Assembly: GCA_033398695.1 (NCBI GenBank)
Contig: CM065818.1
Span: 79,914,092-79,978,091 of the forward strand
Length of the DNA stretch: 64,000 nt
Direction: 5' to 3'
From: Orobanche coerulescens
Lineage: Eukaryota > Streptophyta > Magnoliopsida > Lamiales > Orobanchaceae
A program made the translations under genes and the position numbers. This document shows, piece by piece, positions 1 through 64,000 of this stretch. How positions within the stretch are numbered: position 1 is the first letter of the stretch; each line of letters begins with the position of its first letter. The notes under the pieces were generated by a model. The model saw only the letters and a program-made list of their open reading frames with translations, did no database searches and had not been told where the DNA came from.

Positions 1-110
1 CGAACATCTTCAAAATTAGGCACACATAAACGATTTCTAAATCGAATAATACCATCTTCTGACAATTGGAAGGCTAACGAGGTTCCTAATTTAATGTTCT
101 TCTTTATTTT

Positions 111-695
111 CTATAACTCTTGATCCTCTTTCTGGCCTTGCTGAATTCTATCTATTAAAGTAGGTCGAAGGGTTAGTGCTGACAATTTTGCTTCTAGCCA
201 TCCATGTTGGATAATTTCCACATCCATATTCATCAAATCGTGTAATTCTGGCTTCTGGATCAAGGTCATGGCCGCAATAGATTGTGCTGATTTTCTGCTT
301 AGGGCATCTGCTACGACATTAGCTTTACCAGGGTGGTAGTTGATGACACAATCATAGTCTTTAACAAGTTCCAACCATCTCCGCTGTCTCATATTTAATT
401 CTTTCTGAGTGAAGAAATATTTCAGGCTCTTGTGATCAGTATAAATTTCACAACGTTCTCCATATAGGTAATGCCTCCATATTTTAAGTGCAAACACCAC
501 TGCAGCAAGTTCTAAATCATGTGTCGGGTAGTTCTTTTCATACTCCTTCAGTTGTCTAGATGCATATGCTATTACTTTACCATTCTGCATTAATACACAA
601 CCCAGACCATTCTTTGAAGCATCACTGTAGACTTTAAAACCTCCAGTTCCCATTGGAATGGTCAAGATCGGTGCCGATGTCAGCCGCCTCTTCAA
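111..695 (-). pseudogene. Element A RNase H domain of Ty3 pol
   Basis: This minus-strand stretch encodes the RNase H of the Ty3 polyprotein, which degrades the RNA strand of the RNA:DNA hybrid during reverse transcription. Visible marks are [15 protein letters not shown] (first catalytic Asp), [19 protein letters not shown] (Glu region), [11 protein letters not shown] (Asp), and the end [15 protein letters not shown] (last Asp). It is in the same frame as the RT segment at 699-1133, with only one stop codon (TAA near 698) between them. The pol frame therefore continues through this point and the ATG-like start here is not a real start. After residue ~135 the sequence enters the RNase H-integrase linker. 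The downstream integrase is outside the window. Confidence 0.88.
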
Positions 696-698
696 TTC

Positions 699-1133
699 TT
701 AAAAGCTTTGCTCGTATGATTCTGCCCACTTGAAGGGAACATTCTTTCTAGTCAGTTGTGTTAATGGAGAGGCAATCTCGGAGAATCCCTCTACGAATCG
801 ACGGTAATATCCAGCTAGACTAAGAACGCTGCGTACTTCTGTAGAATTTGTGGGTTGCGGCCAGTTATTGATTGCTTCAACTTTGCTTGGGTCTACTGAA
901 ATCCCTGCTCCGGATATAACATGCCCCAAGAATACCACTCGGTCTAACCAGAATTCACACTTTTTAAACTTAGCATATAATTGTTTCTGTTTTAAGACTT
1001 CTAAAACTTTCCTTAGATGCACTGTATGGTCTTCTTTGGTCTTCGAATATATGAGAATATCATCAATAAACACGATAACAAACTTATCCAGGAAGTCTTT
1101 AAACACTCTATTCATTAAATCCATAAATGTCAC
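699..1133 (-). pseudogene. Element A reverse transcriptase, C-terminal half
   Basis: This is the palm and thumb part of a Ty3 reverse transcriptase. The catalytic YxDD-type motif is seen as [10 protein letters not shown], followed by [41 protein letters not shown] and the connection region [20 protein letters not shown]. The sequence joins the upstream RT half (1170-2582) across a single-base loss near 1134, inside the conserved region after MPFG. It joins the RNase H downstream through one in-frame stop. Length and motif spacing are otherwise normal for the family. It is part of one continuous gag-pol gene and has no start of its own. Confidence 0.9.
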
Positions 1134-1169
1134 GGGGCATTTGTTAGGCCAAACGGCATCACCAAAAAC

Positions 1170-2582
1170 TCATAGTGTCCGTACCTGCATCTTGAATGCC
1201 GTTGGGATGTCCTCTTCCTTTATCTTCAATTGATGGTACCCTGATCGCAGATCAATTTTGGAAAAGATAGATGCGCCTTGAAGTTGATCAAACAAGTCAT
1301 CAATTCGAGGTAAAGGATATTTGTTCTTGATCGTAACTTTTTTGAGCTCTCGATAGTCTATACACATCCTCAAGGAACCATCCTTCTTACGAACAAACAA
1401 TATTGGCGCTCCCCATGGTGAATAACTAGGCCTAATGAGGCCTTTGTCTAACAACTCTTGCAACTGGGTCTTTAATTCCTTTAATTCAGCTGGTGCCATT
1501 CTGTATGGTGACTTTGATATTGGTGCCGTTCCCGGCTGTACGTTAATCACAAACTCTATTTCACGATCTGGTGGCAGTCCCGGTAGATCATCAGGAAACA
1601 CTTCAGGGTATTGTTTCACCACTGGTACTTCATTGATGTTCGAGAAATCTTGTTTTTCAATGCTCATTACACTAACTACATAGCCTTCACAACCACTATT
1701 TAATAAACGTTGTGCCTTCATTGCTGAGATTACTGGAAATCTTAAATTCTTACTAACCCCGACAAAATAAAAAGGTTCTTCCCCAGGTGGTTGTAGTGTC
1801 ACAATCTTTCTCCGACAGTCAACAGTAGCATGATATTTTGATAACCAATCCATACCCAAGATTATGTCATAGTCATTCATGTCCAACACGATTAAATCAG
1901 CATAGAGTTCCCTATTTTCGATAGGAATACTACACGCTCGTATGATCTTATTTGTTTGTTTTGGATCTCCAGAGGGGGTAACTACATTATAACCTACCTC
2001 AATTGTTTCTGGTACTCTACCCAGCCTTCTCACATACTCGGTAGATGCAAATGAATGTGTAGCACCAGGATCAAATAATACCGATGCTGAAATACCAAAG
2101 ATAAGAAGGTTACCTGTGATAATAGACGGATTAGCTTCAGCATCTTCTCTGGTTATAGTGTAAACTCTAGCTGGTACCCTTTCCTGCGCTTTAGTTTTTG
2201 TCTTGTTTGGGCAAACGTTCGCCATATGTCCAGGTTGTCCACATGAAAAGCATACTTTAGAACCCAATAAGCAAACTCCACTATGTTGTTTTCCACAATT
2301 AGGGCATGCCGGTAATGGTACAAAGGGTCTACCCTCTTCAGACTTCATGCGCTTACTTGGTCCTCCTTGTTCCGGCCCCTTTTTAGATGGAAAACCAGCC
2401 TCTGGATTCTGCGATTGAGGTGGCCTCTTCTTTTCATTCTTAAACCAGCGTTGACCTTGTCGTTGGGCAAATTGCCGCCGAACCTCTTGTGCTTGTCGAA
2501 TCCTCGCCCGCCTCGTTTCGCGACCAATGCTCTCTAAGCAATTATTGAATAAGTCGTCCCTTGAATTACTGCATGCTGACAT
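1170..2582 (-). pseudogene. Element A gag C-terminus, protease and RT N-terminal half
   Basis: About 470 codons hold three modules in order. Residues ~90-125 are a zinc-finger region with [12 protein letters not shown] and a standard CCHC knuckle [14 protein letters not shown] that binds genomic RNA. Residues ~150-265 are a retropepsin-like protease with [11 protein letters not shown] and [13 protein letters not shown]. Residues ~335-470 are the RT fingers and palm, with [32 protein letters not shown] and the first catalytic Asp region [12 protein letters not shown]. The protease active site reads DPG where the family usually has DSG, a substitution likely to impair cleavage. The frame closes early at 1170 after an extra base near 1186. 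The ORF start is simply where the frame opens after the gag break at about 2600. Confidence 0.9.
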
Positions 2583-2662
2583 CTCTGTATAGCTCTGGTC
2601 TCAAGCCTTCAAGGAACCTCTCCACTTTCAGTGCTTCCGTGCTAACCATATGCTCAGCAAAC

Positions 2663-3010
2663 CTAGACAAAGATTTCGAACTTACAGATGTAGTCCGAAA
2701 CCGTCATGCTTCCTTGTTTCAATCGTATAAATTGCTCATCTTCATTGCACGAACAGGAGTCAGAAGTACTTATTTCGAAGAGTTCCTTGAACTTAGCCCA
2801 AGTCATTGTTGCCACATTTTCAATAGTGCTTATCGTATCCCACCAATGACTGCACCGCCCGTAACATGAAGGATGCACAAAGTACCTTGTTCTCTTCGAG
2901 ACCTTACTATACTGGAACATGTTTTCTATAGTCCTTAGCCAATCTTCTCGCTTCGTAGGATCCACTGCGCTCTCAAATGTCGGTGGATTCAACTTCGAAC
3001 CTTCCTCCAT
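2663..3010 (-). pseudogene. Element A gag, N-terminal (retrotrans_gag-like) part
   Basis: The minus-strand ORF opens with MEEGSKLNPPTFESAVDPTK and runs through WLRTIENMFQYSKVSKRTRY, a CSHWWDTI segment and WAKFKELFE to GSMTVSDYICKFE. This pattern (PPxF, a W-x-x-x-IE-x-MF motif, WW, then a phi-x-EF repeat) is that of the plant Ty3 gag core that assembles the virus-like particle. The expected YFP-like segment after WAKFKELF is degenerate. A shift between 2663 and 2582 separates it from the zinc-finger part. The bases 3011-3378 between this start and the primer binding site are the untranslated leader, with no ORF seen. Confidence 0.8.
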
Positions 3011-3378
3011 CTAATTCAACTTGTTCTACTCGAGGTGGCGGTCGATTCTGTCATCTCCCCGCCGTCGCCGCATGTCTCTTTGTTGGATGAGTTGTTGGAT
3101 TTGTTGAGATTGCCTTTCTACTAGTTCGCATAATCGACCAATGATCGATCACGATCGAACTTGTCGATGTCATTTCCGGGTCTTGTGTTCTACCCCATCA
3201 TTTGCCTTCATTTCTTGTTCTCGGCATTATTCTCTATTTATGACTGAGCCCTATATCATATGGTCAATATAATTCATGAAATATGAGTGCACACAAATAA
3301 AATAACACTTACTGGATTTGTTGTGCTCCACATGCTCTGAGCTCGTGTACATGGACGGTCTACCATGTGGCACAAACC

Positions 3379-3390
3379 GGCTCGATACCA
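3379..3390 (-). promoter_or_regulatory. Element A primer binding site (tRNA-iMet type, degenerate)
   Basis: On the minus strand these bases read TGGTATCGAGCC, close to the TGGTATCAGAGCC complementary to the 3' end of initiator Met tRNA, with a one-base deletion. It lies at the inner edge of the LTR, as minus-strand DNA synthesis requires. Confidence 0.7.
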
Positions 3391-3392
3391 AC

Positions 3393-6220
3393 CGTAACAC
3401 ACCCGCACTAACTGCCTAACTTACACTATCTTATATCATATTAGTACTTATAAATTATGGTGAAATTTCGACAGAGTTTCCCCTAAACTAGTACCTATCC
3501 CAAACCTGTGACATAAAAACAAACACAAGTACCATACAGAGACATCTAGTCTCAATCCGAATCAAACTCATGACATCAATATCCCCGTAGCTATAACTAC
3601 AAGAGATTAGTAAACCACAAAACTTCAAGCTTCTCAAATTACTTATATATTTTACATTACGATATTTAAACAACCTCACAGGTTAAACAAACATACTAAG
3701 TGAACTTAAAGTACCCATCACACCATCAATGACACTCGAACCTATGAGTACATTACTGCAATACATATTTATAAAGTAAGGTTCACAAACAAGAACGAAA
3801 ATATGTTAAGCCCATGGTTAAGCCCGACAGGTCGTCATCCATGTACGTCGACCCTCAGCAACAGTGGAACTCCAACTCATCCAGCGAGGGAACATACTCA
3901 AGCATCAGAATTACCTACAATGCATAAACTACGTGAGCTAAAGCCCAATAAGTAGAAATCATGCATGTTATGTATCATGTCTGATGCAACATATGACATA
4001 TGATTATCAATGAAAATCTCTCAAAATCATTTTCTTATCCTTGGGCCCGTTGAACCACGTACTAAGCACCGGAATGAACTCAACATCATATCATATCATG
4101 AGGCATGCATCTACCATGCCAGACATATAAGGCATGCATCTACCACACCAAATATATCGTGAGAACACGCATCTACCATGTCTCACACATGATATAAGCA
4201 CGCATCTACTGTGCTAAACATATCGTAAAAGCATGCATCTACCATGCCTCGGTGCTCTAGCAGCCCAACAAAACATTTTTCTTTTCTTTCTTTCCATGAT
4301 CGTACCATGCATGCGAGACACTAGTGAGTATCTGTTATGCATGCATGTGAAGATGATAATGGATGTTATGATCATGTAAGGTGCAACCAAACACTTTAAT
4401 CATAGTACAGATCAATCATCCAATACAATACACTCTCAAGATATCATCAAGTTTACAAACAATACTATGTTTATGCATTGTAGTTGCAGATGGATTTTTA
4501 CTTACCTTGATCGGGTAATACCCTTACGTTTATACCAATAGGGGGTGGTTGGGATGATATATCTTCAGAACCTGTTTCAAGGAATGTGTTTCAAGGATTT
4601 ACATACCACACGCAAGGTTTAACTCTCTCTATATATCGAAAGGGTTTACCACTTCGCATAACCGGTGTTCTATGTACTTTATGTCGGTTTATCGATGTAT
4701 ACCAGCCCATTAACCAATCAATTTTGGACTTATAATTCCTTAATAAATCTATTAGTCTCTGTTTATAAAGTTCATTCAACTCTCACAACTTAAAATTTCA
4801 AGGTTTTATAACAAACACTTGATTAAGAGAGTTTATCAAAGTCTTGTCATAATCAGATTTTGTTTTGCTTATAACCACTATAATATAAGTTGAATTTGCA
4901 CCAATTTTTGACATAATATCCCTAAGATACTTAAGAATAAGTATACTGAAACTCCTGACCCTGAAATATACGGATCAAGTAACATATACTATTAATTCCA
5001 AAAGGTGGCAGAATTGGTTCCTTTATTGCCTTAGTGAGTTTTAAGACTCATAAATCCATATTTAACACAAGGGTTTGCCATGGCTGAATTCTTAACATCA
5101 TTATAACATGTATAAGAACATATACAAGCTCTCACACCTTCGAAATAGCTAAGAAACATAGCAAGAATAAGGAAGAAACAAAGGAAACTCACCTTGATTG
5201 TCAAAGGAATTGAGGTGTTGATGTTTTTGATGATTTCTTCTTGAATATTTGGTGATTTTTCGAAATGTGAAGCTTCTTGATAATGTTCAGACTGTAAATG
5301 AGGGTTGAGAGTCGGATTTATCCATCAACCAAGTGTCTTAAGTCGGTTATGAAGGTGAAATGTCCAAAATACCCTCGAATGACTACTAGAGACTAGGTTT
5401 GAAATAATTGATCGGTTCAAGTAGTTATGATCCGGTTCTTGGAGTGTTTGAACCGGTTCCTAGTAGATATTGACCTCATTTAGGGTATGGATGATCTTTA
5501 AAATGGTTTAGTAGAAGTTTAGGGTGTATTTTTATTGCTTAAACTCGATTACCACTGCGAACAATGTTGAAAATGCTAGTGAAGGACTTTATTGTCAAAC
5601 TTTCTAAAACTTCACAAATGAGACACTGTGGGTAAGAATGGAAGAAATCATTTATAAAAATATAATTAATATGATAAACTAAAAGATAAGTTCAATTCCT
5701 ACCGCAGTTGGAACGAATGAGGTATAGACAGATCACAGTATTTTACAAACGTTATCAGATACAATCATAAATTGTATCCTATTAGGTATTGACAAGAGTC
5801 AAAGGCACTTGACGCGTGTTAGTTTATTGAATGATGGTTATCCACTTGAATCTTCAATTTAAAGTGACCCACTACACGCGCCGACTAAAATCTCGAGGTA
5901 AACTAGTTAACCTCCGATAGACACGTCAGTGACACCTTTATAACTTCTAGGCTTACCACGTGTACTTAGAGTTTTATAAGATCTTTACACATATTTTATT
6001 TTTGTATTATAAATACTATGAATAACATAACTTAGTCCCGTAACATATACCACGATTGTGTTTTAGACATGAGTTCAAATGTTTAGCACATTCCTATGTG
6101 TGGAATTAACTATAAGATCAACTGAACCATGAAACATCAAGTAATCCAAATAACACATAATTAACAGGTTATGCATGAATCATATTGACCAAGTGAGTAA
6201 TGTTAGGCTCGGGTATCACA
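3393..6220 (-). repeat. Element A 5' LTR (~2.8 kb)
   Basis: Read on the minus strand it begins TGTGATACCCGAGCC at 6220 and ends near GTGTTACG at 3393, directly followed by the primer binding site. The final TGTTACA-type end appears mutated. A length of ~2.8 kb is typical of the Tekay/Del group. Apart from the short tandem array at 4102-4255, nothing coding is seen in it. Its partner LTR is outside the window, so age cannot be judged. Confidence 0.8.
4102..4255. repeat. Short tandem array in LTR A (29-35 bp units)
   Basis: About five imperfect copies of a unit containing GCATGCATCTACCATG, separated by variable AT-rich spacers. The copies start near 4102, 4131, 4165, 4197 and 4232. The unit includes the palindrome GCATGC. 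The role is unknown. Confidence 0.7.
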
Positions 6221-6225
6221 ATAGC

Positions 6226-6543
6226 ACAGGGTCGGCATGAAGCATGATGAAAGATGATGGATACTGATCACATGAGGACCCATTCATTGTTGTATTGGTT
6301 CAGTTGTACGTTATTTCTGCTACAATATTTTCTCCGTTTTACGGGAGTATTTTGTATTTGACCCCTGCGTGGGCATGTATTGAGATTGAGTTGTATGTTT
6401 TTATTGAAAGACCAAATCTGTCTACTGAGTCATTTTAGCCTTAAAGGTATTGTTGAGATGTTCGATGTTGCTACCAGCCTGGTAGATCCTTGAGGAAGGG
6501 ATCTACGGCGTGTAATATCCTTGAGCGGATTGGGGGTGTTACA
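6226..6543 (+). repeat. Element B 5' LTR, 3' remnant
   Basis: This remnant ends TTGAGCGGATTGGGGGTGTTACA and is followed after four bases by the primer binding site. The upstream part is displaced by element A; ATAGC at 6221-6225 is the likely A target duplication. Confidence 0.7.
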
Positions 6544-6547
6544 TAAA

Positions 6548-6559
6548 TGGTATCAGAGC
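6548..6559 (+). promoter_or_regulatory. Element B primer binding site
   Basis: An exact TGGTATCAGAGC, complementary to initiator Met tRNA, four bases after the LTR end. Confidence 0.92.
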
Positions 6560-7790
6560 TTAGGTTGTGGAAACCTAGGCTGTCGGGTCAGTTGTGCCTG
6601 TTGAGTTTTGTCTCGTCGGGTTTTGTCTGACTGAGTCGTGACGCGACGCGTCGTCTGAGTTTGTTGGTCGTTGTTAGTATCGTGGCGCAATCATCATCCT
6701 CGTGCGAGCTATGGATGTAAGTCTCCCTTCTTTGTGTTGTGCCTCGTGTGGCACGAGCCACTTGTATGATTAGTCATTGAGTGATGGAATCTTTATGCAG
6801 GTTCTTGGTTTCGTAATGTGTGCTTATTTGACTCTCCTATTTCGTTATATGAGGAGAGTTGTCGCTACTTATGTCCCTTCGACTGTGATATTTGACTGAT
6901 TTTTTTCAAGTAAAAGACATGTGTTGTCTTGGTTTTGAACGAGTTGATATGTGTATTATGTGCATGTAAGTGAATGTCGATAGTGTGAGTTTTGGGCGTT
7001 CTGGCCTATTGGATTTTTGAGAACCTTAAGTATCTTAGAAAATAAAATTCGAGAAATACTTTTAAAATGGATTATTTTCTCGTGGCACTTTCAAGGTGCC
7101 TTCTAGTACCGCAATATGTTTCAAAATTATTCCCCTTGAGGACCAAAATATTTTGAGATATTTTCAATAATTTAGTAACGCATTTGCTTAGACCCGAGGG
7201 TCGAATATTTCTGAAAGTTTTTCATGAAAGAAAAGTGTCCTCATTTTTATCAAATGCAAGATGGTTTTTCAATGTCTCGATAAAGATGTTTGTACTACTT
7301 TTTGAAAGGTAATACTCAAGACCAAATAGTGTTTCCAAATTATTTTCAAAAAGGTGGTTTTCGTTTTTAAAACCTATCATTCTTGTTTACGGTCCTGGAA
7401 TGTATGTGTGATGTTCGCACTTTCGTTAGGGTGTTAACCCCCGAATTGTGATTGAATTGGTGGTGTGAGCGTTGAGTCGTTCACCACGCATTTGTTGTAC
7501 TAGCCCTCTGTGAGAGGTGTGATGTGGTATTTAATGTTTGTTGCCTCGTGGTGAATTGCGTGTTGTCGCACATGTGCGAGCTGTTAAATCTTGGGTTTGT
7601 ACGTTTGTGTAAATGTTTTATTGTTTCATGATGTTTTGTGATTATGTGCTGGTTATTGTTCAGGCTGTTGAGATCGCCGAACGATGTCGTCGTTGCTGTG
7701 ATGTTGATATGTGTGATGCTTTATGATAGTAATCATTGTATGTGTTGCGTGTTATGATTTTCTATTATGCTGAGTGGTTGCTCATCCAGT
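6560..7790 (+). other. Element B untranslated leader
   Basis: About 1.2 kb between the primer binding site and gag. No ORF, tRNA or repeat array is seen. It is T/G-rich with several imperfect copies of TTTGAAA- and TTTTCAAA-like words. Long leaders are usual in this Ty3 group. Confidence 0.5.
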
Positions 7791-8820
7791 ATGCCGAGGG
7801 GCACAGGTCATGGTCGTGGCGACCGGATGCGTGATCGAGATCATGCTGCCGGTGATGGTGTTGGTATCGGCGTTGCTACTATTCTGCAGTAGGTAGGTGC
7901 ACAGATGACTCAGTTGACTCAAGCAGTTCAACGTAATACAGATGTAACCCATAACATTGGCGCAAATCAGTGGCTTCGAGAAGTGGTTCGCATGAATCCC
8001 CCTCATTTTGCTAGTGCCGCAGATGTATTGGGTTGGGATGGTTGGATTTTCCAGTTGGAAAAGATATTCGAGGTAGTTGATTGTCCTGAAGAACGTAAGG
8101 TGCCGGTCGCTCAGTATCTTCTCGACAAAGATGCCACTAGATGGTGGGAGGTCGTTAAGCCTCGAGATCATGTTGTCGCGTGGGCAGAGTTCCAGAGATT
8201 CATGAGAGATGAGTTTTGTTCAGAACCGATTAGAAATCGGAGGATTATTGGGTTCTTTTCGGCGAAACCGCGAGATGTACCGCTATCTCAAGCTATTATT
8301 GATTTTAGCAAACAACTTAGCTATGCAGGATCAGGTAAGGACAGAGGAAGATAAGATCTGTCATTTTAGTCGAATGAAGCCGGAGATTCTTCAGTACATG
8401 GCAGGTCTCACTTATACTTCCTTGAGAGATTATCAGAATAGAGCGTTAGCCTATGAGCTATCCAGATTATCGACTGAGAATATGTTTGAGTCGAAGAAAC
8501 AGAAATCTATTGGGAACTTTCCAGGAAATCAGGGGAGTGGGACCCCTGAGAGTGGGACTTCGTGTCGTCATCCCAAGAAGGTTCTACGATCGCGTGATCA
8601 AGGGAGGAGTATTACCCCTGCAGTGAGTAATGTGAGCAGCTCGAAGGCATGTTATAACTGTAATCGAGTGGGCCATACCGCGAGGAATTGTCGTTCACCG
8701 TTAGTCAGCTGTTTCGAGTGTGGTCAGGTGGGTCACCGAGCTATGCATTGCGAGACAGTAGCTGAGAGATTTGGGGATCAAGGTTGCGTCTCTTCTCCAA
8801 AAGTACACGGTGATGCCTAG
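7791..8820 (+). pseudogene. Element B gag with two CCHC zinc knuckles
   Basis: The likely start is ATG at 7791 (MPRGTGHGRGDRMRDRDHAA), because the same frame continues past one TAG near 7890 into MTQLTQAVQRNTDVTH at 7905. The capsid core shows MNPPHFASAADVLGWDGWIF, LEKIFEVVDCPEE, ATRWWEVV and WAEFQRFMRDEF, the normal plant Ty3 gag pattern. A frameshift near 8330 moves the rest to another frame (about 8350-8820), which carries two intact knuckles, CYNCNRVGHTARNC and CFECGQVGHRAMHC. Translation ends at 8820. Where protease should follow, only noncoding sequence to the polypurine tract is found, so pol is missing rather than degenerate. Confidence 0.85.
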
Positions 8821-9208
8821 TGTGGTTTTTGAGGATTTCGGCGTAGTCCGAATTATTTATGGTTCTCCTTGTGGATCAGTTGTGTTTATTTTCTGTTTTC
8901 TTGACTGTGCATGTTTTCTTATATTGGTGCCTCTTGCTTTGTGATTGTTCGGATAATTTACTCAATTGTACTATCTGTTTGATGACGCTTGTCACTTGTT
9001 GGTTTTACTATGTCTCTACCTGTGGCATTGTGATGGTCGTCGTGAGTGTGTTTTCACGCCGTATGTTTCTTTGCGTTGCTTGTAACATTTCACCATTGGG
9101 CGCGAGTTTTCGGTTCTTGTGTGTCTCCTTGAGTGTTTCCTGGTGGGATGATGCTCCTCCCTACTTATTTTAAGTTTCGGGACGAAACTTCTTTTAAGGA
9201 GGGTAGTA
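8821..9208 (+). other. Element B 3' internal region and polypurine tract
   Basis: No retroviral pol domain is recognisable. The end has the family signature TTTCGGGACGAAACTTC, then TTTTAAGGAGGGTAGTA, whose purine run just before the LTR start primes plus-strand synthesis. Confidence 0.7.
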
Positions 9209-9534
9209 TGTAATATCCGCAATTTCGGTTTCCAGTAAAATTTTTTTTCGGTGTCGTTTTGTTGAGTTACGTGTTCTTAAGCGACTTTTCCGTGCTTGAG
9301 TTCGATTCTTGCGAATCTCGTTCGAAACTGTTATTTCGGGTTTCTAGTAAGTTCATTTAACATTGTTATACGTGTTGTGGGATTCAGTTTGGTTATTCGT
9401 TGTCATATCGTGATTTTCGGACATTTGGGATCCTTTTGTAAATTCCCAAAGTTGTGGGTATCCATCGTCATACCCATTTCTGAGAATACTGTTGCTGTCT
9501 CTCTGAGTCGATAGTTCACACTAAGGTACTGTAG

Positions 9535-9866
9535 TTAGCGCACGTTAAGTGTTATAGTTAGCGCGCACTAACGGGTGGTGCAGAAATAGTCCAGAGGCTA
9601 CTGGACTGGGTTAGAACATTGGTTAGCGCACGCTATTTGGTAACATAGCGCGCACTAGGGTGCATTAGTAGCGCATGCTAAGGTGAGGATTGCGCACGCT
9701 ACATGGTTGTTCAAGGGTAGTCCAGGAGCTACTGGATTGGGTCTGGAGGTCTCGTTAGCGCACGCTAACACTTGTGGTTAGCGCATGCTAGCAGTGTGTT
9801 TTGGTCTGGCAGTTTGTTTCGGTGCCACGATAACGCACGCTAATCTTAAAGATTAGCGCACGCTAA
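9535..9866. repeat. Palindrome array, TTAGCGCACGCTAA type (LTR B promoter)
   Basis: Ten copies, exact or near-exact, of the quasi-palindrome TTAGCGCACGCTAA lie near 9535, 9558, 9623, 9645, 9667, 9689, 9755, 9778, 9829 and 9853. They form pairs with start-to-start spacing of 22-24 bp. A diverged duplication (AGTCCAGAGGCTACTGGA and AGTCCAGGAGCTACTGGA) lies between pairs. The array ends 12 bp before the TATA box. Confidence 0.9.
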
Positions 9867-9877
9867 TCTATCCAGTG

Positions 9878-9885
9878 TATATAAA
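9878..9885 (+). promoter_or_regulatory. LTR B TATA box
   Basis: TATATAAA directly downstream of the palindrome array. It is the likely core promoter of the LTR (U3/R boundary about 30 bp downstream). Confidence 0.7.
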
Positions 9886-10617
9886 CTGGACAACAGTCGT
9901 GGAATGTTATTTCCACTTCATTTCTTCTCCTCTCCGCGTGTTTGAGACGAGGGTGACTGGGGTCCGAGATTCTGGTAGATTTTGTTCCATCCAAAGGTGT
10001 TTTAGAGTATCCTAGGTGATTATAACATCGTCTAATCCATTGTTCTTCGCCGAATAAAGGTATTTTTCTTGAATCCATAGAGTTAACTTTTTGAGAGTTT
10101 TGTTCTTGATTTCGTTTTCCATCCGATTTTGATAAACCGATTGTTGTTTAATGATGTTGTTAAACATATCCTATGGATTGTATATCCATATTTTGGTTTG
10201 GACTTCCGTTTTCGTGTTTTGATGGGACGGATCGCGTTCTTGACCATTTTGGGGGAAATCCTTGAACTTTCGTCGTTTGTTCCTTGAATTCCGCGACTTT
10301 AGGTCGTGCTATAGAATTTATTTTCATTGTTGTTATTGTCCTTCGTAGTGTATTGTCGCGAGTTGGCATTCGGCGGAGTCGGCGGGTTCGTAGTCAGTTC
10401 GTGCCAACCTATTTTTGTCGATTCTCCGCATTTGTGGTTATTCGAGGCAAGTACCTTGTCAATACATTTCTTGTTTTATGGGTATAATGATTGGTTATTG
10501 CCTCGGTATGTTTGTTCGATTGTTTGAGATAAACTTTCAAAAGATTCGGTTTAGCCTCCTCAAAGCCTCACTTTCAAAACGCGTGTGTTTTGTGAATGTT
10601 GTGTCTCGTGAATGTTG

Positions 10618-11552
10618 CATCTAGTGGATCAGCTACTGAGGCAGAGGGTGCAGTAGGCGGAATTAGAGATCACTGTAGTTAGCTGGGATGCTCTAAGAAT
10701 AGCTTCCAACTTTGAAGACTTCTTTGTCTTCAGCTTCTTCTTCTTCTCGACAGCTGTAGTAGAGCCACTGTCGGGAATAGATCGCTTTGTCAGCTACTAA
10801 GTATACAATAAACAGCTTAGAAAGTAAGAACAATAAGTTGTACATTTTTAGAAGTTAATTTGCATAGCGGAAGTATGTTGTGTGAGTTGCTGTAAATACA
10901 TCAATTAGGTGTTCTCCTATATGGTTTAACAGTGTATATTCTATAAATCACAATAGACTGAAAACAGTAATGATAGAACGTAAATAACACACAATTTAAA
11001 GTGGTTCGAGGTAAATCCCTCTACGTCCACTGGTCCTCCACACAGGAGTAAAGAGTTTATTAAAATCACTACGTACACAACTAGGTGACTTTTTCTTTGA
11101 AGAACGATCATCGTAGATGGGTTGTTTGCGTGGAGGACTTGGTATATTTCTTTGCTTGGATATTGCTGTATGCTCACGAAATATACTTCTTTGTAATCGC
11201 TAGAATGTCAGAGTAATCTGTCAAAGCTTTCGCAATAATGAATAGTGTGTGTATGAAGTCCTATTGCTTGGGGCTATTTATAACCTTGGAATTCTATCCA
11301 TTATTAATGTAGCCATTGTTGGTTGGTGAGATATTAACGTCTGTCTCTTGATTGGCGGCTGCTGAATATTTGAATTAAAGCAGATCGCATTTAATGCTTC
11401 AGATATCCTTTCTGTCTTTGCATTAAATGCTCTTTAGAGCGTTCAGAGTTGTCTCTCTCCGGCTGCATTAAATGTTGTCCTATTAGCAATAAATGCTACT
11501 TTAACTGTGAATACTTTATGAATAAATAATGTTTATCTCACAATAGTTTAAA
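10618..11552 (-). repeat. Fragment I: minus-strand LTR with adjoining leader
   Basis: Read on the minus strand, 11552 begins TGTGAGATAAAC. A TATA-like TTATAAATAG lies near 11275-11284, and the block ends near TCACACA at 10879. The stretch around 11020 has the style of a copia LTR R/U5 region (GGATTTACCTCGAACCACTT). Bases 10618-10878 would be leader and a few gag codons. No primer binding site was found, so the ends and family are tentative. Confidence 0.4.
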
Positions 11553-11567
11553 GCTTTTTTTGTCCGA

Positions 11568-12198
11568 TTGGAATCATGGATAATTGCAATGCATGAAGAG
11601 CTCAACCAAATGGAAAGAAACAATATCTGGGAACTAACAGACAAACCAGATCACAAGAAAGTCATAGGCACTAAATGGGTGTATACAAACAAATGTGACA
11701 AAGATGGAGTTGTTGTTAGGAATAAAGCCAGACTCGTTGCAAAAGGATGTGCTCAATGTGAAGTTATAGACACCTGTAGCAAGACTTGAAGCTATCAGAC
11801 TATTCCACGCATATGCAGCATACAAGGATTTTGAAGTCTACCAAATGGACGTGAAAAGTGCTTTTCTCAATGGAATCCTAGAAGAAGAAGTCTATGTGAA
11901 GCAACCCCATGGATTTTTCGAAGGAGACAAAGTATACAAGTTGTTGAAAGCTCTATATGGACTAAAGCAAGCACCAAGAGCTTGGTATGAGACACTATCT
12001 ATGTTTCTGGAGAAGAATAGATTCAGCAAAGGAAAGGTGGACAAGACCTTATTCAGAGTGGAGCATGAAGGCCACATATTTCTAGTTCAAATATATGTAG
12101 ATGATATCATATTTGGATCAACCAACCCGAAGCTATGCGAGAAGTCCTCAAATCTCATGCAAGGAGAATTTGAGAACTTTGAAGAAGTTGGGAGCTGA
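11568..12198 (+). pseudogene. Element J copia reverse transcriptase fragment
   Basis: Two ORFs hold a copia RT. The first has MHEELNQMERNNIWELTD, VIGTKWVYTNKCDKDG and ARLVAKG. After a short break near 11780, the second has [20 protein letters not shown] (first catalytic Asp), [14 protein letters not shown] and the active-site segment [12 protein letters not shown]. The sequence leaves the RT near 12170, where the family normally continues toward RNase H. It runs instead into unrelated acidic sequence, so a deletion has fused RT to the 3' region. The front end is also missing: this starts at the conserved W-x-x-AM-x-EE of the RT entry, with no integrase upstream. Confidence 0.9.
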
Positions 12199-14233
12199 GA
12201 GGAAAGTAACCAAGGTCTTAAGGGAGATGACCATTGGAACCTATCCCTACAGAGCGCCTTCGGACTCAGACGAAGTTTGCTCTGATGCAGCAGATCATAC
12301 AACCCATGAGTTACCTGCAGAGGAGATCACATCAACCCTATCTGCAGTGAAGAAGTCACCTGCAGATGACACTAAATTAGACAATGTTCCTCTGTCAAAT
12401 TTATTAAAAAGAAGTTACCTGAAGCAGATAAAGTTGTTCACATCACTTCCTCACCAGAGCAGTCCCCAAAGAGACAAAGAGGACTGGTGGACTATCCCTC
12501 AAACGAAGAATAAGAGGTGCAGCCTTCCTCATCACCTGCACCTGCAGAATCTGAAGATCATCCTCAATATTAATCTGAGCTGGTGCCCAATGTGGTTCAC
12601 CTCCCAATCTTCCAAGCCAAACAGAGAAAGAAGAAGCAGAGGAGATAGTTGAAGTACCTCAAGCAGGCTACTCTTTCAATCTCAGAGAAAACGACTATCT
12701 GAACCTGACCACAGCTCAACTATAGATGGTAAGGAAGGAAGTTCTAAACTACTCATTTATAAACATATATGAAGAATTGAAGGAACTTAAATTGCTCACC
12801 TTCTCTCAACTAAAAAGTTTTGTGTAGGGAAGTACTTGGGAGCACCCCATTACTGTAGAACAGATCATTTTATATTTCTGTCAAGAGACAGACGTGAGAA
12901 AGTTACTGGAGGAAAACTGGTTCATCTCTCACTTTAAACAAAATATGGACCAGTTCATCCTCCAGGTCATGAAAGATGTATTTCATGGAAAAATCTTTGC
13001 TGGGGATGATGAACGAGGAAAATGAGAAATAGGAGAAAATAAAATTATCATTGCTGAAACTGAAGAAGTTGAAAAAGAGAAGGTAGAAGTTGAATAGAAA
13101 GAAGAAGTTGAAAAGGAAGAAGAAATAGGAGGAAAAGAAAAAAGAAATCAGAATCGAAGAAGTTGAAAAGGAGGATACAAAAGAAGGGGAAGGAGGAGTC
13201 GAAAAAAAAGAATAAGGAGGAGTTGAAAAAGAAGAAAGAGAAGAAAACGAAGATGAGAAAGAACAAGATGAAGAGGAGAAAAAAGATGAAGAAAAGAAGG
13301 ATGAAGAAAGAAGAGATGAAGATGAGGATCAGGATCAACAATCAACTTATCATGCTCCGGAAGCTAAAGCAGATAATCAGGGGGAACAGCCTGAGCAAAC
13401 CCCCCCAGAAGCAAGAAGTCATCTGTAGAGCAAAAGTCCTCAGTAGAGAAAGTAAAGCCATATGCAGAGAGAAAGTCCCCTGCAGATAAGGACTTATCAT
13501 ATGGCAAATTAGGAAAACCTGAGAAGACCCCATCTGATCAGGCGCCAGCTGATAGGCAGGTCTCTTCTGAGAAATCCATTGCTTAGAGACCAACTGCACA
13601 AGAGGATTAAGGGGAAAATTTTGTTCGTGCAGAGCTACCTATGTATCATCTACCTCCAAATCTCACTGAGATGATCAGAGGCATGTTGAAGAAACAGTTG
13701 CCAGGCTTCTCCCAACTGAGGTTAAGCCTGAACTGCAGTCTCTAAATGCCAATATGGATAGCCTGATCAATAAGAAGGACCCTTCCCCACCTCCTACTAA
13801 CTCCAAAATACTTATGGGCATGTCTGATTTCATGACTAGAGTGGATGAGCAGCTTGCCACTATTCTTGATGCTGGCAAAAAGGGGGAAAATAAGACGGAA
13901 TAAAGCAAAGGGAAAGACATCAGGTAGGGGGAAGGCAGAGAAGATATATCCAGACAAGACCTTCCTCTTCTACCGGCAGGTACCTCTCATCTAAAGAGAA
14001 AAGAAGTAGCTGCACCATCTGATCCACCTGCAGCCAAGAGGAGGAGAACAAGACATGATCCAGAGGTCAGATATCAATGGGAAGGGAAGGAGCTTCAATA
14101 TTTTGAAGAGTTCATGCCTACAGAGGAAGAACATATGTGGGGAAGTGCAAGAAAGCAGTTTATAGAGAAGTATTATCTCTGGGAGATGCTTCAAGACAAA
14201 GGTTGCTCCCCACAGTAGACCTTCATTAATTTT
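12199..14233 (+). pseudogene. Element J 3' additional (env-like) coding region, degenerate
   Basis: No enzyme domain is recognised. Fragmented frames encode hydrophilic sequence with repeated short motifs such as PAEEI, SPADD, SPADK and APADR. A GA-rich stretch at 13040-13340 encodes Lys/Glu-rich sequence. Segments such as QETDVRKLLEENWFISHF and MYHLPPNLTEMIRGMLKK resemble ordinary folded protein. SIRE-type copia elements carry an extra ORF after pol, sometimes called env-like, and this position fits. I see no signal peptide or membrane helix, so an envelope function is not supported. Stops are frequent. Confidence 0.5.
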
Positions 14234-14536
14234 ATGAATATGAACTTCCCAAGACTATGGGAAGTCTTGAAGAAGCATGCTGCCAAGAACTTCAACGCCT
14301 ATCCAATGATCCCTGATTTAAGACCTGAAGAAGCTCCTACACTTATGAATAATGAACTTGATGAGCTGTCTCTTCAGGAAGAGATCAGAGAACTTTGCGT
14401 GGAAAATAACTTCACAACTCCTGATCAGCAAGAGTTTGCTTCATTGGCAGTCAAGAGGAAGTATGGGCTAGCCCCAGTATCTAAAAAGCCAATTGGAACC
14501 AAACTATTGAGGTCACTCCCTCCTGCAAGGCAGTAG
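14234..14536 (+). pseudogene. Element J 3' ORF, C-terminal open segment
   Basis: An open frame of 100 codons beginning MNMNFPRLWEVLKKHAAKNF and ending LGTKLL-like basic sequence; the bases after its stop encode TRGRGRGRGR. The same frame extends upstream through YFEEFMPTEEEHMWG to about 14040, with one TAG near 14218, so the ATG is probably internal. It is the best preserved part of the additional ORF. Function is unknown. It is followed by about 290 bp of AT-rich untranslated sequence to the polypurine stretch. Confidence 0.5.
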
Positions 14537-14814
14537 ACCAGAGGAAGAGGAAGAGGGAGAGGAAGATAATTTTTTGTCATTTACCTTTAATTATATCCTT
14601 GTAATTTACTTATAAATTCTATAATACTTGTAATTTTCTTACCTGTATTTTGTCTCATTCAACTGCACTGTAATGTAATATCAATAAAAATTTATAACAA
14701 TCACTTGAATGACAACCACTAGTTGTCTGAAAACAGATTGAGTTTGATTTTTGTCTTGCACTTTATTTTGTGAAAATCTGTTTACATTTGAAATACTTTA
14801 GTATTGCCATCATA

Positions 14815-14829
14815 AAAATAGGGAGAAAT
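14815..14829 (+). promoter_or_regulatory. Element J polypurine tract
   Basis: A-rich and G-rich run ending GGGAGAAAT directly before the LTR start TGTTGGGAATAC. This is the usual primer for plus-strand DNA. Confidence 0.7.
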
Positions 14830-15059
14830 TGTTGGGAATACTTGTTAGATTTTGATGATATCATTCCTTTATTGATAATTATTCAAATATATGTTTTAAG
14901 TACTTGGCAATTGTAAAGAAGAACCAAATGAGTATCTTTTATAGGAGTTTAGATTTAGGCTAATTCTTGATCAAATGTTGATTAGTAGAAAATCGGCTAA
15001 GTATAGAACTGCCATTTATCAGAGAAGTTATCAGGCAAGTTCATTATCAGAGAAGTTTT

Positions 15060-15430
15060 GGTCAACGCAAAACATCAGAGAGGTTTGACCAAAACCTAGC
15101 TGCAGATAAGTTCTAAAGAAAGCGCGACATCATACAAGTTTTGGTCAACGTAGAATATCAGAGAGGTTTGACCAAAACCCATCTACAGTCGAGTTATCAG
15201 ACGAGAACTGGTCAACAAAATATCAGCTGAAGTTTGACCATCAGATCAGAGAACATTCATCACGTCAGAGTACTTCATATCAGAGGAACTCATATCAGAG
15301 AACTTAAGAGCAGAGAAAATTATCTCAGAGAAGTCCAGAGAAGAGAACTTGATCTCAGAGAACTTCTACCAAGATACATCAGAGAAGTTTACATCAGAGA
15401 AAGTTGACTGCACATTAGGCAGGTTTGACC
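15060..15430. promoter_or_regulatory. Inverted W-box pairs in the U3 of LTR J
   Basis: Seven TTGACC/GGTCAA sites and one TTGACT. Positions: GGTCAA at 15060, 15143 and 15210; TTGACC at 15085, 15168, 15234 and 15425; TTGAC at 15404. Three sites form inverted pairs 24-25 bp apart, embedded in repeats of TCAGAGAAGTT-like words. W-boxes are bound by WRKY factors in plants; use here is inferred. Confidence 0.75.
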
Positions 15431-15789
15431 AACAGATATCAGATAAGTTCTCATTCAGATATCAGCCAAGTCCAAGTAACTCAGTCCACGTCAGCAAGTG
15501 TTGAAAGTCAGCATTTATGGAAAGCCACATGCAGACGCAAGGAGATAAACTGGAAAGATTCTCGGAAAGCTAGGAATAAAATATTCCTTGAGATCCGCGT
15601 TCTGAAGACTTATGATTATTCTAATCAAGAATAACGACACTAAATAAAGAAGGTCTTTCAAACGGTCAGAATTGAAAAGGGTAATCAAGCCGTGCAACGG
15701 AATGATAAGATAAACAAAGAAGTCCACTCTCCAATGGACGGATTTCTTACAATGATGCAACGACTATGAAAGAAGGTTCGTAGTCGTAC

Positions 15790-15797
15790 TATAAATA
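15790..15797 (+). promoter_or_regulatory. LTR J TATA box
   Basis: TATAAATA about 360 bp after the last W-box. The inverted copy of the LTR shows the same motif near 63832-63840. Confidence 0.7.
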
Positions 15798-16516
15798 TAT
15801 GAAGATATGAATTGAGCAAAGTATGATGCGAACTATACTTACAAATGAACAAAGCAATCAAAGCAAACAAATCTATTAAATAGATCTATAGCATCGTGAA
15901 AGAGTATATCTTAAAACAGTCATATTCGGAGAAGCTCTTTAGTTGGAGAAGACAAACACTCTTGTCTTTAAAGCTGAGTAAGGGGTACTTCTGTGAACGA
16001 GGTTTCAGAAGTTTCGCGACTGATAAGGCATCCTCGAGTTCTTGATTGAAAGGTGATAGAAACTCGAGAGTTGTTGAGGCATCCAAGGAGTTTCGATCAA
16101 GAGGTGCTAGGTAGTCAAGGCAGTTGAAACGGCCACAGATTTCCACTACTTGGAAGCTGTTATTGTAATACTCGGTTGTAACTCAGTCATTTTTATTCGG
16201 TAATTATCAGTCTGTATTTGTCACTCAGTAATTCTCACTCATTAATAATCGCTCATCATTCATGAATCACTCAATTGCGTTCAATGTTGGCATGTGGTAA
16301 CCGTGTATCAGTTACCGATCGTCATTTCATCTCCGTTTGAGTGTCGGAACGGGAGTATTATCATTATCATCGTGATTGGTAGTCTTGTGCTGGAGTATCA
16401 TTCTTTGGCATGTGTTAGACTTGTTCATTTCCACATTCGTATGATTTGTCGGATCATTCATCAGTCGTATCGAGGAATCGGAATCATCGGATTTATTCAC
16501 CTTGGCCAACATTGAG

Positions 16517-17015
16517 TTACGGCCGTAAGGTTCTGGGATACGGCCGTAAGTCCAGCAGGTACGGCCGTAAGGCTGGCGATTCTGGCCGTAAGTGGCCCAG
16601 GCCGCCAGGCGTTTTGGCCGAAGGTGAGTTACGGCCGTAAGGAAGGTGAGATACGGCCGTAAGTGGCGTTCGTAAATTCCGGGTGTTGTCGACCAAGGGT
16701 GACTTACGGCCGTAAGGGTTGCGGCATACGGCCGTAAGTCGAGGCAGGTACGGCCGTAAGGCTTGGCCGGATACGGCCGTACGCTGCAGGTAGGATGTCC
16801 GGCCATTTTTGACGAAGGCGGGTTACGCCCGTAAGGTTGGCCGGATACGGCCGTATCATCCGAGTTACGGCCGTAAGGTGTGCGGTACGGCCGTAAGGCT
16901 GTCGGCGGGTGTTTTTGACGAAGCCGAGTTACGGCCGTACGAGTTGGCCGGTTACGGCCGTAAGGCCGTTGACTTGTAAAGTTACGGCCGTAAGAGGGCC
17001 GAGTTACGGCCGTAA
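16517..17015. repeat. Palindrome array, TTACGGCCGTAA type (LTR D, 5' copy)
   Basis: About 18 copies (16 with the exact ACGGCCGT core or nearly so, two degenerate) from 16517 to 17015. Runs such as 16705, 16727, 16749 and 16771 are spaced 22 bp; other neighbours are 21-23 bp apart. The array stops 11 bp before the TATA-like box. Confidence 0.93.
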
Positions 17016-17025
17016 CTTCCGGCAG

Positions 17026-17033
17026 TATTTAAG
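17026..17033 (+). promoter_or_regulatory. LTR D TATA-like box (5' copy)
   Basis: TATTTAAG just after the last palindrome; the 3' LTR has the same box at 24047-24054. It is a weaker match than in the other LTRs. Confidence 0.55.
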
Positions 17034-18682
17034 TACTCGGCCGGGACATTTTTACTCATTTTCATCCTCTTCTTCTTCTTGTTCCGAAAGAGAGACTTGA
17101 GAGAGGTATTTTTTCCATCCTCAATCACTGGTGTATTCGGATTTCATCATCTTATTTCGTTGGGAAGCTTGGATAGTCGATTTAACACGTTTTCATCGGA
17201 TCGAAGTGTTTGGATCTTCAAAGGTAATATTCTTCAACACCTTGGATTTCGATTTTTTGTTGAGATAAGATGTTTTGGACGTTATAATCATGTTATATGA
17301 AGGGATATGTATATGATTATAAGTTTGTATAAAGATTCATTGGATTATTGAAGGATTATTCAAGAACACTTTGAATATCGAGTTGAAATTGGGGGTTTTC
17401 GATTAATTGTCGTTATAATCACGTTTTTGGATATTCGTTTTGGATTATTAATCGTATTGAAGATGTTTTGTGGGTTTGAAACCTTTCTTGAGGGATTTGA
17501 TATTGGTACATTGAGGTTTGATTGTAAACAATTGGAGTTCGGACGCAACGTGTTTGATTTAATGCCTCAATGGACTTGGTTTAGTCGTATTAGCGTTTTG
17601 AGTTCGTTATATTCGTGTTTGATTCGTATATTGAACGGATTGTTGGTAATTGAATTGTTCAAGGTTGTTCGAGCGACCGATATCTCAATTAGGACATTGT
17701 TCGCGGAAGGATAATTGTCGCCGGCGTTGTGTAAGTTAATTCTTACTCGGTTAAAAGGATATTCATTCCTTTTGTCGTTGTTCATTCATAATCATACCTC
17801 ATTCATCATTGTATTAATCGTATCAAAACTCGTCATTGTCAATTAATCACCTCAGTCATAAGGAGCAGCGGTTCCGATCATTTCATTGAGCTATCATTCA
17901 TTTCACCATCATTCAATCTTGGTGAGTCATTATTCATTTTCATTGTCACTTTTGTCGTATTGTGGCATTAGGGTCATCTTGGCGTGCCGGTTGGTATGTG
18001 TAGGATTTTCATGTCGGGCACATTATAGTCGTGTGTTGGTTGGTGACCTCACATTGGACTGTGCACACGAGTCGATTGCTCGTGAGACTGATTAGGTACA
18101 AGACCACGCGTGTTTGATCGTTGGTGGCTTGTGCACGGACACATTTCCATCCCGGGCGTAGTGTGACGCCATTCCTTTGAGCCGTCTTGATTAGTCGATT
18201 CATATAGCATGTTTGATTGCGTATGTTTTGAGAATAATTCATAATTTCGGATATATCATGATTGTGTATTTTCAACCCTTGAGGATTGTTGTTCTTTATG
18301 GCCCGGCCCGTTTGGGGATTTTGTTTTTGAGGTCATGGCAAGGCAAGCACGGGAATAGCATGTTGATGTCGAGGAGTCCTAGTGATACTAGTAGGGGCCC
18401 CGATCTTTGATTATTCATGTTCTTGTCCTTTATTTTCAGCTTGAGACTTTCATTTGAATACTCCGTTTCATTCGGTGTGGTGTATTTTATCTTCATATAA
18501 AATACACCGGTATTCGTATTGTCTGGTGTGTTGTAACTAAACTCCTCATCGGAGTAATTATTCCGTAATGTAGTTCGGTACTACATTTATCCGGTGTAAT
18601 TCATTCATTTTCTTTTGCACGGTGGGTCCTGGTTGGGGATCTACGCTATTGTAATATCCGCCTAGTTTGGGGTGTTACGAGT

Positions 18683-18694
18683 TGGTATCGGAGC
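18683..18694 (+). promoter_or_regulatory. Element D primer binding site
   Basis: TGGTATCGGAGC, one mismatch from the initiator-Met tRNA complement, three bases after the LTR. Confidence 0.85.
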
Positions 18695-19208
18695 GTGGTT
18701 TTGAATACTACCCTCCAAGTCATGTCTCATTTGAAATCATCGTCATCGGACTAGTATCATTGGACTTTCGCGTCACGTGTGACTGTGCAGATGCCGAGCC
18801 AATCGATCAAAGAAGCGTAAGATTTCTAACGCCATGGTATAATTTACGGCAATAGTCATTCATTCATCATTCATCATTTAACAATCCTCAACATCATCCT
18901 TTATTATGATTAAGACGATCATGTTAACTCATTAATCACTTAATTCATTTCATTACTCAGTTAATGATCAGGACGACCATGTTAATTCATTAATCACTTA
19001 ATTCATTTCATTACTCAGTTGCCGATCTAGATGATCATATTATAAATCTTGTTAAATTATTCAAAATAATCATTTCAAGAATTTCATCAGATACTCATGT
19101 CACTTCAGTCAATCATTCCTATAATCACTAAGTTAGAGCATGTATACTCATTTTCATCATCTCATGACGTAATCATAACGTGATAATCATGCGGGTAATA
19201 TAATCATT
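18695..19208 (+). other. Element D untranslated leader
   Basis: AT-rich leader with two near-identical ~60 bp copies at about 18910-19020 (TTAATCACTTAATTCATTTC with GACGACCATGTTAA). It resembles the 37-bp repeats in the leader of element C on the opposite strand, supporting kinship of C and D. Confidence 0.5.
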
Positions 19209-19797
19209 ATGCGACCTTCCTACTTCAGTATGGAGAGAGCTGTCAGGGGATGCACGGGAAGAGGCCGCGGTGCGGGCCGAAACCCGAGGAATAATCACTC
19301 GCTGCCGGGAAATCGTGCCCAGGACTTGGCTCGATCAGAAGATGTTTGGGTTGATCCACTCACTTTTATGCAGGCCATGATGACCCATGTGCAGTTGCTC
19401 AATCATCATTGCGCCACTCTGACCGGATTAATCGAGAGAACTCTCCCGTATGAGGCAGTACGCTAAGGAGAGTCTTGAACAACAACCTTCATCTTTCAGC
19501 AAGAAATCAACGAAGCGTAATCAATCCGAAGGCGGTCAGTCAACCTTCAAGAAGCCTCGTGTGAGCCCTATCGTTTCTGAACGACCTTCTACGGCGCATA
19601 ATCGTGCGGGATCTCATTCCCGAGCGGCCATTTCGGCCATCACCTGTTTCAATTGTGGGCAGCGGGTCATTTCAGCAGAGTGTCTCAAACCGTCTATCAC
19701 GTGCTATAATTGTGGGAATTTTGGACATAAGGCCCGTTTTGCGAAAGGACTCCAAGTCGGCTCGCGGCATCTCGAGCCCGAAGCAATCGGCGTTTGA
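19209..19797 (+). pseudogene. Element D gag, shortened, with ruined zinc knuckles
   Basis: Two overlapping frames (19209-19466 and 19450-19797) cover a short gag. The first begins MRPSYFSMERAVRGCTGRGR and ends near a TLPYEA segment; the large capsid core seen in elements A and B is missing. The second holds STFKKPRVSPIVSERPS and two knuckle remnants, CFNCGQRVISAEC (no histidine) and CYNCGNFGHKARFA (last cysteine lost). With the capsid core absent and both knuckles broken, this gag should not package RNA. It is nevertheless in the right place between leader and pol. Confidence 0.75.
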
Positions 19798-20712
19798 GAA
19801 TCAGGCCTTTGTCAACGTCATTTAAGACAATGGAAGCAAATAGAGTTGGAGCTCGTACTTATCGAGACGGGAGCGTCGGTTCGGGGCGGCAAGTCCCATT
19901 CATATGATGAGGAGGATCGACGATCGGTGGTCGAATAATTTCAGGTATACTCGAAATTATATTTCAACTTGAGTGAACCTTATGATGCTGGTACACCGCA
20001 ATCATACATTTTCGAATCATGCTTGAATAGACTTATTTCGGAATAGTCCTATTGCTTGTGGACTTCATACCATCGGTCTACCTGACGATGGAAGAATTTT
20101 CGAAATTTTACCAAATTAAGCTTAATGACCGCGATTGGTTGATGGGTCTAATCGTGGTGAACTTATCTTAGGACGATGTAATTTTCAGTATTTGTTGGTT
20201 CAACCTTCTTGATACTATCCTCAGTGATTGTTAGCGTTTGGTCACTATCTTTCCATCGTTGGTTGTCGATTGTGTGCTTCAGGGTAGTGATCCCCGTTGT
20301 TCCGGTAGAATTTTTTTTTTTTTTTTTTTTTTATTATGGCAGAGGCAGAGAGATTCCGCGATCGAACTATTCAATCATTCATTGTATCATTTTCATCGAT
20401 TGGCCTTTCTAGGGCAATCGAGTTATTCAATCATTCATTGTATCATTTTCATCGATTGGCCTTTCTAGGGCAATCGAGTTATTCAATCATTCATTGTATC
20501 ATTTTCATCGATTGGCCTTTCTAGGGCAATCGAGTTATTCAAACATTCATTGTGTCATCTTCATCGATTGGCCTTTCTAAGGCAATCGAGTTGTTCAATC
20601 ATTATTGGTATCTCTTTTTATCGATTGACCATTCTAGGACAATCGCAATGTTCAATCATTCGTAGTATCATTGTCATCGATTGACGATGTATTTTCAGAC
20701 GAGTTATCTGGT
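19798..20712 (+). other. Element D protease region, replaced by a poly-T run and 56-bp repeats
   Basis: From 19798 to about 20300 only traces of protease/linker are seen, such as LIETGASV near 19855. A run of about 22 T follows at 20311-20332. An array of 56-bp repeats then occupies 20369-20700. Coding sequence resumes with DVFSDELSG, the normal VFPDELPG before RT, at about 20687. The repeats thus sit exactly between protease and RT. Confidence 0.7.
20369..20700 (+). repeat. 56-bp tandem array inside element D pol
   Basis: About six units starting at 20369, 20425, 20481, 20537, 20593 and ~20650, with core ATTCAATCATTCATTG and TCATCGATTGGCC. The first four are nearly identical. The reverse complement matches the 56-bp repeats in the C LTRs (39157-39680 and 45948-46465) in the same element-relative orientation. 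Confidence 0.92.
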
Positions 20713-21480
20713 TGTCTTCACATAGAGTAGTGGAATTCAGGAGTGAGTGGAACCGGTACGTTCCCTTTATCGAAGGCACCGTATCGGATGGCCCCGACCA
20801 GAATGCAAGAGTTGAAGATTCAACTGGAGGAGTAGTTCGAGAAAGGTTATCTCCGACCGATTGCATTCCCGTGAGGAGCACCAGTGTGATCTGTCAAGGA
20901 GAAGGATGGCTCGTCTCGTGTGTGTATTAATTACCAGTAGTTGATCAGGGTAATGATCAAGAGTAGTATCCCTTACCCCGTATTGATGATCTTTTAGATC
21001 AACTTCAGGGAGCCTCGTATTTTTCCAGGATCGACTTAAGATCTGGATATCACGATTGCGGATTCGAGAATCGGATATCGCGAGGACAGCGTTTCATACA
21101 CGCTATGGTCATTATGAGTTCGTAGTTATGCCGTTCGGGCTAACTATTGCACCTGCAGTATTCATGGAGTTAATGAATCGGGTTTTCATCGACTTTTTAG
21201 ATCAGTTGTTGTTGTCTTCATCGGCGACATTTTGATTTATTCTCTTAGCGAGAGGAACACGAGGTTCATCTTCTTCGAGTTCTCGACGTGTTGAGACGCG
21301 AGCAATTTTATGGAAGTTTTCTTAATGTGAGTTACGGATGTCCGAAGTGACTTTTCTCGGGCATGTAATTTCATCTGACAGAGTTCGTGCCGACCCTCAG
21401 AAGACGGAGGCTATCCGAGATTGGCAACCTCCGAAAGATGTTAAGTAAATCCGAAGTTCCCCGGATTAGATGATTAATTA
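20713..21480 (+). pseudogene. Element D reverse transcriptase remnant
   Basis: Translated in several frames, the order matches a Tekay-type RT: a PYRMAPTRMQELKIQLEE segment near 20785, GAPV and KDGS near 20880-20910, an YPxLxIxDLLDQL-like stretch near 20980, [15 protein letters not shown] near 21010-21050, MPFGL-like near 21130, [14 protein letters not shown] near 21165, then an [13 protein letters not shown] catalytic segment near 21220 in which the expected VFIDD reads FIGD. FLGHVISSDRV follows near 21355. Stops and small deletions are frequent, and several conserved blocks are shortened. The enzyme cannot be functional. Confidence 0.8.
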
Positions 21481-21489
21481 TCGACCCGG

Positions 21490-21890
21490 CCGGAGCTAAC
21501 AACCGTGGTTTTCGCGTTGGAATTTTGGCGTCATTACCTTTATGGCGTCACCTGTCAGTCATTCACCAATCACCAGAGATGAAGTATATATTTTCTCACA
21601 AGGAGTTAAATATGCGACAGGGGCGGTGGTTGGAACTAATCAAAGATTTTGATCTCGAGATCCTTTACCACCCGGGCAAGGCGAACGTTGTCGCCGACGC
21701 CTTGAGTCGTAAGTCCATTCAGGAGCAGATGCTTGCTCATTTAAGAGTTCAGAAGGAGCTTCAGCAGGAATTCCTTAGACCCGAGATCGAGGTCCGACTT
21801 CAGCAAGTTCAGGGACAGCTTTGTATGTTAGAGATTTCATCATCACTTGAGGAGGAAATCAGGGAGAATCAGGGTTCAGATTCATTTTGT
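21490..21890 (+). pseudogene. Element D RNase H remnant and linker
   Basis: The N-terminal catalytic Asp part of RNase H is deleted. What remains begins with LTTVVFALEFWRHYLYGV in split frames near 21500. It continues in an open frame (21525-21959) with YIFSHKELNMRQGRWLEL and [15 protein letters not shown], the usual end of Ty3 RNase H. The linker to integrase follows (LRVQKELQQEFLRPEIE). Given the lost active-site half, it is a pseudogene. Confidence 0.85.
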
Positions 21891-22460
21891 TGCTCATCCG
21901 CGAGGATGTGGTACAGGGGAAAGCCCCTGGAATTGTGGTCCACGAGGATGGACTCTTGAGTTTTGAGAATCGGTTGTGCGTACCGGCGAATGATGAGTTG
22001 AAGAGCTCGATCTTGAGAGAAGCTCATGCTACCCCTTATCCGGTTCATCCGGGGTCTAGCAGGGTGTACCAGGATTTGAAACAACATTTCTGGTGGAATA
22101 ATATGAAGCGAGGAGTCGCGGAATTTGTTTCGAGATGTTTAGCCTATTAGCAAGTCAAGATTGAAATCAGCGACCGGTGAGTATGCTGATATCGCTTCCT
22201 ATTCCAGGATGGAAGTGGGAAGACATTTCTATGGATTTCTTCACAAGTTGCCGGCAGTCGTCGTGGCATGAATACGATCTGGGTGATCGTGGATCGCTAT
22301 CTAAATCAGCTCATTCCCTTGAGATCAAGGATACGTGGGGTCCCGAGAGACTTGCCCAATGCTCGTGAGAGAGTTAGTGAGATTGCAGTACTCCTAAGAG
22401 TTTGTTTCGATCGTGTCGGGCGATTCGTGTCTCGTTTAGGGAACCGATTCACCGTGCTTT
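21891..22460 (+). pseudogene. Element D integrase, zinc and catalytic core remnants
   Basis: The zinc-binding domain is visible as LCVPANDELKSSILREAHA, then YPVHPGSSRVYQDLKQHFWW and FVSRCLAY, where the second cysteine of the HHCC motif is lost to a stop. The core then shows WKWEDISMDFFT (first catalytic Asp) at about 22210, a VIVDR-like segment, SKSAHSL, and a broken VSDRD region near 22430. Bases 22461-22760 hold further fragments, such as LRACVLD near 22545, in shifted frames. Integration of this copy must have been catalysed by another element's enzyme or happened before decay. Confidence 0.75.
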
Positions 22461-22770
22461 GAGAACTCGGCTTAATATTATTACCGTTTTCATCCTCGGT
22501 CCAGCGGACAATCAGAGAGGACTTTTCGAGACAGTGGAGGACATGTTGAGGGCATGCGTCCTCGATTAGTAGAGGATCGGAAGCCCAATTCATTACGGTT
22601 GTCGATCTCCCTTGTGTTGGGACGACCCATCGAGTCAATCGGCACCGAGCCGATATACTTAGCCGCCCGGAGAAGGTAGCTTTGATCGAGACGTCATTGA
22701 ATGCTCGAGTCGGCGAAATCATATACAGTGTCGTCATCGACCACTAGAGTTCGATACGGGTGATCCCGTT

Positions 22771-23148
22771 TTGGTCAAGGTATTCCCGAGTCGAGGTATT
22801 TTCCGTTTCGGAAAACGGGGGAAGTTGAGTTCGAGATTCATTGGACCGTGTGAGATTTTGAATCGAGTAAGCGAGTTAGCTTATCGATTGGCTTTACCTC
22901 TGTTGTTGGGCCGAATTCATAATGTGTTTCACGTCTCTCACATACTTCAGTTTGACGAAATCGAGATCGCGGATGATCATCCGTACGAGGAGCGTCCTGT
23001 ACGAGTGTTGGAGCGGCAAATCAAACAGTTGAGGAACAAGATGATTCCTTTGGTCAGATTCAGTGGTCTAGACACGGAGTCGAAGAGGCTACTTGGGAAA
23101 CCGAGGAGAATATGCGGGAGAGTTATCCCGAATTGTTTGACCCTTAGT
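22771..23148 (+). pseudogene. Element D integrase C-terminus with chromodomain-like end
   Basis: The open frame starts MVKVFPSRGIFRFGKRGKLS, the GKRGKLS/PRF-IGP motif of the Ty3 integrase C-terminal domain, and continues LPLLLGRIHNVFHVSHILQF and ERPVRVLERQIKQLRNKMIP. After one shift near 23060 the sequence reads WSRHGVEEATWETEENMRES and YPELFDP before a TAG at about 23146. The W-x-x-H-x-x-EEATWE pattern is the chromodomain-like tail of plant chromoviruses, thought to steer integration to heterochromatin. This places D in the chromoviruses (Tekay-like by inference). Confidence 0.8.
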
Positions 23149-23149
23149 T

Positions 23150-23181
23150 TCGGGGACGAAACTCTTTTAAGGGGGGGAGTA
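23150..23181 (+). promoter_or_regulatory. Element D polypurine tract
   Basis: TTTCGGGGACGAAAC, then TTTTAAGGGGGGGAGTA ending next to the 3' LTR start. It is the same 3' signature as in B, C and F. Confidence 0.85.
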
Positions 23182-25681
23182 TGTAATACTCGGTTGTAAC
23201 TCAGTCATTTTTATTCGGTAATTATCAGTCTGTATTTGTCACTCAGTAATTCTCACTCATTAATAATCGCTCATCATTCATGAATCACTCAATTGCGTTC
23301 AATGTTGGCATGTGGTAACCGTGTATCAGTTACCGATCGTCATTTCATCTCCGTTTGAGTGTCGGAGCAGAGTATTATCATTATCATCGTGATTGGTAGT
23401 CTTGTCTTTGGAGTATCATTCTTTGGCATGTGTTAGACTTGTTCATTTCCACATTCGTATGATTTTTCGGATCATTCATCAGTCGTATCGAGGAATCGGA
23501 ATCATCGGATTTATTCACCTTGGCCAACATTGAGTTACGGCCGTAAGGTTCTGGGATACGGCCGTAAGTCCAGCAGGTACGGCCGTAAGGCTGGCCGGTT
23601 ACGGCCGTAAGTGGCCCAGCAGGCTGCCCAGGCGTTTTGGCCGAAGGTGAGTTACGGCCGTAAGGAAGGTGAGATACGGCCGTAAGTGGCGTTCGTAAAT
23701 TCCGGGTGTTGTCGACCAAGGGTGACTTACGGCCGTAAGGGTTGCGGCATACGGCCGTAAGTCGAGGCAGGTACGGCCGTAAGGCTTGGCCGGATACGGC
23801 CGTCTGTGCAGTAGGATGTCCGGCCATTTTTGACGAAGGCGGGTTACGCCCGTAAGGTTGGCCGGATACGGCCGTATCATCCGAGTTACGGCCGTAAGGT
23901 GTGCGGTACGGCCGTAAGGCTGTCGGCGGGTGTTTTTGACGAAGCCGAGTTACGGCCGTACGAGTTGGCCGGTTACGGCCGTAAGGCCGTTGACTTGTAA
24001 AGTTACGGCCGTAAGAGGGCCGAGTTACGGCCGTAACTTCCGGCAGTATTTAAGTACTCGGCCGGGACATTTTTACTCATTTTCATCCTCTTCTTCTTCT
24101 TGTTCAGAAAGAGAGACTTGAGAGAGGTATTTTTCCATCCTCAATCACTGGTGTATTCGGATTTCATCATCTTATTTCGTTGGGAAGCTTGGATAGTCGA
24201 TTTAACACGTTTTCATCGGATCGAAGTGTTTGGATCTTCAAAGGTAATATTCTTCAACACCTTGGATTTCGATTTTGTGTTGAGATAAGATGTTTTGGAC
24301 GTTATAATCATGTTATATGAAGGGATATGTATATGATTATAAGTTTGTATAAAGATTCATTGGATTATTGAAGGATTATTCAAGAACACTTTGAATATCG
24401 AGTTGAAATTGGGGGTTTTCGATTAATTGTCGTTATAATCACGTTTTGGATATTCGTTTTGGATTATTAATCGTATTGAAGATGTTTTGTGGGTTTGAAA
24501 CCTTTCTTGAGGGATTTGATATTGGTATATTGAGGTTTGATTGTAAACAATCGGAGTTCGGACGCAACGTGTTTGATTTAATGCCTCAATGGACTTGGTT
24601 TAGTCGTATTGGCGTTTTGAGTTCGTTATAATCGTGTTTTATTCGTATATTGAGCGGATTGTTGGTAATTGAATTGTTCAAGGTTGTTCGAGCGACCGAT
24701 ATCTCAATTAGGACATTGTTCGCGGAAGGATAATTGTCGTGGCGTTGTGTAAGTTAATTCTTACTCGGTTAAAAGGATATTCATTCCTTTTGTCGTTGTT
24801 CATTCATAATCATACCTCATTCATCATTGTATTAATCGTATCAAAACTCGTCATTGTCAATTAATCACCTCGATCATAAGGAACGGTTCGATCATTTCAT
24901 TGAGCTATCATTCATTTCACCATCATTCATCTTGGTGAGTCATTATTCATTTTCATTGTCACTTTTGTCGTATTGTGGCATTCGGGTCATCTTGGCGTGC
25001 GGTTGGTATGTGTAGGATTTTCATGTCGGGCACATTATAGTCGTGTGTTGGTTGGTGACCTCACATTGGGTGTGCACAGTCGATTGCTCGTGAGGCGATT
25101 AGGTACAAGACCACGCGTGTTTGATCGTTGGTGGCTTGTGCACGGACACATTTCCATCCGGGCGTAGTGTGGCGCCATTCCTTTGAGCCGTCTTGATTAG
25201 TCGATTCATATAGCATGTTTGATTGCGTATGTTTTGAGAATAATTCATAATTTGGATATATCATGATTGTGTATTTTCAACCCTTGAGGATTGTTGTTCT
25301 TTATGGCGGCCCGTTTGGGGATTTTATTTTTCGGTCATGGCAAGGCAAACGACGGGAATAGCATGTTGATGTCGAGGAGTCCTAGTGATACTAGTAGGGG
25401 CCCCGATCTTTCGATTATTCATGTTCTTGTCCTTTATTTTCATTGTAGACTTTCATTTGAATACTCCGTTTCATTCGGTGTGGTGTATTTTATCTTCATA
25501 TAAAATACACCGGTATTTATTGTCTGGTGTGTTGTAACTAAACTCCTCATCGGAGTAATTATTGCTGTAATGTAGTTCGGTACTACATTTATCTGGTGTA
25601 ATTCATTCATTTTCTTTTGCCTGGTGGGTCCCAGTTGGGGATCTACGGCGCTGTAATATCCGCCTAGTTTGGGGTGTTACA
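23182..25681 (+). repeat. Element D 3' LTR
   Basis: Close copy of 16164-18679 ending GGGGTGTTACA, followed by the duplicated GTTAT. It includes the palindrome array at 23535-24036 and a TATA-like box at 24047. Differences from the 5' LTR are mainly short indels. Confidence 0.93.
23535..24036. repeat. Palindrome array, TTACGGCCGTAA type (LTR D, 3' copy)
   Basis: Same layout as the 5' copy, about 17-18 copies with 21-23 bp neighbour spacing. One extra intact site (near 23600) is present where the 5' LTR has a degenerate one near 16582. Confidence 0.92.
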
Positions 25682-25686
25682 GTTAT

Positions 25687-26061
25687 AACAAGGAAGAAAG
25701 TATTGTAACCTTTATCACTGGTAGACAGTTATAGTGAATTTATCTCCAACTGGTTTGGAGAGAAGTGGACTGGTAGAGGATTACTCCACCTCTGAAACCA
25801 CTATAAGTGGTTGTGTGATTTACTACTTTTATCATTATACTTAACTGTTGCATTCATATTTACTGTTCCATTAGAAGTTAACTGTAGACGACATTAAGTT
25901 ATCTATATTGTCATCAGATGTGTCTTCCACATTATCTATATGCAGACGACATAAGTCATCTGTACTTAATCACAGCTGAGAAACTCACCTGGCCTTCAGG
26001 AAAGAGTTTAATAAGTCTATTCACCCCACCTCTTGACTTTCCTCACGACTTGTGACCTACA
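25687..26061 (+). repeat. Element J 3' LTR, second part
   Basis: Continuation of LTR J after D, starting AACAAGGAAG and ending TTGTGACCTACA (CA end). The end is supported by the inverted copy, which begins TGTAGGTCACAAG at 63102. Confidence 0.87.
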
Positions 26062-27614
26062 CTTACTGCTGCTTATATATTGAACAGATGTCCTTACAAG
26101 TCCATTCGTAAGACTCCACATGAGATGTGGGAGGGTAAGAAACCAAGTCTTAATCATATTAGGATTTGGGGGTGTCCCGCTTATGTCAAGAAGACTAAGG
26201 TGGAGAAGTTGGAAGCAAGATCCGTAAAGGGACGTTTCATTGGATTCCAATTTGGTACGATGGGTTATCTATTCTACATGCCCGAAGATCGAAAGATCAT
26301 GGTTGCTTTGCAAGAACACTTCCTGGAAAATGAGTTCGTTCAGGAATGTGGAGCAGGTAGAAGTATCTCTTTGGAAGAATACAATGAAACTCTTCAGGAG
26401 ACACCTGTACAAGAAGTTGGAACCGAACCTTCTGAAACACAAGTACAACCACCTCATATGTCTAGTAGGGTGTCTTAATTACTTGAGAGGTATGACTTTG
26501 TGCATTTGGAGGAACTGGGTCCCCATGAGGTTCCAGATGATATCCAAGAGACCGACCCCACGACATATGACCAAGCGATGGTAGATGTAGACTCCACAAA
26601 ATGGCAAGAAGGTACGGAAGCTGAGATAGACTCGATGCATGCCAATCAGGTGTGGACCCTAGTAGACCGCCCCAAGGACATAGTGCCCATTAGGAACATG
26701 TGGATCTACAAGAGAAATGCTGATAGGGATGGCAAGGTTAACACCTATAAGGCCAGGCTTGTGGCAAATGGTAATACCCAAAAGGAAGGGACCGATTATC
26801 ACGATACCTTCTTGCTCATAGCTATGATCAAGTCTATTCGAATGATGCTTTCTATAGCTGCCTACCACTATTATGAGATATTGCAGATGGACGTAAAGAC
26901 AGCTTTCCTTAATGGATTCCTCGAGGAGGAGATCTATATGGAGCAGCCTAAAGGATTTGTGTCTGAGGTCGATGTTCATAAAGTGTGTAAACTTCAGCAT
27001 TCTATTTATGGACTGGAGCAGGCTTCGTGTAGTTGGAACCTTCGTTGTGACGAAGCTGTCAAAGAGTTTGACTTCGTACAAAATGAAAAGGAACCTTGTG
27101 TATACAAGAGGGTTAGTTGGAGAAATATCGCATTATTAGTACTATATGTAGATGACATTCTACTAATAGGAAACGATGCGGGAATGCTTAGTTCTGTGAA
27201 AGCTTAGCTTTCGAGTACGTTCTCCATGAAAGACTTGGGAAAATCTACCTATATTATCGGGATTCGACTCTGCTGGGATAGAGCGATAGAATGATAGGTC
27301 TTTTCCAAGCCCTTTATATAGATAAGATCTTAAAGTGATTTAAGATGGATGAATCTAAAAGAGGATTCCTTCCGATGCGACATGTAATAAAACTCACCTC
27401 AAAGATGTGTCCTCAAAGTGAGGAACAACGAAATAAAATAAGTAATATACCATATGTGTCGGCCGTGGGTAGCCTTATGTATGCTATGTTGTGTATGAGG
27501 TCTAACATTGCACACAATGTGAGGTCTAACACTCGAACTGGCAAGAAAAGAAGAGGAGAAACATCCCAATTCTCATCCACTCCGACAAATCCGACTGACG
27601 GCCCTCAGTTCTGA
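26062..27614 (+). pseudogene. Element K: copia integrase C-terminus and RT remnant
   Basis: A different copia pol, beginning in the integrase C-terminal region (LNRCPYKSIRKTPHEMWEGK, LNHIRIWGCPAYVKK, KGRFIGFQFGTMGYLFYMP) at 26077. One stop at 26476 separates this from the RT (26500-27207), which shows MHANQVWTLVDRPKDIVPI, MDVKTAFLNGFLEEEIYMEQ, a YGLEQASCSW segment and YVDDILLIGND. A stop and shift near 27208 lead to FSMKDLGKSTYIIGI, then a third piece (27345-27614) with ISNIPYVSAVGSLMYAMLCM. RNase H is lacking. Its style is close to Tnt1-like elements and unlike J. It starts exactly at the LTR J end, so J probably inserted into K. Confidence 0.87.
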
Positions 27615-27626
27615 AATCTTCAGGCT

Positions 27627-28073
27627 ATGAAAATCTACAAAGACATCTTGATTGACGAAGAGGTAACTCCTAGTCATCAATTTGATTTTGAATCCCTGAA
27701 AGCTATTGGTATAAATATTGATGAGTTTTTCAATTTGTTGGTGTTATCCAAGTTTGTTAGTTTAGCTGGGCCGATTTATGTCGATTGTGTTCGTGAATTT
27801 TATGCAAACTTTTGGATTTCCTTCAATGCTGAAGGGTCTCATGTTGTTCACTCTGTTGTTCATGGAAAAGAGATTGAACTTGATGCGGATAAGGTGTCTA
27901 GCATTATTGGATTACATAATGATGGTTTTATTTGTAGTGAAAACTTTGTTCCAGATGATGAATGTCCAACAATTAATATCTATGATGCTGAGTACGAGCC
28001 CCAGATTGAGTTGCTTGTGAGAAATTTCCTGTTATCCAGAGCCGTGCTAGAAGTGAATACTGAACGTACGTAA
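27627..28073 (+). CDS. Unknown retroelement-type ORF (plant transposon protein-like)
   Basis: An uninterrupted frame of 148 codons, MKIYKDILIDEEVTPSHQFD through FESLKAIGINIDEFFNLLVL, CVREFYANFWISF, VVHGKEIELDADKVSSIIGL and YEPQIELLVRNFLL to a stop. The REFYANFW segment followed by a V-x-G-K-x-I-x-L-x-x-x-x-I-x-x-I-I-G-L pattern recalls the 'putative plant transposon protein' domain found in the gag or additional ORFs of many plant retroelements. That match is from memory of the pattern and is not certain. No catalytic residues are apparent. The frame ends exactly where a palindrome array begins, so it is probably truncated at its C-terminus. An ATG start at 27627 fits, but the frame may open earlier. 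Confidence 0.45.
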   Translation: MKIYKDILIDEEVTPSHQFDFESLKAIGINIDEFFNLLVLSKFVSLAGPIYVDCVREFYANFWISFNAEGSHVVHSVVHGKEIELDADKVSSIIGLHNDGFICSENFVPDDECPTINIYDAEYEPQIELLVRNFLLSRAVLEVNTERT

Positions 28074-28411
28074 CAAACCATTCCTAACGTACGTAACATT
28101 AACATATTCACTAAGTGTTTTGAATGTAGGTAACGTACGTAATACCTACCGTATAACGTACGTAATATTCGAGAATCAGCCTGTTGCACGGAGTCAACAA
28201 ATTAGTCATCGATCGTTGCAATAAAGCCATCGGATCTAACGGATATGAAGACCAAGCATAACGTACGTAATGTATAATACATAACATACATAACAGATTT
28301 CAGCCAGGAGCCTGCCCATTTCCTTATATGTCATTACGGCCGTTACATGGAGGATGTAACGTACGTAACACGGCTTACATACGTAACATAAGGTACTTAA
28401 CATACGTAACA
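28063..28411. repeat. Palindrome array, TAACGTACGTAA type (copia LTR)
   Basis: About ten copies near 28063, 28086, 28132, 28155, 28260, 28283, 28334 (as TTACGGCCGTTA-like), 28358, 28378 and 28400. Pairs are spaced 23 bp (28063/28086, 28132/28155, 28260/28283). The array ends about 40 bp before the TATA box. Confidence 0.9.
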
Positions 28412-28450
28412 CAAGCACACTATTCCAAACGGAAAATTGCTCCAAGAGGC

Positions 28451-28458
28451 TATAAATA
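28451..28458 (+). promoter_or_regulatory. TATA box of the 28-kb copia LTR
   Basis: TATAAATA downstream of the palindrome array. Confidence 0.65.
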
Positions 28459-28977
28459 GATGTCATTCAAGGTGTTGGAAAAATACAAGAATTCACAAGA
28501 GATTACAAGCATACACAAGCAATTTCTGAGATTATTCTGATACGAGAAGAATTATTCTATCAATTCTATATCTACATTCTTATATCAACGAGAGCTATCT
28601 TTTGTAAAGACGAGTTTCCTTACTCACAACTTTTTATTGTGATGTTGTCTTGTATCCTTAAAAACAAGAGAGATTATAGTGAGGTTGTTCTTGAGCCCGG
28701 AAATCAAGAAACTGTAACGTCCGCACTAATATTGAAAGTGTTATTGTAAGAGTTGGCACTAAACTAGAACGTGCATTCAATATTTTAGAAAAGTCCTAGT
28801 CGATAACACTAGGTAGGGGACATAGGCTTTGTTAATAGCCGAACCTCTCGAACAAATTCGTGTGTTCTTTATATTCCGCTCTCCTATTACTTCGATAAAT
28901 AGCTTCCACACAAAAGAGTTCAAAACTCTAATCCGCACTATTCAACCCCCCCTCCTAGTAGCGGTACCAATACAACA

Positions 28978-29147
28978 GAACTGAGATGCTGGCAGGTACT
29001 GGTAGGGGGATTGTTGCGCTTCGGTCCAGCATCCTGCCTTTATGAGCTTAAAATGCCCGAGGCATGACTTGCGATTTGACCCGTGAGATCTGTACTAAGA
29101 AATAGTTAAATGAATTGACTTGGACTACTCATACCAACAAGATGCAT
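28978..29147. other. Unassigned spacer before the CACTA element
   Basis: 170 bp with no ORF, repeat or RNA signal that I can recognise. Confidence 0.4.
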
Positions 29148-30061
29148 CACTACAAAAATAAATTAGTTTTACCATCGAAAAATTACCGACAGCCGCTCTG
29201 TCGTTGGTATATACCTAAAATACTGATGGATCACCGACGTCATCTATTAAGTAAAATTACCGACGGATTTAGCGATGGCACGTTGGCGAGATGTTGTCGC
29301 GAACTTTACCATTAAATTTACCAACGACATCTATTAAGTAAATTTACCAACGGATTTAGCGACGGCACGTTGGCGAGATGTTGGCGCGAACTTTACCATC
29401 AAATTTATCGACGACATTAGAGACAATAGAATTACCGATGGCACGATTGCCGTTGGTAAATAATTTTTTCATTTTCTTATATTTCAGAATTTACCGATGG
29501 CGGGATATAATTTTTCTTTTTTTTATATTTCAAAATTTACCAATGGTATTTCGCGACGGCCAGTTGTCGTTAGTAAATTCTGAAACAACTTTATCCCACA
29601 TCGAAAAAATACAACAATTTTCATCAGTTTATAAATCAAAACCTTGCTGATTAACATTGAAGGAACATATTGGTCCATACCGACCCGACCCGACCTCGGC
29701 CGAGCCCCAACCCGACCCGACCCCACCCCGGCCCGGACAACATAAAAAACCAAGCTTTAATGCATACAGATGTTACCAACGGCACCGTATCGTCGGTAAA
29801 TTACCAACAACGGTTGTCAACGGCAATACATTGGTAAAACCATTCCCGAATTTTGACAAGAAGAAATTTTCCAAATGACGGGGCATCGGTAAGCCATTGG
29901 TAAATCAGCGATGGCGGCGTTTTCCGTTTGGATTTTTTTACCATTGAAGGTTTTACCAACGGCAGAGCGCGTCGATAACGCCGTCGGTAACCGCTTTTAT
30001 CAACGACATGCCATTTTTACCATTGGTAATAGGCGTTGGTAAATATGGTCTTTTTGTAGTG
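29148..30061. mobile_element. Non-autonomous CACTA (En/Spm) DNA transposon, ~0.9 kb
   Basis: Termini are CACTACAAAAA at 29148 and TTTTTGTAGTG at 30061, the classic inverted ends of CACTA elements. The flanking triplets are CAT and CGT, which differ by one base, so the 3-bp target duplication is imperfect. Both subterminal regions are filled with direct and inverted copies of TTACCGACGGC / GTCGGTAAA-like motifs, the usual transposase binding repeats. No transposase is encoded. The middle (29580-29760) contains a USE/TATA promoter-like segment and a CGACCC-rich stretch. Confidence 0.88.
29593..29635 (+). promoter_or_regulatory. U6/snRNA-type USE plus TATA inside the CACTA element
   Basis: ATCCCACATCG at 29593-29603 matches the plant snRNA upstream sequence element. 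TATAAA at 29630-29635 follows with 26 bp between them, a spacing like that of plant U6 (Pol III) promoters. No recognisable snRNA body follows. A TTTT run on this strand comes near 29853. Confidence 0.4.
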
Positions 30062-31299
30062 CGTCTTATTTTTTGTTAGTCATCTCATAGAAACTACAAA
30101 ATTAAGCATGATTTGCATTGTAGGTTGTTGTTACCCAAAATATTATCCAGAGATGATATGCTGGAATGGACGAATAACAAACAAAATGCGAGAGCACGTC
30201 CGTGGGGAAGTAAATAACACAAGATTTGCTGGGGTTGTTAGTCCCGGGCTTGAATGATCTCGCGAGATATTATTAATACAAATACTTGGGAGTACAAATA
30301 TTAATGTTAGAGTACAATTACAATGAGTGTAAAGACCTAGTTATCTTAGCTCTTGAGTGCTGAAGATTGCCGGAAGAACAAAGTTGATGCTATGTGAGTT
30401 CTTATAACAACGATGGAGTGTTGTGTTGACTATGAGAAATCGACGGTCTCTCACTGTATGAATTAGCTGAACTCTCGTATGAAAACAATTTCTGAACTTG
30501 TGAACCTCTTAAAATCTGAACCCCTTCCCTGATGCTGGAGGTTTCCTCTTTATAGGAGTGGAGGCAGCTGGGCTATCGCCTCTGCTATATTATAATAAGC
30601 GGGCGATCATCTTTAGCACATGTGTTGGTCTTCTTAGAGTCCGCAGCAGCTGCTGGCAGCCAGATGCATGAACCAATGAGAAAACCACATGCGTCCGGAG
30701 TCGCTGTCTTGGGGGGCCCCATCTAGGACCTTTCGGCGGGTCTGTCGGTGGGTGAGGCCGTCCTTGTCACTGACAGCTGCTGATGGGCTGTAGTACAGCC
30801 TGTTCCTGCGGCACCTTGAGGTCCCACCTAAGACCTTTCGGCGGGTCTGTCGGTAGGATAGCTGTTGATGGGCTGGAGTCAACGATCCTTATTCTGTGAC
30901 GCCATTCGCGGATCTGCATGTGGGTCCTTGCTCTGAGATCCAGTCTACCTAGATTTGACGAATGATGGCCTTACACGTGGCATAGGACGGTCATCCTTGG
31001 TGAGGCACCAGAGTCGATCGCTAGGTGCCTAAAGGCGATCGCCCGGACGTCAATTGCTCGGTACCTGATCTCGGTCTGGACTCTTCGCTCGGCAAGTCTT
31101 CCTTAGATTATCTGATGCTGGCTTCGGTAGCTCGGCCCTTATGCCGATCGCTGTCGAGGCATATAAATCGCCGCACAACAATTGCCCCCCAGCTCGCTTT
31201 GATGTTGGAGACGTTGGGTGAGGTGGTTATACTGGCGATCGCTTAACTTAGACGTGTCATGCCCCCACACTTGGGTTGGATGAGAACGCGATAGTTAAC
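30062..31299 (-). repeat. LTR-like block, minus strand, family not identified
   Basis: Probable retrotransposon LTR read on the minus strand. A TATAAAG-like box lies near 30550-30556, with an LTR-style R/U5 toward 30180 (TTGTGTTATTTACTTCCCC). A duplicated segment (GACCTTTCGGCGGGTCTGTC) occurs near 30727 and 30833, and several GCGATCGC motifs lie near 31012-31245. No primer binding site or clear TG/CA ends were found. No convincing ORF is present. Confidence 0.35.
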
Positions 31300-31418
31300 G
31301 TAATAAATAACGTTTGTGATAAAGAAATTTCAGTAAGTATACAAGTGCCAGAAGAGAAAGTTGTGGAAAAAGTAATGTTGTAAAAGGTAGAGCAAGACCC
31401 AAGAAAACTTGGATAAAG
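31300..31418 (+). pseudogene. RTE-type LINE ORF end, part 1 (left of element C)
   Basis: In one frame the last codons read SCGKSNVVKGRARPKKTWIK, including the GRxRPKKTW motif characteristic of the C-terminal end of plant RTE-type LINE ORFs. Upstream, the expected fingers and palm of the LINE RT are not present, so the copy is 5'-truncated as LINEs usually are. The frame continues without loss at 48238 on the other side of element C. The duplication TAAAG (31414-31418) overlaps the codons for Ile-Lys. No product is possible from this fragment. Confidence 0.7.
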
Positions 31419-31787
31419 TGTAACAGCGCCAAATCCCATTGGGTTATTACAGTTCCGTGGACCCCACACCCGGAGATCCACAGGCAAACATGATTAAAAA
31501 ATATTAAAATTAACCAACAAGGGAGATCACAGTCCCTACCATGAAATCCGACACAATATTCCGATAAAGAATTTTAACGACAATGATGGGCCTACATGGC
31601 CAAAATGAAAATACAACCACACCCATGAGCCTTGCTCGGGTAATACATAATGACAATGACTGACAAACTGTAGTACACTCCAACTGACTGACCAACATGA
31701 ACAACTCGGACTAGTATCGCTCGAATGCCTCATCGCCATCATCATGCCCCTATGTCTCAACTCTCTCCTCACAAGCACCTAAAACAT

Positions 31788-32751
31788 TGATACGAATTAC
31801 GTATTAAGATGTACGTAAATTCGCCGGAGAATGCAGCGGTTATCTTTATTTCCTCACAACACTCGTTTTTGTGTAACACTCGTAATATTCAACCGAAAGT
31901 AGGGCAATTTGGCTTTGCGAAAACACGAATAAAATGAAAGTAGATTATCAAACTAGACCTATAGTTTGATAAGACAATCTCTCCTCAAGACCTATTGAGA
32001 ATTGATTAAATTACAACTCGAAAACGCGTCGAATTATAATCGAAGTGTGCTGAAAATCATTCAACTAGAATACATAACATGTATTTCGTTTTTGCAAGCT
32101 TCAAGATGGTTTATTCAAGGTTGAGGATGAGGCTATTATATAGCCTTTACAACTTACTAATAAGTTCAAACAAGATCACAAAAATCTAGCTAAAATACAA
32201 GTAAGTAATAAACTAAGTCATCAAGACTTTTGACAAAGATAAAACAATACATGCTTGGCTCTTTCGTTAGTATTTTGGCCGTGGGACACCAAGAAGTAGT
32301 GGACAAGATATTTCTCATGTGATATCTTCTTGCAAGTCTTTGATAAGGATAGAAAATGAGATCAATATCTTGGTGTCTTCTTCCTTCTTGATTTCGGCCG
32401 ATTTGGGGAGATGGTGACATGAACTAAATCTTCATCAATCTTGATATGGTGGACTTTGAACAAAAAGAAAACAAACTTTGAAAGTAATGGGGACAAAGAT
32501 CCTTCATGGATCCTTCATCAAATCGGCCGAAATCTACCCCCTAATATGGCCGATTTTGTATGCATGAACATGCATACGTATGCATGTTTTGATACGTCTA
32601 AGTTATCCCGGTTCCGATTATTAAGATCGTTCCCATTTCCGCGGATGTTTTCTCACCAAAATACGTAGGTGCGTGTGCATGCAACTTGGTATCGTCACCT
32701 ACGTCGATTCTTACTTCGCTTACTTCGTTTGGAGATGCCGTAATCGCATCA
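31788..32751 (-). repeat. Element G1 3' LTR
   Basis: 964 bp, minus-strand start TGATGCGATTACGG at 32751. The first ~150 bases also encode the C-terminal end of pol. Nearly identical to 37038-38001. Confidence 0.93.
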
Positions 32752-33890
32752 TCCCCTCCCCCTTTGAAAGGAATTGACCTCAATTCAGTGATTCCCTCGT
32801 CGTCAAGGTAAGAAGATAGATCGCCCACGTTAAAAGTGGCGTGCACCCCATAGTCGCCCGGAAGTTCTACTTTATACGCATTGTTGTTCACCTTTCCCAC
32901 GATTTTGTAAGGCCCCTCGACCCTCGGCATAAGTTTGTTCTTGCGTTTGCTCGAAAATCTCTCTTTTCTTAAGTGTATCCAAACCAAGTCGCCTACTTCG
33001 AATAGTCTCGGTTTTCTGTGATTGTTGGATTTCCGTTTGTATTCATCATTCACCTCTTTGATTCGATCATGTATTTGTCCGTGCAATTTGATCATCGACT
33101 TAAGTTTCGACTCCGCATCTTTGTGTACCAACTCGTCTTTCGGCAATGGAATCAAGTCCAAGGGTATATAAGGATTTAACCCGTAAACGATTTCGAAAGG
33201 AGAATGTGCCGTAGTATGTGTAGGGGATCGGTTATAGGCAAATTCCGCATGAGCAAGCTTCACGTCCCAATCCTTTTGCGTTTTATTCACAAGTCCTCGC
33301 AACAACGTTCCTAATGTTCGATTTGTGACCTCGGTTTGACCATCGGTTTGCGGATGGTGCGAAGTGATAAATAAGAGCTTTATTCCCACTTTCCTCCATA
33401 AAGTAGTCCAAAAATATCTAAGGAATTTCGAATCCCGATCGGACACAATACTCTTCGGTACTCCATGTAAACGAACCACCTCTCGGAAGTATAAGTCGGC
33501 CACGTTGCTTGCGTCGTCGGTTTTGTGGCAAGCCACGAAATGAGCCATCTTTGAGAACCGATCAACAACCACCATAATAGCATCTTTACCTCGTTGAGTA
33601 CGGGGTAAAGCGACGATAAAGTCCATGGATACATCTTCCCACGGTCTTTCTGGAACCGGTAGAGGCATATATGATCCCGGTTTGAATGAACTCTTCGAGA
33701 TGTGACATGTTACACATTTACTTAAAACATTGTAAACGTCTTTTAGCATTTTAGGCCAAAAGAAATGTTCTTTTAGTACTTCCAACATTTTAGCCGTGCC
33801 AAAATGTCCTGCTAAACCACCTCCGTGAGCTTCCCGGACCAATAATTCCCGAACCGCCTGTTTTGGAACACAAAGCCTATTTTCCTTTAA
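32598..33890 (-). pseudogene. Element G1 integrase, ending inside the 3' LTR
   Basis: Integrase inserts the cDNA into the genome. The zinc domain HHCC is intact ([20 protein letters not shown], then CVTCH). The catalytic core keeps its three acidic residues: Asp in [13 protein letters not shown], Asp in [10 protein letters not shown] and Glu in [14 protein letters not shown]. The C-terminal domain reads FEVGDLVWIHLRKERF and LMPRVEGPYKIVGKVNNNAY. The frame then crosses the LTR boundary at 32751 and continues ~50 codons to IIGTGIT and stop at 32598. It is separated from RNase H by one extra A near 33887. The ORF start upstream of [13 protein letters not shown] is a frame artefact. Apart from that shift the domain could be functional. 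Confidence 0.92.
32752..32766 (-). promoter_or_regulatory. Element G1 polypurine tract
   Basis: Minus strand CAAAGGGGGAGGGGA directly before the 3' LTR start. It lies inside the pol reading frame. Confidence 0.85.
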
Positions 33891-34326
33891 ATAGGAAATC
33901 ATCTTGTAACATGAACTCCCCGAACGGACCAGATTTGCAACGAGTAAAAATTTCTCCAAAATCCTCATCATTTTCATAGCATTCCTTCAATATTTCGAAA
34001 CCAAGTAACCGAACCTCCAGAGTAGAAAGTAAGGCATACCTCCTAGATAATGCATCCGCAACGACATTGCTTTTACCGTCTTTGTACTTGGATGAAAAGT
34101 GAAATGATTGTAGGAATTCCACCCACTTGGCATGCCTCGGACTCAGTTTATGTTGCCTGTTAATGTACTTTAATGATTCGTGATCCGAGTGTAGGATAAA
34201 ATGCTTCGTCCGTAAGTAATGACTCCAATGATCAAGGGCCCGTACGATAGCATAGAATTCTTTATCGTAAGTACAATAATTCAACCGAGCTCCGTTCAAC
34301 TTCTCCGAAAAGTAAGCGATAGGTCA
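33888..34326 (-). pseudogene. Element G1 RNase H, C-terminal part and linker
   Basis: This continues the RT/RNase H frame after a single in-frame TGA at 34327, where the relative G2 has an arginine codon; a CpG transition could explain it. It contains [50 protein letters not shown] and [12 protein letters not shown], the complete second half of a Ty3 RNase H. It ends at an early stop caused by an extra A in GGAAAATAGG; the correct continuation is the integrase frame. The rest of the domain looks sound. Confidence 0.9.
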
Positions 34327-36600
34327 TTTACCTTGAATAAGAACCGCTCCAATTCCAACTCCGCTAGCGTCACACTCAACTTCGAATGGTTGAGAAAAAT
34401 CGGGTAGTGTTAGAATCGGTGCTTCGCATAACTTGGCCTTAAACTTCTCGAAAGCTCCTTGGGCAGCCCCGTTCCATACAAATGGTCCTTTTTTTAAACA
34501 CTCCGTTATCGGACTTGATATGGTGCTGAAGTCTCGAATAAACCTCCGGTAAAAAGAAGCAAGTCCGTGAAATGATCTCACTTCCGTCACGGTCGTAGGG
34601 GTCGGCCAAGATTTAATTGCTTCGATTTTTGTTTGTTCAACGGCCACTCCGTCCTTCGAAACGACATAGCCGAGAAAGACTATACTTTCGACTAGGAACG
34701 AACACTTCTCTTTTTTTCCATATAATTTTCGGTCCCTCAAGGTTTCAAAGATTAGCCTTAAGTGCCCGAAATGTTCTTGTAGTGATTGACTATAGATTAG
34801 AATGTCATCCAAATACACAACCACGAACTTCCCCAGAAATGGTTTAAGTACCTCGTTCATCAACCTCATGAAGGTACTAGGCGCATTTGTAAGACCTAAA
34901 GGCATAACGGTCCATTCATATAATCCATTTTTCGTTTTGAAGGCCGTCTTCCACTCGTCACCTTCTCGCATTCGGATTTGATGATATACGCTTCGTAAAT
35001 CAACTTTCGAAAAGATCACCGAACCATGTAGTTCGTCTAACATATCATCAAGTCTCGGGATAGGGAACCGATACTTGACAGTGATATTGTTCACGGCCCG
35101 ACTATTCACACACATCCACCAAGAACCGTCTTTCTTAGGGACAAGTAAGACCGGAACCGCACACGGACTCAAACTCTCCCGGACATATCCGCGGTCCAAA
35201 AGCTCTTCGACTTGTCGTTGTAACTCCTTCGTATCCTCGGGATTACATCTATATGCGGCTTTATTAGGAAGTGGTGCTCCCGGTATAAGATCAATTTGGT
35301 GTTCGATACCGCGAATAGGTGGTAAACCCGACGGTAATTCTTCGGGAAAAACATCCTCAAATTCGCGTAACAACACATCTAGCTCTCCGTCATTTTGTAC
35401 TCCTATGTTCTCGTCCCGTGTCTCTTTAAACATCACCAAGTATACTCGCTCCCCGTCATTAATGGCATGTTCCATATCTCTTTCACTAGCAAGCATGGTA
35501 AGTTTCGGTTTCTCCACTCGACTAAAACTCATCGAACGGATGGCTTGCGGGGACATCAGTTTGAGTACAATCTTCTTTCCTTTGTCTTGTAATTCATATT
35601 CATTACTCTGACATCGATGTAAAACATCTCGGTCGAACATCCATGGTCGTCCCAAAAGCACGTGGCATGCGTCCATCGGGAGTACGTCACATAACACATC
35701 GTCTCCGTATGATCCCATAGTTAAGTTGACCCGTACTTGTCTTGTCACCTTCACCTTGCTTCCATCATCAAGCGAATGTAAAGCATATGGTCTCGGGTGA
35801 GCCATAGTAGTTAGCCCGAGCTTGGTGACCATCTCGTTTGATGCCACATTCGTGCAACTCCCTCCATCTATTATCAAGCTACACCACTTTTCTCCGACTT
35901 TGCATTTGGAATGAAAAATCTGGTCTCTTTGTTCCGTGTCACTTGGAATAATTTTGGTATGTAATGCTCGAAGCACTAAAGCAGTATCATATTCCGGAGC
36001 CTCATAAGTCTCGCAATCTTCATTTTCTTCCTCGACCTCCACGTTAAATACGTCACCAAGGCCTTCCTTCTCGTTCTCGACTAAAAGTTCGTCTCGGACC
36101 GCAAGAGCTTCTCTCAAAGTGACCACCCGTTTATTTGGACATGCATTTTGATAGTGACCAAAGCCTTGACATTTAAAACATCGTACTTTAGCCAAGCTCG
36201 TTTCCTTGGAAACGTGAGGAACCTTTGGTGCTGGGGTAGGGACTTGAAAAGGTGCGGTAGTTTTCGTAGTAGAACTTGAGCCGGCACTTGTATTTCCGAA
36301 TTTGTATGGGAATTCGGGTTTGGTAAACTTCAACTTGTTTTGAGCTTCAATTTTTATGCATAGTCCGCATAAAGTGTCAAAATCTCCGTATGGGTATAAT
36401 TCCACCGTATTTGAAATATTTCGGTTTAGGCCACGTAAGAAACGTGACATTCTTTGTTCTTGATTTTCTTCAAGTTCTCCCATTAAGGCCAAGCCTTCAA
36501 ATTCGTCGATGTATTCTTCCACACTTAGTTTCCCTTGTACGAACTCCGCAATTTTTCGGTATAAGGTTAACCGGTGTGATGTCGGGACATACCTTTTACG
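34324..36600 (-). pseudogene. Element G1 gag C-terminus, protease, RT and RNase H N-terminus
   Basis: A 732-codon open frame. In order: the gag core end (LALMGELEENQEQRMSRFLR), a CCHC knuckle CFKCQGFGHYQNAC at residue ~113, a protease with LIIDGGSCTNVAS (DGG in place of DSG, usual for this clade) and HVLLGRPWMFDRDV, then RT with [30 protein letters not shown] and the catalytic [10 protein letters not shown]. The RNase H start follows ([17 protein letters not shown]). It joins the gag start at 36961 through an A10 run at 36604-36613 that is one base too long. All catalytic residues of RT are present. A few normally invariant residues are changed, for example SVYHQ where the family has SGYHQ. 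Confidence 0.93.
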
Positions 36601-36601
36601 T

Positions 36602-36961
36602 AGTTTTTTTTTTCAAAGAATCCCAAGAACGGATTTTCTCTTTTCCCGCACGAGCTCGTTGTGCTTTCATACCCTCGAACCATAAGGAAGCGCCCTTCCC
36701 TAACTTGAAAATTGCATATTTGCAACGTTTCTCATCGTTAAGGTGTTTGAAATCGAACATACGTTCAATCTTCCTCTCCCACTCCAAGTAAACTTCGGGA
36801 TTAGTACCTCCGACAAATTCCGGAAGTTCATTAACTTTAAATTCGTCCACATGACGTGGTGAATGTGCGTCATATACTCCTCTTCTTGCTTGAAAACGTG
36901 GTTCTTGCATGGTGTGTAGTGCTTCACGTAGTTTCTCCATGAAATCGTCGGAAAAATCCAT
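36602..36961 (-). pseudogene. Element G1 gag, N-terminal part
   Basis: The likely start is the ATG at 36961, about 60 bases after the primer binding site (MDFSDDFMEKLREALHTMQE). The retrotransposon gag core follows: LPEFVGGTNPEVYLEWERKI, ERMFDFKHLNDEKRCKYAIF and GKGASLWFEGMKAQRARAGK, ending IRSWDSLKKK at the A10 run where the frame is lost. The homologous G2 gag is uninterrupted here, so the run is one base too long or a sequencing error. With that base aside, the gag is full length and should form particles. Confidence 0.9.
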
Positions 36962-37020
36962 GATAAGGTAGTTTTGATAAGAAAAATCGCCAAGAGAATT
37001 TCGCCAAGGAAGTAACCTTG

Positions 37021-37033
37021 GGCTCCGATTCCA
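37021..37033 (-). promoter_or_regulatory. Element G1 primer binding site
   Basis: Minus strand TGGAATCGGAGCC, two mismatches from the intact TGGTATCAGAGCC in G2, four bases inside the LTR. Confidence 0.8.
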
Positions 37034-37037
37034 CTTA

Positions 37038-38001
37038 TGATACGAATTACGTATTAAGATGTACGTAAATTCGCCGGAGAATGCAGCGGTTATCTTTATT
37101 TCCTCACAACACTCGTTTTTGTGTAACACTCGTAATATTCAACCGAAAGTAGGGCAATTCGGCTTTGCGAAAACATGAATAAAATGAAAGTAGATTATCA
37201 AACTAGACCTATAGTTTGATAAGACAATCTCTCCTCAAGACCTATTGAGAATTGATTAAATTACAACTCGAAAACGCGTCGAATTATAATCGAAGTGTGC
37301 TGAAAATCATTCAACTAGAATACATAACATGTATTTCGTTTTTGCAAGCTTCAAGATGGTTTATTCAAGGTTGAGGATGAGGCTATTATATAGCCTTTAT
37401 AAATTACTAATAAGTTCAAACAAGATCACAAAAATCTAGCTAAAATACAAGTAAGTAATAAACTAAGTCATCAAGACTTTTGACAAAGATAAAACAATAC
37501 ATGCTTGGCTCTTTCGTTAGTATTTTGGCCGTGGGACACCAAGAAGTAGTGGACAAGATATTTCTCATGTGATATCTTCTTGCAAGTCTTTGATAAGGAT
37601 AGAAAATGAGATCAATATCTTGGTGTCTTCTTCCTTCTTGATTTCGGCCGATTTGGGGAGATGGTGACATGAACTAAATCTTCATCAATCTTGATATGGT
37701 GGACTTTGAACAAAAAGAAAACAAACTTTGAAAGTAGTGGGGACAAAGATCCTTCATGGATCCTTCATCAAATCGGCCGAAATCTTCCCCCTAATATGGC
37801 CGATTTTGTATGCATGAACATGCATACGTATGCATGTTTTGATACGTCTAAGTTATCCCGGTTCCGATTATTAAGATCGTTCCCATTTCCGCGGATGTTT
37901 TCTCACCAAAGTACGTAGGTGCATGTGCATGCAACTTGGTATCGTCACCTACGTCGATTCTTACTTCGCTTACTTCGTTTGGAGATGCCGTAATCGCATC
38001 A
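37038..38001 (-). repeat. Element G1 5' LTR
   Basis: 964 bp, minus-strand TGATGCGATTACGG to CGTAATTCGTATCA. It pairs with 31788-32751. Confidence 0.93.
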
Positions 38002-38484
38002 AACATGAAAACATGTTCCGCCCCCACGGGGTCAGTCATCCAGATAATGAAAATCAAATATATGTATAACATGATATGCATCCAAAGGCAGAATGAAACG
38101 GTACAATGATAATAATAATATGAGATGCTCACAAACCAAGGTAAGAACCGAGCATTCGTGAAACACTATGCCCACGGCATACTATTAATACCTGTTCGAC
38201 AGGTTAGAACATAAGTGCCCAATGGCCAATCATAATCACAGAGTACCACAATGAATTACACGACATGAACCAAACCAGAACTGAAGTAAATATGAATCAC
38301 AATGAATTACGTGAAGATGAACCAAACCAGAACTGAATTAAATATGAATCAGAATGCCCGAAGGCTCCAATGAAATTATCAAGACATCATAAAGACCTGA
38401 AAGTCACTCAGCCGAAGCTGTCAATCAACATAAACACTGAAACCGGAACAGCCCGAAGCTGTAGTTAATGAGGGCTAATAAGAT

Positions 38485-39000
38485 CATAACCACGACCGTG
38501 ACCTACTGAGCTGTAGGTGTCGGGAAGCCAACCGCGAAGGTTCAAGCCCCAAGCTTACCCATAATAAGATCATAAACACGACCGTGACCTACTGAGCTGT
38601 AGGTGTTGGGAAGCCAACCGCGAAGGTTCAAGCCCCAAGCTTACCCATAATAAGATCATAAACACGACCGTGACCTACTGAGATGTAGGTGTTGGGAAGC
38701 CAACCGCGAAGGTTCAAGCCCCAAGATTACCCATAATAAGATCATAAACACGACCGTGACCTACTGAGCTGTAGGTGTTGGGAAGCCAACCGCGAAGATT
38801 CAAGCCCCAAGCTTACCCATAATAAGATCATAAACACGACCGTGACCTACTGAGCTGTAGGTGTTGGGAAGCCAACTGTGAAGGTTCAAGCCCCAAGCTT
38901 ACCCATAATAAGATCATAAACACAACCGTGACCTACTGAGCTGTAGGTGTTGGGAAGCCAACCGCGAAGGTTCAAGCCCCAAGCTTACCCATAATGAGCA
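38485..39000. repeat. 86-bp tandem array, 6 units (C 3' LTR)
   Basis: Units begin at 38485, 38571, 38657, 38743, 38829 and 38915, all exactly 86 bp. Each contains ACCTAC-TGAGCT-GTAGGT, an inverted repeat able to form a 6-bp stem, and CCAACCGCGAAGGTTCAAGC. Confidence 0.95.
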
Positions 39001-39156
39001 CTAGCCGAGACTAGCCTCCAAAATATAATTAATCACAAATGGAAACGCTCCGAAGATTACCGAATTCACGAGAATGATAGCGTGCTGCCTTGAGTCGGCC
39101 AGCACGATAATGATGACTCACGGATGGGCACCGTCCTCGGAGGTCCCAATTCAATA

Positions 39157-39680
39157 TCTCGATTACCTTAGAATGGTTAATCGATAAAAACGACACAATG
39201 GATGGGAACTATCCTCGACAGCCCCAATTCAATACCTCGATTGCCTTAGAATGGCCAACCGATAACAATGATGCAGCAGATGATTCAATACCTCGATTGC
39301 CTTAAAACGGCCAATCGATAACAATGATACAACGAATGATTGAGCACCTCGATTGCCTTAGAACGAACAATTGATAACAATGATACAATGAGTAATTGAG
39401 CACCTCGATTGCCTTAGAACGTCTAATCGATGACAATGATACAATGCATGATTGAACTCCTCAATTTCCTTAGAACGTCCAATCGATAACAATGATACAA
39501 TGAATGATTGAACTCCTCGATTGCCTTAGAATGGCCAATCGATAACAATGATACAATGAATGACTGAGCACCTCGATTGCCGTAGAACGGATAATCGATG
39601 ACAATGATACAATGAATTATTTAACTCCTCGATTGCCTTAAAATGGCTAATTGATAACAATGATACAATGAATGCCTCGA
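39157..39680. repeat. 56-bp tandem array (C 3' LTR)
   Basis: About nine units with core CCTCGATTGCCTTAGAACGG and CAATCGATAACAATGATAC; 39235, 39291, 39347 and 39403 are 56 bp apart. Same family as the array at 20369-20700. Confidence 0.93.
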
Positions 39681-40597
39681 CACCTTTAATCGGCTACCGA
39701 TGACGAAGATGAGAACGAATACGACAATGCCTTCAATTGGCCAATACAACATGAATGATAGGACGCCAACATTAATAACAATGATTACAACAACGTCTTA
39801 GATCGACATAAATATTAACAACAACAACAACAACCGATACATCGATACCGCGAACCAGTGATCGATAATAACATTAACAATGAATATCTCAATGCCTTAC
39901 CGGCCATTAATGAATGATAATAAATATTTGGCATAACTGCCGAAGAGTATCGTATCGAACGATCCCCTAATATCAATGAACTTATGAATAGACTAAATCT
40001 CCGAATGATACAACACATCCATACACATATATGATAACATTAATCTCATTGACTAGTACAAGTATAAAACTTGCCTCAACCAAAGGCGATGAAATCCTTC
40101 CACGAACAACGAGTGGCGTCCTCCGATAAACACAAGTACTCGAACAACCTTGAATGAAATACAATTCATTCAATAACACAATATCAATCGAAATCAACAC
40201 AACGACCGAAAGAAACTCTTTGAGACATTTAATCGAACACTAAATGTTCAAGGTTCCTCAAGAACCTAAGAATCATCAATCGGGTTGAACGAATCGAAGA
40301 TATAGATATACAATCCATAGAACACGATTAATAATGTTTACTAACATAAATCGATTCATCAAATTCAGATGAACAACGAAAATCAAGAAGAAATCTCGAA
40401 AAATCAAATTCTAGGAGATTTCAAGAATTTACCTCGATCCGACGAAGAACAATGATTTGATGTTGATATAATCGATAAGAATCCTCAAAAACGCTTAGAA
40501 ATCGAGTGGATTTGACCAAAAACTCCATTTCCCGATTTTGTCGCCAGCCGCACCCGGGTGAAGAAATGTGAAGAAAATGAGGTTAGGCCAGTCACAG

Positions 40598-40608
40598 CCT
40601 ATATATGG
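40598..40608 (-). promoter_or_regulatory. LTR C TATA box (3' copy)
   Basis: Minus strand CCATATATAGG. The 5' LTR has the same box at 47389-47399. Promoter activity is inferred from position downstream of the palindromes. Confidence 0.6.
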
Positions 40609-40617
40609 CCAACCGGG

Positions 40618-40935
40618 TTACGGCCGTAACCGACAAGGCCTTACGGCCGTAACCGACATTCGTCAAAACCCGCCCAGCGCCTGCCGATCGCTTACGGCCG
40701 TAACCGACAGGGCCTTACGGCCATAACTCGGCACTTACGGTCGTACCCGGCAGGTCCTTACGGCCGTAACCGGCATTCGTCCGAACACTGCCTCGCACCC
40801 CTACGGCCGTAACTGACAGCCCTTACGGCCGTAACCGGCATTCGTTCGAACACTGCCGAGCACGTACGGCCGTAACCAGCACCTTACGGCCGTAACTCGG
40901 CCAGGCCCTGCTCCAAGAAGTGCGGCCGTGACTCG
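40618..40935. repeat. Palindrome array, TTACGGCCGTAA type (C 3' LTR)
   Basis: About ten copies near 40618, 40641, 40692, 40715, 40735, 40758, 40801, 40823, 40864 and 40884, then degenerate ones to 40935. Neighbour spacing is 20-23 bp within pairs. In the element sense the array precedes the TATA box by about 10 bp. Confidence 0.92.
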
Positions 40936-41065
40936 GCCGTGGCCACTCCGACGGCCCGGACGATGGCGAAACCCGAACCTAAATATGAATCGAAGATACG
41001 GTTACGAAGTACTCGCAAAGACGAATCCGAGCGCTAAGAGAACACACGATTCCGACCACCCGAAG

Positions 41066-42461
41066 TGTCGCAGGGCGCTTTCCATATTATTCGGAGTACC
41101 CGGGATTGCCCCGGACTTACAAAGGATTATATTGGATAGTTGCCATGCGACACGAATAAGGTTGGGGACGTGCGACAGTGGTCGGCGTCCGGAGTGTGTC
41201 CGTGCATGAGCAGGACCTCGAGTCGTTGATCAGAGGTCTTTAGGAGAAGAGTTTCGTGAAATGCTTGTAATGGGGAGTTCCTTGGAGTGTTGGGAGAGTC
41301 TCCACCAGGTTTCACAGCTAGACGGTTCCGTTTGAGTAGCGAACGATGCGAAGGATCAAGATGCTGCAGTGTAGTGGCATTGTAGTAGTTTCAGAATATT
41401 GCAGAGGCAATTCCTCACTCCTCGAGTATCGGATGGGGCTGAAACTTTGAGGACATATAGATAATGTCGTAAGCTACTCTACAGTTCAATCTTATAAGGA
41501 TTTGGTGTTTGGATGAGGGAGTTACACTCGATGTGCTTCTTCGGCCGATCAATGTCTAGTGCAATTACAAGGGAATATTTCTATAAGCCTATTATAGGGG
41601 GGACAGTCCTTAGATGGGCAATGGTGGGCAAGCGGCCAGTCTTCCTTGTGCTATCGAGCACCAAGCGTGCAATCTTCCTAGAGGTAAGGGGGCCTCTAGG
41701 GAGCCAACTCTAAGCATTCGAAGTGTGCGAGGAGTTCCCGAGCGAGTTGGAAATCGTTAGGGCGGCGTAGGACCTATGTGGTCTGCGTTGGGATTAAGGT
41801 TGGCATGGAGGCTCTAGTGTGACCGGAGGGATGCCGTCGGCCATATAACACTTCCTCTATGTCGATTGGGCAATCGAGGCACTCATCTAAATCATACGCC
41901 TCGTGAGCTTACTCGTAAGCATTAGCTATCGGTTCTGGCTATGCTGCGGGGGATCGTTGGCTTGTACATGTGGTTACGAGACAACACCACATTGCGGATT
42001 GAAGGTAATATGTCGGTATGCGAAGTAGTCCCAAACATCATGAGGGGTAAATATCTATTGATGGCATGAATCTAAGCCAAGATCTAAATGGTTGTCTATC
42101 TCGGGTGAGGTACTCTCAAGGGCGCCAAGGTACTGCACCTAGGAAGTCCCAAGTGAGTGTCAAGCACGAGGAATTGCACTTCGAGCATGCGAGTGACCCT
42201 TAGTGTAGAGTGCCATTGCGGGTTAAGCTTGAAGGGTATGAGATACTGGACCTTAGTTTGTCGGAGGCAAAGGAAAGGCGGGTGCCTAGCATTTTACGCA
42301 GCACAATGGACCAGTGCATGATATCTCTAATATTGGTATTCTATGAAATCTCGTTGATGGTAGCCGGATGGAGACTCGGAAGTCTCCTAGGCCCACGGGT
42401 GATTCGTGATCCGCTGCACGAATCCGACGGCCTGAACCTCAGTGAGCCGCACTCCGTGACA
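41066..42461. mobile_element. Solo LTR H (1396 bp) with 5-bp TSD
   Basis: Present in the 3' LTR of C but absent from its 5' LTR, where the two flanks are contiguous near 47864. It begins TGTCGCAGGGCGC and ends CACTCCGTGACA, flanked by CGAAG at 41061-41065 and 42462-42466. TG...CA ends with a 5-bp duplication indicate an LTR-type insertion. No retroviral domain is found within. I cannot assign the family or strand. Confidence 0.82.
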
Positions 42462-43169
42462 CGAAGGCTCGAAATTCGACAACGGAAAGTAATTACGAAA
42501 ATGGCCCAAAACGTCCGAAATACACGATACACGATCGGAACACCAAGCCAAAGCTCGCAACATGAATAACAACATTAAATGAACTTACGAGAAACTCGAA
42601 ACAATAGTTTCGGACGAGATTCGCAAGAATCGAACTTAAGTGCGGAAAAGCCGTTTAAGAACATGGAACTCAACAAAACGATACCGAAACGAACTCGGAT
42701 GACAAAAAGTGCAGAATTAAATATTCTCGGAATGATGAAATAGTCACAACGGAGTCTCTAAGATGGACTTCCGCGAAAAAAGAAAATTACCGGAAAAATC
42801 CAAATTGCAGATATTACATACTACCCCCCTTAAAAGAAGTTTCGTCCCGAAACTTAAAACAAGTAGGGAGAAGCAATATCCCTCCAGGAAAAATCAACGA
42901 GATATACACGAACAAGAATGATTACAATGAATGATAATGAATCGAAATCCAACAAGGATCAAGAATGACTCACCGGGGTGAAATGATAACGTAATGAGTG
43001 ATAGGTCAAATGAAAGGATTGGAACCATTGTTCCCCGTGAAGTGAATGATTAGTTGATAATTATAAGTCTCAACGTGATTGATATATGATGAATGACTTA
43101 TATGAATGAATGAACGACAAATGAAATGAATGATTATCCTATTACCGAGCAAGAATTAACTTGTTCAAA

Positions 43170-43340
43170 ACCGGTGATGAATGTCCTATTGTATCACAGT
43201 TAAAGCAAACAACAGTCGAACTCGTCGTCTGAGATGAAGATGCTCTCCCAGCACGAAGACGACTAGAAAACGATCTCTTGGACATCGGAGTCCGATGTCC
43301 CTCTGACAGCTCTTCCCATACCGAGGCAGGAAAGTCACGT
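43170..43340 (-). pseudogene. Element C gag remnant with half zinc knuckle
   Basis: In one minus-strand frame it reads DFPASVWEELSEGHRTPMSK, RSFSSRLRAGRASSSQ and then CFNCDTIGHS. This is the start of a CCHC knuckle (CX2CX4H); the last cysteine is absent (HSSPVLNK). It is preceded by Ser/Arg-rich sequence, as in the gag tail of elements B and D. No capsid core remains around it. The remnant is the only coding trace in element C and shows that it descends from a gag-bearing Ty3 element. Confidence 0.6.
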
Positions 43341-43599
43341 GATAATTACAGATCTCGTATGAAGATCGCATTATGATTATGAGACGGAATCATAACAATG
43401 ATCACGCTCTAACACAATGAATGCATTAATAATGCAATGAAATGATCGTCGACATGACGCCGGAATATGATAAGATCGCATGAAAGATCAAGTGAGGTAA
43501 CATGATTATCTAATGAAATTCCTGAAATGATTACCTTGAACAAGTTAACAAGGTTGAAAATTCGATCCATAAGATCAACAACTGAACCGTGAGATGGAC

Positions 43600-43855
43600 T
43601 GGATGATTAATGAATTAACTGAACAATGAGATTGACTGAGTGATGAATGAATTAACTGAATAATGAGATTGACTGAGTGATGAATGAATTAACTGAACAA
43701 TGAGATTAACTGAGTGGTGAATGAATTAACTGAACGATGAGATTGACTGAGTGATAAATGAACTAACTGAACGATGAGATTGACTGAGTGATGAATGAAT
43801 TAACTGAACAATGAGATTAATTGAGTGGTGAATGAATTAACATGATCGACAAGAT
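43600..43855. repeat. 37-bp tandem array in element C leader
   Basis: About six to seven units containing AACTGAACAATGAGATTGAC and GAGTGATGAATG, starting near 43621, 43658, 43695, 43732, 43769 and 43806 (37-bp period). Confidence 0.92.
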
Positions 43856-44242
43856 CAAAATGATGATTGAGGATTATTAACTGATGAATGAGTTGATCCT
43901 TAACGCTTACACAGGTCACACGTGCTCCAAAACAATTAGTCATGAATCAATCATAACAATAATATCACATATAGGTTTCAACAAAGCATGTATAATTAAT
44001 GACATAATGAATGTATGAACATAAAGAGAATCAAGTCCTTACACAGGTCATACGAAGCTTTGAGGTCTCACGATACTAGTCTTCACTGACGACGACTCGA
44101 TGAATGAATGACTCGTGCAGTCGTACTAATATTACGACTCACAAAACCCGACTGACTAGATTGTCATAACCTGACAGTCCCACTACTACCGCATCGGTAA
44201 AGCCACATAACTCACATATCAGGGTATCTCACAACCCAAAAT

Positions 44243-44253
44243 CTCTGATACCA
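44243..44253 (-). promoter_or_regulatory. Element C primer binding site
   Basis: Minus strand TGGTATCAGAG, five bases after the LTR end TGTTACA. It is the initiator-Met tRNA type. Confidence 0.85.
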
Positions 44254-45103
44254 TCTTCTGTAACACCCCTAAATCCCATTGGGTTATTACAATGCCGTGG
44301 ACCCCACACCCGGAGATCCACCAGGCGAACATGACTAAAATACATTAAAATTAACCAACAAGGGAGATCACAGTCCCTACCATGATATCCGACACAATAT
44401 TCCGATAAGGAATCTTAACGACAATGATGGGCTTACATGGCCAAAATGAAAATACAACCACACCCATAAGCCTTGCTCAGGTAATACATAATGACAATGA
44501 CTGACAAACTGTAGTACACTCCAACTGACTGACCAACATGAACAACTTCGGCTAGTATCGCTCGAATGCCTCGTCGCCATCATGTGTCTCAACTCTCTCC
44601 TCGCAAGCACCTAAAACATGAAAACATGTTCCGCCCCCACGGGGTCAGTCATCCAGATAATGAACATCAAATACATGTATAACATGATATGCATCCAAAG
44701 GCAGAATGAAACGGTACAATGATTATAATAATAATAATATGAGATGCTCACAAACCAAGGTACGAACCGAGCATTTGTGAAACACTATGCCCACGGCATA
44801 CTATTAATACCTGTTCGGCAGGTTAGAACATAAGTGCCCAACGGCGAATCATAATCACAGAGTACCACTATGAATTACACGACATGAACCAAACCAGAAC
44901 TGAATTAAATATGAATCACAATGAATTACATGAAGATGAACCAAACCAGAATTGAATTAAATATGAATCACAATGCCCGAAGGCTCCAATGAAATTATCA
45001 AGATATCATAAAGATCTGAAAGTCACTCAGACGAAGCTGTCAATCAACATAAATACTGAAACCGGAATAGCCCAAAGCTATAGTTAATGAGCGTTAATAA
45101 GAT

Positions 45104-45791
45104 CATAACCACGGACGTGACCTACTGAGTTGTAGGTATCGGGAAGCCAACAACGAAGGTTCAATCCCCAAGCTTACCCATAATAAGATCATAAATACGA
45201 CCGTGACCTACTGAGTTGTAGGTGTTGGGAAGCCAACCGCGAATGTTCAAGCCACAAGCTTACCCATAATAAGATCATAAACACGATCGTGACCTACTGA
45301 GCTGTAGGTGTTGGGAAGCCAACCGCGAAGGTTCAATCCCCAAGCTTACCCATAATAAGATCATAAACATGACCGTGACCTACTGAGCTGTAGGTGTTGG
45401 GAAGCCAACCGCGAAGGTTCAAGCCCCAAGCTTACCCATAATAAGATCATAAAAACAATCGTGACCAAGGAAAAAGTAGGTGTTGGGAAGCCAACCGCGA
45501 AGGTTCAAGCCCCAAGCTTACCCATAATAAGATCATAAACACGATCGTGACCTACTGAGATGTAGGTGTTGGGAAGCCAACCGCGAAGGTTCAAGCCCCA
45601 AGCTTACCCATAATAAGATCATAAACACGATCGTGACCTACTGAGTTGTAGGTGTTGGGAAGCCAACCGCGAAGGTTCAAGCCCCAAGCTTACCCATAAT
45701 AAGATCATAAACACAACCGTGACCTACTGAGTTGTAGGTGTTGGGAAGCCAACCGCGAAGGTTCAAGCCCCAAGCTTACCCATAATGAGCA
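45104..45791. repeat. 86-bp tandem array, 8 units (C 5' LTR)
   Basis: Units start at 45104, 45190, 45276, 45362, 45448, 45534, 45620 and 45706. This is two more than in the 3' LTR. The unit at 45448 has the hairpin core replaced by AAGGAAAAA near 45468-45477. Confidence 0.95.
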
Positions 45792-45947
45792 CTAGCTGAG
45801 ACTAGCCTCCAAAATATATTTAATCACAAACGGCAACGATCCGAAGATTACCGGATTCACGAGAATGATAGTGTGCTGCCTTGAGTCGGCCAGCACGATA
45901 ATGATGACTCACGGATGGGCACCGTCCTCAGAGGTCCCAATTCAATA

Positions 45948-46465
45948 CCTCGATTACCTTAGAACGGTCAATCAATAACAACGATACAACGGATGGGAAC
46001 TATCCTCGATAGCCCCAATTCAATACCTCGATTGCCTTAGAATGCCCAACCGATAACAATGATGCAGCGGATGATTCAATACCTCGATTGCCTTAAAACG
46101 GCTAATCGATAACAATGATACAATGAATGATTGAGCACCTCAATTGCCTTAGAATGGACAATCGATAACAATGATATAATGAGTAATTGAGCACCTCGAT
46201 TGCCTTAGAACGGCTAATCGATGACAATGATACAATGCATGATTGAACTCCTCGATTGCCTTAGAACGGCCAATCGATAACAATGATACAATGAATGATT
46301 GAACTCCTCGATTGCCTTAGAATGGCCAATCGATAACAATGATACAATGAATGACTGAGCACCTCGATTGCCTTAGAACGGCTAATCGATGATAATGATA
46401 CAATGAATGATTGAACTCCTCGATTGCCTTAGAATCGCCAATCGATAACAATGATACAATGAATG
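45948..46465. repeat. 56-bp tandem array (C 5' LTR)
   Basis: About nine units of the same 56-bp repeat as at 39157-39680. Confidence 0.92.
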
Positions 46466-47388
46466 CCTCGGCACCTTTAATCGGCTATCGACGATGAAGA
46501 TGAGAACGAATACGACAATGCCTTCAATCGTCCAATACAACATGAATGACAGGACGCCAACATTAATAACAATGATTACAACAACATCTTCGATCGACAT
46601 CAATATTAACAACAACAACCGATACATCGATACCGCAAGCCGGTGATTGATAATAACATTAACAATGAATATCTCAATGCCTTACCGGCCATTAATGAAC
46701 GATAATAAATATTTGGCATAATTGCCGAAGAGTATCGTATCGAACGATCCCCTATAATCAATGAACTTATGAAGAGACTAAGTCTCAGAATGATATACAA
46801 CACATTCATACACATATATGATAACATTAATCTCATTTACTAGTACAAGTATAAAACTTGCCTCAACCGAAGGCGATGAAATCCTTCCACGAACAACGAA
46901 GGCGTCCTCCGATAAACACAAGTACTCGAACAACCATGAATGAAATACAATTCATTCAATAACACAATATCAATCGAAATCAACACAACGACCGAAAGAA
47001 ACTCTTTGAGACCATTAATCGAACACTAAATGTTCAAGGTTCCTCAAGAACCTAAGAATCATCAATCGGGTTGAACGAATCGAAGATATGGATATACAAT
47101 CCATAGAACACGATTAATAATGTTTACTAACATCAACAGATTCATCAAATTCGGACGAACAATGAAAATCAAGAAGAAATCTCGAAAAATCAAATTCTAG
47201 GAGATTTCAAGAATTTACCTCGATCCGACGAAGAACAATGATTTGATGTTGATATAATCGATAAGAATCCTCAAAAATGCTTAGAAATCGAGTGGAATCG
47301 ACCAAAAACTCCATTTCTCAATTTTTCCCGTCGCCAGCCGCACCCGGGTGAAGAAATGTGAAGAAAATGAGGTTTGGCCGGTCACAGC

Positions 47389-47399
47389 CTATATATGGC
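47389..47399 (-). promoter_or_regulatory. LTR C TATA box (5' copy)
   Basis: Minus strand CATATATAGGC-like box between the palindromes and the rest of the LTR. Confidence 0.6.
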
Positions 47400-47407
47400 C
47401 GATCGGG

Positions 47408-47690
47408 TTACGGTCGTAACCGACAGGGCCTTACGGCCGTAACCGGCATTCATCAAAACCCGCCCAGCGCCTGCCGATCGCTTACGGCCGTAACCGACAG
47501 GGCCTTACGGCCGTAACTCGGCACTTACGGCCATACCCGACAGGTCCTTACGGTCGTAACCGGTATTCGTCCGAACACTGCCTGGCACACGTACGGCCGT
47601 AACTGACAGCCCTTACGGACATAACCGGCATTCATCCGAACACTGCCGAGCACGTACTACCCTAACCAGCACCTTACGGCTGTAACTCGG
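47408..47690. repeat. Palindrome array, TTACGGCCGTAA type (C 5' LTR)
   Basis: About ten copies near 47408, 47431, 47482, 47505, 47525, 47548, 47591, 47613, 47654 and 47674, more degenerate than in the 3' LTR (CGGTCG, CGGCCA, CGGACA variants). Confidence 0.9.
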
Positions 47691-48237
47691 CCAGGCGAGG
47701 CCCTGCTCCAAGAAGTGCGGCCGTGACTCGGCCGTGGCCACTCCAACGGCCCGGATGATGCCGAAACCCGAACCTGTATATGAATCGAAGATACAGTTAC
47801 GAAGTACTCGCAAAGACGAATCCGAGCGCTAAGAGAACAAACGATTCCGACCACCCGAAGGCTCGAAATTCGACAACGGAAAGTAATTACCCCAAACTTT
47901 GAGAAATTATGAAAATGGCCCAAAACGTCCGAAATACACGATACACGATCGAAACACCAAGACAAAGCTCGCAAAATGAATAATAACATTAAATGAACTT
48001 ATGAGAAACTCGAAACAACAGTGTCAGACGAGATTCGCAAGAATCGAACTCAAGTGCGGAGAAGCCGTTTAAGAACATGGAACTCAACAAAACAATACCG
48101 AAACGAACTCGGATGACAAAAAGTGCAGAATTAAATATTCTCATAATGACGAAACGGTCACAACGGAGTCGCTAAGATGGACTTCCGCCAAAAAAGAAAA
48201 TTACCGAAAAAATCGAAATTGCGGATATTACATAAAG

Positions 48238-48595
48238 ATGATTGAAAATGATATGCGGTTTCCTGGAATTGGAGAAAGTATGGCGATGGAGAGGCAAATA
48301 TGGCGGGAAAGAATACGGATGGTGGATGGAATCTGATTCCTTCTTTTTTTTCTTCTTTTTTATCTATATTTTTATTCCTATTTTCTTTTATTCCATGTTA
48401 TCTTTTAATTTATTTTTCAGGATTTTTCATTTTTTTTTAACATTCATTCTCTTTTTTTTTTTGCTTTTTTCTCTACTTTTTTCCCTCTTTTTTCCTTTTA
48501 TGTTATTTATGTAACGATTATTGACGGTTTCAATGTTTGATTCATGTTAGCCGACCCCAAATCATTTTGGGACTAAGGCTTAGATGTTGTTGTTG
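48238..48595 (+). pseudogene. RTE-type LINE ORF end, part 2, and 3' UTR with (TTG)n tail
   Basis: Continues the frame from 31418: MIENDMRFPGIGESMAMERQ and IWRERIRMVDGI, then TGA at 48334. The pattern W-x-x-x-I-x-x-D-M, then MA-x-x-R-x-x-WR, is the normal C-terminus of plant RTE-type LINE proteins. The 3' UTR is T-rich (48348-48500) and ends with GCCGACCCCAAATCATTTTG and GGACTAAGGC before a TTGTTGTTG tail, the 3' end shared by RTE LINEs and Au-type SINEs. The copy is 5'-truncated and lies against the remnant F 3' LTR. Confidence 0.72.
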
Positions 48596-48670
48596 TATAG
48601 ACACCAAGCTATCCAGTATATCTCAAATAAAATAACACGAGAAAATTATACTGAAAATTCGGATATTACA
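48596..48670 (-). repeat. Element F 3' LTR, remnant
   Basis: 75 bp matching the outer end of the 5' LTR (58341-58416), minus-strand start TGTAATATCCGAATTTTCAG. Confidence 0.85.
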
Positions 48671-49030
48671 TACTACCCCCTTAAAATAAGTTTCGTCCTC
48701 AAAACTTGCAATCCTGCCACAAACAACAGATCAATCCAAAATTTTCCAAATTCATCACAAAAATAATCAATCGTCGCCACAAGCGAATAACCAAACCAAC
48801 ATACTTACAGGTGCGTGAAGCCGATGATCTCCCGTGATACTAGCATACGAATCCCATACGAAGTCTAAACACAACCAACACACACCAATATCACAAATAG
48901 CAATTTGAAAAGATCTCAAAAATTTTGGAACCTCCAAAAATCGTTTGACTCAAAAGTCAGAAAAAATCATTTTCAAAAGCCACGCTACTACCGTACTGGT
49001 AGAGCCACATAACACACATGCCTGGTTTTC
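48671..49030 (-). other. Element F internal region
   Basis: Polypurine tract AAGGGGGTAGTA (minus) at 48671-48682, then about 350 bp without coding potential, ending GGTTTTC where G2 is inserted. Confidence 0.75.
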
Positions 49031-50054
49031 TGATACGATACCTAATATTCCAATCGAAGAAGCTCCAATAAAAATCGACATCCACGACGATACAAATTCG
49101 CATGGTCATGCATCATTATACTTGGGAGAAAAGAACACGCGGATTGGAGTTACGTTGTTAATCGGAACCGGAGTAACGTAAAACTCGACGACGGAATCGG
49201 TCCGAAAGCATGAAAATTCGGCCATATCATGCTTGAAAGGGACTCATGATTTGTCAAGATGCATGAAGATATTTCTCCTTCCCCACCTCACTACAAAATC
49301 GGCCCAAGCATAAGATTTGATGAAGACTTTCATCAAATATCTTCTTCATGTCACCATCACCATAATAAGTCCAAGATTCATCAAAGATTGTATCATGTCA
49401 TAATCACCTAATAAAACCAAGAGGCTTGGTATCTACTCCTTGGATATTTCGGCCGAATGGTAACAAGATAGGAAGCTTCATTTTCTTGTTTTGTTGTATT
49501 TTCTTATAGTTGGAAACTACTATATATAGTAGTACTTGTTGTATTTGTAATCATCTTGAATATTAATAAACCTTGTATTTCTTTGAAATATACGTTGAAC
49601 GAGTTCAACAAAACTTTAGTTATTATTTCGACGCGTCTCGAATTATAACTTGATCGATTCTCAATAGGTCTTGAGGAGAGATTATTTTTATCGAGTTATA
49701 GGTCTAATTCGGTAAAACACATTCAAACCCATACACTATCCTACATCCCGGCCGAAAACCGTATAAATTTCGTCCACCACCTTTTATTTTGCTGTATCGA
49801 CGAGTTGCTGTATCGAGCGAGTCCTGCTGTTTGAAATTGCTGTATCGAGCGAGTCTTGCTGTTCGGAAGTGCTATATCGACGAGTTCTTCTTTGTTGGGC
49901 TAGATGGCGGCTTGCTTCATTTCGGTGATCTTGTTCGCTACCGTACGTGAAAGAGTCTTCATTGCATCGAGAGAGAATTCGTATCATAAGACCGTGATAA
50001 TCTTCCGTTGTATTTTATACGTTTTACGTACACTTACATACGTAATTCGTATCA
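49031..50054 (+). repeat. Element G2 5' LTR
   Basis: 1024 bp. It has a TATATATAG core at about 49521 (the likely promoter) and four imperfect copies of CTGTATCGACGAGTT-like words near 49793-49885. The first 150 bases match the pol C-terminal coding sequence of the 3' LTR. Confidence 0.92.
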
Positions 50055-50058
50055 TAAG

Positions 50059-50071
50059 TGGTATCAGAGCC
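50059..50071 (+). promoter_or_regulatory. Element G2 primer binding site
   Basis: Exact TGGTATCAGAGCC, four bases after the LTR. Confidence 0.95.
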
Positions 50072-50105
50072 ATTTGTCTCACGGTTCTCGACGTTACTCA
50101 AGAAG

Positions 50106-51131
50106 ATGGCATTCACCGATGAAGAAGTAGCACAACTACGTGACGTTCTTCGCGGCTTACCGAAGCCCAGAATCCTTGCACGACGAGGATACGACACCAT
50201 GCATGCACCACGACATGCTGATGAATTCAAGACAAGCGAACTTCCGGAGTTCGTAGGCGGCACCGATCCCGAGGTTTATTTGGAGTGGGAAAGGAAAATT
50301 GAACGAATGTTTGAGTTCAAGGATCTCAATGACGAGGTACGTTGCAAGTATGCGATTCTCAAGCTTGGAAAGGGAGCTTCCCTTTGGTTTGAGCGAATGA
50401 AGACACAAAGAGTTCGTGCCGGAAAAGAGAAGATACGTTCGTGGGATTCTCTAAAAAAGAAACTACGAAAAAGATATGTCCCGGATACACACAAGTTAAG
50501 CTTGTATCGAAAAATTTCTGACCTCACGCAAGGAAAGCTAAGTGTCGAGGAGTACATCGAGGAGTTTGAAAACTTATCCTTGATGGGAGAACTTGAAGAA
50601 AGCGAAGAATTACGGATGTCCCGTTTCCTACGAGGTTTGAATAAAAATATTGCTAATTCCGTGGAACTCTACCCCTATTCCGACTTTGATACTTTATGCG
50701 GACTTTGCATAAAGTTGGAAAATCAAAACAATACAAAACTTTCTAAACCCGAATTCCCATCTAAATACGGAAATACCAACTTTGGCGTGAGTTCTAGCTC
50801 GTTTCCAAAAACTGTCACCACAAGTCCACCCGTTACTACCATTCCAAAAACTCCTATCACACCAAAAGAAACAAGCCTGTCTAAAGTCCGGTGTTTCAAA
50901 TGTCAAGGATTTGGACACTATCAAAGTGCTTGTCCAAATCGGAGAATTGTGACGCTACGAGAAGCCATAGCCGTCCGAGAAGAATTACTAGCCGAAGAAG
51001 AAAGAATTGGAGACGTCTTTAACTTGGAAGCTGACGAAGAAGAAGAAGAATGCGAGGCATACGATGCCCCGAACTATGACACGAACTCGTCCTTCGCATG
51101 TTACAAACGAAGGCGGCCCCGAGTGACATAG
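50106..51131 (+). pseudogene. Element G2 gag with CCHC knuckle
   Basis: The start is taken as the ATG at 50106 (MAFTDEEVAQLRDVLRGLPK), 35 bases after the primer binding site. The gag core reads LPEFVGGTDPEVYLEWERKI, EVRCKYAILKLGKGASLWFE, RKRYVPDTHKLSLYRKISDL and MSRFLRGLNKNIANSVELYP. The zinc knuckle CFKCQGFGHYQSAC lies at residue ~265, followed by an acidic stretch (LEADEEEEECEAYDAPNYD). The frame is lost near 51080, where the sequence should pass into protease. Up to that point it is intact and full length, one of the best preserved coding pieces in the window. Confidence 0.93.
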
Positions 51132-51775
51132 AACAATGAGACCAAATCTTTCACACGAAGTGTCGTGTCGGAGAGAAATGGTGTAGCTTGATCATTGACG
51201 GTGGAAGTTGTACAAACGTGGCATCAAGCGGGATGGTCTCAAAGCTCGGATTAATCACCACGGCTCATCCAAAGCCGTATGCACTCCATTGGCTCGATGA
51301 TGGAAATAAGGTGAAAGTTTCAAGACAAGTGAAGGTCGGACTCACCATGGGTTCGTATGACGATGATATTACATGCGATGTACTACCGATGGACGCATGT
51401 CACGTATTATTGGGAAGACCTTGGTTATTTGATCGGGACGTACTACATCGAGGGAGGAGTAACGAGTATGAGTTACGTGACAAAGGTAAAAAAATTGTTC
51501 TTAAACCTATGTCACCTCAAGCTATCCGGACGATGAGTTCAAAAAAAATCGAAGGGCCGAAACTTACGATGCTTGCCAACGAGAAAGAAGTCGAACACGC
51601 CATTGACGATGGCGAACGTGTTTATTTAATAATGATCAAAGAATTCCGAAACCTTGCTACCAAATCACACCACGAAGGAGAGATAGATACATCATTGTTA
51701 CGAGTTCGCGGATGTATTTCCCGAAGATTTGCCGGTGGGATTACCACCTATCCGCGGAATCGAACACCAAATTGA
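51083..51775 (+). pseudogene. Element G2 protease and pre-RT region
   Basis: In the corrected frame the segment starts around LRMLQTKAAPSD. One in-frame TGA follows near 51140, then HTKCRVGEKWCSLIIDGGSC with the active site DGG, then VLPMDACHVLLGRPWLFDRD and KGKKIVLKPMSPQAIRTMSS. This is the CRM-type aspartic protease and linker that processes gag-pol. A second shift near 51700 breaks the passage to RT, whose lead-in continues as GLPPIRGIEHQIDLVPGA in another frame. The open stretch beginning at 51188 has no start of its own. Confidence 0.88.
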
Positions 51776-53189
51776 TCTTGTACCAGGAGCTCCATTACCG
51801 AACAAAGCGGCGTATCGTTGTAATCCCGAAGAAACCAAAGAACTACAACGTCAAATTGATTAACTCATGAGTCACGGATATGTCCGAGAAAGTTTAAGCC
51901 TGTGTGCGGTTCCAGTCCTACTTGTACCAAAAAAAGACGGATCATGGCGAATGTGTATTGACAGTAGAGCCGTGAATAACATCACCGTCAAGTATCGGTT
52001 CCCCATTCCGAGACTAGACGACATGTTAGACGAGTTACATGGCTCGGTTATATTTTCAAAAGTTGATTTGCGGAGCGGATACCATCAAATCCGCATGCGA
52101 GAGGGAGACGAATGGAAGACGGCATTTAAAACAAAGAATGGACTTTACGAATGGGTGGTGATGCCATTCGGCCTCACTAATGCCCCGAGCACTTTTATGA
52201 GGTTGATGAACGAGGTTCTCAAACCTTTCTTGGGAAAGTTTGTTGTCGTATACTTAGACGACATTTTGATCTACAGTCGATCCTTAGAGGAGCATCTCGA
52301 ACATTTGCGGCACGTGTTTGAAACTCTAAGGGAACAGAAACTTTATGGAAAGCGGGAGAAGTGTACTTTCCTAGTCGAGAGTCTTGTCTTTCTCGGCTAT
52401 GTCGTTTCTAAAGAAGGAGTGTCGGTGGACCAAGAGAAGATCGCGGCCATCAAGTCTTGGCCGATACCAAAAACAATCACGGAGGTACGATCATTTCATG
52501 GCCTAGCTTCTTTTTACCGACGATTCATCCGGGATTTTAGCACCATCGCCAGTCCGATCACGGAGTGTCTTAAAAAAGGAACCTTTGCATGGAACGAGGC
52601 GGCCCAAAAGGCTTTTGAAAAATTAAAGGGAAAGTTATGTGAAGCGCCGATTTTGACGTTACCCGATTTTTCACAACCATTTGAGGTGGAATGCGATGCT
52701 AGCGGAGTTGGAATCTGGGCCGTACTTATTCAAAGAGGCCGCCCCATCGCCTATTTTTCGGAGAAATTAAGTGGCGCCCGAGTTAATTATTGTACTTACG
52801 ACAAGGAGTTCTATGCTATCGTAAGAGCACTCGATCATTGGAGTCACTATTTACGTTCGAAACATTTCGTGTTACATTCGGATCACGAGTCGTTGAAATA
52901 CATCAACGGGCAAAGCAAGCTAAGTCCAAGACATGCAAAATGGGTGGAATTTTTACAATCTTTTCACTTTTCATCCAAGTACAAAGACGGGAAAAGTAAT
53001 ATAGTGGCGGATGCACTATCAAGACGGTATGCCTTACTGTCGATTCTAGATGTTCGTTTGTTGGGGTTCGAGACTTTGAAAGATCATTACAGTGACGATT
53101 TGGACTTCGGGGAAAATTTTACCCGTTGTAAAACGGGCCCGCATTTAAGAATTTGTTTTACAGGATGGCTTTCTTTTCAAGGGAAATAA
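51776..53189 (+). pseudogene. Element G2 reverse transcriptase and RNase H
   Basis: After the lead-in there is one stop at about 51861. An open frame of 440 codons then begins [22 protein letters not shown] motifs are all present: [54 protein letters not shown] and the catalytic [10 protein letters not shown]. RNase H follows with [42 protein letters not shown] and [11 protein letters not shown]. The frame is lost by a deletion near 53145 and stops at 53189 in the RNase H-integrase linker. Apart from the flanking breaks, RT and RNase H look catalytically complete. Confidence 0.93.
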
Positions 53190-54003
53190 ATTATGTGTGC
53201 CGAGACATACAATTCGGGAATTGCTAGTTCGGGAGGCGCACGGAGGAGGACTAGCCGGTCATTTCGGCTCGGCTAAGACCGTAGAGGTGCTAAAAGAGCA
53301 TTTCTTTTGGCCAAAGATGTATGGTGACGTAAGCACAATCGTGAGTAAATGCGTCACTTGTCACATGATGAAAAGTTCGTTCAAGCCAAGTACATACATG
53401 CCGTTGCCAATACCGTTACGACCATGGGAGGATGTCTCGATGGATTTTATTGTGGCTTTACCTCGTACTCAACGAGGCAAAGACTCGATCATGGTGGTCG
53501 TCGACCGTTTTTCGAAAATGGCTCACTTTATAGCATGCCACAAAACCGATGATGCAAGCAATGTGGCGGACTTGTACTTCCGGGAAGTAGTTCGTTTACA
53601 CGGAGTTCCAAAAACTATCGTGTCGGATCGAGATTCTAAATTTCTGAGTTACTTCTGGAATACTTTATGGAGAAAAGTGGGTACTAAACTCCTATTCAGT
53701 ACTTCACATCACCCACAAACCGATGGACAGAGCGAGGTGACTAATCGAACCTTGGGAGCATTATTGCGAGGATTGGTGAATAAAACACAAAAGGATTGGG
53801 ACGTTAAACTTGCACATGCGGAATTCGCATACAACCGATCACCCGGCTTCGCCACGGCCCATTCACCTTTTGAAGTAGTATACGGAATAAATCCGCACAT
53901 GCCATTGGATTTGATTCCATTGCCGAGCGACGAATTGGTTCACAAAGACGCAGAATCAAAACTCAAGTCAATGATGAAGTTACATGAAAAGGTACGAGCG
54001 GAT
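53147..54003 (+). pseudogene. Element G2 integrase, zinc and catalytic domains
   Basis: The integrase frame opens before 53197 ([14 protein letters not shown]). The zinc domain is [20 protein letters not shown] with CVTCH. The core keeps Asp in [13 protein letters not shown], Asp in [10 protein letters not shown] and Glu in [14 protein letters not shown], so all three catalytic acids are present. It ends at VRAD and stop near 54005 through a small shift in the region just before the C-terminal domain. It is closely related to G1 throughout. Confidence 0.92.
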
Positions 54004-54463
54004 TAAAGAAGTGAATGAAATTTACAAACGGAAGTCGAACAAAAATAAAAAAGCGAGATTATTTGATGTTGGCGACTTAGTTTGGATACATTTGAGAAAA
54101 GAACGATTCCCAAGCAAACGCAAGAACAAATTAATGCCGAGAGCCGAAGGGCCGTACAAAATTGTGGGAAAAGTGAACGACAACGCCTACAAAGTAGAAC
54201 TTCCGGGCGATTACGGAGTACACGCGACATTCAACGTAGGTGATCTCTCGCCTTACCTTGACGACGATGGCATTACGGAATTGAGGTCAATTCCTTTCAA
54301 AGAAGGAGGGAATGATACGATACCTAATATTCCAATCGAAGAAGCTCCAATAAAAATCGACATCCACGACGATACAAATTTGCATGGTCATGCATCATTA
54401 TACTTGGGAGAAAAGAACACGCGGATTGGAGTTACGTTGTTAATCGGAACCGGAGTAACGTAA
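53984..54463 (+). pseudogene. Element G2 integrase C-terminal domain, ending in the 3' LTR
   Basis: The frame starts upstream of [20 protein letters not shown] and contains LFDVGDLVWIHLRKERFPSK, KLMPRAEGPYKIVGKVNDNA and LPGDYGVHATFNVGDLSPYL. It enters the 3' LTR at 54313 and continues 50 codons (PNIPIEEAPIKIDIHDD to LLIGTGVT) to a stop at 54463. The LTR-encoded tail matches that of G1 in spacing and in DDT-x-LH-x-HA, Y-x-GEK and LIxGTG(I/V)T. In the CRM clade the C-terminal CR motif also overlaps the 3' LTR. No ordinary chromodomain is seen. Confidence 0.9.
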
Positions 54464-55335
54464 AACTCGACGACGGAATCGGTCCGAAAGCATGAAAATT
54501 CGGCCATATCATGCTTGAAAGGGACTCATGATTTGTCAAGATGCATGAAGATATTTCTCCTTCCCCACCTCACTACAAAATCGGCCCAAGCATAAGATTT
54601 GATGAAGACTTTCATCAAATATCTTCTTCATGTCACCATCACCATAATAAGTCCAAGATTCATCAAAGATTGTATCATGTCATAATCACCTAATAAAACC
54701 AAGAGGCTTGGTATCTACTCCTTGGATATTTCGGCCGAATGGTAACAAGATAGGAAGCTTCATTTTCTTGTTTTGTTGTATTTTCTTATAGTTGGAAACT
54801 ACTATATATAGTAGTACTTGTTGTATTTGTAATCATCTTGAATATTAATAAACCTTGTATTTCTTTGAAATATACGTTGAACGAGTTCAACAAAACTTTA
54901 GTTATTATTTCGACGCGTCTCGAATTGTAACTTGATCGATTCTCAATAGGTCTTGAGGAGAGATTATTTTTATCGAGTTATAGGTCTAATTCGGTAAAAC
55001 ACATTCAAACCCATACATTATCCTACATCCCGGCCGAAAACCGTATAAATTTCGGCCACCACCTTTTATTTTGCTGTATCGACGAGTTGCTGTATCGAGC
55101 GAGTTCATTGCATTCAAATTGTATCGAGCGAGTCTTGCCGTTCGGAAGTGCTATATCGACGAGTTCTTGCTCGAACGGGCCAGAGCGGCTTGCTTCATTT
55201 CGGCTGAGTACTGTTCGCTACCGTACGTGAAAGAGTCTTCTGCTGTACCGAGAGAGAATTCGTATCATAAGACCGTGATAATCTTCCGTTGTATTTTATA
55301 CGTTTTACGTACACTTACATACGTAATTCGTATCA
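54313..55335 (+). repeat. Element G2 3' LTR
   Basis: 1023 bp, preceded by the polypurine stretch AAAGAAGGAGGGAA. Matches 49031-50054 except for scattered bases and a variable block at 55090-55255. Confidence 0.93.
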
Positions 55336-55351
55336 TTTTCACAAAACCCAA

Positions 55352-55363
55352 GCTCAGATACCA
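55352..55363 (-). promoter_or_regulatory. Element F primer binding site
   Basis: Minus strand TGGTATCTGAGC, one mismatch from the initiator-Met tRNA type, five bases after the LTR. Confidence 0.82.
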
Positions 55364-57690
55364 TCTTCTGTAACACCCCCAAAACCATCCGGGATATTAC
55401 AGCGTCGTGGGCCCCGCGCCGGAACCCACCAGGCTAAAAAACCATTTTCTAAAGCCTTCAAAATGCCAAAAAGTCCAATGACGGTAATGTTTTGCAAATA
55501 CTCAAATATTTTCAAAAATATTGTTCTCAAATACCGTCATAAAATACCAGTTTAAAATACAAGGCGAAAACATCAAAACTCAACAGTTTCAAAATGTACG
55601 TTAAGCCACTACTTACACGTATCAATAAATAGTTTAGGAAAAAGGGTTCAAAAAAATACCCCAAGTTTACGAAATCCCCAAAAGGGCCATTTTGAAAATT
55701 ATACACGAGTTGGTAAAAATACCAGAAAGTCATTTTGAAATATACACACGCAACGGATATAAACACAGTTCAAAATACACATTTGCAGCGGGAATAAAAC
55801 AACCAGAAAGAATACTCAATTCTCCGAAAACATGCCACAACCAGTATCAACCGGGAAGCTCATCCCTTCACGACCGATGTTAGCTCAATCTCCGAGTACC
55901 TAAACTAAAGCCCACGACGGGGTCAGCCACAATACTCAATAATGATATCGTCACATCATCATAAATAGTTACATACCAATGTAATAATACTGTAAGAATA
56001 CTACCAACGTAATCCTACCATTATAACCTTACCAACCCATAGCAATCCTTACCATAATCCACATTTCACATTCTCAATTGACGAAATGAGCTCAACTACA
56101 ACCATTTGTACTATATTCAAACATTACCAATAATCTTCAAAACATCATCATAACTCATAATTGTGAAATAATTCATCCGTGCCAAATCCTGTCCGTCGGA
56201 TTCGCACCGTCAAATCTCAACCTGGATGAAAACTAATAACACACAACATATCTGTAGATCAACTACCATAAAACAATGATAACAAACCCGAAACATCGAT
56301 GTACAGTCATACGATCAATAACCAGATCAACCGATAAATCAACCGAGAATATCATCGACATGATGATCTCCAATACGACCAACCAAAGGATCAACGATAC
56401 CCTAGAATACCATCAACTTGATAAACTCCAACACGATCAACAAGGGATCAATAATAACCGAGAATATCATCAAGGTAAATTCCAAACGATCAACAATAAT
56501 GGATCTCAAAGAAATAACCCCGACTGTTGAACATACCCCTCGGGCCGATGAACAACCAGTCGCAAACCATCGAACATATCCATTCATACATGGACTATGA
56601 ACGACCAAACAATATGGCTCAAAGATGGACGTCACAGTACACCCGATATGGAAATGTGTCCATGCACAAGCCACCTAGGGTATCGATCAAATACACGTGT
56701 GGTCTTATACCTAATCAGTCTCACGAACTAATCTTCTCGTGTGCACAGCCCAATGTAAGGACATGACCCCATCACACGTCTATATGTGGCCGCCCTGAAA
56801 ATCCTACACATAACTGATCGGCACGCAGATATGACTCCGGATATGTCACGATGCAACATGACAACGAAACTCAAGGAATCACCCAATAAGGATCAAAAGA
56901 CTCACCGAAGTGAACAATGACACACGGATAATAAAAGATCGACACGACTGACTATATCCAAAATAACCCTCCTGTGATCACAATCCCCAAAGAATAATCA
57001 ACACGATCAACAACCTCAACACTACAGCCCTGAGATCATCATCCCTCAACTATCGATCAACAAAACCCTTAATACCAAACAAAAGTTCTGGGATCCACAT
57101 CCATATTAATAAGGATTGTATCATAGTTAATTTTGAATCAACCTCATATCATGATTCATAAGAAATCAACATAATCCAGAAATCCATCTTTCCTCGATTT
57201 AAACGAATTGCAATCCTTATAATAGGGAGGATCTTAATTAACATCCAAAATCTCTTATCACAATTCCATTAAATCTCCTATAACATCAAGAATTGTAACA
57301 ATACTACCAAGAACATCAAGAACACTATGATTCCATAATCATAACTAACATAATCAAAGGTATAAATCATCATATCATCATCATCCTTAACAAAATTCCC
57401 ATGAATATCAAGAATCATCACAACAACTCCACAAACTAGCATCATACGAACTAATCATCAACAACAACATCAAAAATCCGAATTGAAATAGAGGATTATC
57501 AAACATACCTCTTAGAGGATGAAGTACACAAGTAAACACATCAAGAATTAATGATAGCTCCACATTTCAAGCTCCAATCCCATGTTTCCAAGCTCATAAT
57601 CGACTTAGAGGAGCTGAAACTCCATCTCTGGGGATTGAAGGGTGAAAAACGAAGTGAAATTCTGAATAAAAATGATATGGCAGGCATCCA

Positions 57691-57700
57691 CTTATATAAA
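57691..57700 (-). promoter_or_regulatory. LTR F TATA box
   Basis: Minus strand TTTATATAAG, 12 bp from the nearest palindrome. Confidence 0.65.
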
Positions 57701-57711
57701 CTTCCAACTCA

Positions 57712-58111
57712 TTACGTACATAACATGCCAAAGTTAACGTACGTAACACCCTCTTACGTACGCTATCTAACCTCGGTAGCGTACGTAATGACAGTCCAGA
57801 GGTCCCTCACTCATTTCGTTTAAAGCCTTATGACGTAACCCTTGCTCCATAGCGCACGTAATACGTACGTTGACTTGCTACAGTAAATTACAAAGTTAAC
57901 GCACGTAACCTTCCAATCATAATGTACGTTAACCAAGGGTTGACTCGTCCATGCATGTTCTCCACCGAAAGCTACCGACCACGGGACCCACCTGTCGGCC
58001 ATCTCTCGGATCCTGCCTGATTCCTCTCTTTACGTACGTAATGCCTTATGCATAACGTACGTAAAACGTAGCAACTTAGCGTACGTTAGTCCTGAAGCTT
58101 AGCGTACGTAA
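57712..58111. repeat. Palindrome array, TAACGTACGTTA type (LTR F)
   Basis: About twelve copies near 57712, 57735, 57754, 57777, 57850, 57861, 57896, 57920, 58030, 58053, 58076 and 58099. The last four are exactly 23 bp apart. Some copies are hybrids with the LTR B core (TAACGCACGTAA, TAGCGCACGTAA). Confidence 0.92.
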
Positions 58112-58850
58112 TGGCCTTCTGCACTTGGCCAAACTATTCATGTCCGACGTCTCGACATACATAATACAAACATACGGCATACTAAATACATATACTGGAT
58201 TCAATAACATTCTCATATGATATTCCCGAAATCAAAATTAAAACAACTTGATACACGATATCCTCAATCATAATTTTCAACCAATCACGTTAATTGTATA
58301 AATATAATTGTCTCAGTCCTCGAATTATTTTATCCATACTGTATAGACATCAAGCTATCCAGTATATCTCAGATAAAATAACACGAAAAATTTATACTGA
58401 AAATCCGGATATTACACAATGATCTTCCAACTCTTAGAACGTAATACGCGATCAATTGGCCCCTCGAGTTCATCCTTCGTCTCCTTCATGTCTTCATTAC
58501 ATTAATGAAAAATACTACACAAGTAAAATTAAATTACAAGAGGACAAACAACACGCATGCCATAAATTATAATAATAAATTAATAGACGACTCCGAGGCT
58601 GGAAAAATAATTATAATTAAACGACACACAAACCATAAAATCAACCCAAAATTAAATTGAAACATCCAATCACATTGATCAATTTATGGTCATGCCATAC
58701 ACCAGACAATACTAAATAATCATCACATAATTAATTAAACATACTATTAAAATTAATTATCGCATAATTAATTAAACACAATATAAATCTGTCTGACAGT
58801 CAGGTATAAGATTAATATCCGATCCCAATTCAATAATCTGAAACACTAGC

Positions 58851-58913
58851 CCAGATGACCGAGCCCTCTACAGCAGCACACGGCCGCATGGGTTCGAATC
58901 TCGTCGGCCGGAA
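58851..58913 (+). other. tRNA-like segment 1 (B-box GGGTTCGAATCTC)
   Basis: GATGACCGAGC followed by GGGTTCGAATCTCGTCGGCC resembles the D-arm and T-arm of a Leu/Ser-type tRNA. The acceptor stem does not close clearly, so it is a tRNA-derived fragment or SINE head at most. Confidence 0.3.
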
Positions 58914-58992
58914 AATTGCATTTTTGAGATATTTATTTTGATTTTACAAAACAGGGGTTAAATAAAATATCATTGAATAAAGTTCACAATAG

Positions 58993-59063
58993 ATGTGCCA
59001 GTCGAGATGGTCGGGACGCGGCCTCCGGTCTGAATCAGTGCGAGATCGAATCCCTTCAGGCGC
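58993..59063 (+). other. tRNA-like segment 2 (degenerate B-box)
   Basis: GTCGAGATGGTCGGGACGCG with GAGATCGAATCCCTTCAGGC, an A-box-like and B-box-like pair at tRNA distance, but with mismatches. About 140 bp downstream of segment 1. Confidence 0.3.
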
Positions 59064-59346
59064 GGAATATTATTTTGCTATTTTATCACAGCCCGCGGGT
59101 CCTGGTCCAACCCGGACTCGACCCGAATCTGCCCGAACCTGCCCGAATTGCTGTGTTGTTCCAGAACAGTTCTCGACAGCAGTTTATGCGAAAAACAGTC
59201 CAGAAAATTAATTTTGAACGATTTGATTCAATCAAATTAAATCAGAAAAATATTTATAAAATCTCTATTTCATAAATATGACTAACATAATTTTAGATAT
59301 TCAAAACATATAAACATGTTCTACATTAACAATTAAATCACTGCAA

Positions 59347-59362
59347 GGTGGATCCTATACCA
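59347..59362 (-). promoter_or_regulatory. Possible primer binding site of copia L
   Basis: Minus strand TGGTATAGGATCCACC, a degenerate match to TGGTATCAGAGCC, one base outside the LTR end CCCAACA. Confidence 0.5.
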
Positions 59363-59363
59363 C

Positions 59364-60374
59364 TGTTGGGTTTTACATGTATCTAATACAATAAATATGA
59401 ACAAGATGCAGCAGAATAAATTAACGAAAAACCCAGACGAGCAGCGGAATAAATTACGTATATCTAATACAATAAATTAATTTATTAAGAGTTCGTCGAA
59501 TTACCTTAATTCGAAGAATGGATCTGAATCCGGACCAGAAGCTGATTAAACCTCTTCCTCTATTGGTGATCCACACACGAACAACTGGTACAGGCCGGAT
59601 TGCTAGATCCTTACAATATTGTTGATAAACAGTACAAAAAATAATTCTTAGCTAGAAAAATTTGTGTTGTAGATCAAAATCAACTGAGAGAAGAAGACGA
59701 GATGGCCGAAATGAATTCCCAGACTGAAAATGGGTCGGTCGAGCAATAGAGCAAGGAGGAGGGGGGATTTTTGTCTTACAAAATTAGGGTTGTGTTATTT
59801 TTATTATGACAACTCCTCGTCCAAGACCTTTTATTTATACTAAATAAACCCAAGAGTCAAACTCTAGTATTTGTTTAGTTGCCCCTCAACTTAATTAAAT
59901 AATACAATACATATAATATCTTATATATATATATATTAGTTATTATTTAATCCTTTAAAAATATAATATCTAATATTACATTTGTCTTTCCTAGTTGATA
60001 TAATTAAATAATATAATATAGAATATCTTATATAATATATTACTCATTATTTAATTTCTTTAATAAATATAATATCCAATATTATATCTATTAATTATTC
60101 TTGCTTGTCTTTAATTGTCATATGTGTGACCCTAAAGGCTTATATTATGTTGGTAATTGTTTAATACATTATTAAATAATAAATCATAAGCGGTCTCTAG
60201 CAAGACATTATGACTACCCAAATAATATAAGTTATAGTTCATTAAACCATTTGACGTGTCAAATCCCTTTGTCGCGTGATATCATATTTGAACTAGGTCA
60301 TGAAAATTGTCATACTTATTATTTTCAAATGCTTTCTCGATCTTAGACTGATTGAATCAAATGACTCTTCATTA
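59364..60374 (-). repeat. Copia LTR L, left arm (minus)
   Basis: On the minus strand it ends TTTTACATGTAAAACCCAACA-like sequence at 59364. TTTAGTATAAATAAAAGG near 59832-59848 is its TATA region. It is homologous to the right arm 60568-61540 in inverse orientation. Confidence 0.75.
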
Positions 60375-60567
60375 TAACTGCTATGCGTTGACGTAATCCA
60401 ACGTCATCCGAAACATTGTGATCATAAAGGTTAGCGATCAGGATTAGTGAGAGTCATGTAGAGGGTAATGAATAATCAAGATGGGGTTTTGTCCCGCTCT
60501 TTAGTGAGAGAGATATCTGTCGGGGTCCTCGATAAGTAGGACTGGAGAAAATACATAGTCATGCTCA
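60375..60567. other. Spacer between the inverted LTR arms
   Basis: About 190 bp with no matching partner. No ORF or repeat is seen. Confidence 0.5.
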
Positions 60568-61540
60568 AATTAAGAGTCATTTGATTCAATCAGTCTACTC
60601 AAGATCGAGAAAGCATTTGAACATAATAAGTATGATGTTTTCCATAACTTAGTTCAAATATGATATCGCGCAACAAATGGATTTGACACGTTAAATAGTT
60701 TAATGGACTATAAATTTATATTATTTGGGTACTCATAATGTCTTTCTAGAGACTGCTTATGATTTATCATTTAATAAGGTATTACATTATTGCTAACCTA
60801 ATATAAGCTTTTGTGGTCACATATATGACAATTAAACACAAGCAAGAATAATTAATAAATATAATATTAGATATTATATTTATTAAAGAAATTAAATAAT
60901 GAGTAATGTATAATATAGGATATTATATATTATAATATTTAATTATATCAACTGGGAAAAGTAAATATAATATTAGATATTATATTTATTAGAGGATTAA
61001 ATAATAAGTCAGATATATAATATAAGATACTATATATATTGTATTATTTAATAAGTTGAGTGGTAACTAAGCAAACTCTAGAGTTTAACTTTAGGTTTAC
61101 TTAGTATAAATAAATGGTCTTGGACAAGGAGTTGTCACAATAGTTAAAATTTGGCCCCTTCCCCTTCAACAAATCGGCCAAATTTTTCTTGTCCAAGGAG
61201 TACGGCTGGCCATCCTGTCTTCTTCCCTTAATTAATTTTGATCAACAGTACAATCTGTCTAGCAAGGAATTATGTGTTGTACTGTTTATCAACATTATTC
61301 GTAAGGATATATCAATCTGGCTTGTGCAAATTGTTCGTGTGTGGATCATCGAAAGAGGAAGATGATTTTCATCTGCTTCTGGTCCGGATTTAGATCTGTT
61401 CTTCGGATTAAGGTAATTTGACAAACTCTTTATTAAATCAATTAAATTACTGCATGAAGACCCACATCTGAGTTCTCCAATAATTATTCCGCTGCGTTTT
61501 TGCTCAAATTTCTTTTATTGGATACACGTAAATCCCAACA
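60568..61540 (+). repeat. Copia LTR L, right arm (plus)
   Basis: Inverted homologue of the left arm, with TATAAATA near 61104 and end ACACGTAAATCCCAACA at 61540. It shares blocks such as TTCGTGTGTGGATCA and GCTTCTGGTCCGGATT with the left arm. Many indels in AT-rich parts show considerable divergence. Confidence 0.75.
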
Positions 61541-63101
61541 AGTTCTGTGATAAACAGTTCTCGGTCAAATTCTATGTAGATTATTGTAGGGTGAAGAACA
61601 TAAAGACCAAACAGACTGTCCTTACAGTAATTCGGTCAGGTAACATGTATATTTTGGAAACCCTCTAGTACTGTAATTCCTTGTTTTGTTGCCAAATGCA
61701 CTGCAAATCAGAGTTGGCTATGGCATAAATGGATGTCTCACACTAATGTCAAGTCCATCAACAAATTGGCTCGATAGGGAATATTCAGAGGCTTGCCCGA
61801 TGTTTTATTTCATAAGAACAGCTTCTGTGGACCCTCTTAGAAATGCAAGTAAGTCAACTCGTCTCTGAAGAGAAAAATCTAATCTATCAACCCACAGGGT
61901 CCTAGAGACCCTATCAGCCTCAGAGGTAAGAAATATTGTCTTGTTACTGTTGATGATTTTTTCATGTACTCAAGGACTATCTTCCTGAGAAAGAAGAAAG
62001 CAACAACCACAAAGCTGTAGGAATACCTGAAAAAGCTTCAAAATGAAAAATGGATGAGCATTGTATCCAATATTTACAGAGGCACAAAATTCACAAGGCA
62101 CTTCATAGAGCAATATTGTGCGGACAATGGCATACATCATGAATACTCAGCAGCCCATACTCCTCAACAAAGGGTGTTGTTGAGCAAAGAACAGGACGCT
62201 GAACGAGGCAACAAGAACTATGATAGTTGCAAGCAAGTTGCCACATCATTTATGGGGAGAAGAAACAAATACAGTGTTTTATACACAAAATTGTTGTATC
62301 AACAACTAGCACCACAACAAAACTGCATGCGAGGTATGGAATAATAAAACTCCTATGGTTTCGTATATTCTCATTTTTTGATGCAGGTGTTACGTTCTTA
62401 ACATTGGAAAGGATCAATTCAAGACCTTCGATGAGAAATCAGATTAAGGTATATTATTGGATACTCCTCTATTATTAAGGCATTTAGGATATTCAACAAA
62501 AGAAAACTGACAAAGTAGGAGTAAGTCCATGTGGTCTTCGATGAACCCCATTGCGACCCTATAGGAATAGAAAACCTAACCAAAGTCATCCAGATGTTAT
62601 TTCTTGAAGGAATCCCACAGACTCCGGAAGAACCTGTTGTCGATCTAAAAAATCAATCCCGCTGCTGTAAGAATAAAAGAATTAGTCAAAGTTAATGCTG
62701 TGGAAGCTGAAGCTGAACCTACAGCTCAACAGGACAAGGAAAAGGATGCTGAACTAGAACCCAATAGGAGATGGTTAAGAGATCACCCTCAGGAGTTGAT
62801 CATTGGTGATATTGATGCTGGTTTTTCCACCAGAAAAAGAATATAGAGTACACAAAGACCTGTTCTCTATGCATAATAGGATATAGAATCTGGATCTGAA
62901 TAGTCTCCATTCCCTGTACGAGAGTCTAAAGCTGAACTTCGGAGACTTGCCATGTGCACACTAGCCATATTCCTAGATCAGTCTGAACCTGTTTTGACTA
63001 CTGAAGCTTTCAATAATTCTCACTGGATCTCATCTATGGAAGAAGAGATCAATGTTTTCGAAATAAATAATGTTTGGTACCTAGTCCCCAGACCAACCCA
63101 T
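61541..63101 (+). pseudogene. Element J2: SIRE-like copia integrase and RT entry, degenerate
   Basis: In broken frames the order is the GAG-pre-integrase region (VIRSGNMYILETL near 61630; LWHKWMSHTNVKSINKLAR near 61718), then the integrase core (KKYCLVTVDDFF near 61930, MSIVSNIYRGTKFTRHFIEQ and YCADNGIHHEYSAAHTPQQR, 62054-62180). A basic linker follows (PNRRWLRDHPQELIIGDIDA near 62760), then the RT entry (WISSMEEEINVFEINNVWYL, 63028-63090). The catalytic Asp of VTVDDF and DNG are still visible; most of the rest is lost. It is cut at 63101 by an inverted J-type LTR. Confidence 0.8.
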
Positions 63102-64000
63102 TGTAGGTCACAAGTCGTCAGGAATAAGTCTAGAGGGGGTGAAAAGACTTACTAAACTCTTTTCTGAATCGCAGGTGAGTTTCTCAACTGTGATTAAGTT
63201 CAAGTGACTTATGTCGACTGCAGACAGATAATACGGAAGACACAGCTGATAATAATGCAGGTGACTTATGTCGACTGCATATAACTTTCTAATGGAATAG
63301 TAAATATGTATGCAGCACTTATGTATGATGTTTAAAGCAGTAAATCACACAAGAACTTATAATGATCTCAGAGATAGAGTAATCATCTACTAATCCAATT
63401 CTCTCCAAACCAGTTGGAGATAAATTCACTATAACTGTCAACCAGTGACAAAGGTTACAATTAACTCTTCCTTGTTACAACAGCTTCCAATCAGTGGAAA
63501 CCCGTAGCCATTGCAACTCCCTTTACTACCTAGCACCTCTTGATTGAAAACTTGTGGATGCCGCAACAACTCTCGAGTAGTCTATCACCTTCCAATCAAG
63601 AACTCGTGGATGCCTTACCAGTCGCGAAACTTCTGAAACCTCGTTCTCAGAAGTACCCCGGACTCAGCTTTTTAAGACAAGTGTGTTGTCTTCTCCAACT
63701 AAGAGCTTCTTCGAATATGAACTTGAATGCTTGCTCTTCACGATGTTATAGATTGATTTGATTGCTTTGTTTGCTTTATTTAATTGTAAGTATAATTTGC
63801 ATCATACTTTGCTCAGTTCTGATCTTCAGATATTTATAGTACGAATATTGAGCTTCTCTTAATAGCCGTTGTATCACTGTAACAAATTGGTCCGTTAGAG
63901 AGTAGACTTCTTTGTTTATCTTATCAACCCATTGCACGGCTTGATTCCCTTTTCAATTCTGACCGTTTGAAAGAATTCTTTTGGTCGCGCCGCTTTTCTT
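63102..64000 (-). repeat. Second copy of LTR J, inverted, running out of the window
   Basis: It begins TGTAGGTCACAAGTCGTC (the reverse of the J LTR end) and is collinear with 25687-26061, then with 16163 back to about 15700 on the opposite strand. It spans the D insertion point without interruption (around 63471-63495). Its W-box region lies beyond base 64000. Confidence 0.88.

What the first reader, a model, noticed from the sequence alone, without database searches (positions are those of the whole stretch)
9535..58111. Five LTR promoter types share arrays of short CpG palindromes phased at about 22-23 bp
Seen: LTRs of B, D, C, F (Ty3) and the 28-kb copia LTR each have ~10-18 copies of a 12-14 bp self-complementary word: TTAGCGCACGCTAA, TTACGGCCGTAA or TAACGTACGTTA. 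All share the form TTA..CG..CG..TAA, and neighbours repeatedly lie 21-24 bp apart, about two helical turns. In all five, the array lies just upstream of the TATA box (roughly 10-40 bp). Inference: a common type of promoter-proximal element, perhaps sites for a dimeric factor binding one face of the helix, or CpG targets for methylation or demethylation. I know of no description of this as a cross-superfamily LTR feature.
Basis: partly seen in the sequence, partly recalled or inferred. Interest (0 to 1): 0.88.

Follow-up and report, generated by a model that had tools for sequence, protein, structure and literature searches.

The report
Palindrome arrays in plant retrotransposon promoters
Different families of jumping genes in one plant genome carry the same style of short repeated DNA word beside their on-switch, probably docking sites for a DNA-binding protein, perhaps one that some jumping genes themselves encode to escape silencing.

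Summary
The arrays are real. Window arrays of 12-14 bp CpG palindromes (TTACGGCCGTAA, TAACGTACGTAA, TTAGCGCACGCTAA) end 10-14 bp from a TATA box in the non-copia LTRs and 40 bp in the copia one. Neighbouring sites lie 18-24 bp apart far beyond chance and almost never 25-39. They are genome-wide: TTACGGCCGTAA pairs 68,425 against 0 for the reversed control. Conservation stops at the palindrome edges. Ty3-type LTRs with flanks 82-86% alike carry different words.

In Sirevirus copia elements such arrays were published in 2010 (PMC2829016). Not found in the papers searched: the same design in Ty3 LTRs, the phasing, the near-constant TATA distance.

The parts
9535..9866 (+). array of TTAGCGCACGCTAA-type sites (family B), upstream of TATATAA at 9878-9884
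   Evidence: TATA position; Ty3 (Tekay-type, recalled) polypurine tract AAGGAGGGTAG next to the LTR start near 9196
16164..18683 (+). 5' LTR of a Ty3 element (family D)
   Evidence: LTR pair 16164-18683 / 23182-25684, 97% identical by BLAST
16517..17015 (+). array of TTACGGCCGTAA sites in the 5' LTR, upstream of TATTTAA at 17026-17032
18684..23181 (+). interior of element D: Ty3 reverse transcriptase, integrase and SH3 (PF24626) pieces; no PF20167 similarity found
23535..24036 (+). same array in the 3' LTR (23182-25684), TATTTAA at 24047-24053
27588..28067 (+). fragment of a PF20167 gene, one in-frame stop, directly before the 28-kb array
   Evidence: tblastn 64% over 160 aa to Orobanche gracilis protein P0121; stop; Pfam E 3.6e-07 for 27615-28067, 30.7 bits, below the Pfam cut-off of 45
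28062..28410 (+). array of TAACGTACGTAA sites in a copia-type LTR whose 5' end seems to be missing; TATAAAT at 28451-28457
   Evidence: LTR 79-83% alike to the copia LTR of L013 over 187 and 237 bp
40618..40895 (-). array of TTACGGCCGTAA sites (family C, LTR 38001-41065), TATATA at 40600-40605 on the - strand
47408..47685 (-). same array in the other LTR of element C (44614-47860), TATATA at 47390-47395
57713..58111 (-). array of TTAGCG/TAACG...CGTAA sites with mostly TA centre (family F), TATATAA at 57692-57698

Best explanation
The arrays are promoter-proximal, multi-site docking platforms for a sequence-specific DNA-binding factor that reads a symmetric CpG-containing site and works in clusters on roughly one face of the DNA, near the TATA box (shown: words, phasing, position; inferred: binding). 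The likeliest factor is a retroelement-encoded PF20167 protein with a VANC-like fold: it would bind its cognate word in the LTR promoter and in the promoter of its own gene, keep or make these CpGs free of methylation, and so switch on transcription. Other LTR families that carry matching words, also without the gene, would use it in trans; families change word as the protein changes. I put the docking-platform part at about 0.85 and the PF20167 part at about 0.45.
Confidence: 0.5

Rival explanations
1. The sites bind a host dimeric transcription factor (or a few paralogues); LTR families converge on its word because it gives strong expression. No element-encoded factor is involved.
For: Same word form in copia and Ty3 of one host; TATA-proximal position; TTGAC, core of the WRKY W-box (recalled), is enriched in spacers, 4.3 against 2.0 per kb; Ty3 element D without a PF20167 gene has arrays.
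Against: At least four words coexist (GC, TA and CA centres, and GTGCCGCGGCAC), mostly uniform within an array; LTRs with similar flanks differ in word, more easily explained by diverging element factors than by one host factor. I recall no plant factor whose site fits all words; I searched no motif library.
Confidence: 0.3
2. The CpG density itself is the function: a CpG platform read by methyl-binding activators or protected from methylation, without a sequence-specific factor.
For: The array finder met no array of GpC-only words and one AT-rich word outside the CpG arrays; CpGs decay faster than other sites between LTR pairs.
Against: A CpG platform needs no uniform 12-14 bp word, no constant centre, no one-way orientation and no phasing.
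Confidence: 0.1
3. The arrays act in RNA: the 3' LTR U3 is transcribed, palindromes pair into hairpins that feed or decoy small-RNA production, as proposed for maize Sireviruses (Bousios et al. 2016, not held; seen only as cited in PMC10760457).
For: RNA folds beat shuffles: z -9.15, -5.26, -6.16 for the D, C and B arrays.
Against: The copia array does not (z -1.31, 8 of 100 shuffles as good); family F was not folded. Phasing, TATA distance and one-way centre are not needed for RNA pairing, and folding follows from any palindrome.
Confidence: 0.06
4. Neutral minisatellite made by slippage.
For: Longer period repeats (65 and 192 bp) occur inside arrays; local duplication probably spreads words.
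Against: Spacers are little conserved, gap classes are restricted in different families, and 8 of 14 non-copia arrays end at one distance from TATA.
Confidence: 0.03

Closest known systems
Sirevirus LTR repeated motif (RM) boxes, Bousios et al. 2010 (PMC2829016)
   Same: 8 or more copies of a palindrome, mostly with CpG, clustered over 300-500 bp in the first half of the LTR, upstream of TATA; further copies before the third (env-like) gene.
   Different: Described there in copia Sireviruses only and said to be absent from other copia elements; here also in Ty3 LTRs, with other words (TTACG-NN-CGTAA, TTAGCG-YR-CGCTAA), phasing and a 10-14 bp TATA gap.
VANC / VANDAL anti-silencing system of Arabidopsis (PMC5735166, PMC10398659)
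   Same: Short motif in one-way, high-density arrays in non-coding DNA of the element; related elements differ in motif; a DNA-binding protein encoded by the element; fold resemblance of PF20167 models to VANC21.
   Different: VANDAL is a Mutator-like DNA transposon; VANC21 motifs are 9 bp and not palindromic; VANC has DUF1985 and DUF287, which the Pfam scan did not find here; no activity shown here.
CpG islands in Del/Tekay LTRs (PMC4029996)
   Same: CpG-rich stretch at the 5' part of Ty3 LTRs.
   Different: There, LTRs without islands predominate in the cluster that holds all eudicot Del elements, and 5' islands of monocots are of low conservation; here, in what is probably a eudicot, CpGs sit in conserved palindromes.
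Plant mobile domain proteins MAIN/MAIL1 (PMC7156037)
   Same: Transposon-derived proteins linked to transcription and silencing.
   Different: The Pfam scan gives PF20167, not the plant mobile domain; considered only as an analogy.

Membership tests
Sirevirus repeated motif (RM) | palindromic word in at least 8 copies per element | tested here: met
   strict rule, per LTR: 15 and 16 sites in D, 12 in L010, 9 in C (6 in its other LTR) and 9 in F; but 5 in B and 7 in the 28-kb LTR
Sirevirus repeated motif (RM) | cluster upstream of the TATA box | tested here: met
   no TATA by the pattern used in L010 and L027
Sirevirus repeated motif (RM) | CGG-CCG core | tested here: inconclusive
   present in TTACGGCCGTAA, absent from TAACGTACGTAA and TTAGCGCACGCTAA; one published RM (Tnd-1) also lacks it
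Sirevirus repeated motif (RM) | carrier is a copia Sirevirus | tested here: not met
   element D and loci L005, L008, L014, L027 have Ty3 pol, SH3, PBS or polypurine tract beside the array; met only for L013-type LTRs
Sirevirus repeated motif (RM) | extra copies upstream of the third gene | tested here: met
   L013 4086-4212, then TATATATAAA, then ORF3; one element
Sirevirus (for L013) | polypurine tract AGGGGGAG starting 10 bp before the LTR, further copies upstream | tested here: inconclusive
   terminal tract reads AAAAAGGGGAG then AT then TGTTGGAACA, one G short; one exact octamer at 2550; no tree of the reverse transcriptase made; LTR start not confirmed by the second LTR, which is cut by the locus end
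VANC system | VANC domain set DUF1985/DUF287 | tested here: not met
   Pfam scan at E<=0.1 finds PF20167 alone in P0121 and PF20167 plus four weak matches below cut-off in P0127, neither DUF
VANC system | VANC fold of the DNA-binding part | tested here: inconclusive
VANC system | dense one-way motif arrays in the element's own non-coding DNA | tested here: met
   39 CA against 3 TG centres; symmetric words have no direction
VANC system | sequence-specific binding and loss of methylation | not testable with these tools
   no binding or methylation data

The most novel reading that the evidence does not exclude
PF20167 genes of plant LTR retrotransposons, found here behind pol in a copia Sirevirus-like element and in a Ty3-linked family, and elsewhere called env-like, Athila ORF-1-related or 'putative transposon protein', are VANC-like anti-silencing regulators. 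Their targets are the CpG palindrome arrays, which sit both in LTR promoters and in the regulator's own promoter. Each lineage has its word, and families without the gene (Tekay-like and non-autonomous LTRs) live off regulators supplied in trans. VANC-type anti-silencing would then not be peculiar to Mutator-like elements but a cassette spread over both LTR superfamilies, and a large part of this genome would be written in its binding words.
Probability: 0.4. Interest if true: 0.92.

Novelty: new variant of a known kind. Interest (0 to 1): 0.8.

Why it matters
The role of Sirevirus RM boxes and of the extra genes of plant retrotransposons has stayed open (passages of PMC2829016 and PMC11728184 say so). 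If the arrays are targets of the VANC-like protein encoded beside them, one model explains both, makes a direct binding test possible, and gives a reason why one genome can hold more than two hundred thousand copies of a single such word (both strands). It would also show a cis-trans arms race shared by elements of both LTR superfamilies.

Tried and rejected
Element-encoded factor in Ty3 element D: no PF20167 similarity in its interior by tblastn and no other long extra frame; not excluded for other Ty3 families. Reversed sequence as a control for the array finder (11 loci) was dropped as a control, because a reversed palindrome is still a palindrome and CGGCCG reversed still holds CG. For single TTA-type sites the reversed sequences gave 9. 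Copia reverse transcriptase at 26056-27204 as proof that the 28-kb LTR is copia: dropped, since it is only 35% like the RT of L013, whose LTR is the homologue; the copia assignment rests on L013. CpG depletion as a sign of methylation: the sample shows CpG o/e of 1.00, so I used substitutions between LTR pairs. Ty3 pol and copia RT pieces of the window found nothing in the 21 PF20167 loci; frames of L017 did. A known plant factor for all words: none recalled that fits. The fold searches listed no other family of note; absence there proves nothing.

Left unanswered because the genome search machine was mostly unreachable: counts of centre dinucleotides, TATA distance genome-wide, rbcL for taxonomy. 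Taxonomy is inferred from the PF20167 relatives: 13 of 13 and 32 of 33 are named Orobanche proteins. Contigs C1-C19 are 138 Mb or longer if numbered by size (C20 on not seen), which would fit n=19, recalled for Orobanche.

Papers: PMC2829016 passages and section 9 whole; PMC4029996 passages and section 21 whole; PMC10760457, PMC5735166, PMC10398659, PMC12844716, PMC11728184, PMC7156037 passages only; Bousios 2016 not held. Other papers seen only in listings. 'Not found' rests on searches, in an open-licence library without most subscription journals; the paper behind 9lnj was not among them.
Full report
What is there. The window lies in a 3.65-Gb plant genome (G000:C18:79914092-79978091). It is packed with LTR retrotransposons. 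Element D (LTRs 16164-18683 and 23182-25684) has Ty3 reverse transcriptase, integrase and SH3 pieces between its LTRs. In element C (38001-47860) I found no coding similarity, so it is probably non-autonomous; its superfamily rests on LTR likeness to L026 and B. The LTR at 9.2 kb (family B) begins after a polypurine tract of the same type as D's. The 28-kb LTR is homologous to the LTR of L013, an element with copia gag, integrase and reverse transcriptase. Family F at 57.7 kb is weakly related (85 bp at 79%) to L005, which has the Ty3-type tract.

More than chance. Perfect CpG palindromes of 10 bp or more number 68 in the window against a shuffled mean of 18.0 (maximum 29), and 136 in 20 sampled 10-kb pieces against 56.35 (maximum 68). 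Of these 20 pieces, 11 hold at least one TTA-type array and a further one, L017, holds an array of another word, GTGCCGCGGCAC. A word-free finder gives 17 array loci in window plus pieces and none in 10 shuffles. The exact word TTAGCGCACGCTAA occurs 115,121 times on one strand and 113,783 on the other, against 0 and 3 for the reversed word. That control has fewer CpGs, so it overstates the excess.

Phasing. In 18 non-redundant arrays 59 of 115 gaps are 18-24 bp (random mean 17.2, maximum 30 in 2,000 simulations) and 1 of 115 is 25-39 bp (random mean 28.0, minimum 14). The 55 gaps of 36 bp or more are periodic at 10.5 bp (R 0.35, random 0.13, 1 of 500 simulations as high) and at 11 bp (R 0.42, none of 500). 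Genome-wide, 46,494 of 68,425 TTACGGCCGTAA pairs fall in spacers of 7-12 bp. In the first 50 forward matches listed, start-to-start gaps are 19-23 bp (35), 30 (6) and 42-52 (9), none at 24-29 or 31-41.

The unit is the palindrome. In six families, site columns carry 1.4-1.6 bits and the 24 flanking columns 0.08-0.36; sites were picked by likeness to the word, so the drop at the edges is the telling part. TTA-type sites share CG-NN-CG flanked by TTA or TTAN halves; of 93 cores with both halves present 67 are TTACG/TTACG, 16 TTANCG/TTANCG and 10 mixed. The centre is mostly uniform within an array: GC, TA, or CA, with exceptions such as L005, L008, L012a and F. Counting, CA or TG centres on the transcribed strand are CA 39 times and TG 3 times (8 of 17 arrays have any). 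So the word that is not fully symmetric nearly always points the same way.

Position. Of the 14 arrays that are not copia, the last core centre to the TATA start is 16-18 bp in eight: wB, wD, wC, L008, L012a, L014, L025, L026. It is 38-42 in wF, L001 and L005, where a weaker site lies in between, 25 in L012b, and no TATA was found by the pattern in L010 and L027. The two copia LTRs have 83 and 88 bp with weaker sites between, and the internal array of L013 has 23 bp.

Words change while the LTR stays. Upstream of the array, stretches of 179-694 bp of the B, L012 and L026 LTRs are 82-86% alike, yet B carries TTAGCG-CA-CGCTAA, L012 TTACG-TA-CGTAA and L026 TTACG-GC-CGTAA. Nearly all copies in each array changed together. 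Local duplication can spread a new word through an array, but the symmetric change needs a reason; a factor that changed its preference is the simplest one.

Methylation. Between the LTRs of eight pairs, transitions in CpG columns sum to 104 of 1,473 and other transitions to 140 of 11,496 columns (see the caveat above on how columns were counted). So CpGs decay faster, as methylated CpGs do. The array words keep two or three CpGs each, hence the sources of new copies are probably under selection for them (inference).

The gene. In L013 the order on the minus strand is LTR, gag, pol, then four strict TTACGTACGTAA-type sites (4086-4212), TATATATAAA, then an ORF in two frame pieces with PF20167 (E 3.9e-15), then the polypurine tract and LTR. 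The same array-plus-TATA unit thus stands before the LTR transcript and before this gene. Bousios et al. saw RM boxes before the env-like gene of Sireviruses. In the window a PF20167 fragment abuts the 28-kb array. The nearest relatives of the L013 protein are Orobanche proteins (13 of 13, 32 of 33), so the source is probably in or near Orobanche.

PF20167 genome-wide. The family search scored 150 of 16,053 first-look candidates; those listed are all over the cut-off; none of 14 control genomes has it. Of 21 loci read (the six fetched by the search plus 15 spread down the list), 13 have an upstream palindrome array by a strict rule, word TGCCGCGGCA, gaps 21-24, 44, 49-53 and 63-73; 12 end 874-942 bp before the domain and one 392 bp. 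A looser rule also finds one in L029. Eight have none by the strict rule. Background: 11 of 80 windows of 2,500 bp and 5 of 120 of 1,500 bp from the sampled pieces (upstream lengths were 2,500 bp in 15 loci and 1,500 in six). 185 of 210 pairs share over 1,000 bp, so this is mainly one family. Its tie to Ty3: 19 of 21 loci share 150 bp or more with L017 around the array that follows Ty3 pol there on the same strand; 14 of 21 have, upstream of the array, a 77-128 aa stretch like the 5' part of an L017 frame (4198-3473) that lies before its reverse transcriptase (33-46%), and L030 holds the last 34 aa of the L017 pol frame at 91%. L030 itself has no array by either rule, and the array-bearing loci show no reverse transcriptase or integrase in the stretch read, so they may be deletion derivatives. 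L017 ends before any PF20167 gene (none found). Downstream of the array a TTATAAC or ATATAAC and then a CAGGTAAGT-like splice donor is often seen (by eye).

Mechanism. Shown: arrays, word structure, phasing, position, arrays upstream of a PF20167 gene in L013 and in most loci read of one large family. Inferred: clustered binding by a dimeric factor; that the factor is the PF20167 protein; that binding counters methylation and activates transcription. In VANDAL elements VANC binds dense one-way arrays of short motifs, its targets differ between families, and VANC6 also affects an unrelated element that carries its motif. The Ty3 LTRs of the window, which lack the gene as far as seen, would be in the position of that unrelated element.

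Known or new. Arrays of CpG palindromes before TATA are known for Sireviruses. In maize the word CACCGGACNNNGTCCGGTG was the commonest in structured regions of copia and Helitron elements, while Ty3 elements had no obvious peak of structured regions. In Del LTRs of eudicots, lack of CpG islands predominates. A sunflower Athila extra ORF was noted to match PF20167, function unknown. I found no paper that links PF20167 to VANC or to these arrays. I therefore call it a new variant of a known kind.

Noticed in passing
L017 424-737, L001 1962-2162, and 13 of L029-L049: A further palindrome word, GTGCCGCGGCAC, in arrays with the same 21-24/44/50 bp gaps, placed after Ty3 pol (L017) or upstream of a PF20167 gene.
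   Followed up: partly
window arrays and L001, L014, L025, L026: The TATA box often lies inside a short inverted repeat, e.g. CCAGTATAAATACTGG or CCAGTTTATAAACTGG (by eye).
   Followed up: no
19 array regions: Spacer 7-mer AGTCCAG/CTGGACT occurs in 9 of 19 array regions and TTGAC is twice as dense as background; several of the regions are related.
   Followed up: partly
20361-20683 and 39227-39674, 46018-46465: A 56-bp tandem repeat is shared, inverted and 80-84% alike, between the interior of element D and the LTRs of element C.
   Followed up: no
32567-32588 and 37817-37838: A single 22-bp perfect palindrome AACATGCATACGTATGCATGTT in both LTRs of the 31.8-38.0 kb Ty3 element, in which the array finder met no array.
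   Followed up: no
20 sampled pieces: CpG observed/expected is 1.00 although CpG columns change faster than others between LTR pairs.
   Followed up: partly
38476-38995 and 45095-45786: 86-bp tandem repeats, 6 and 8 copies, in the two LTRs of element C, so copy number differs between LTRs of one element.
   Followed up: no
14 of L029-L049: Upstream of the array, PF20167 loci carry a stretch like the part of L017 before its reverse transcriptase but no reverse transcriptase or integrase in reach; perhaps non-autonomous elements that keep the PF20167 gene.
   Followed up: partly
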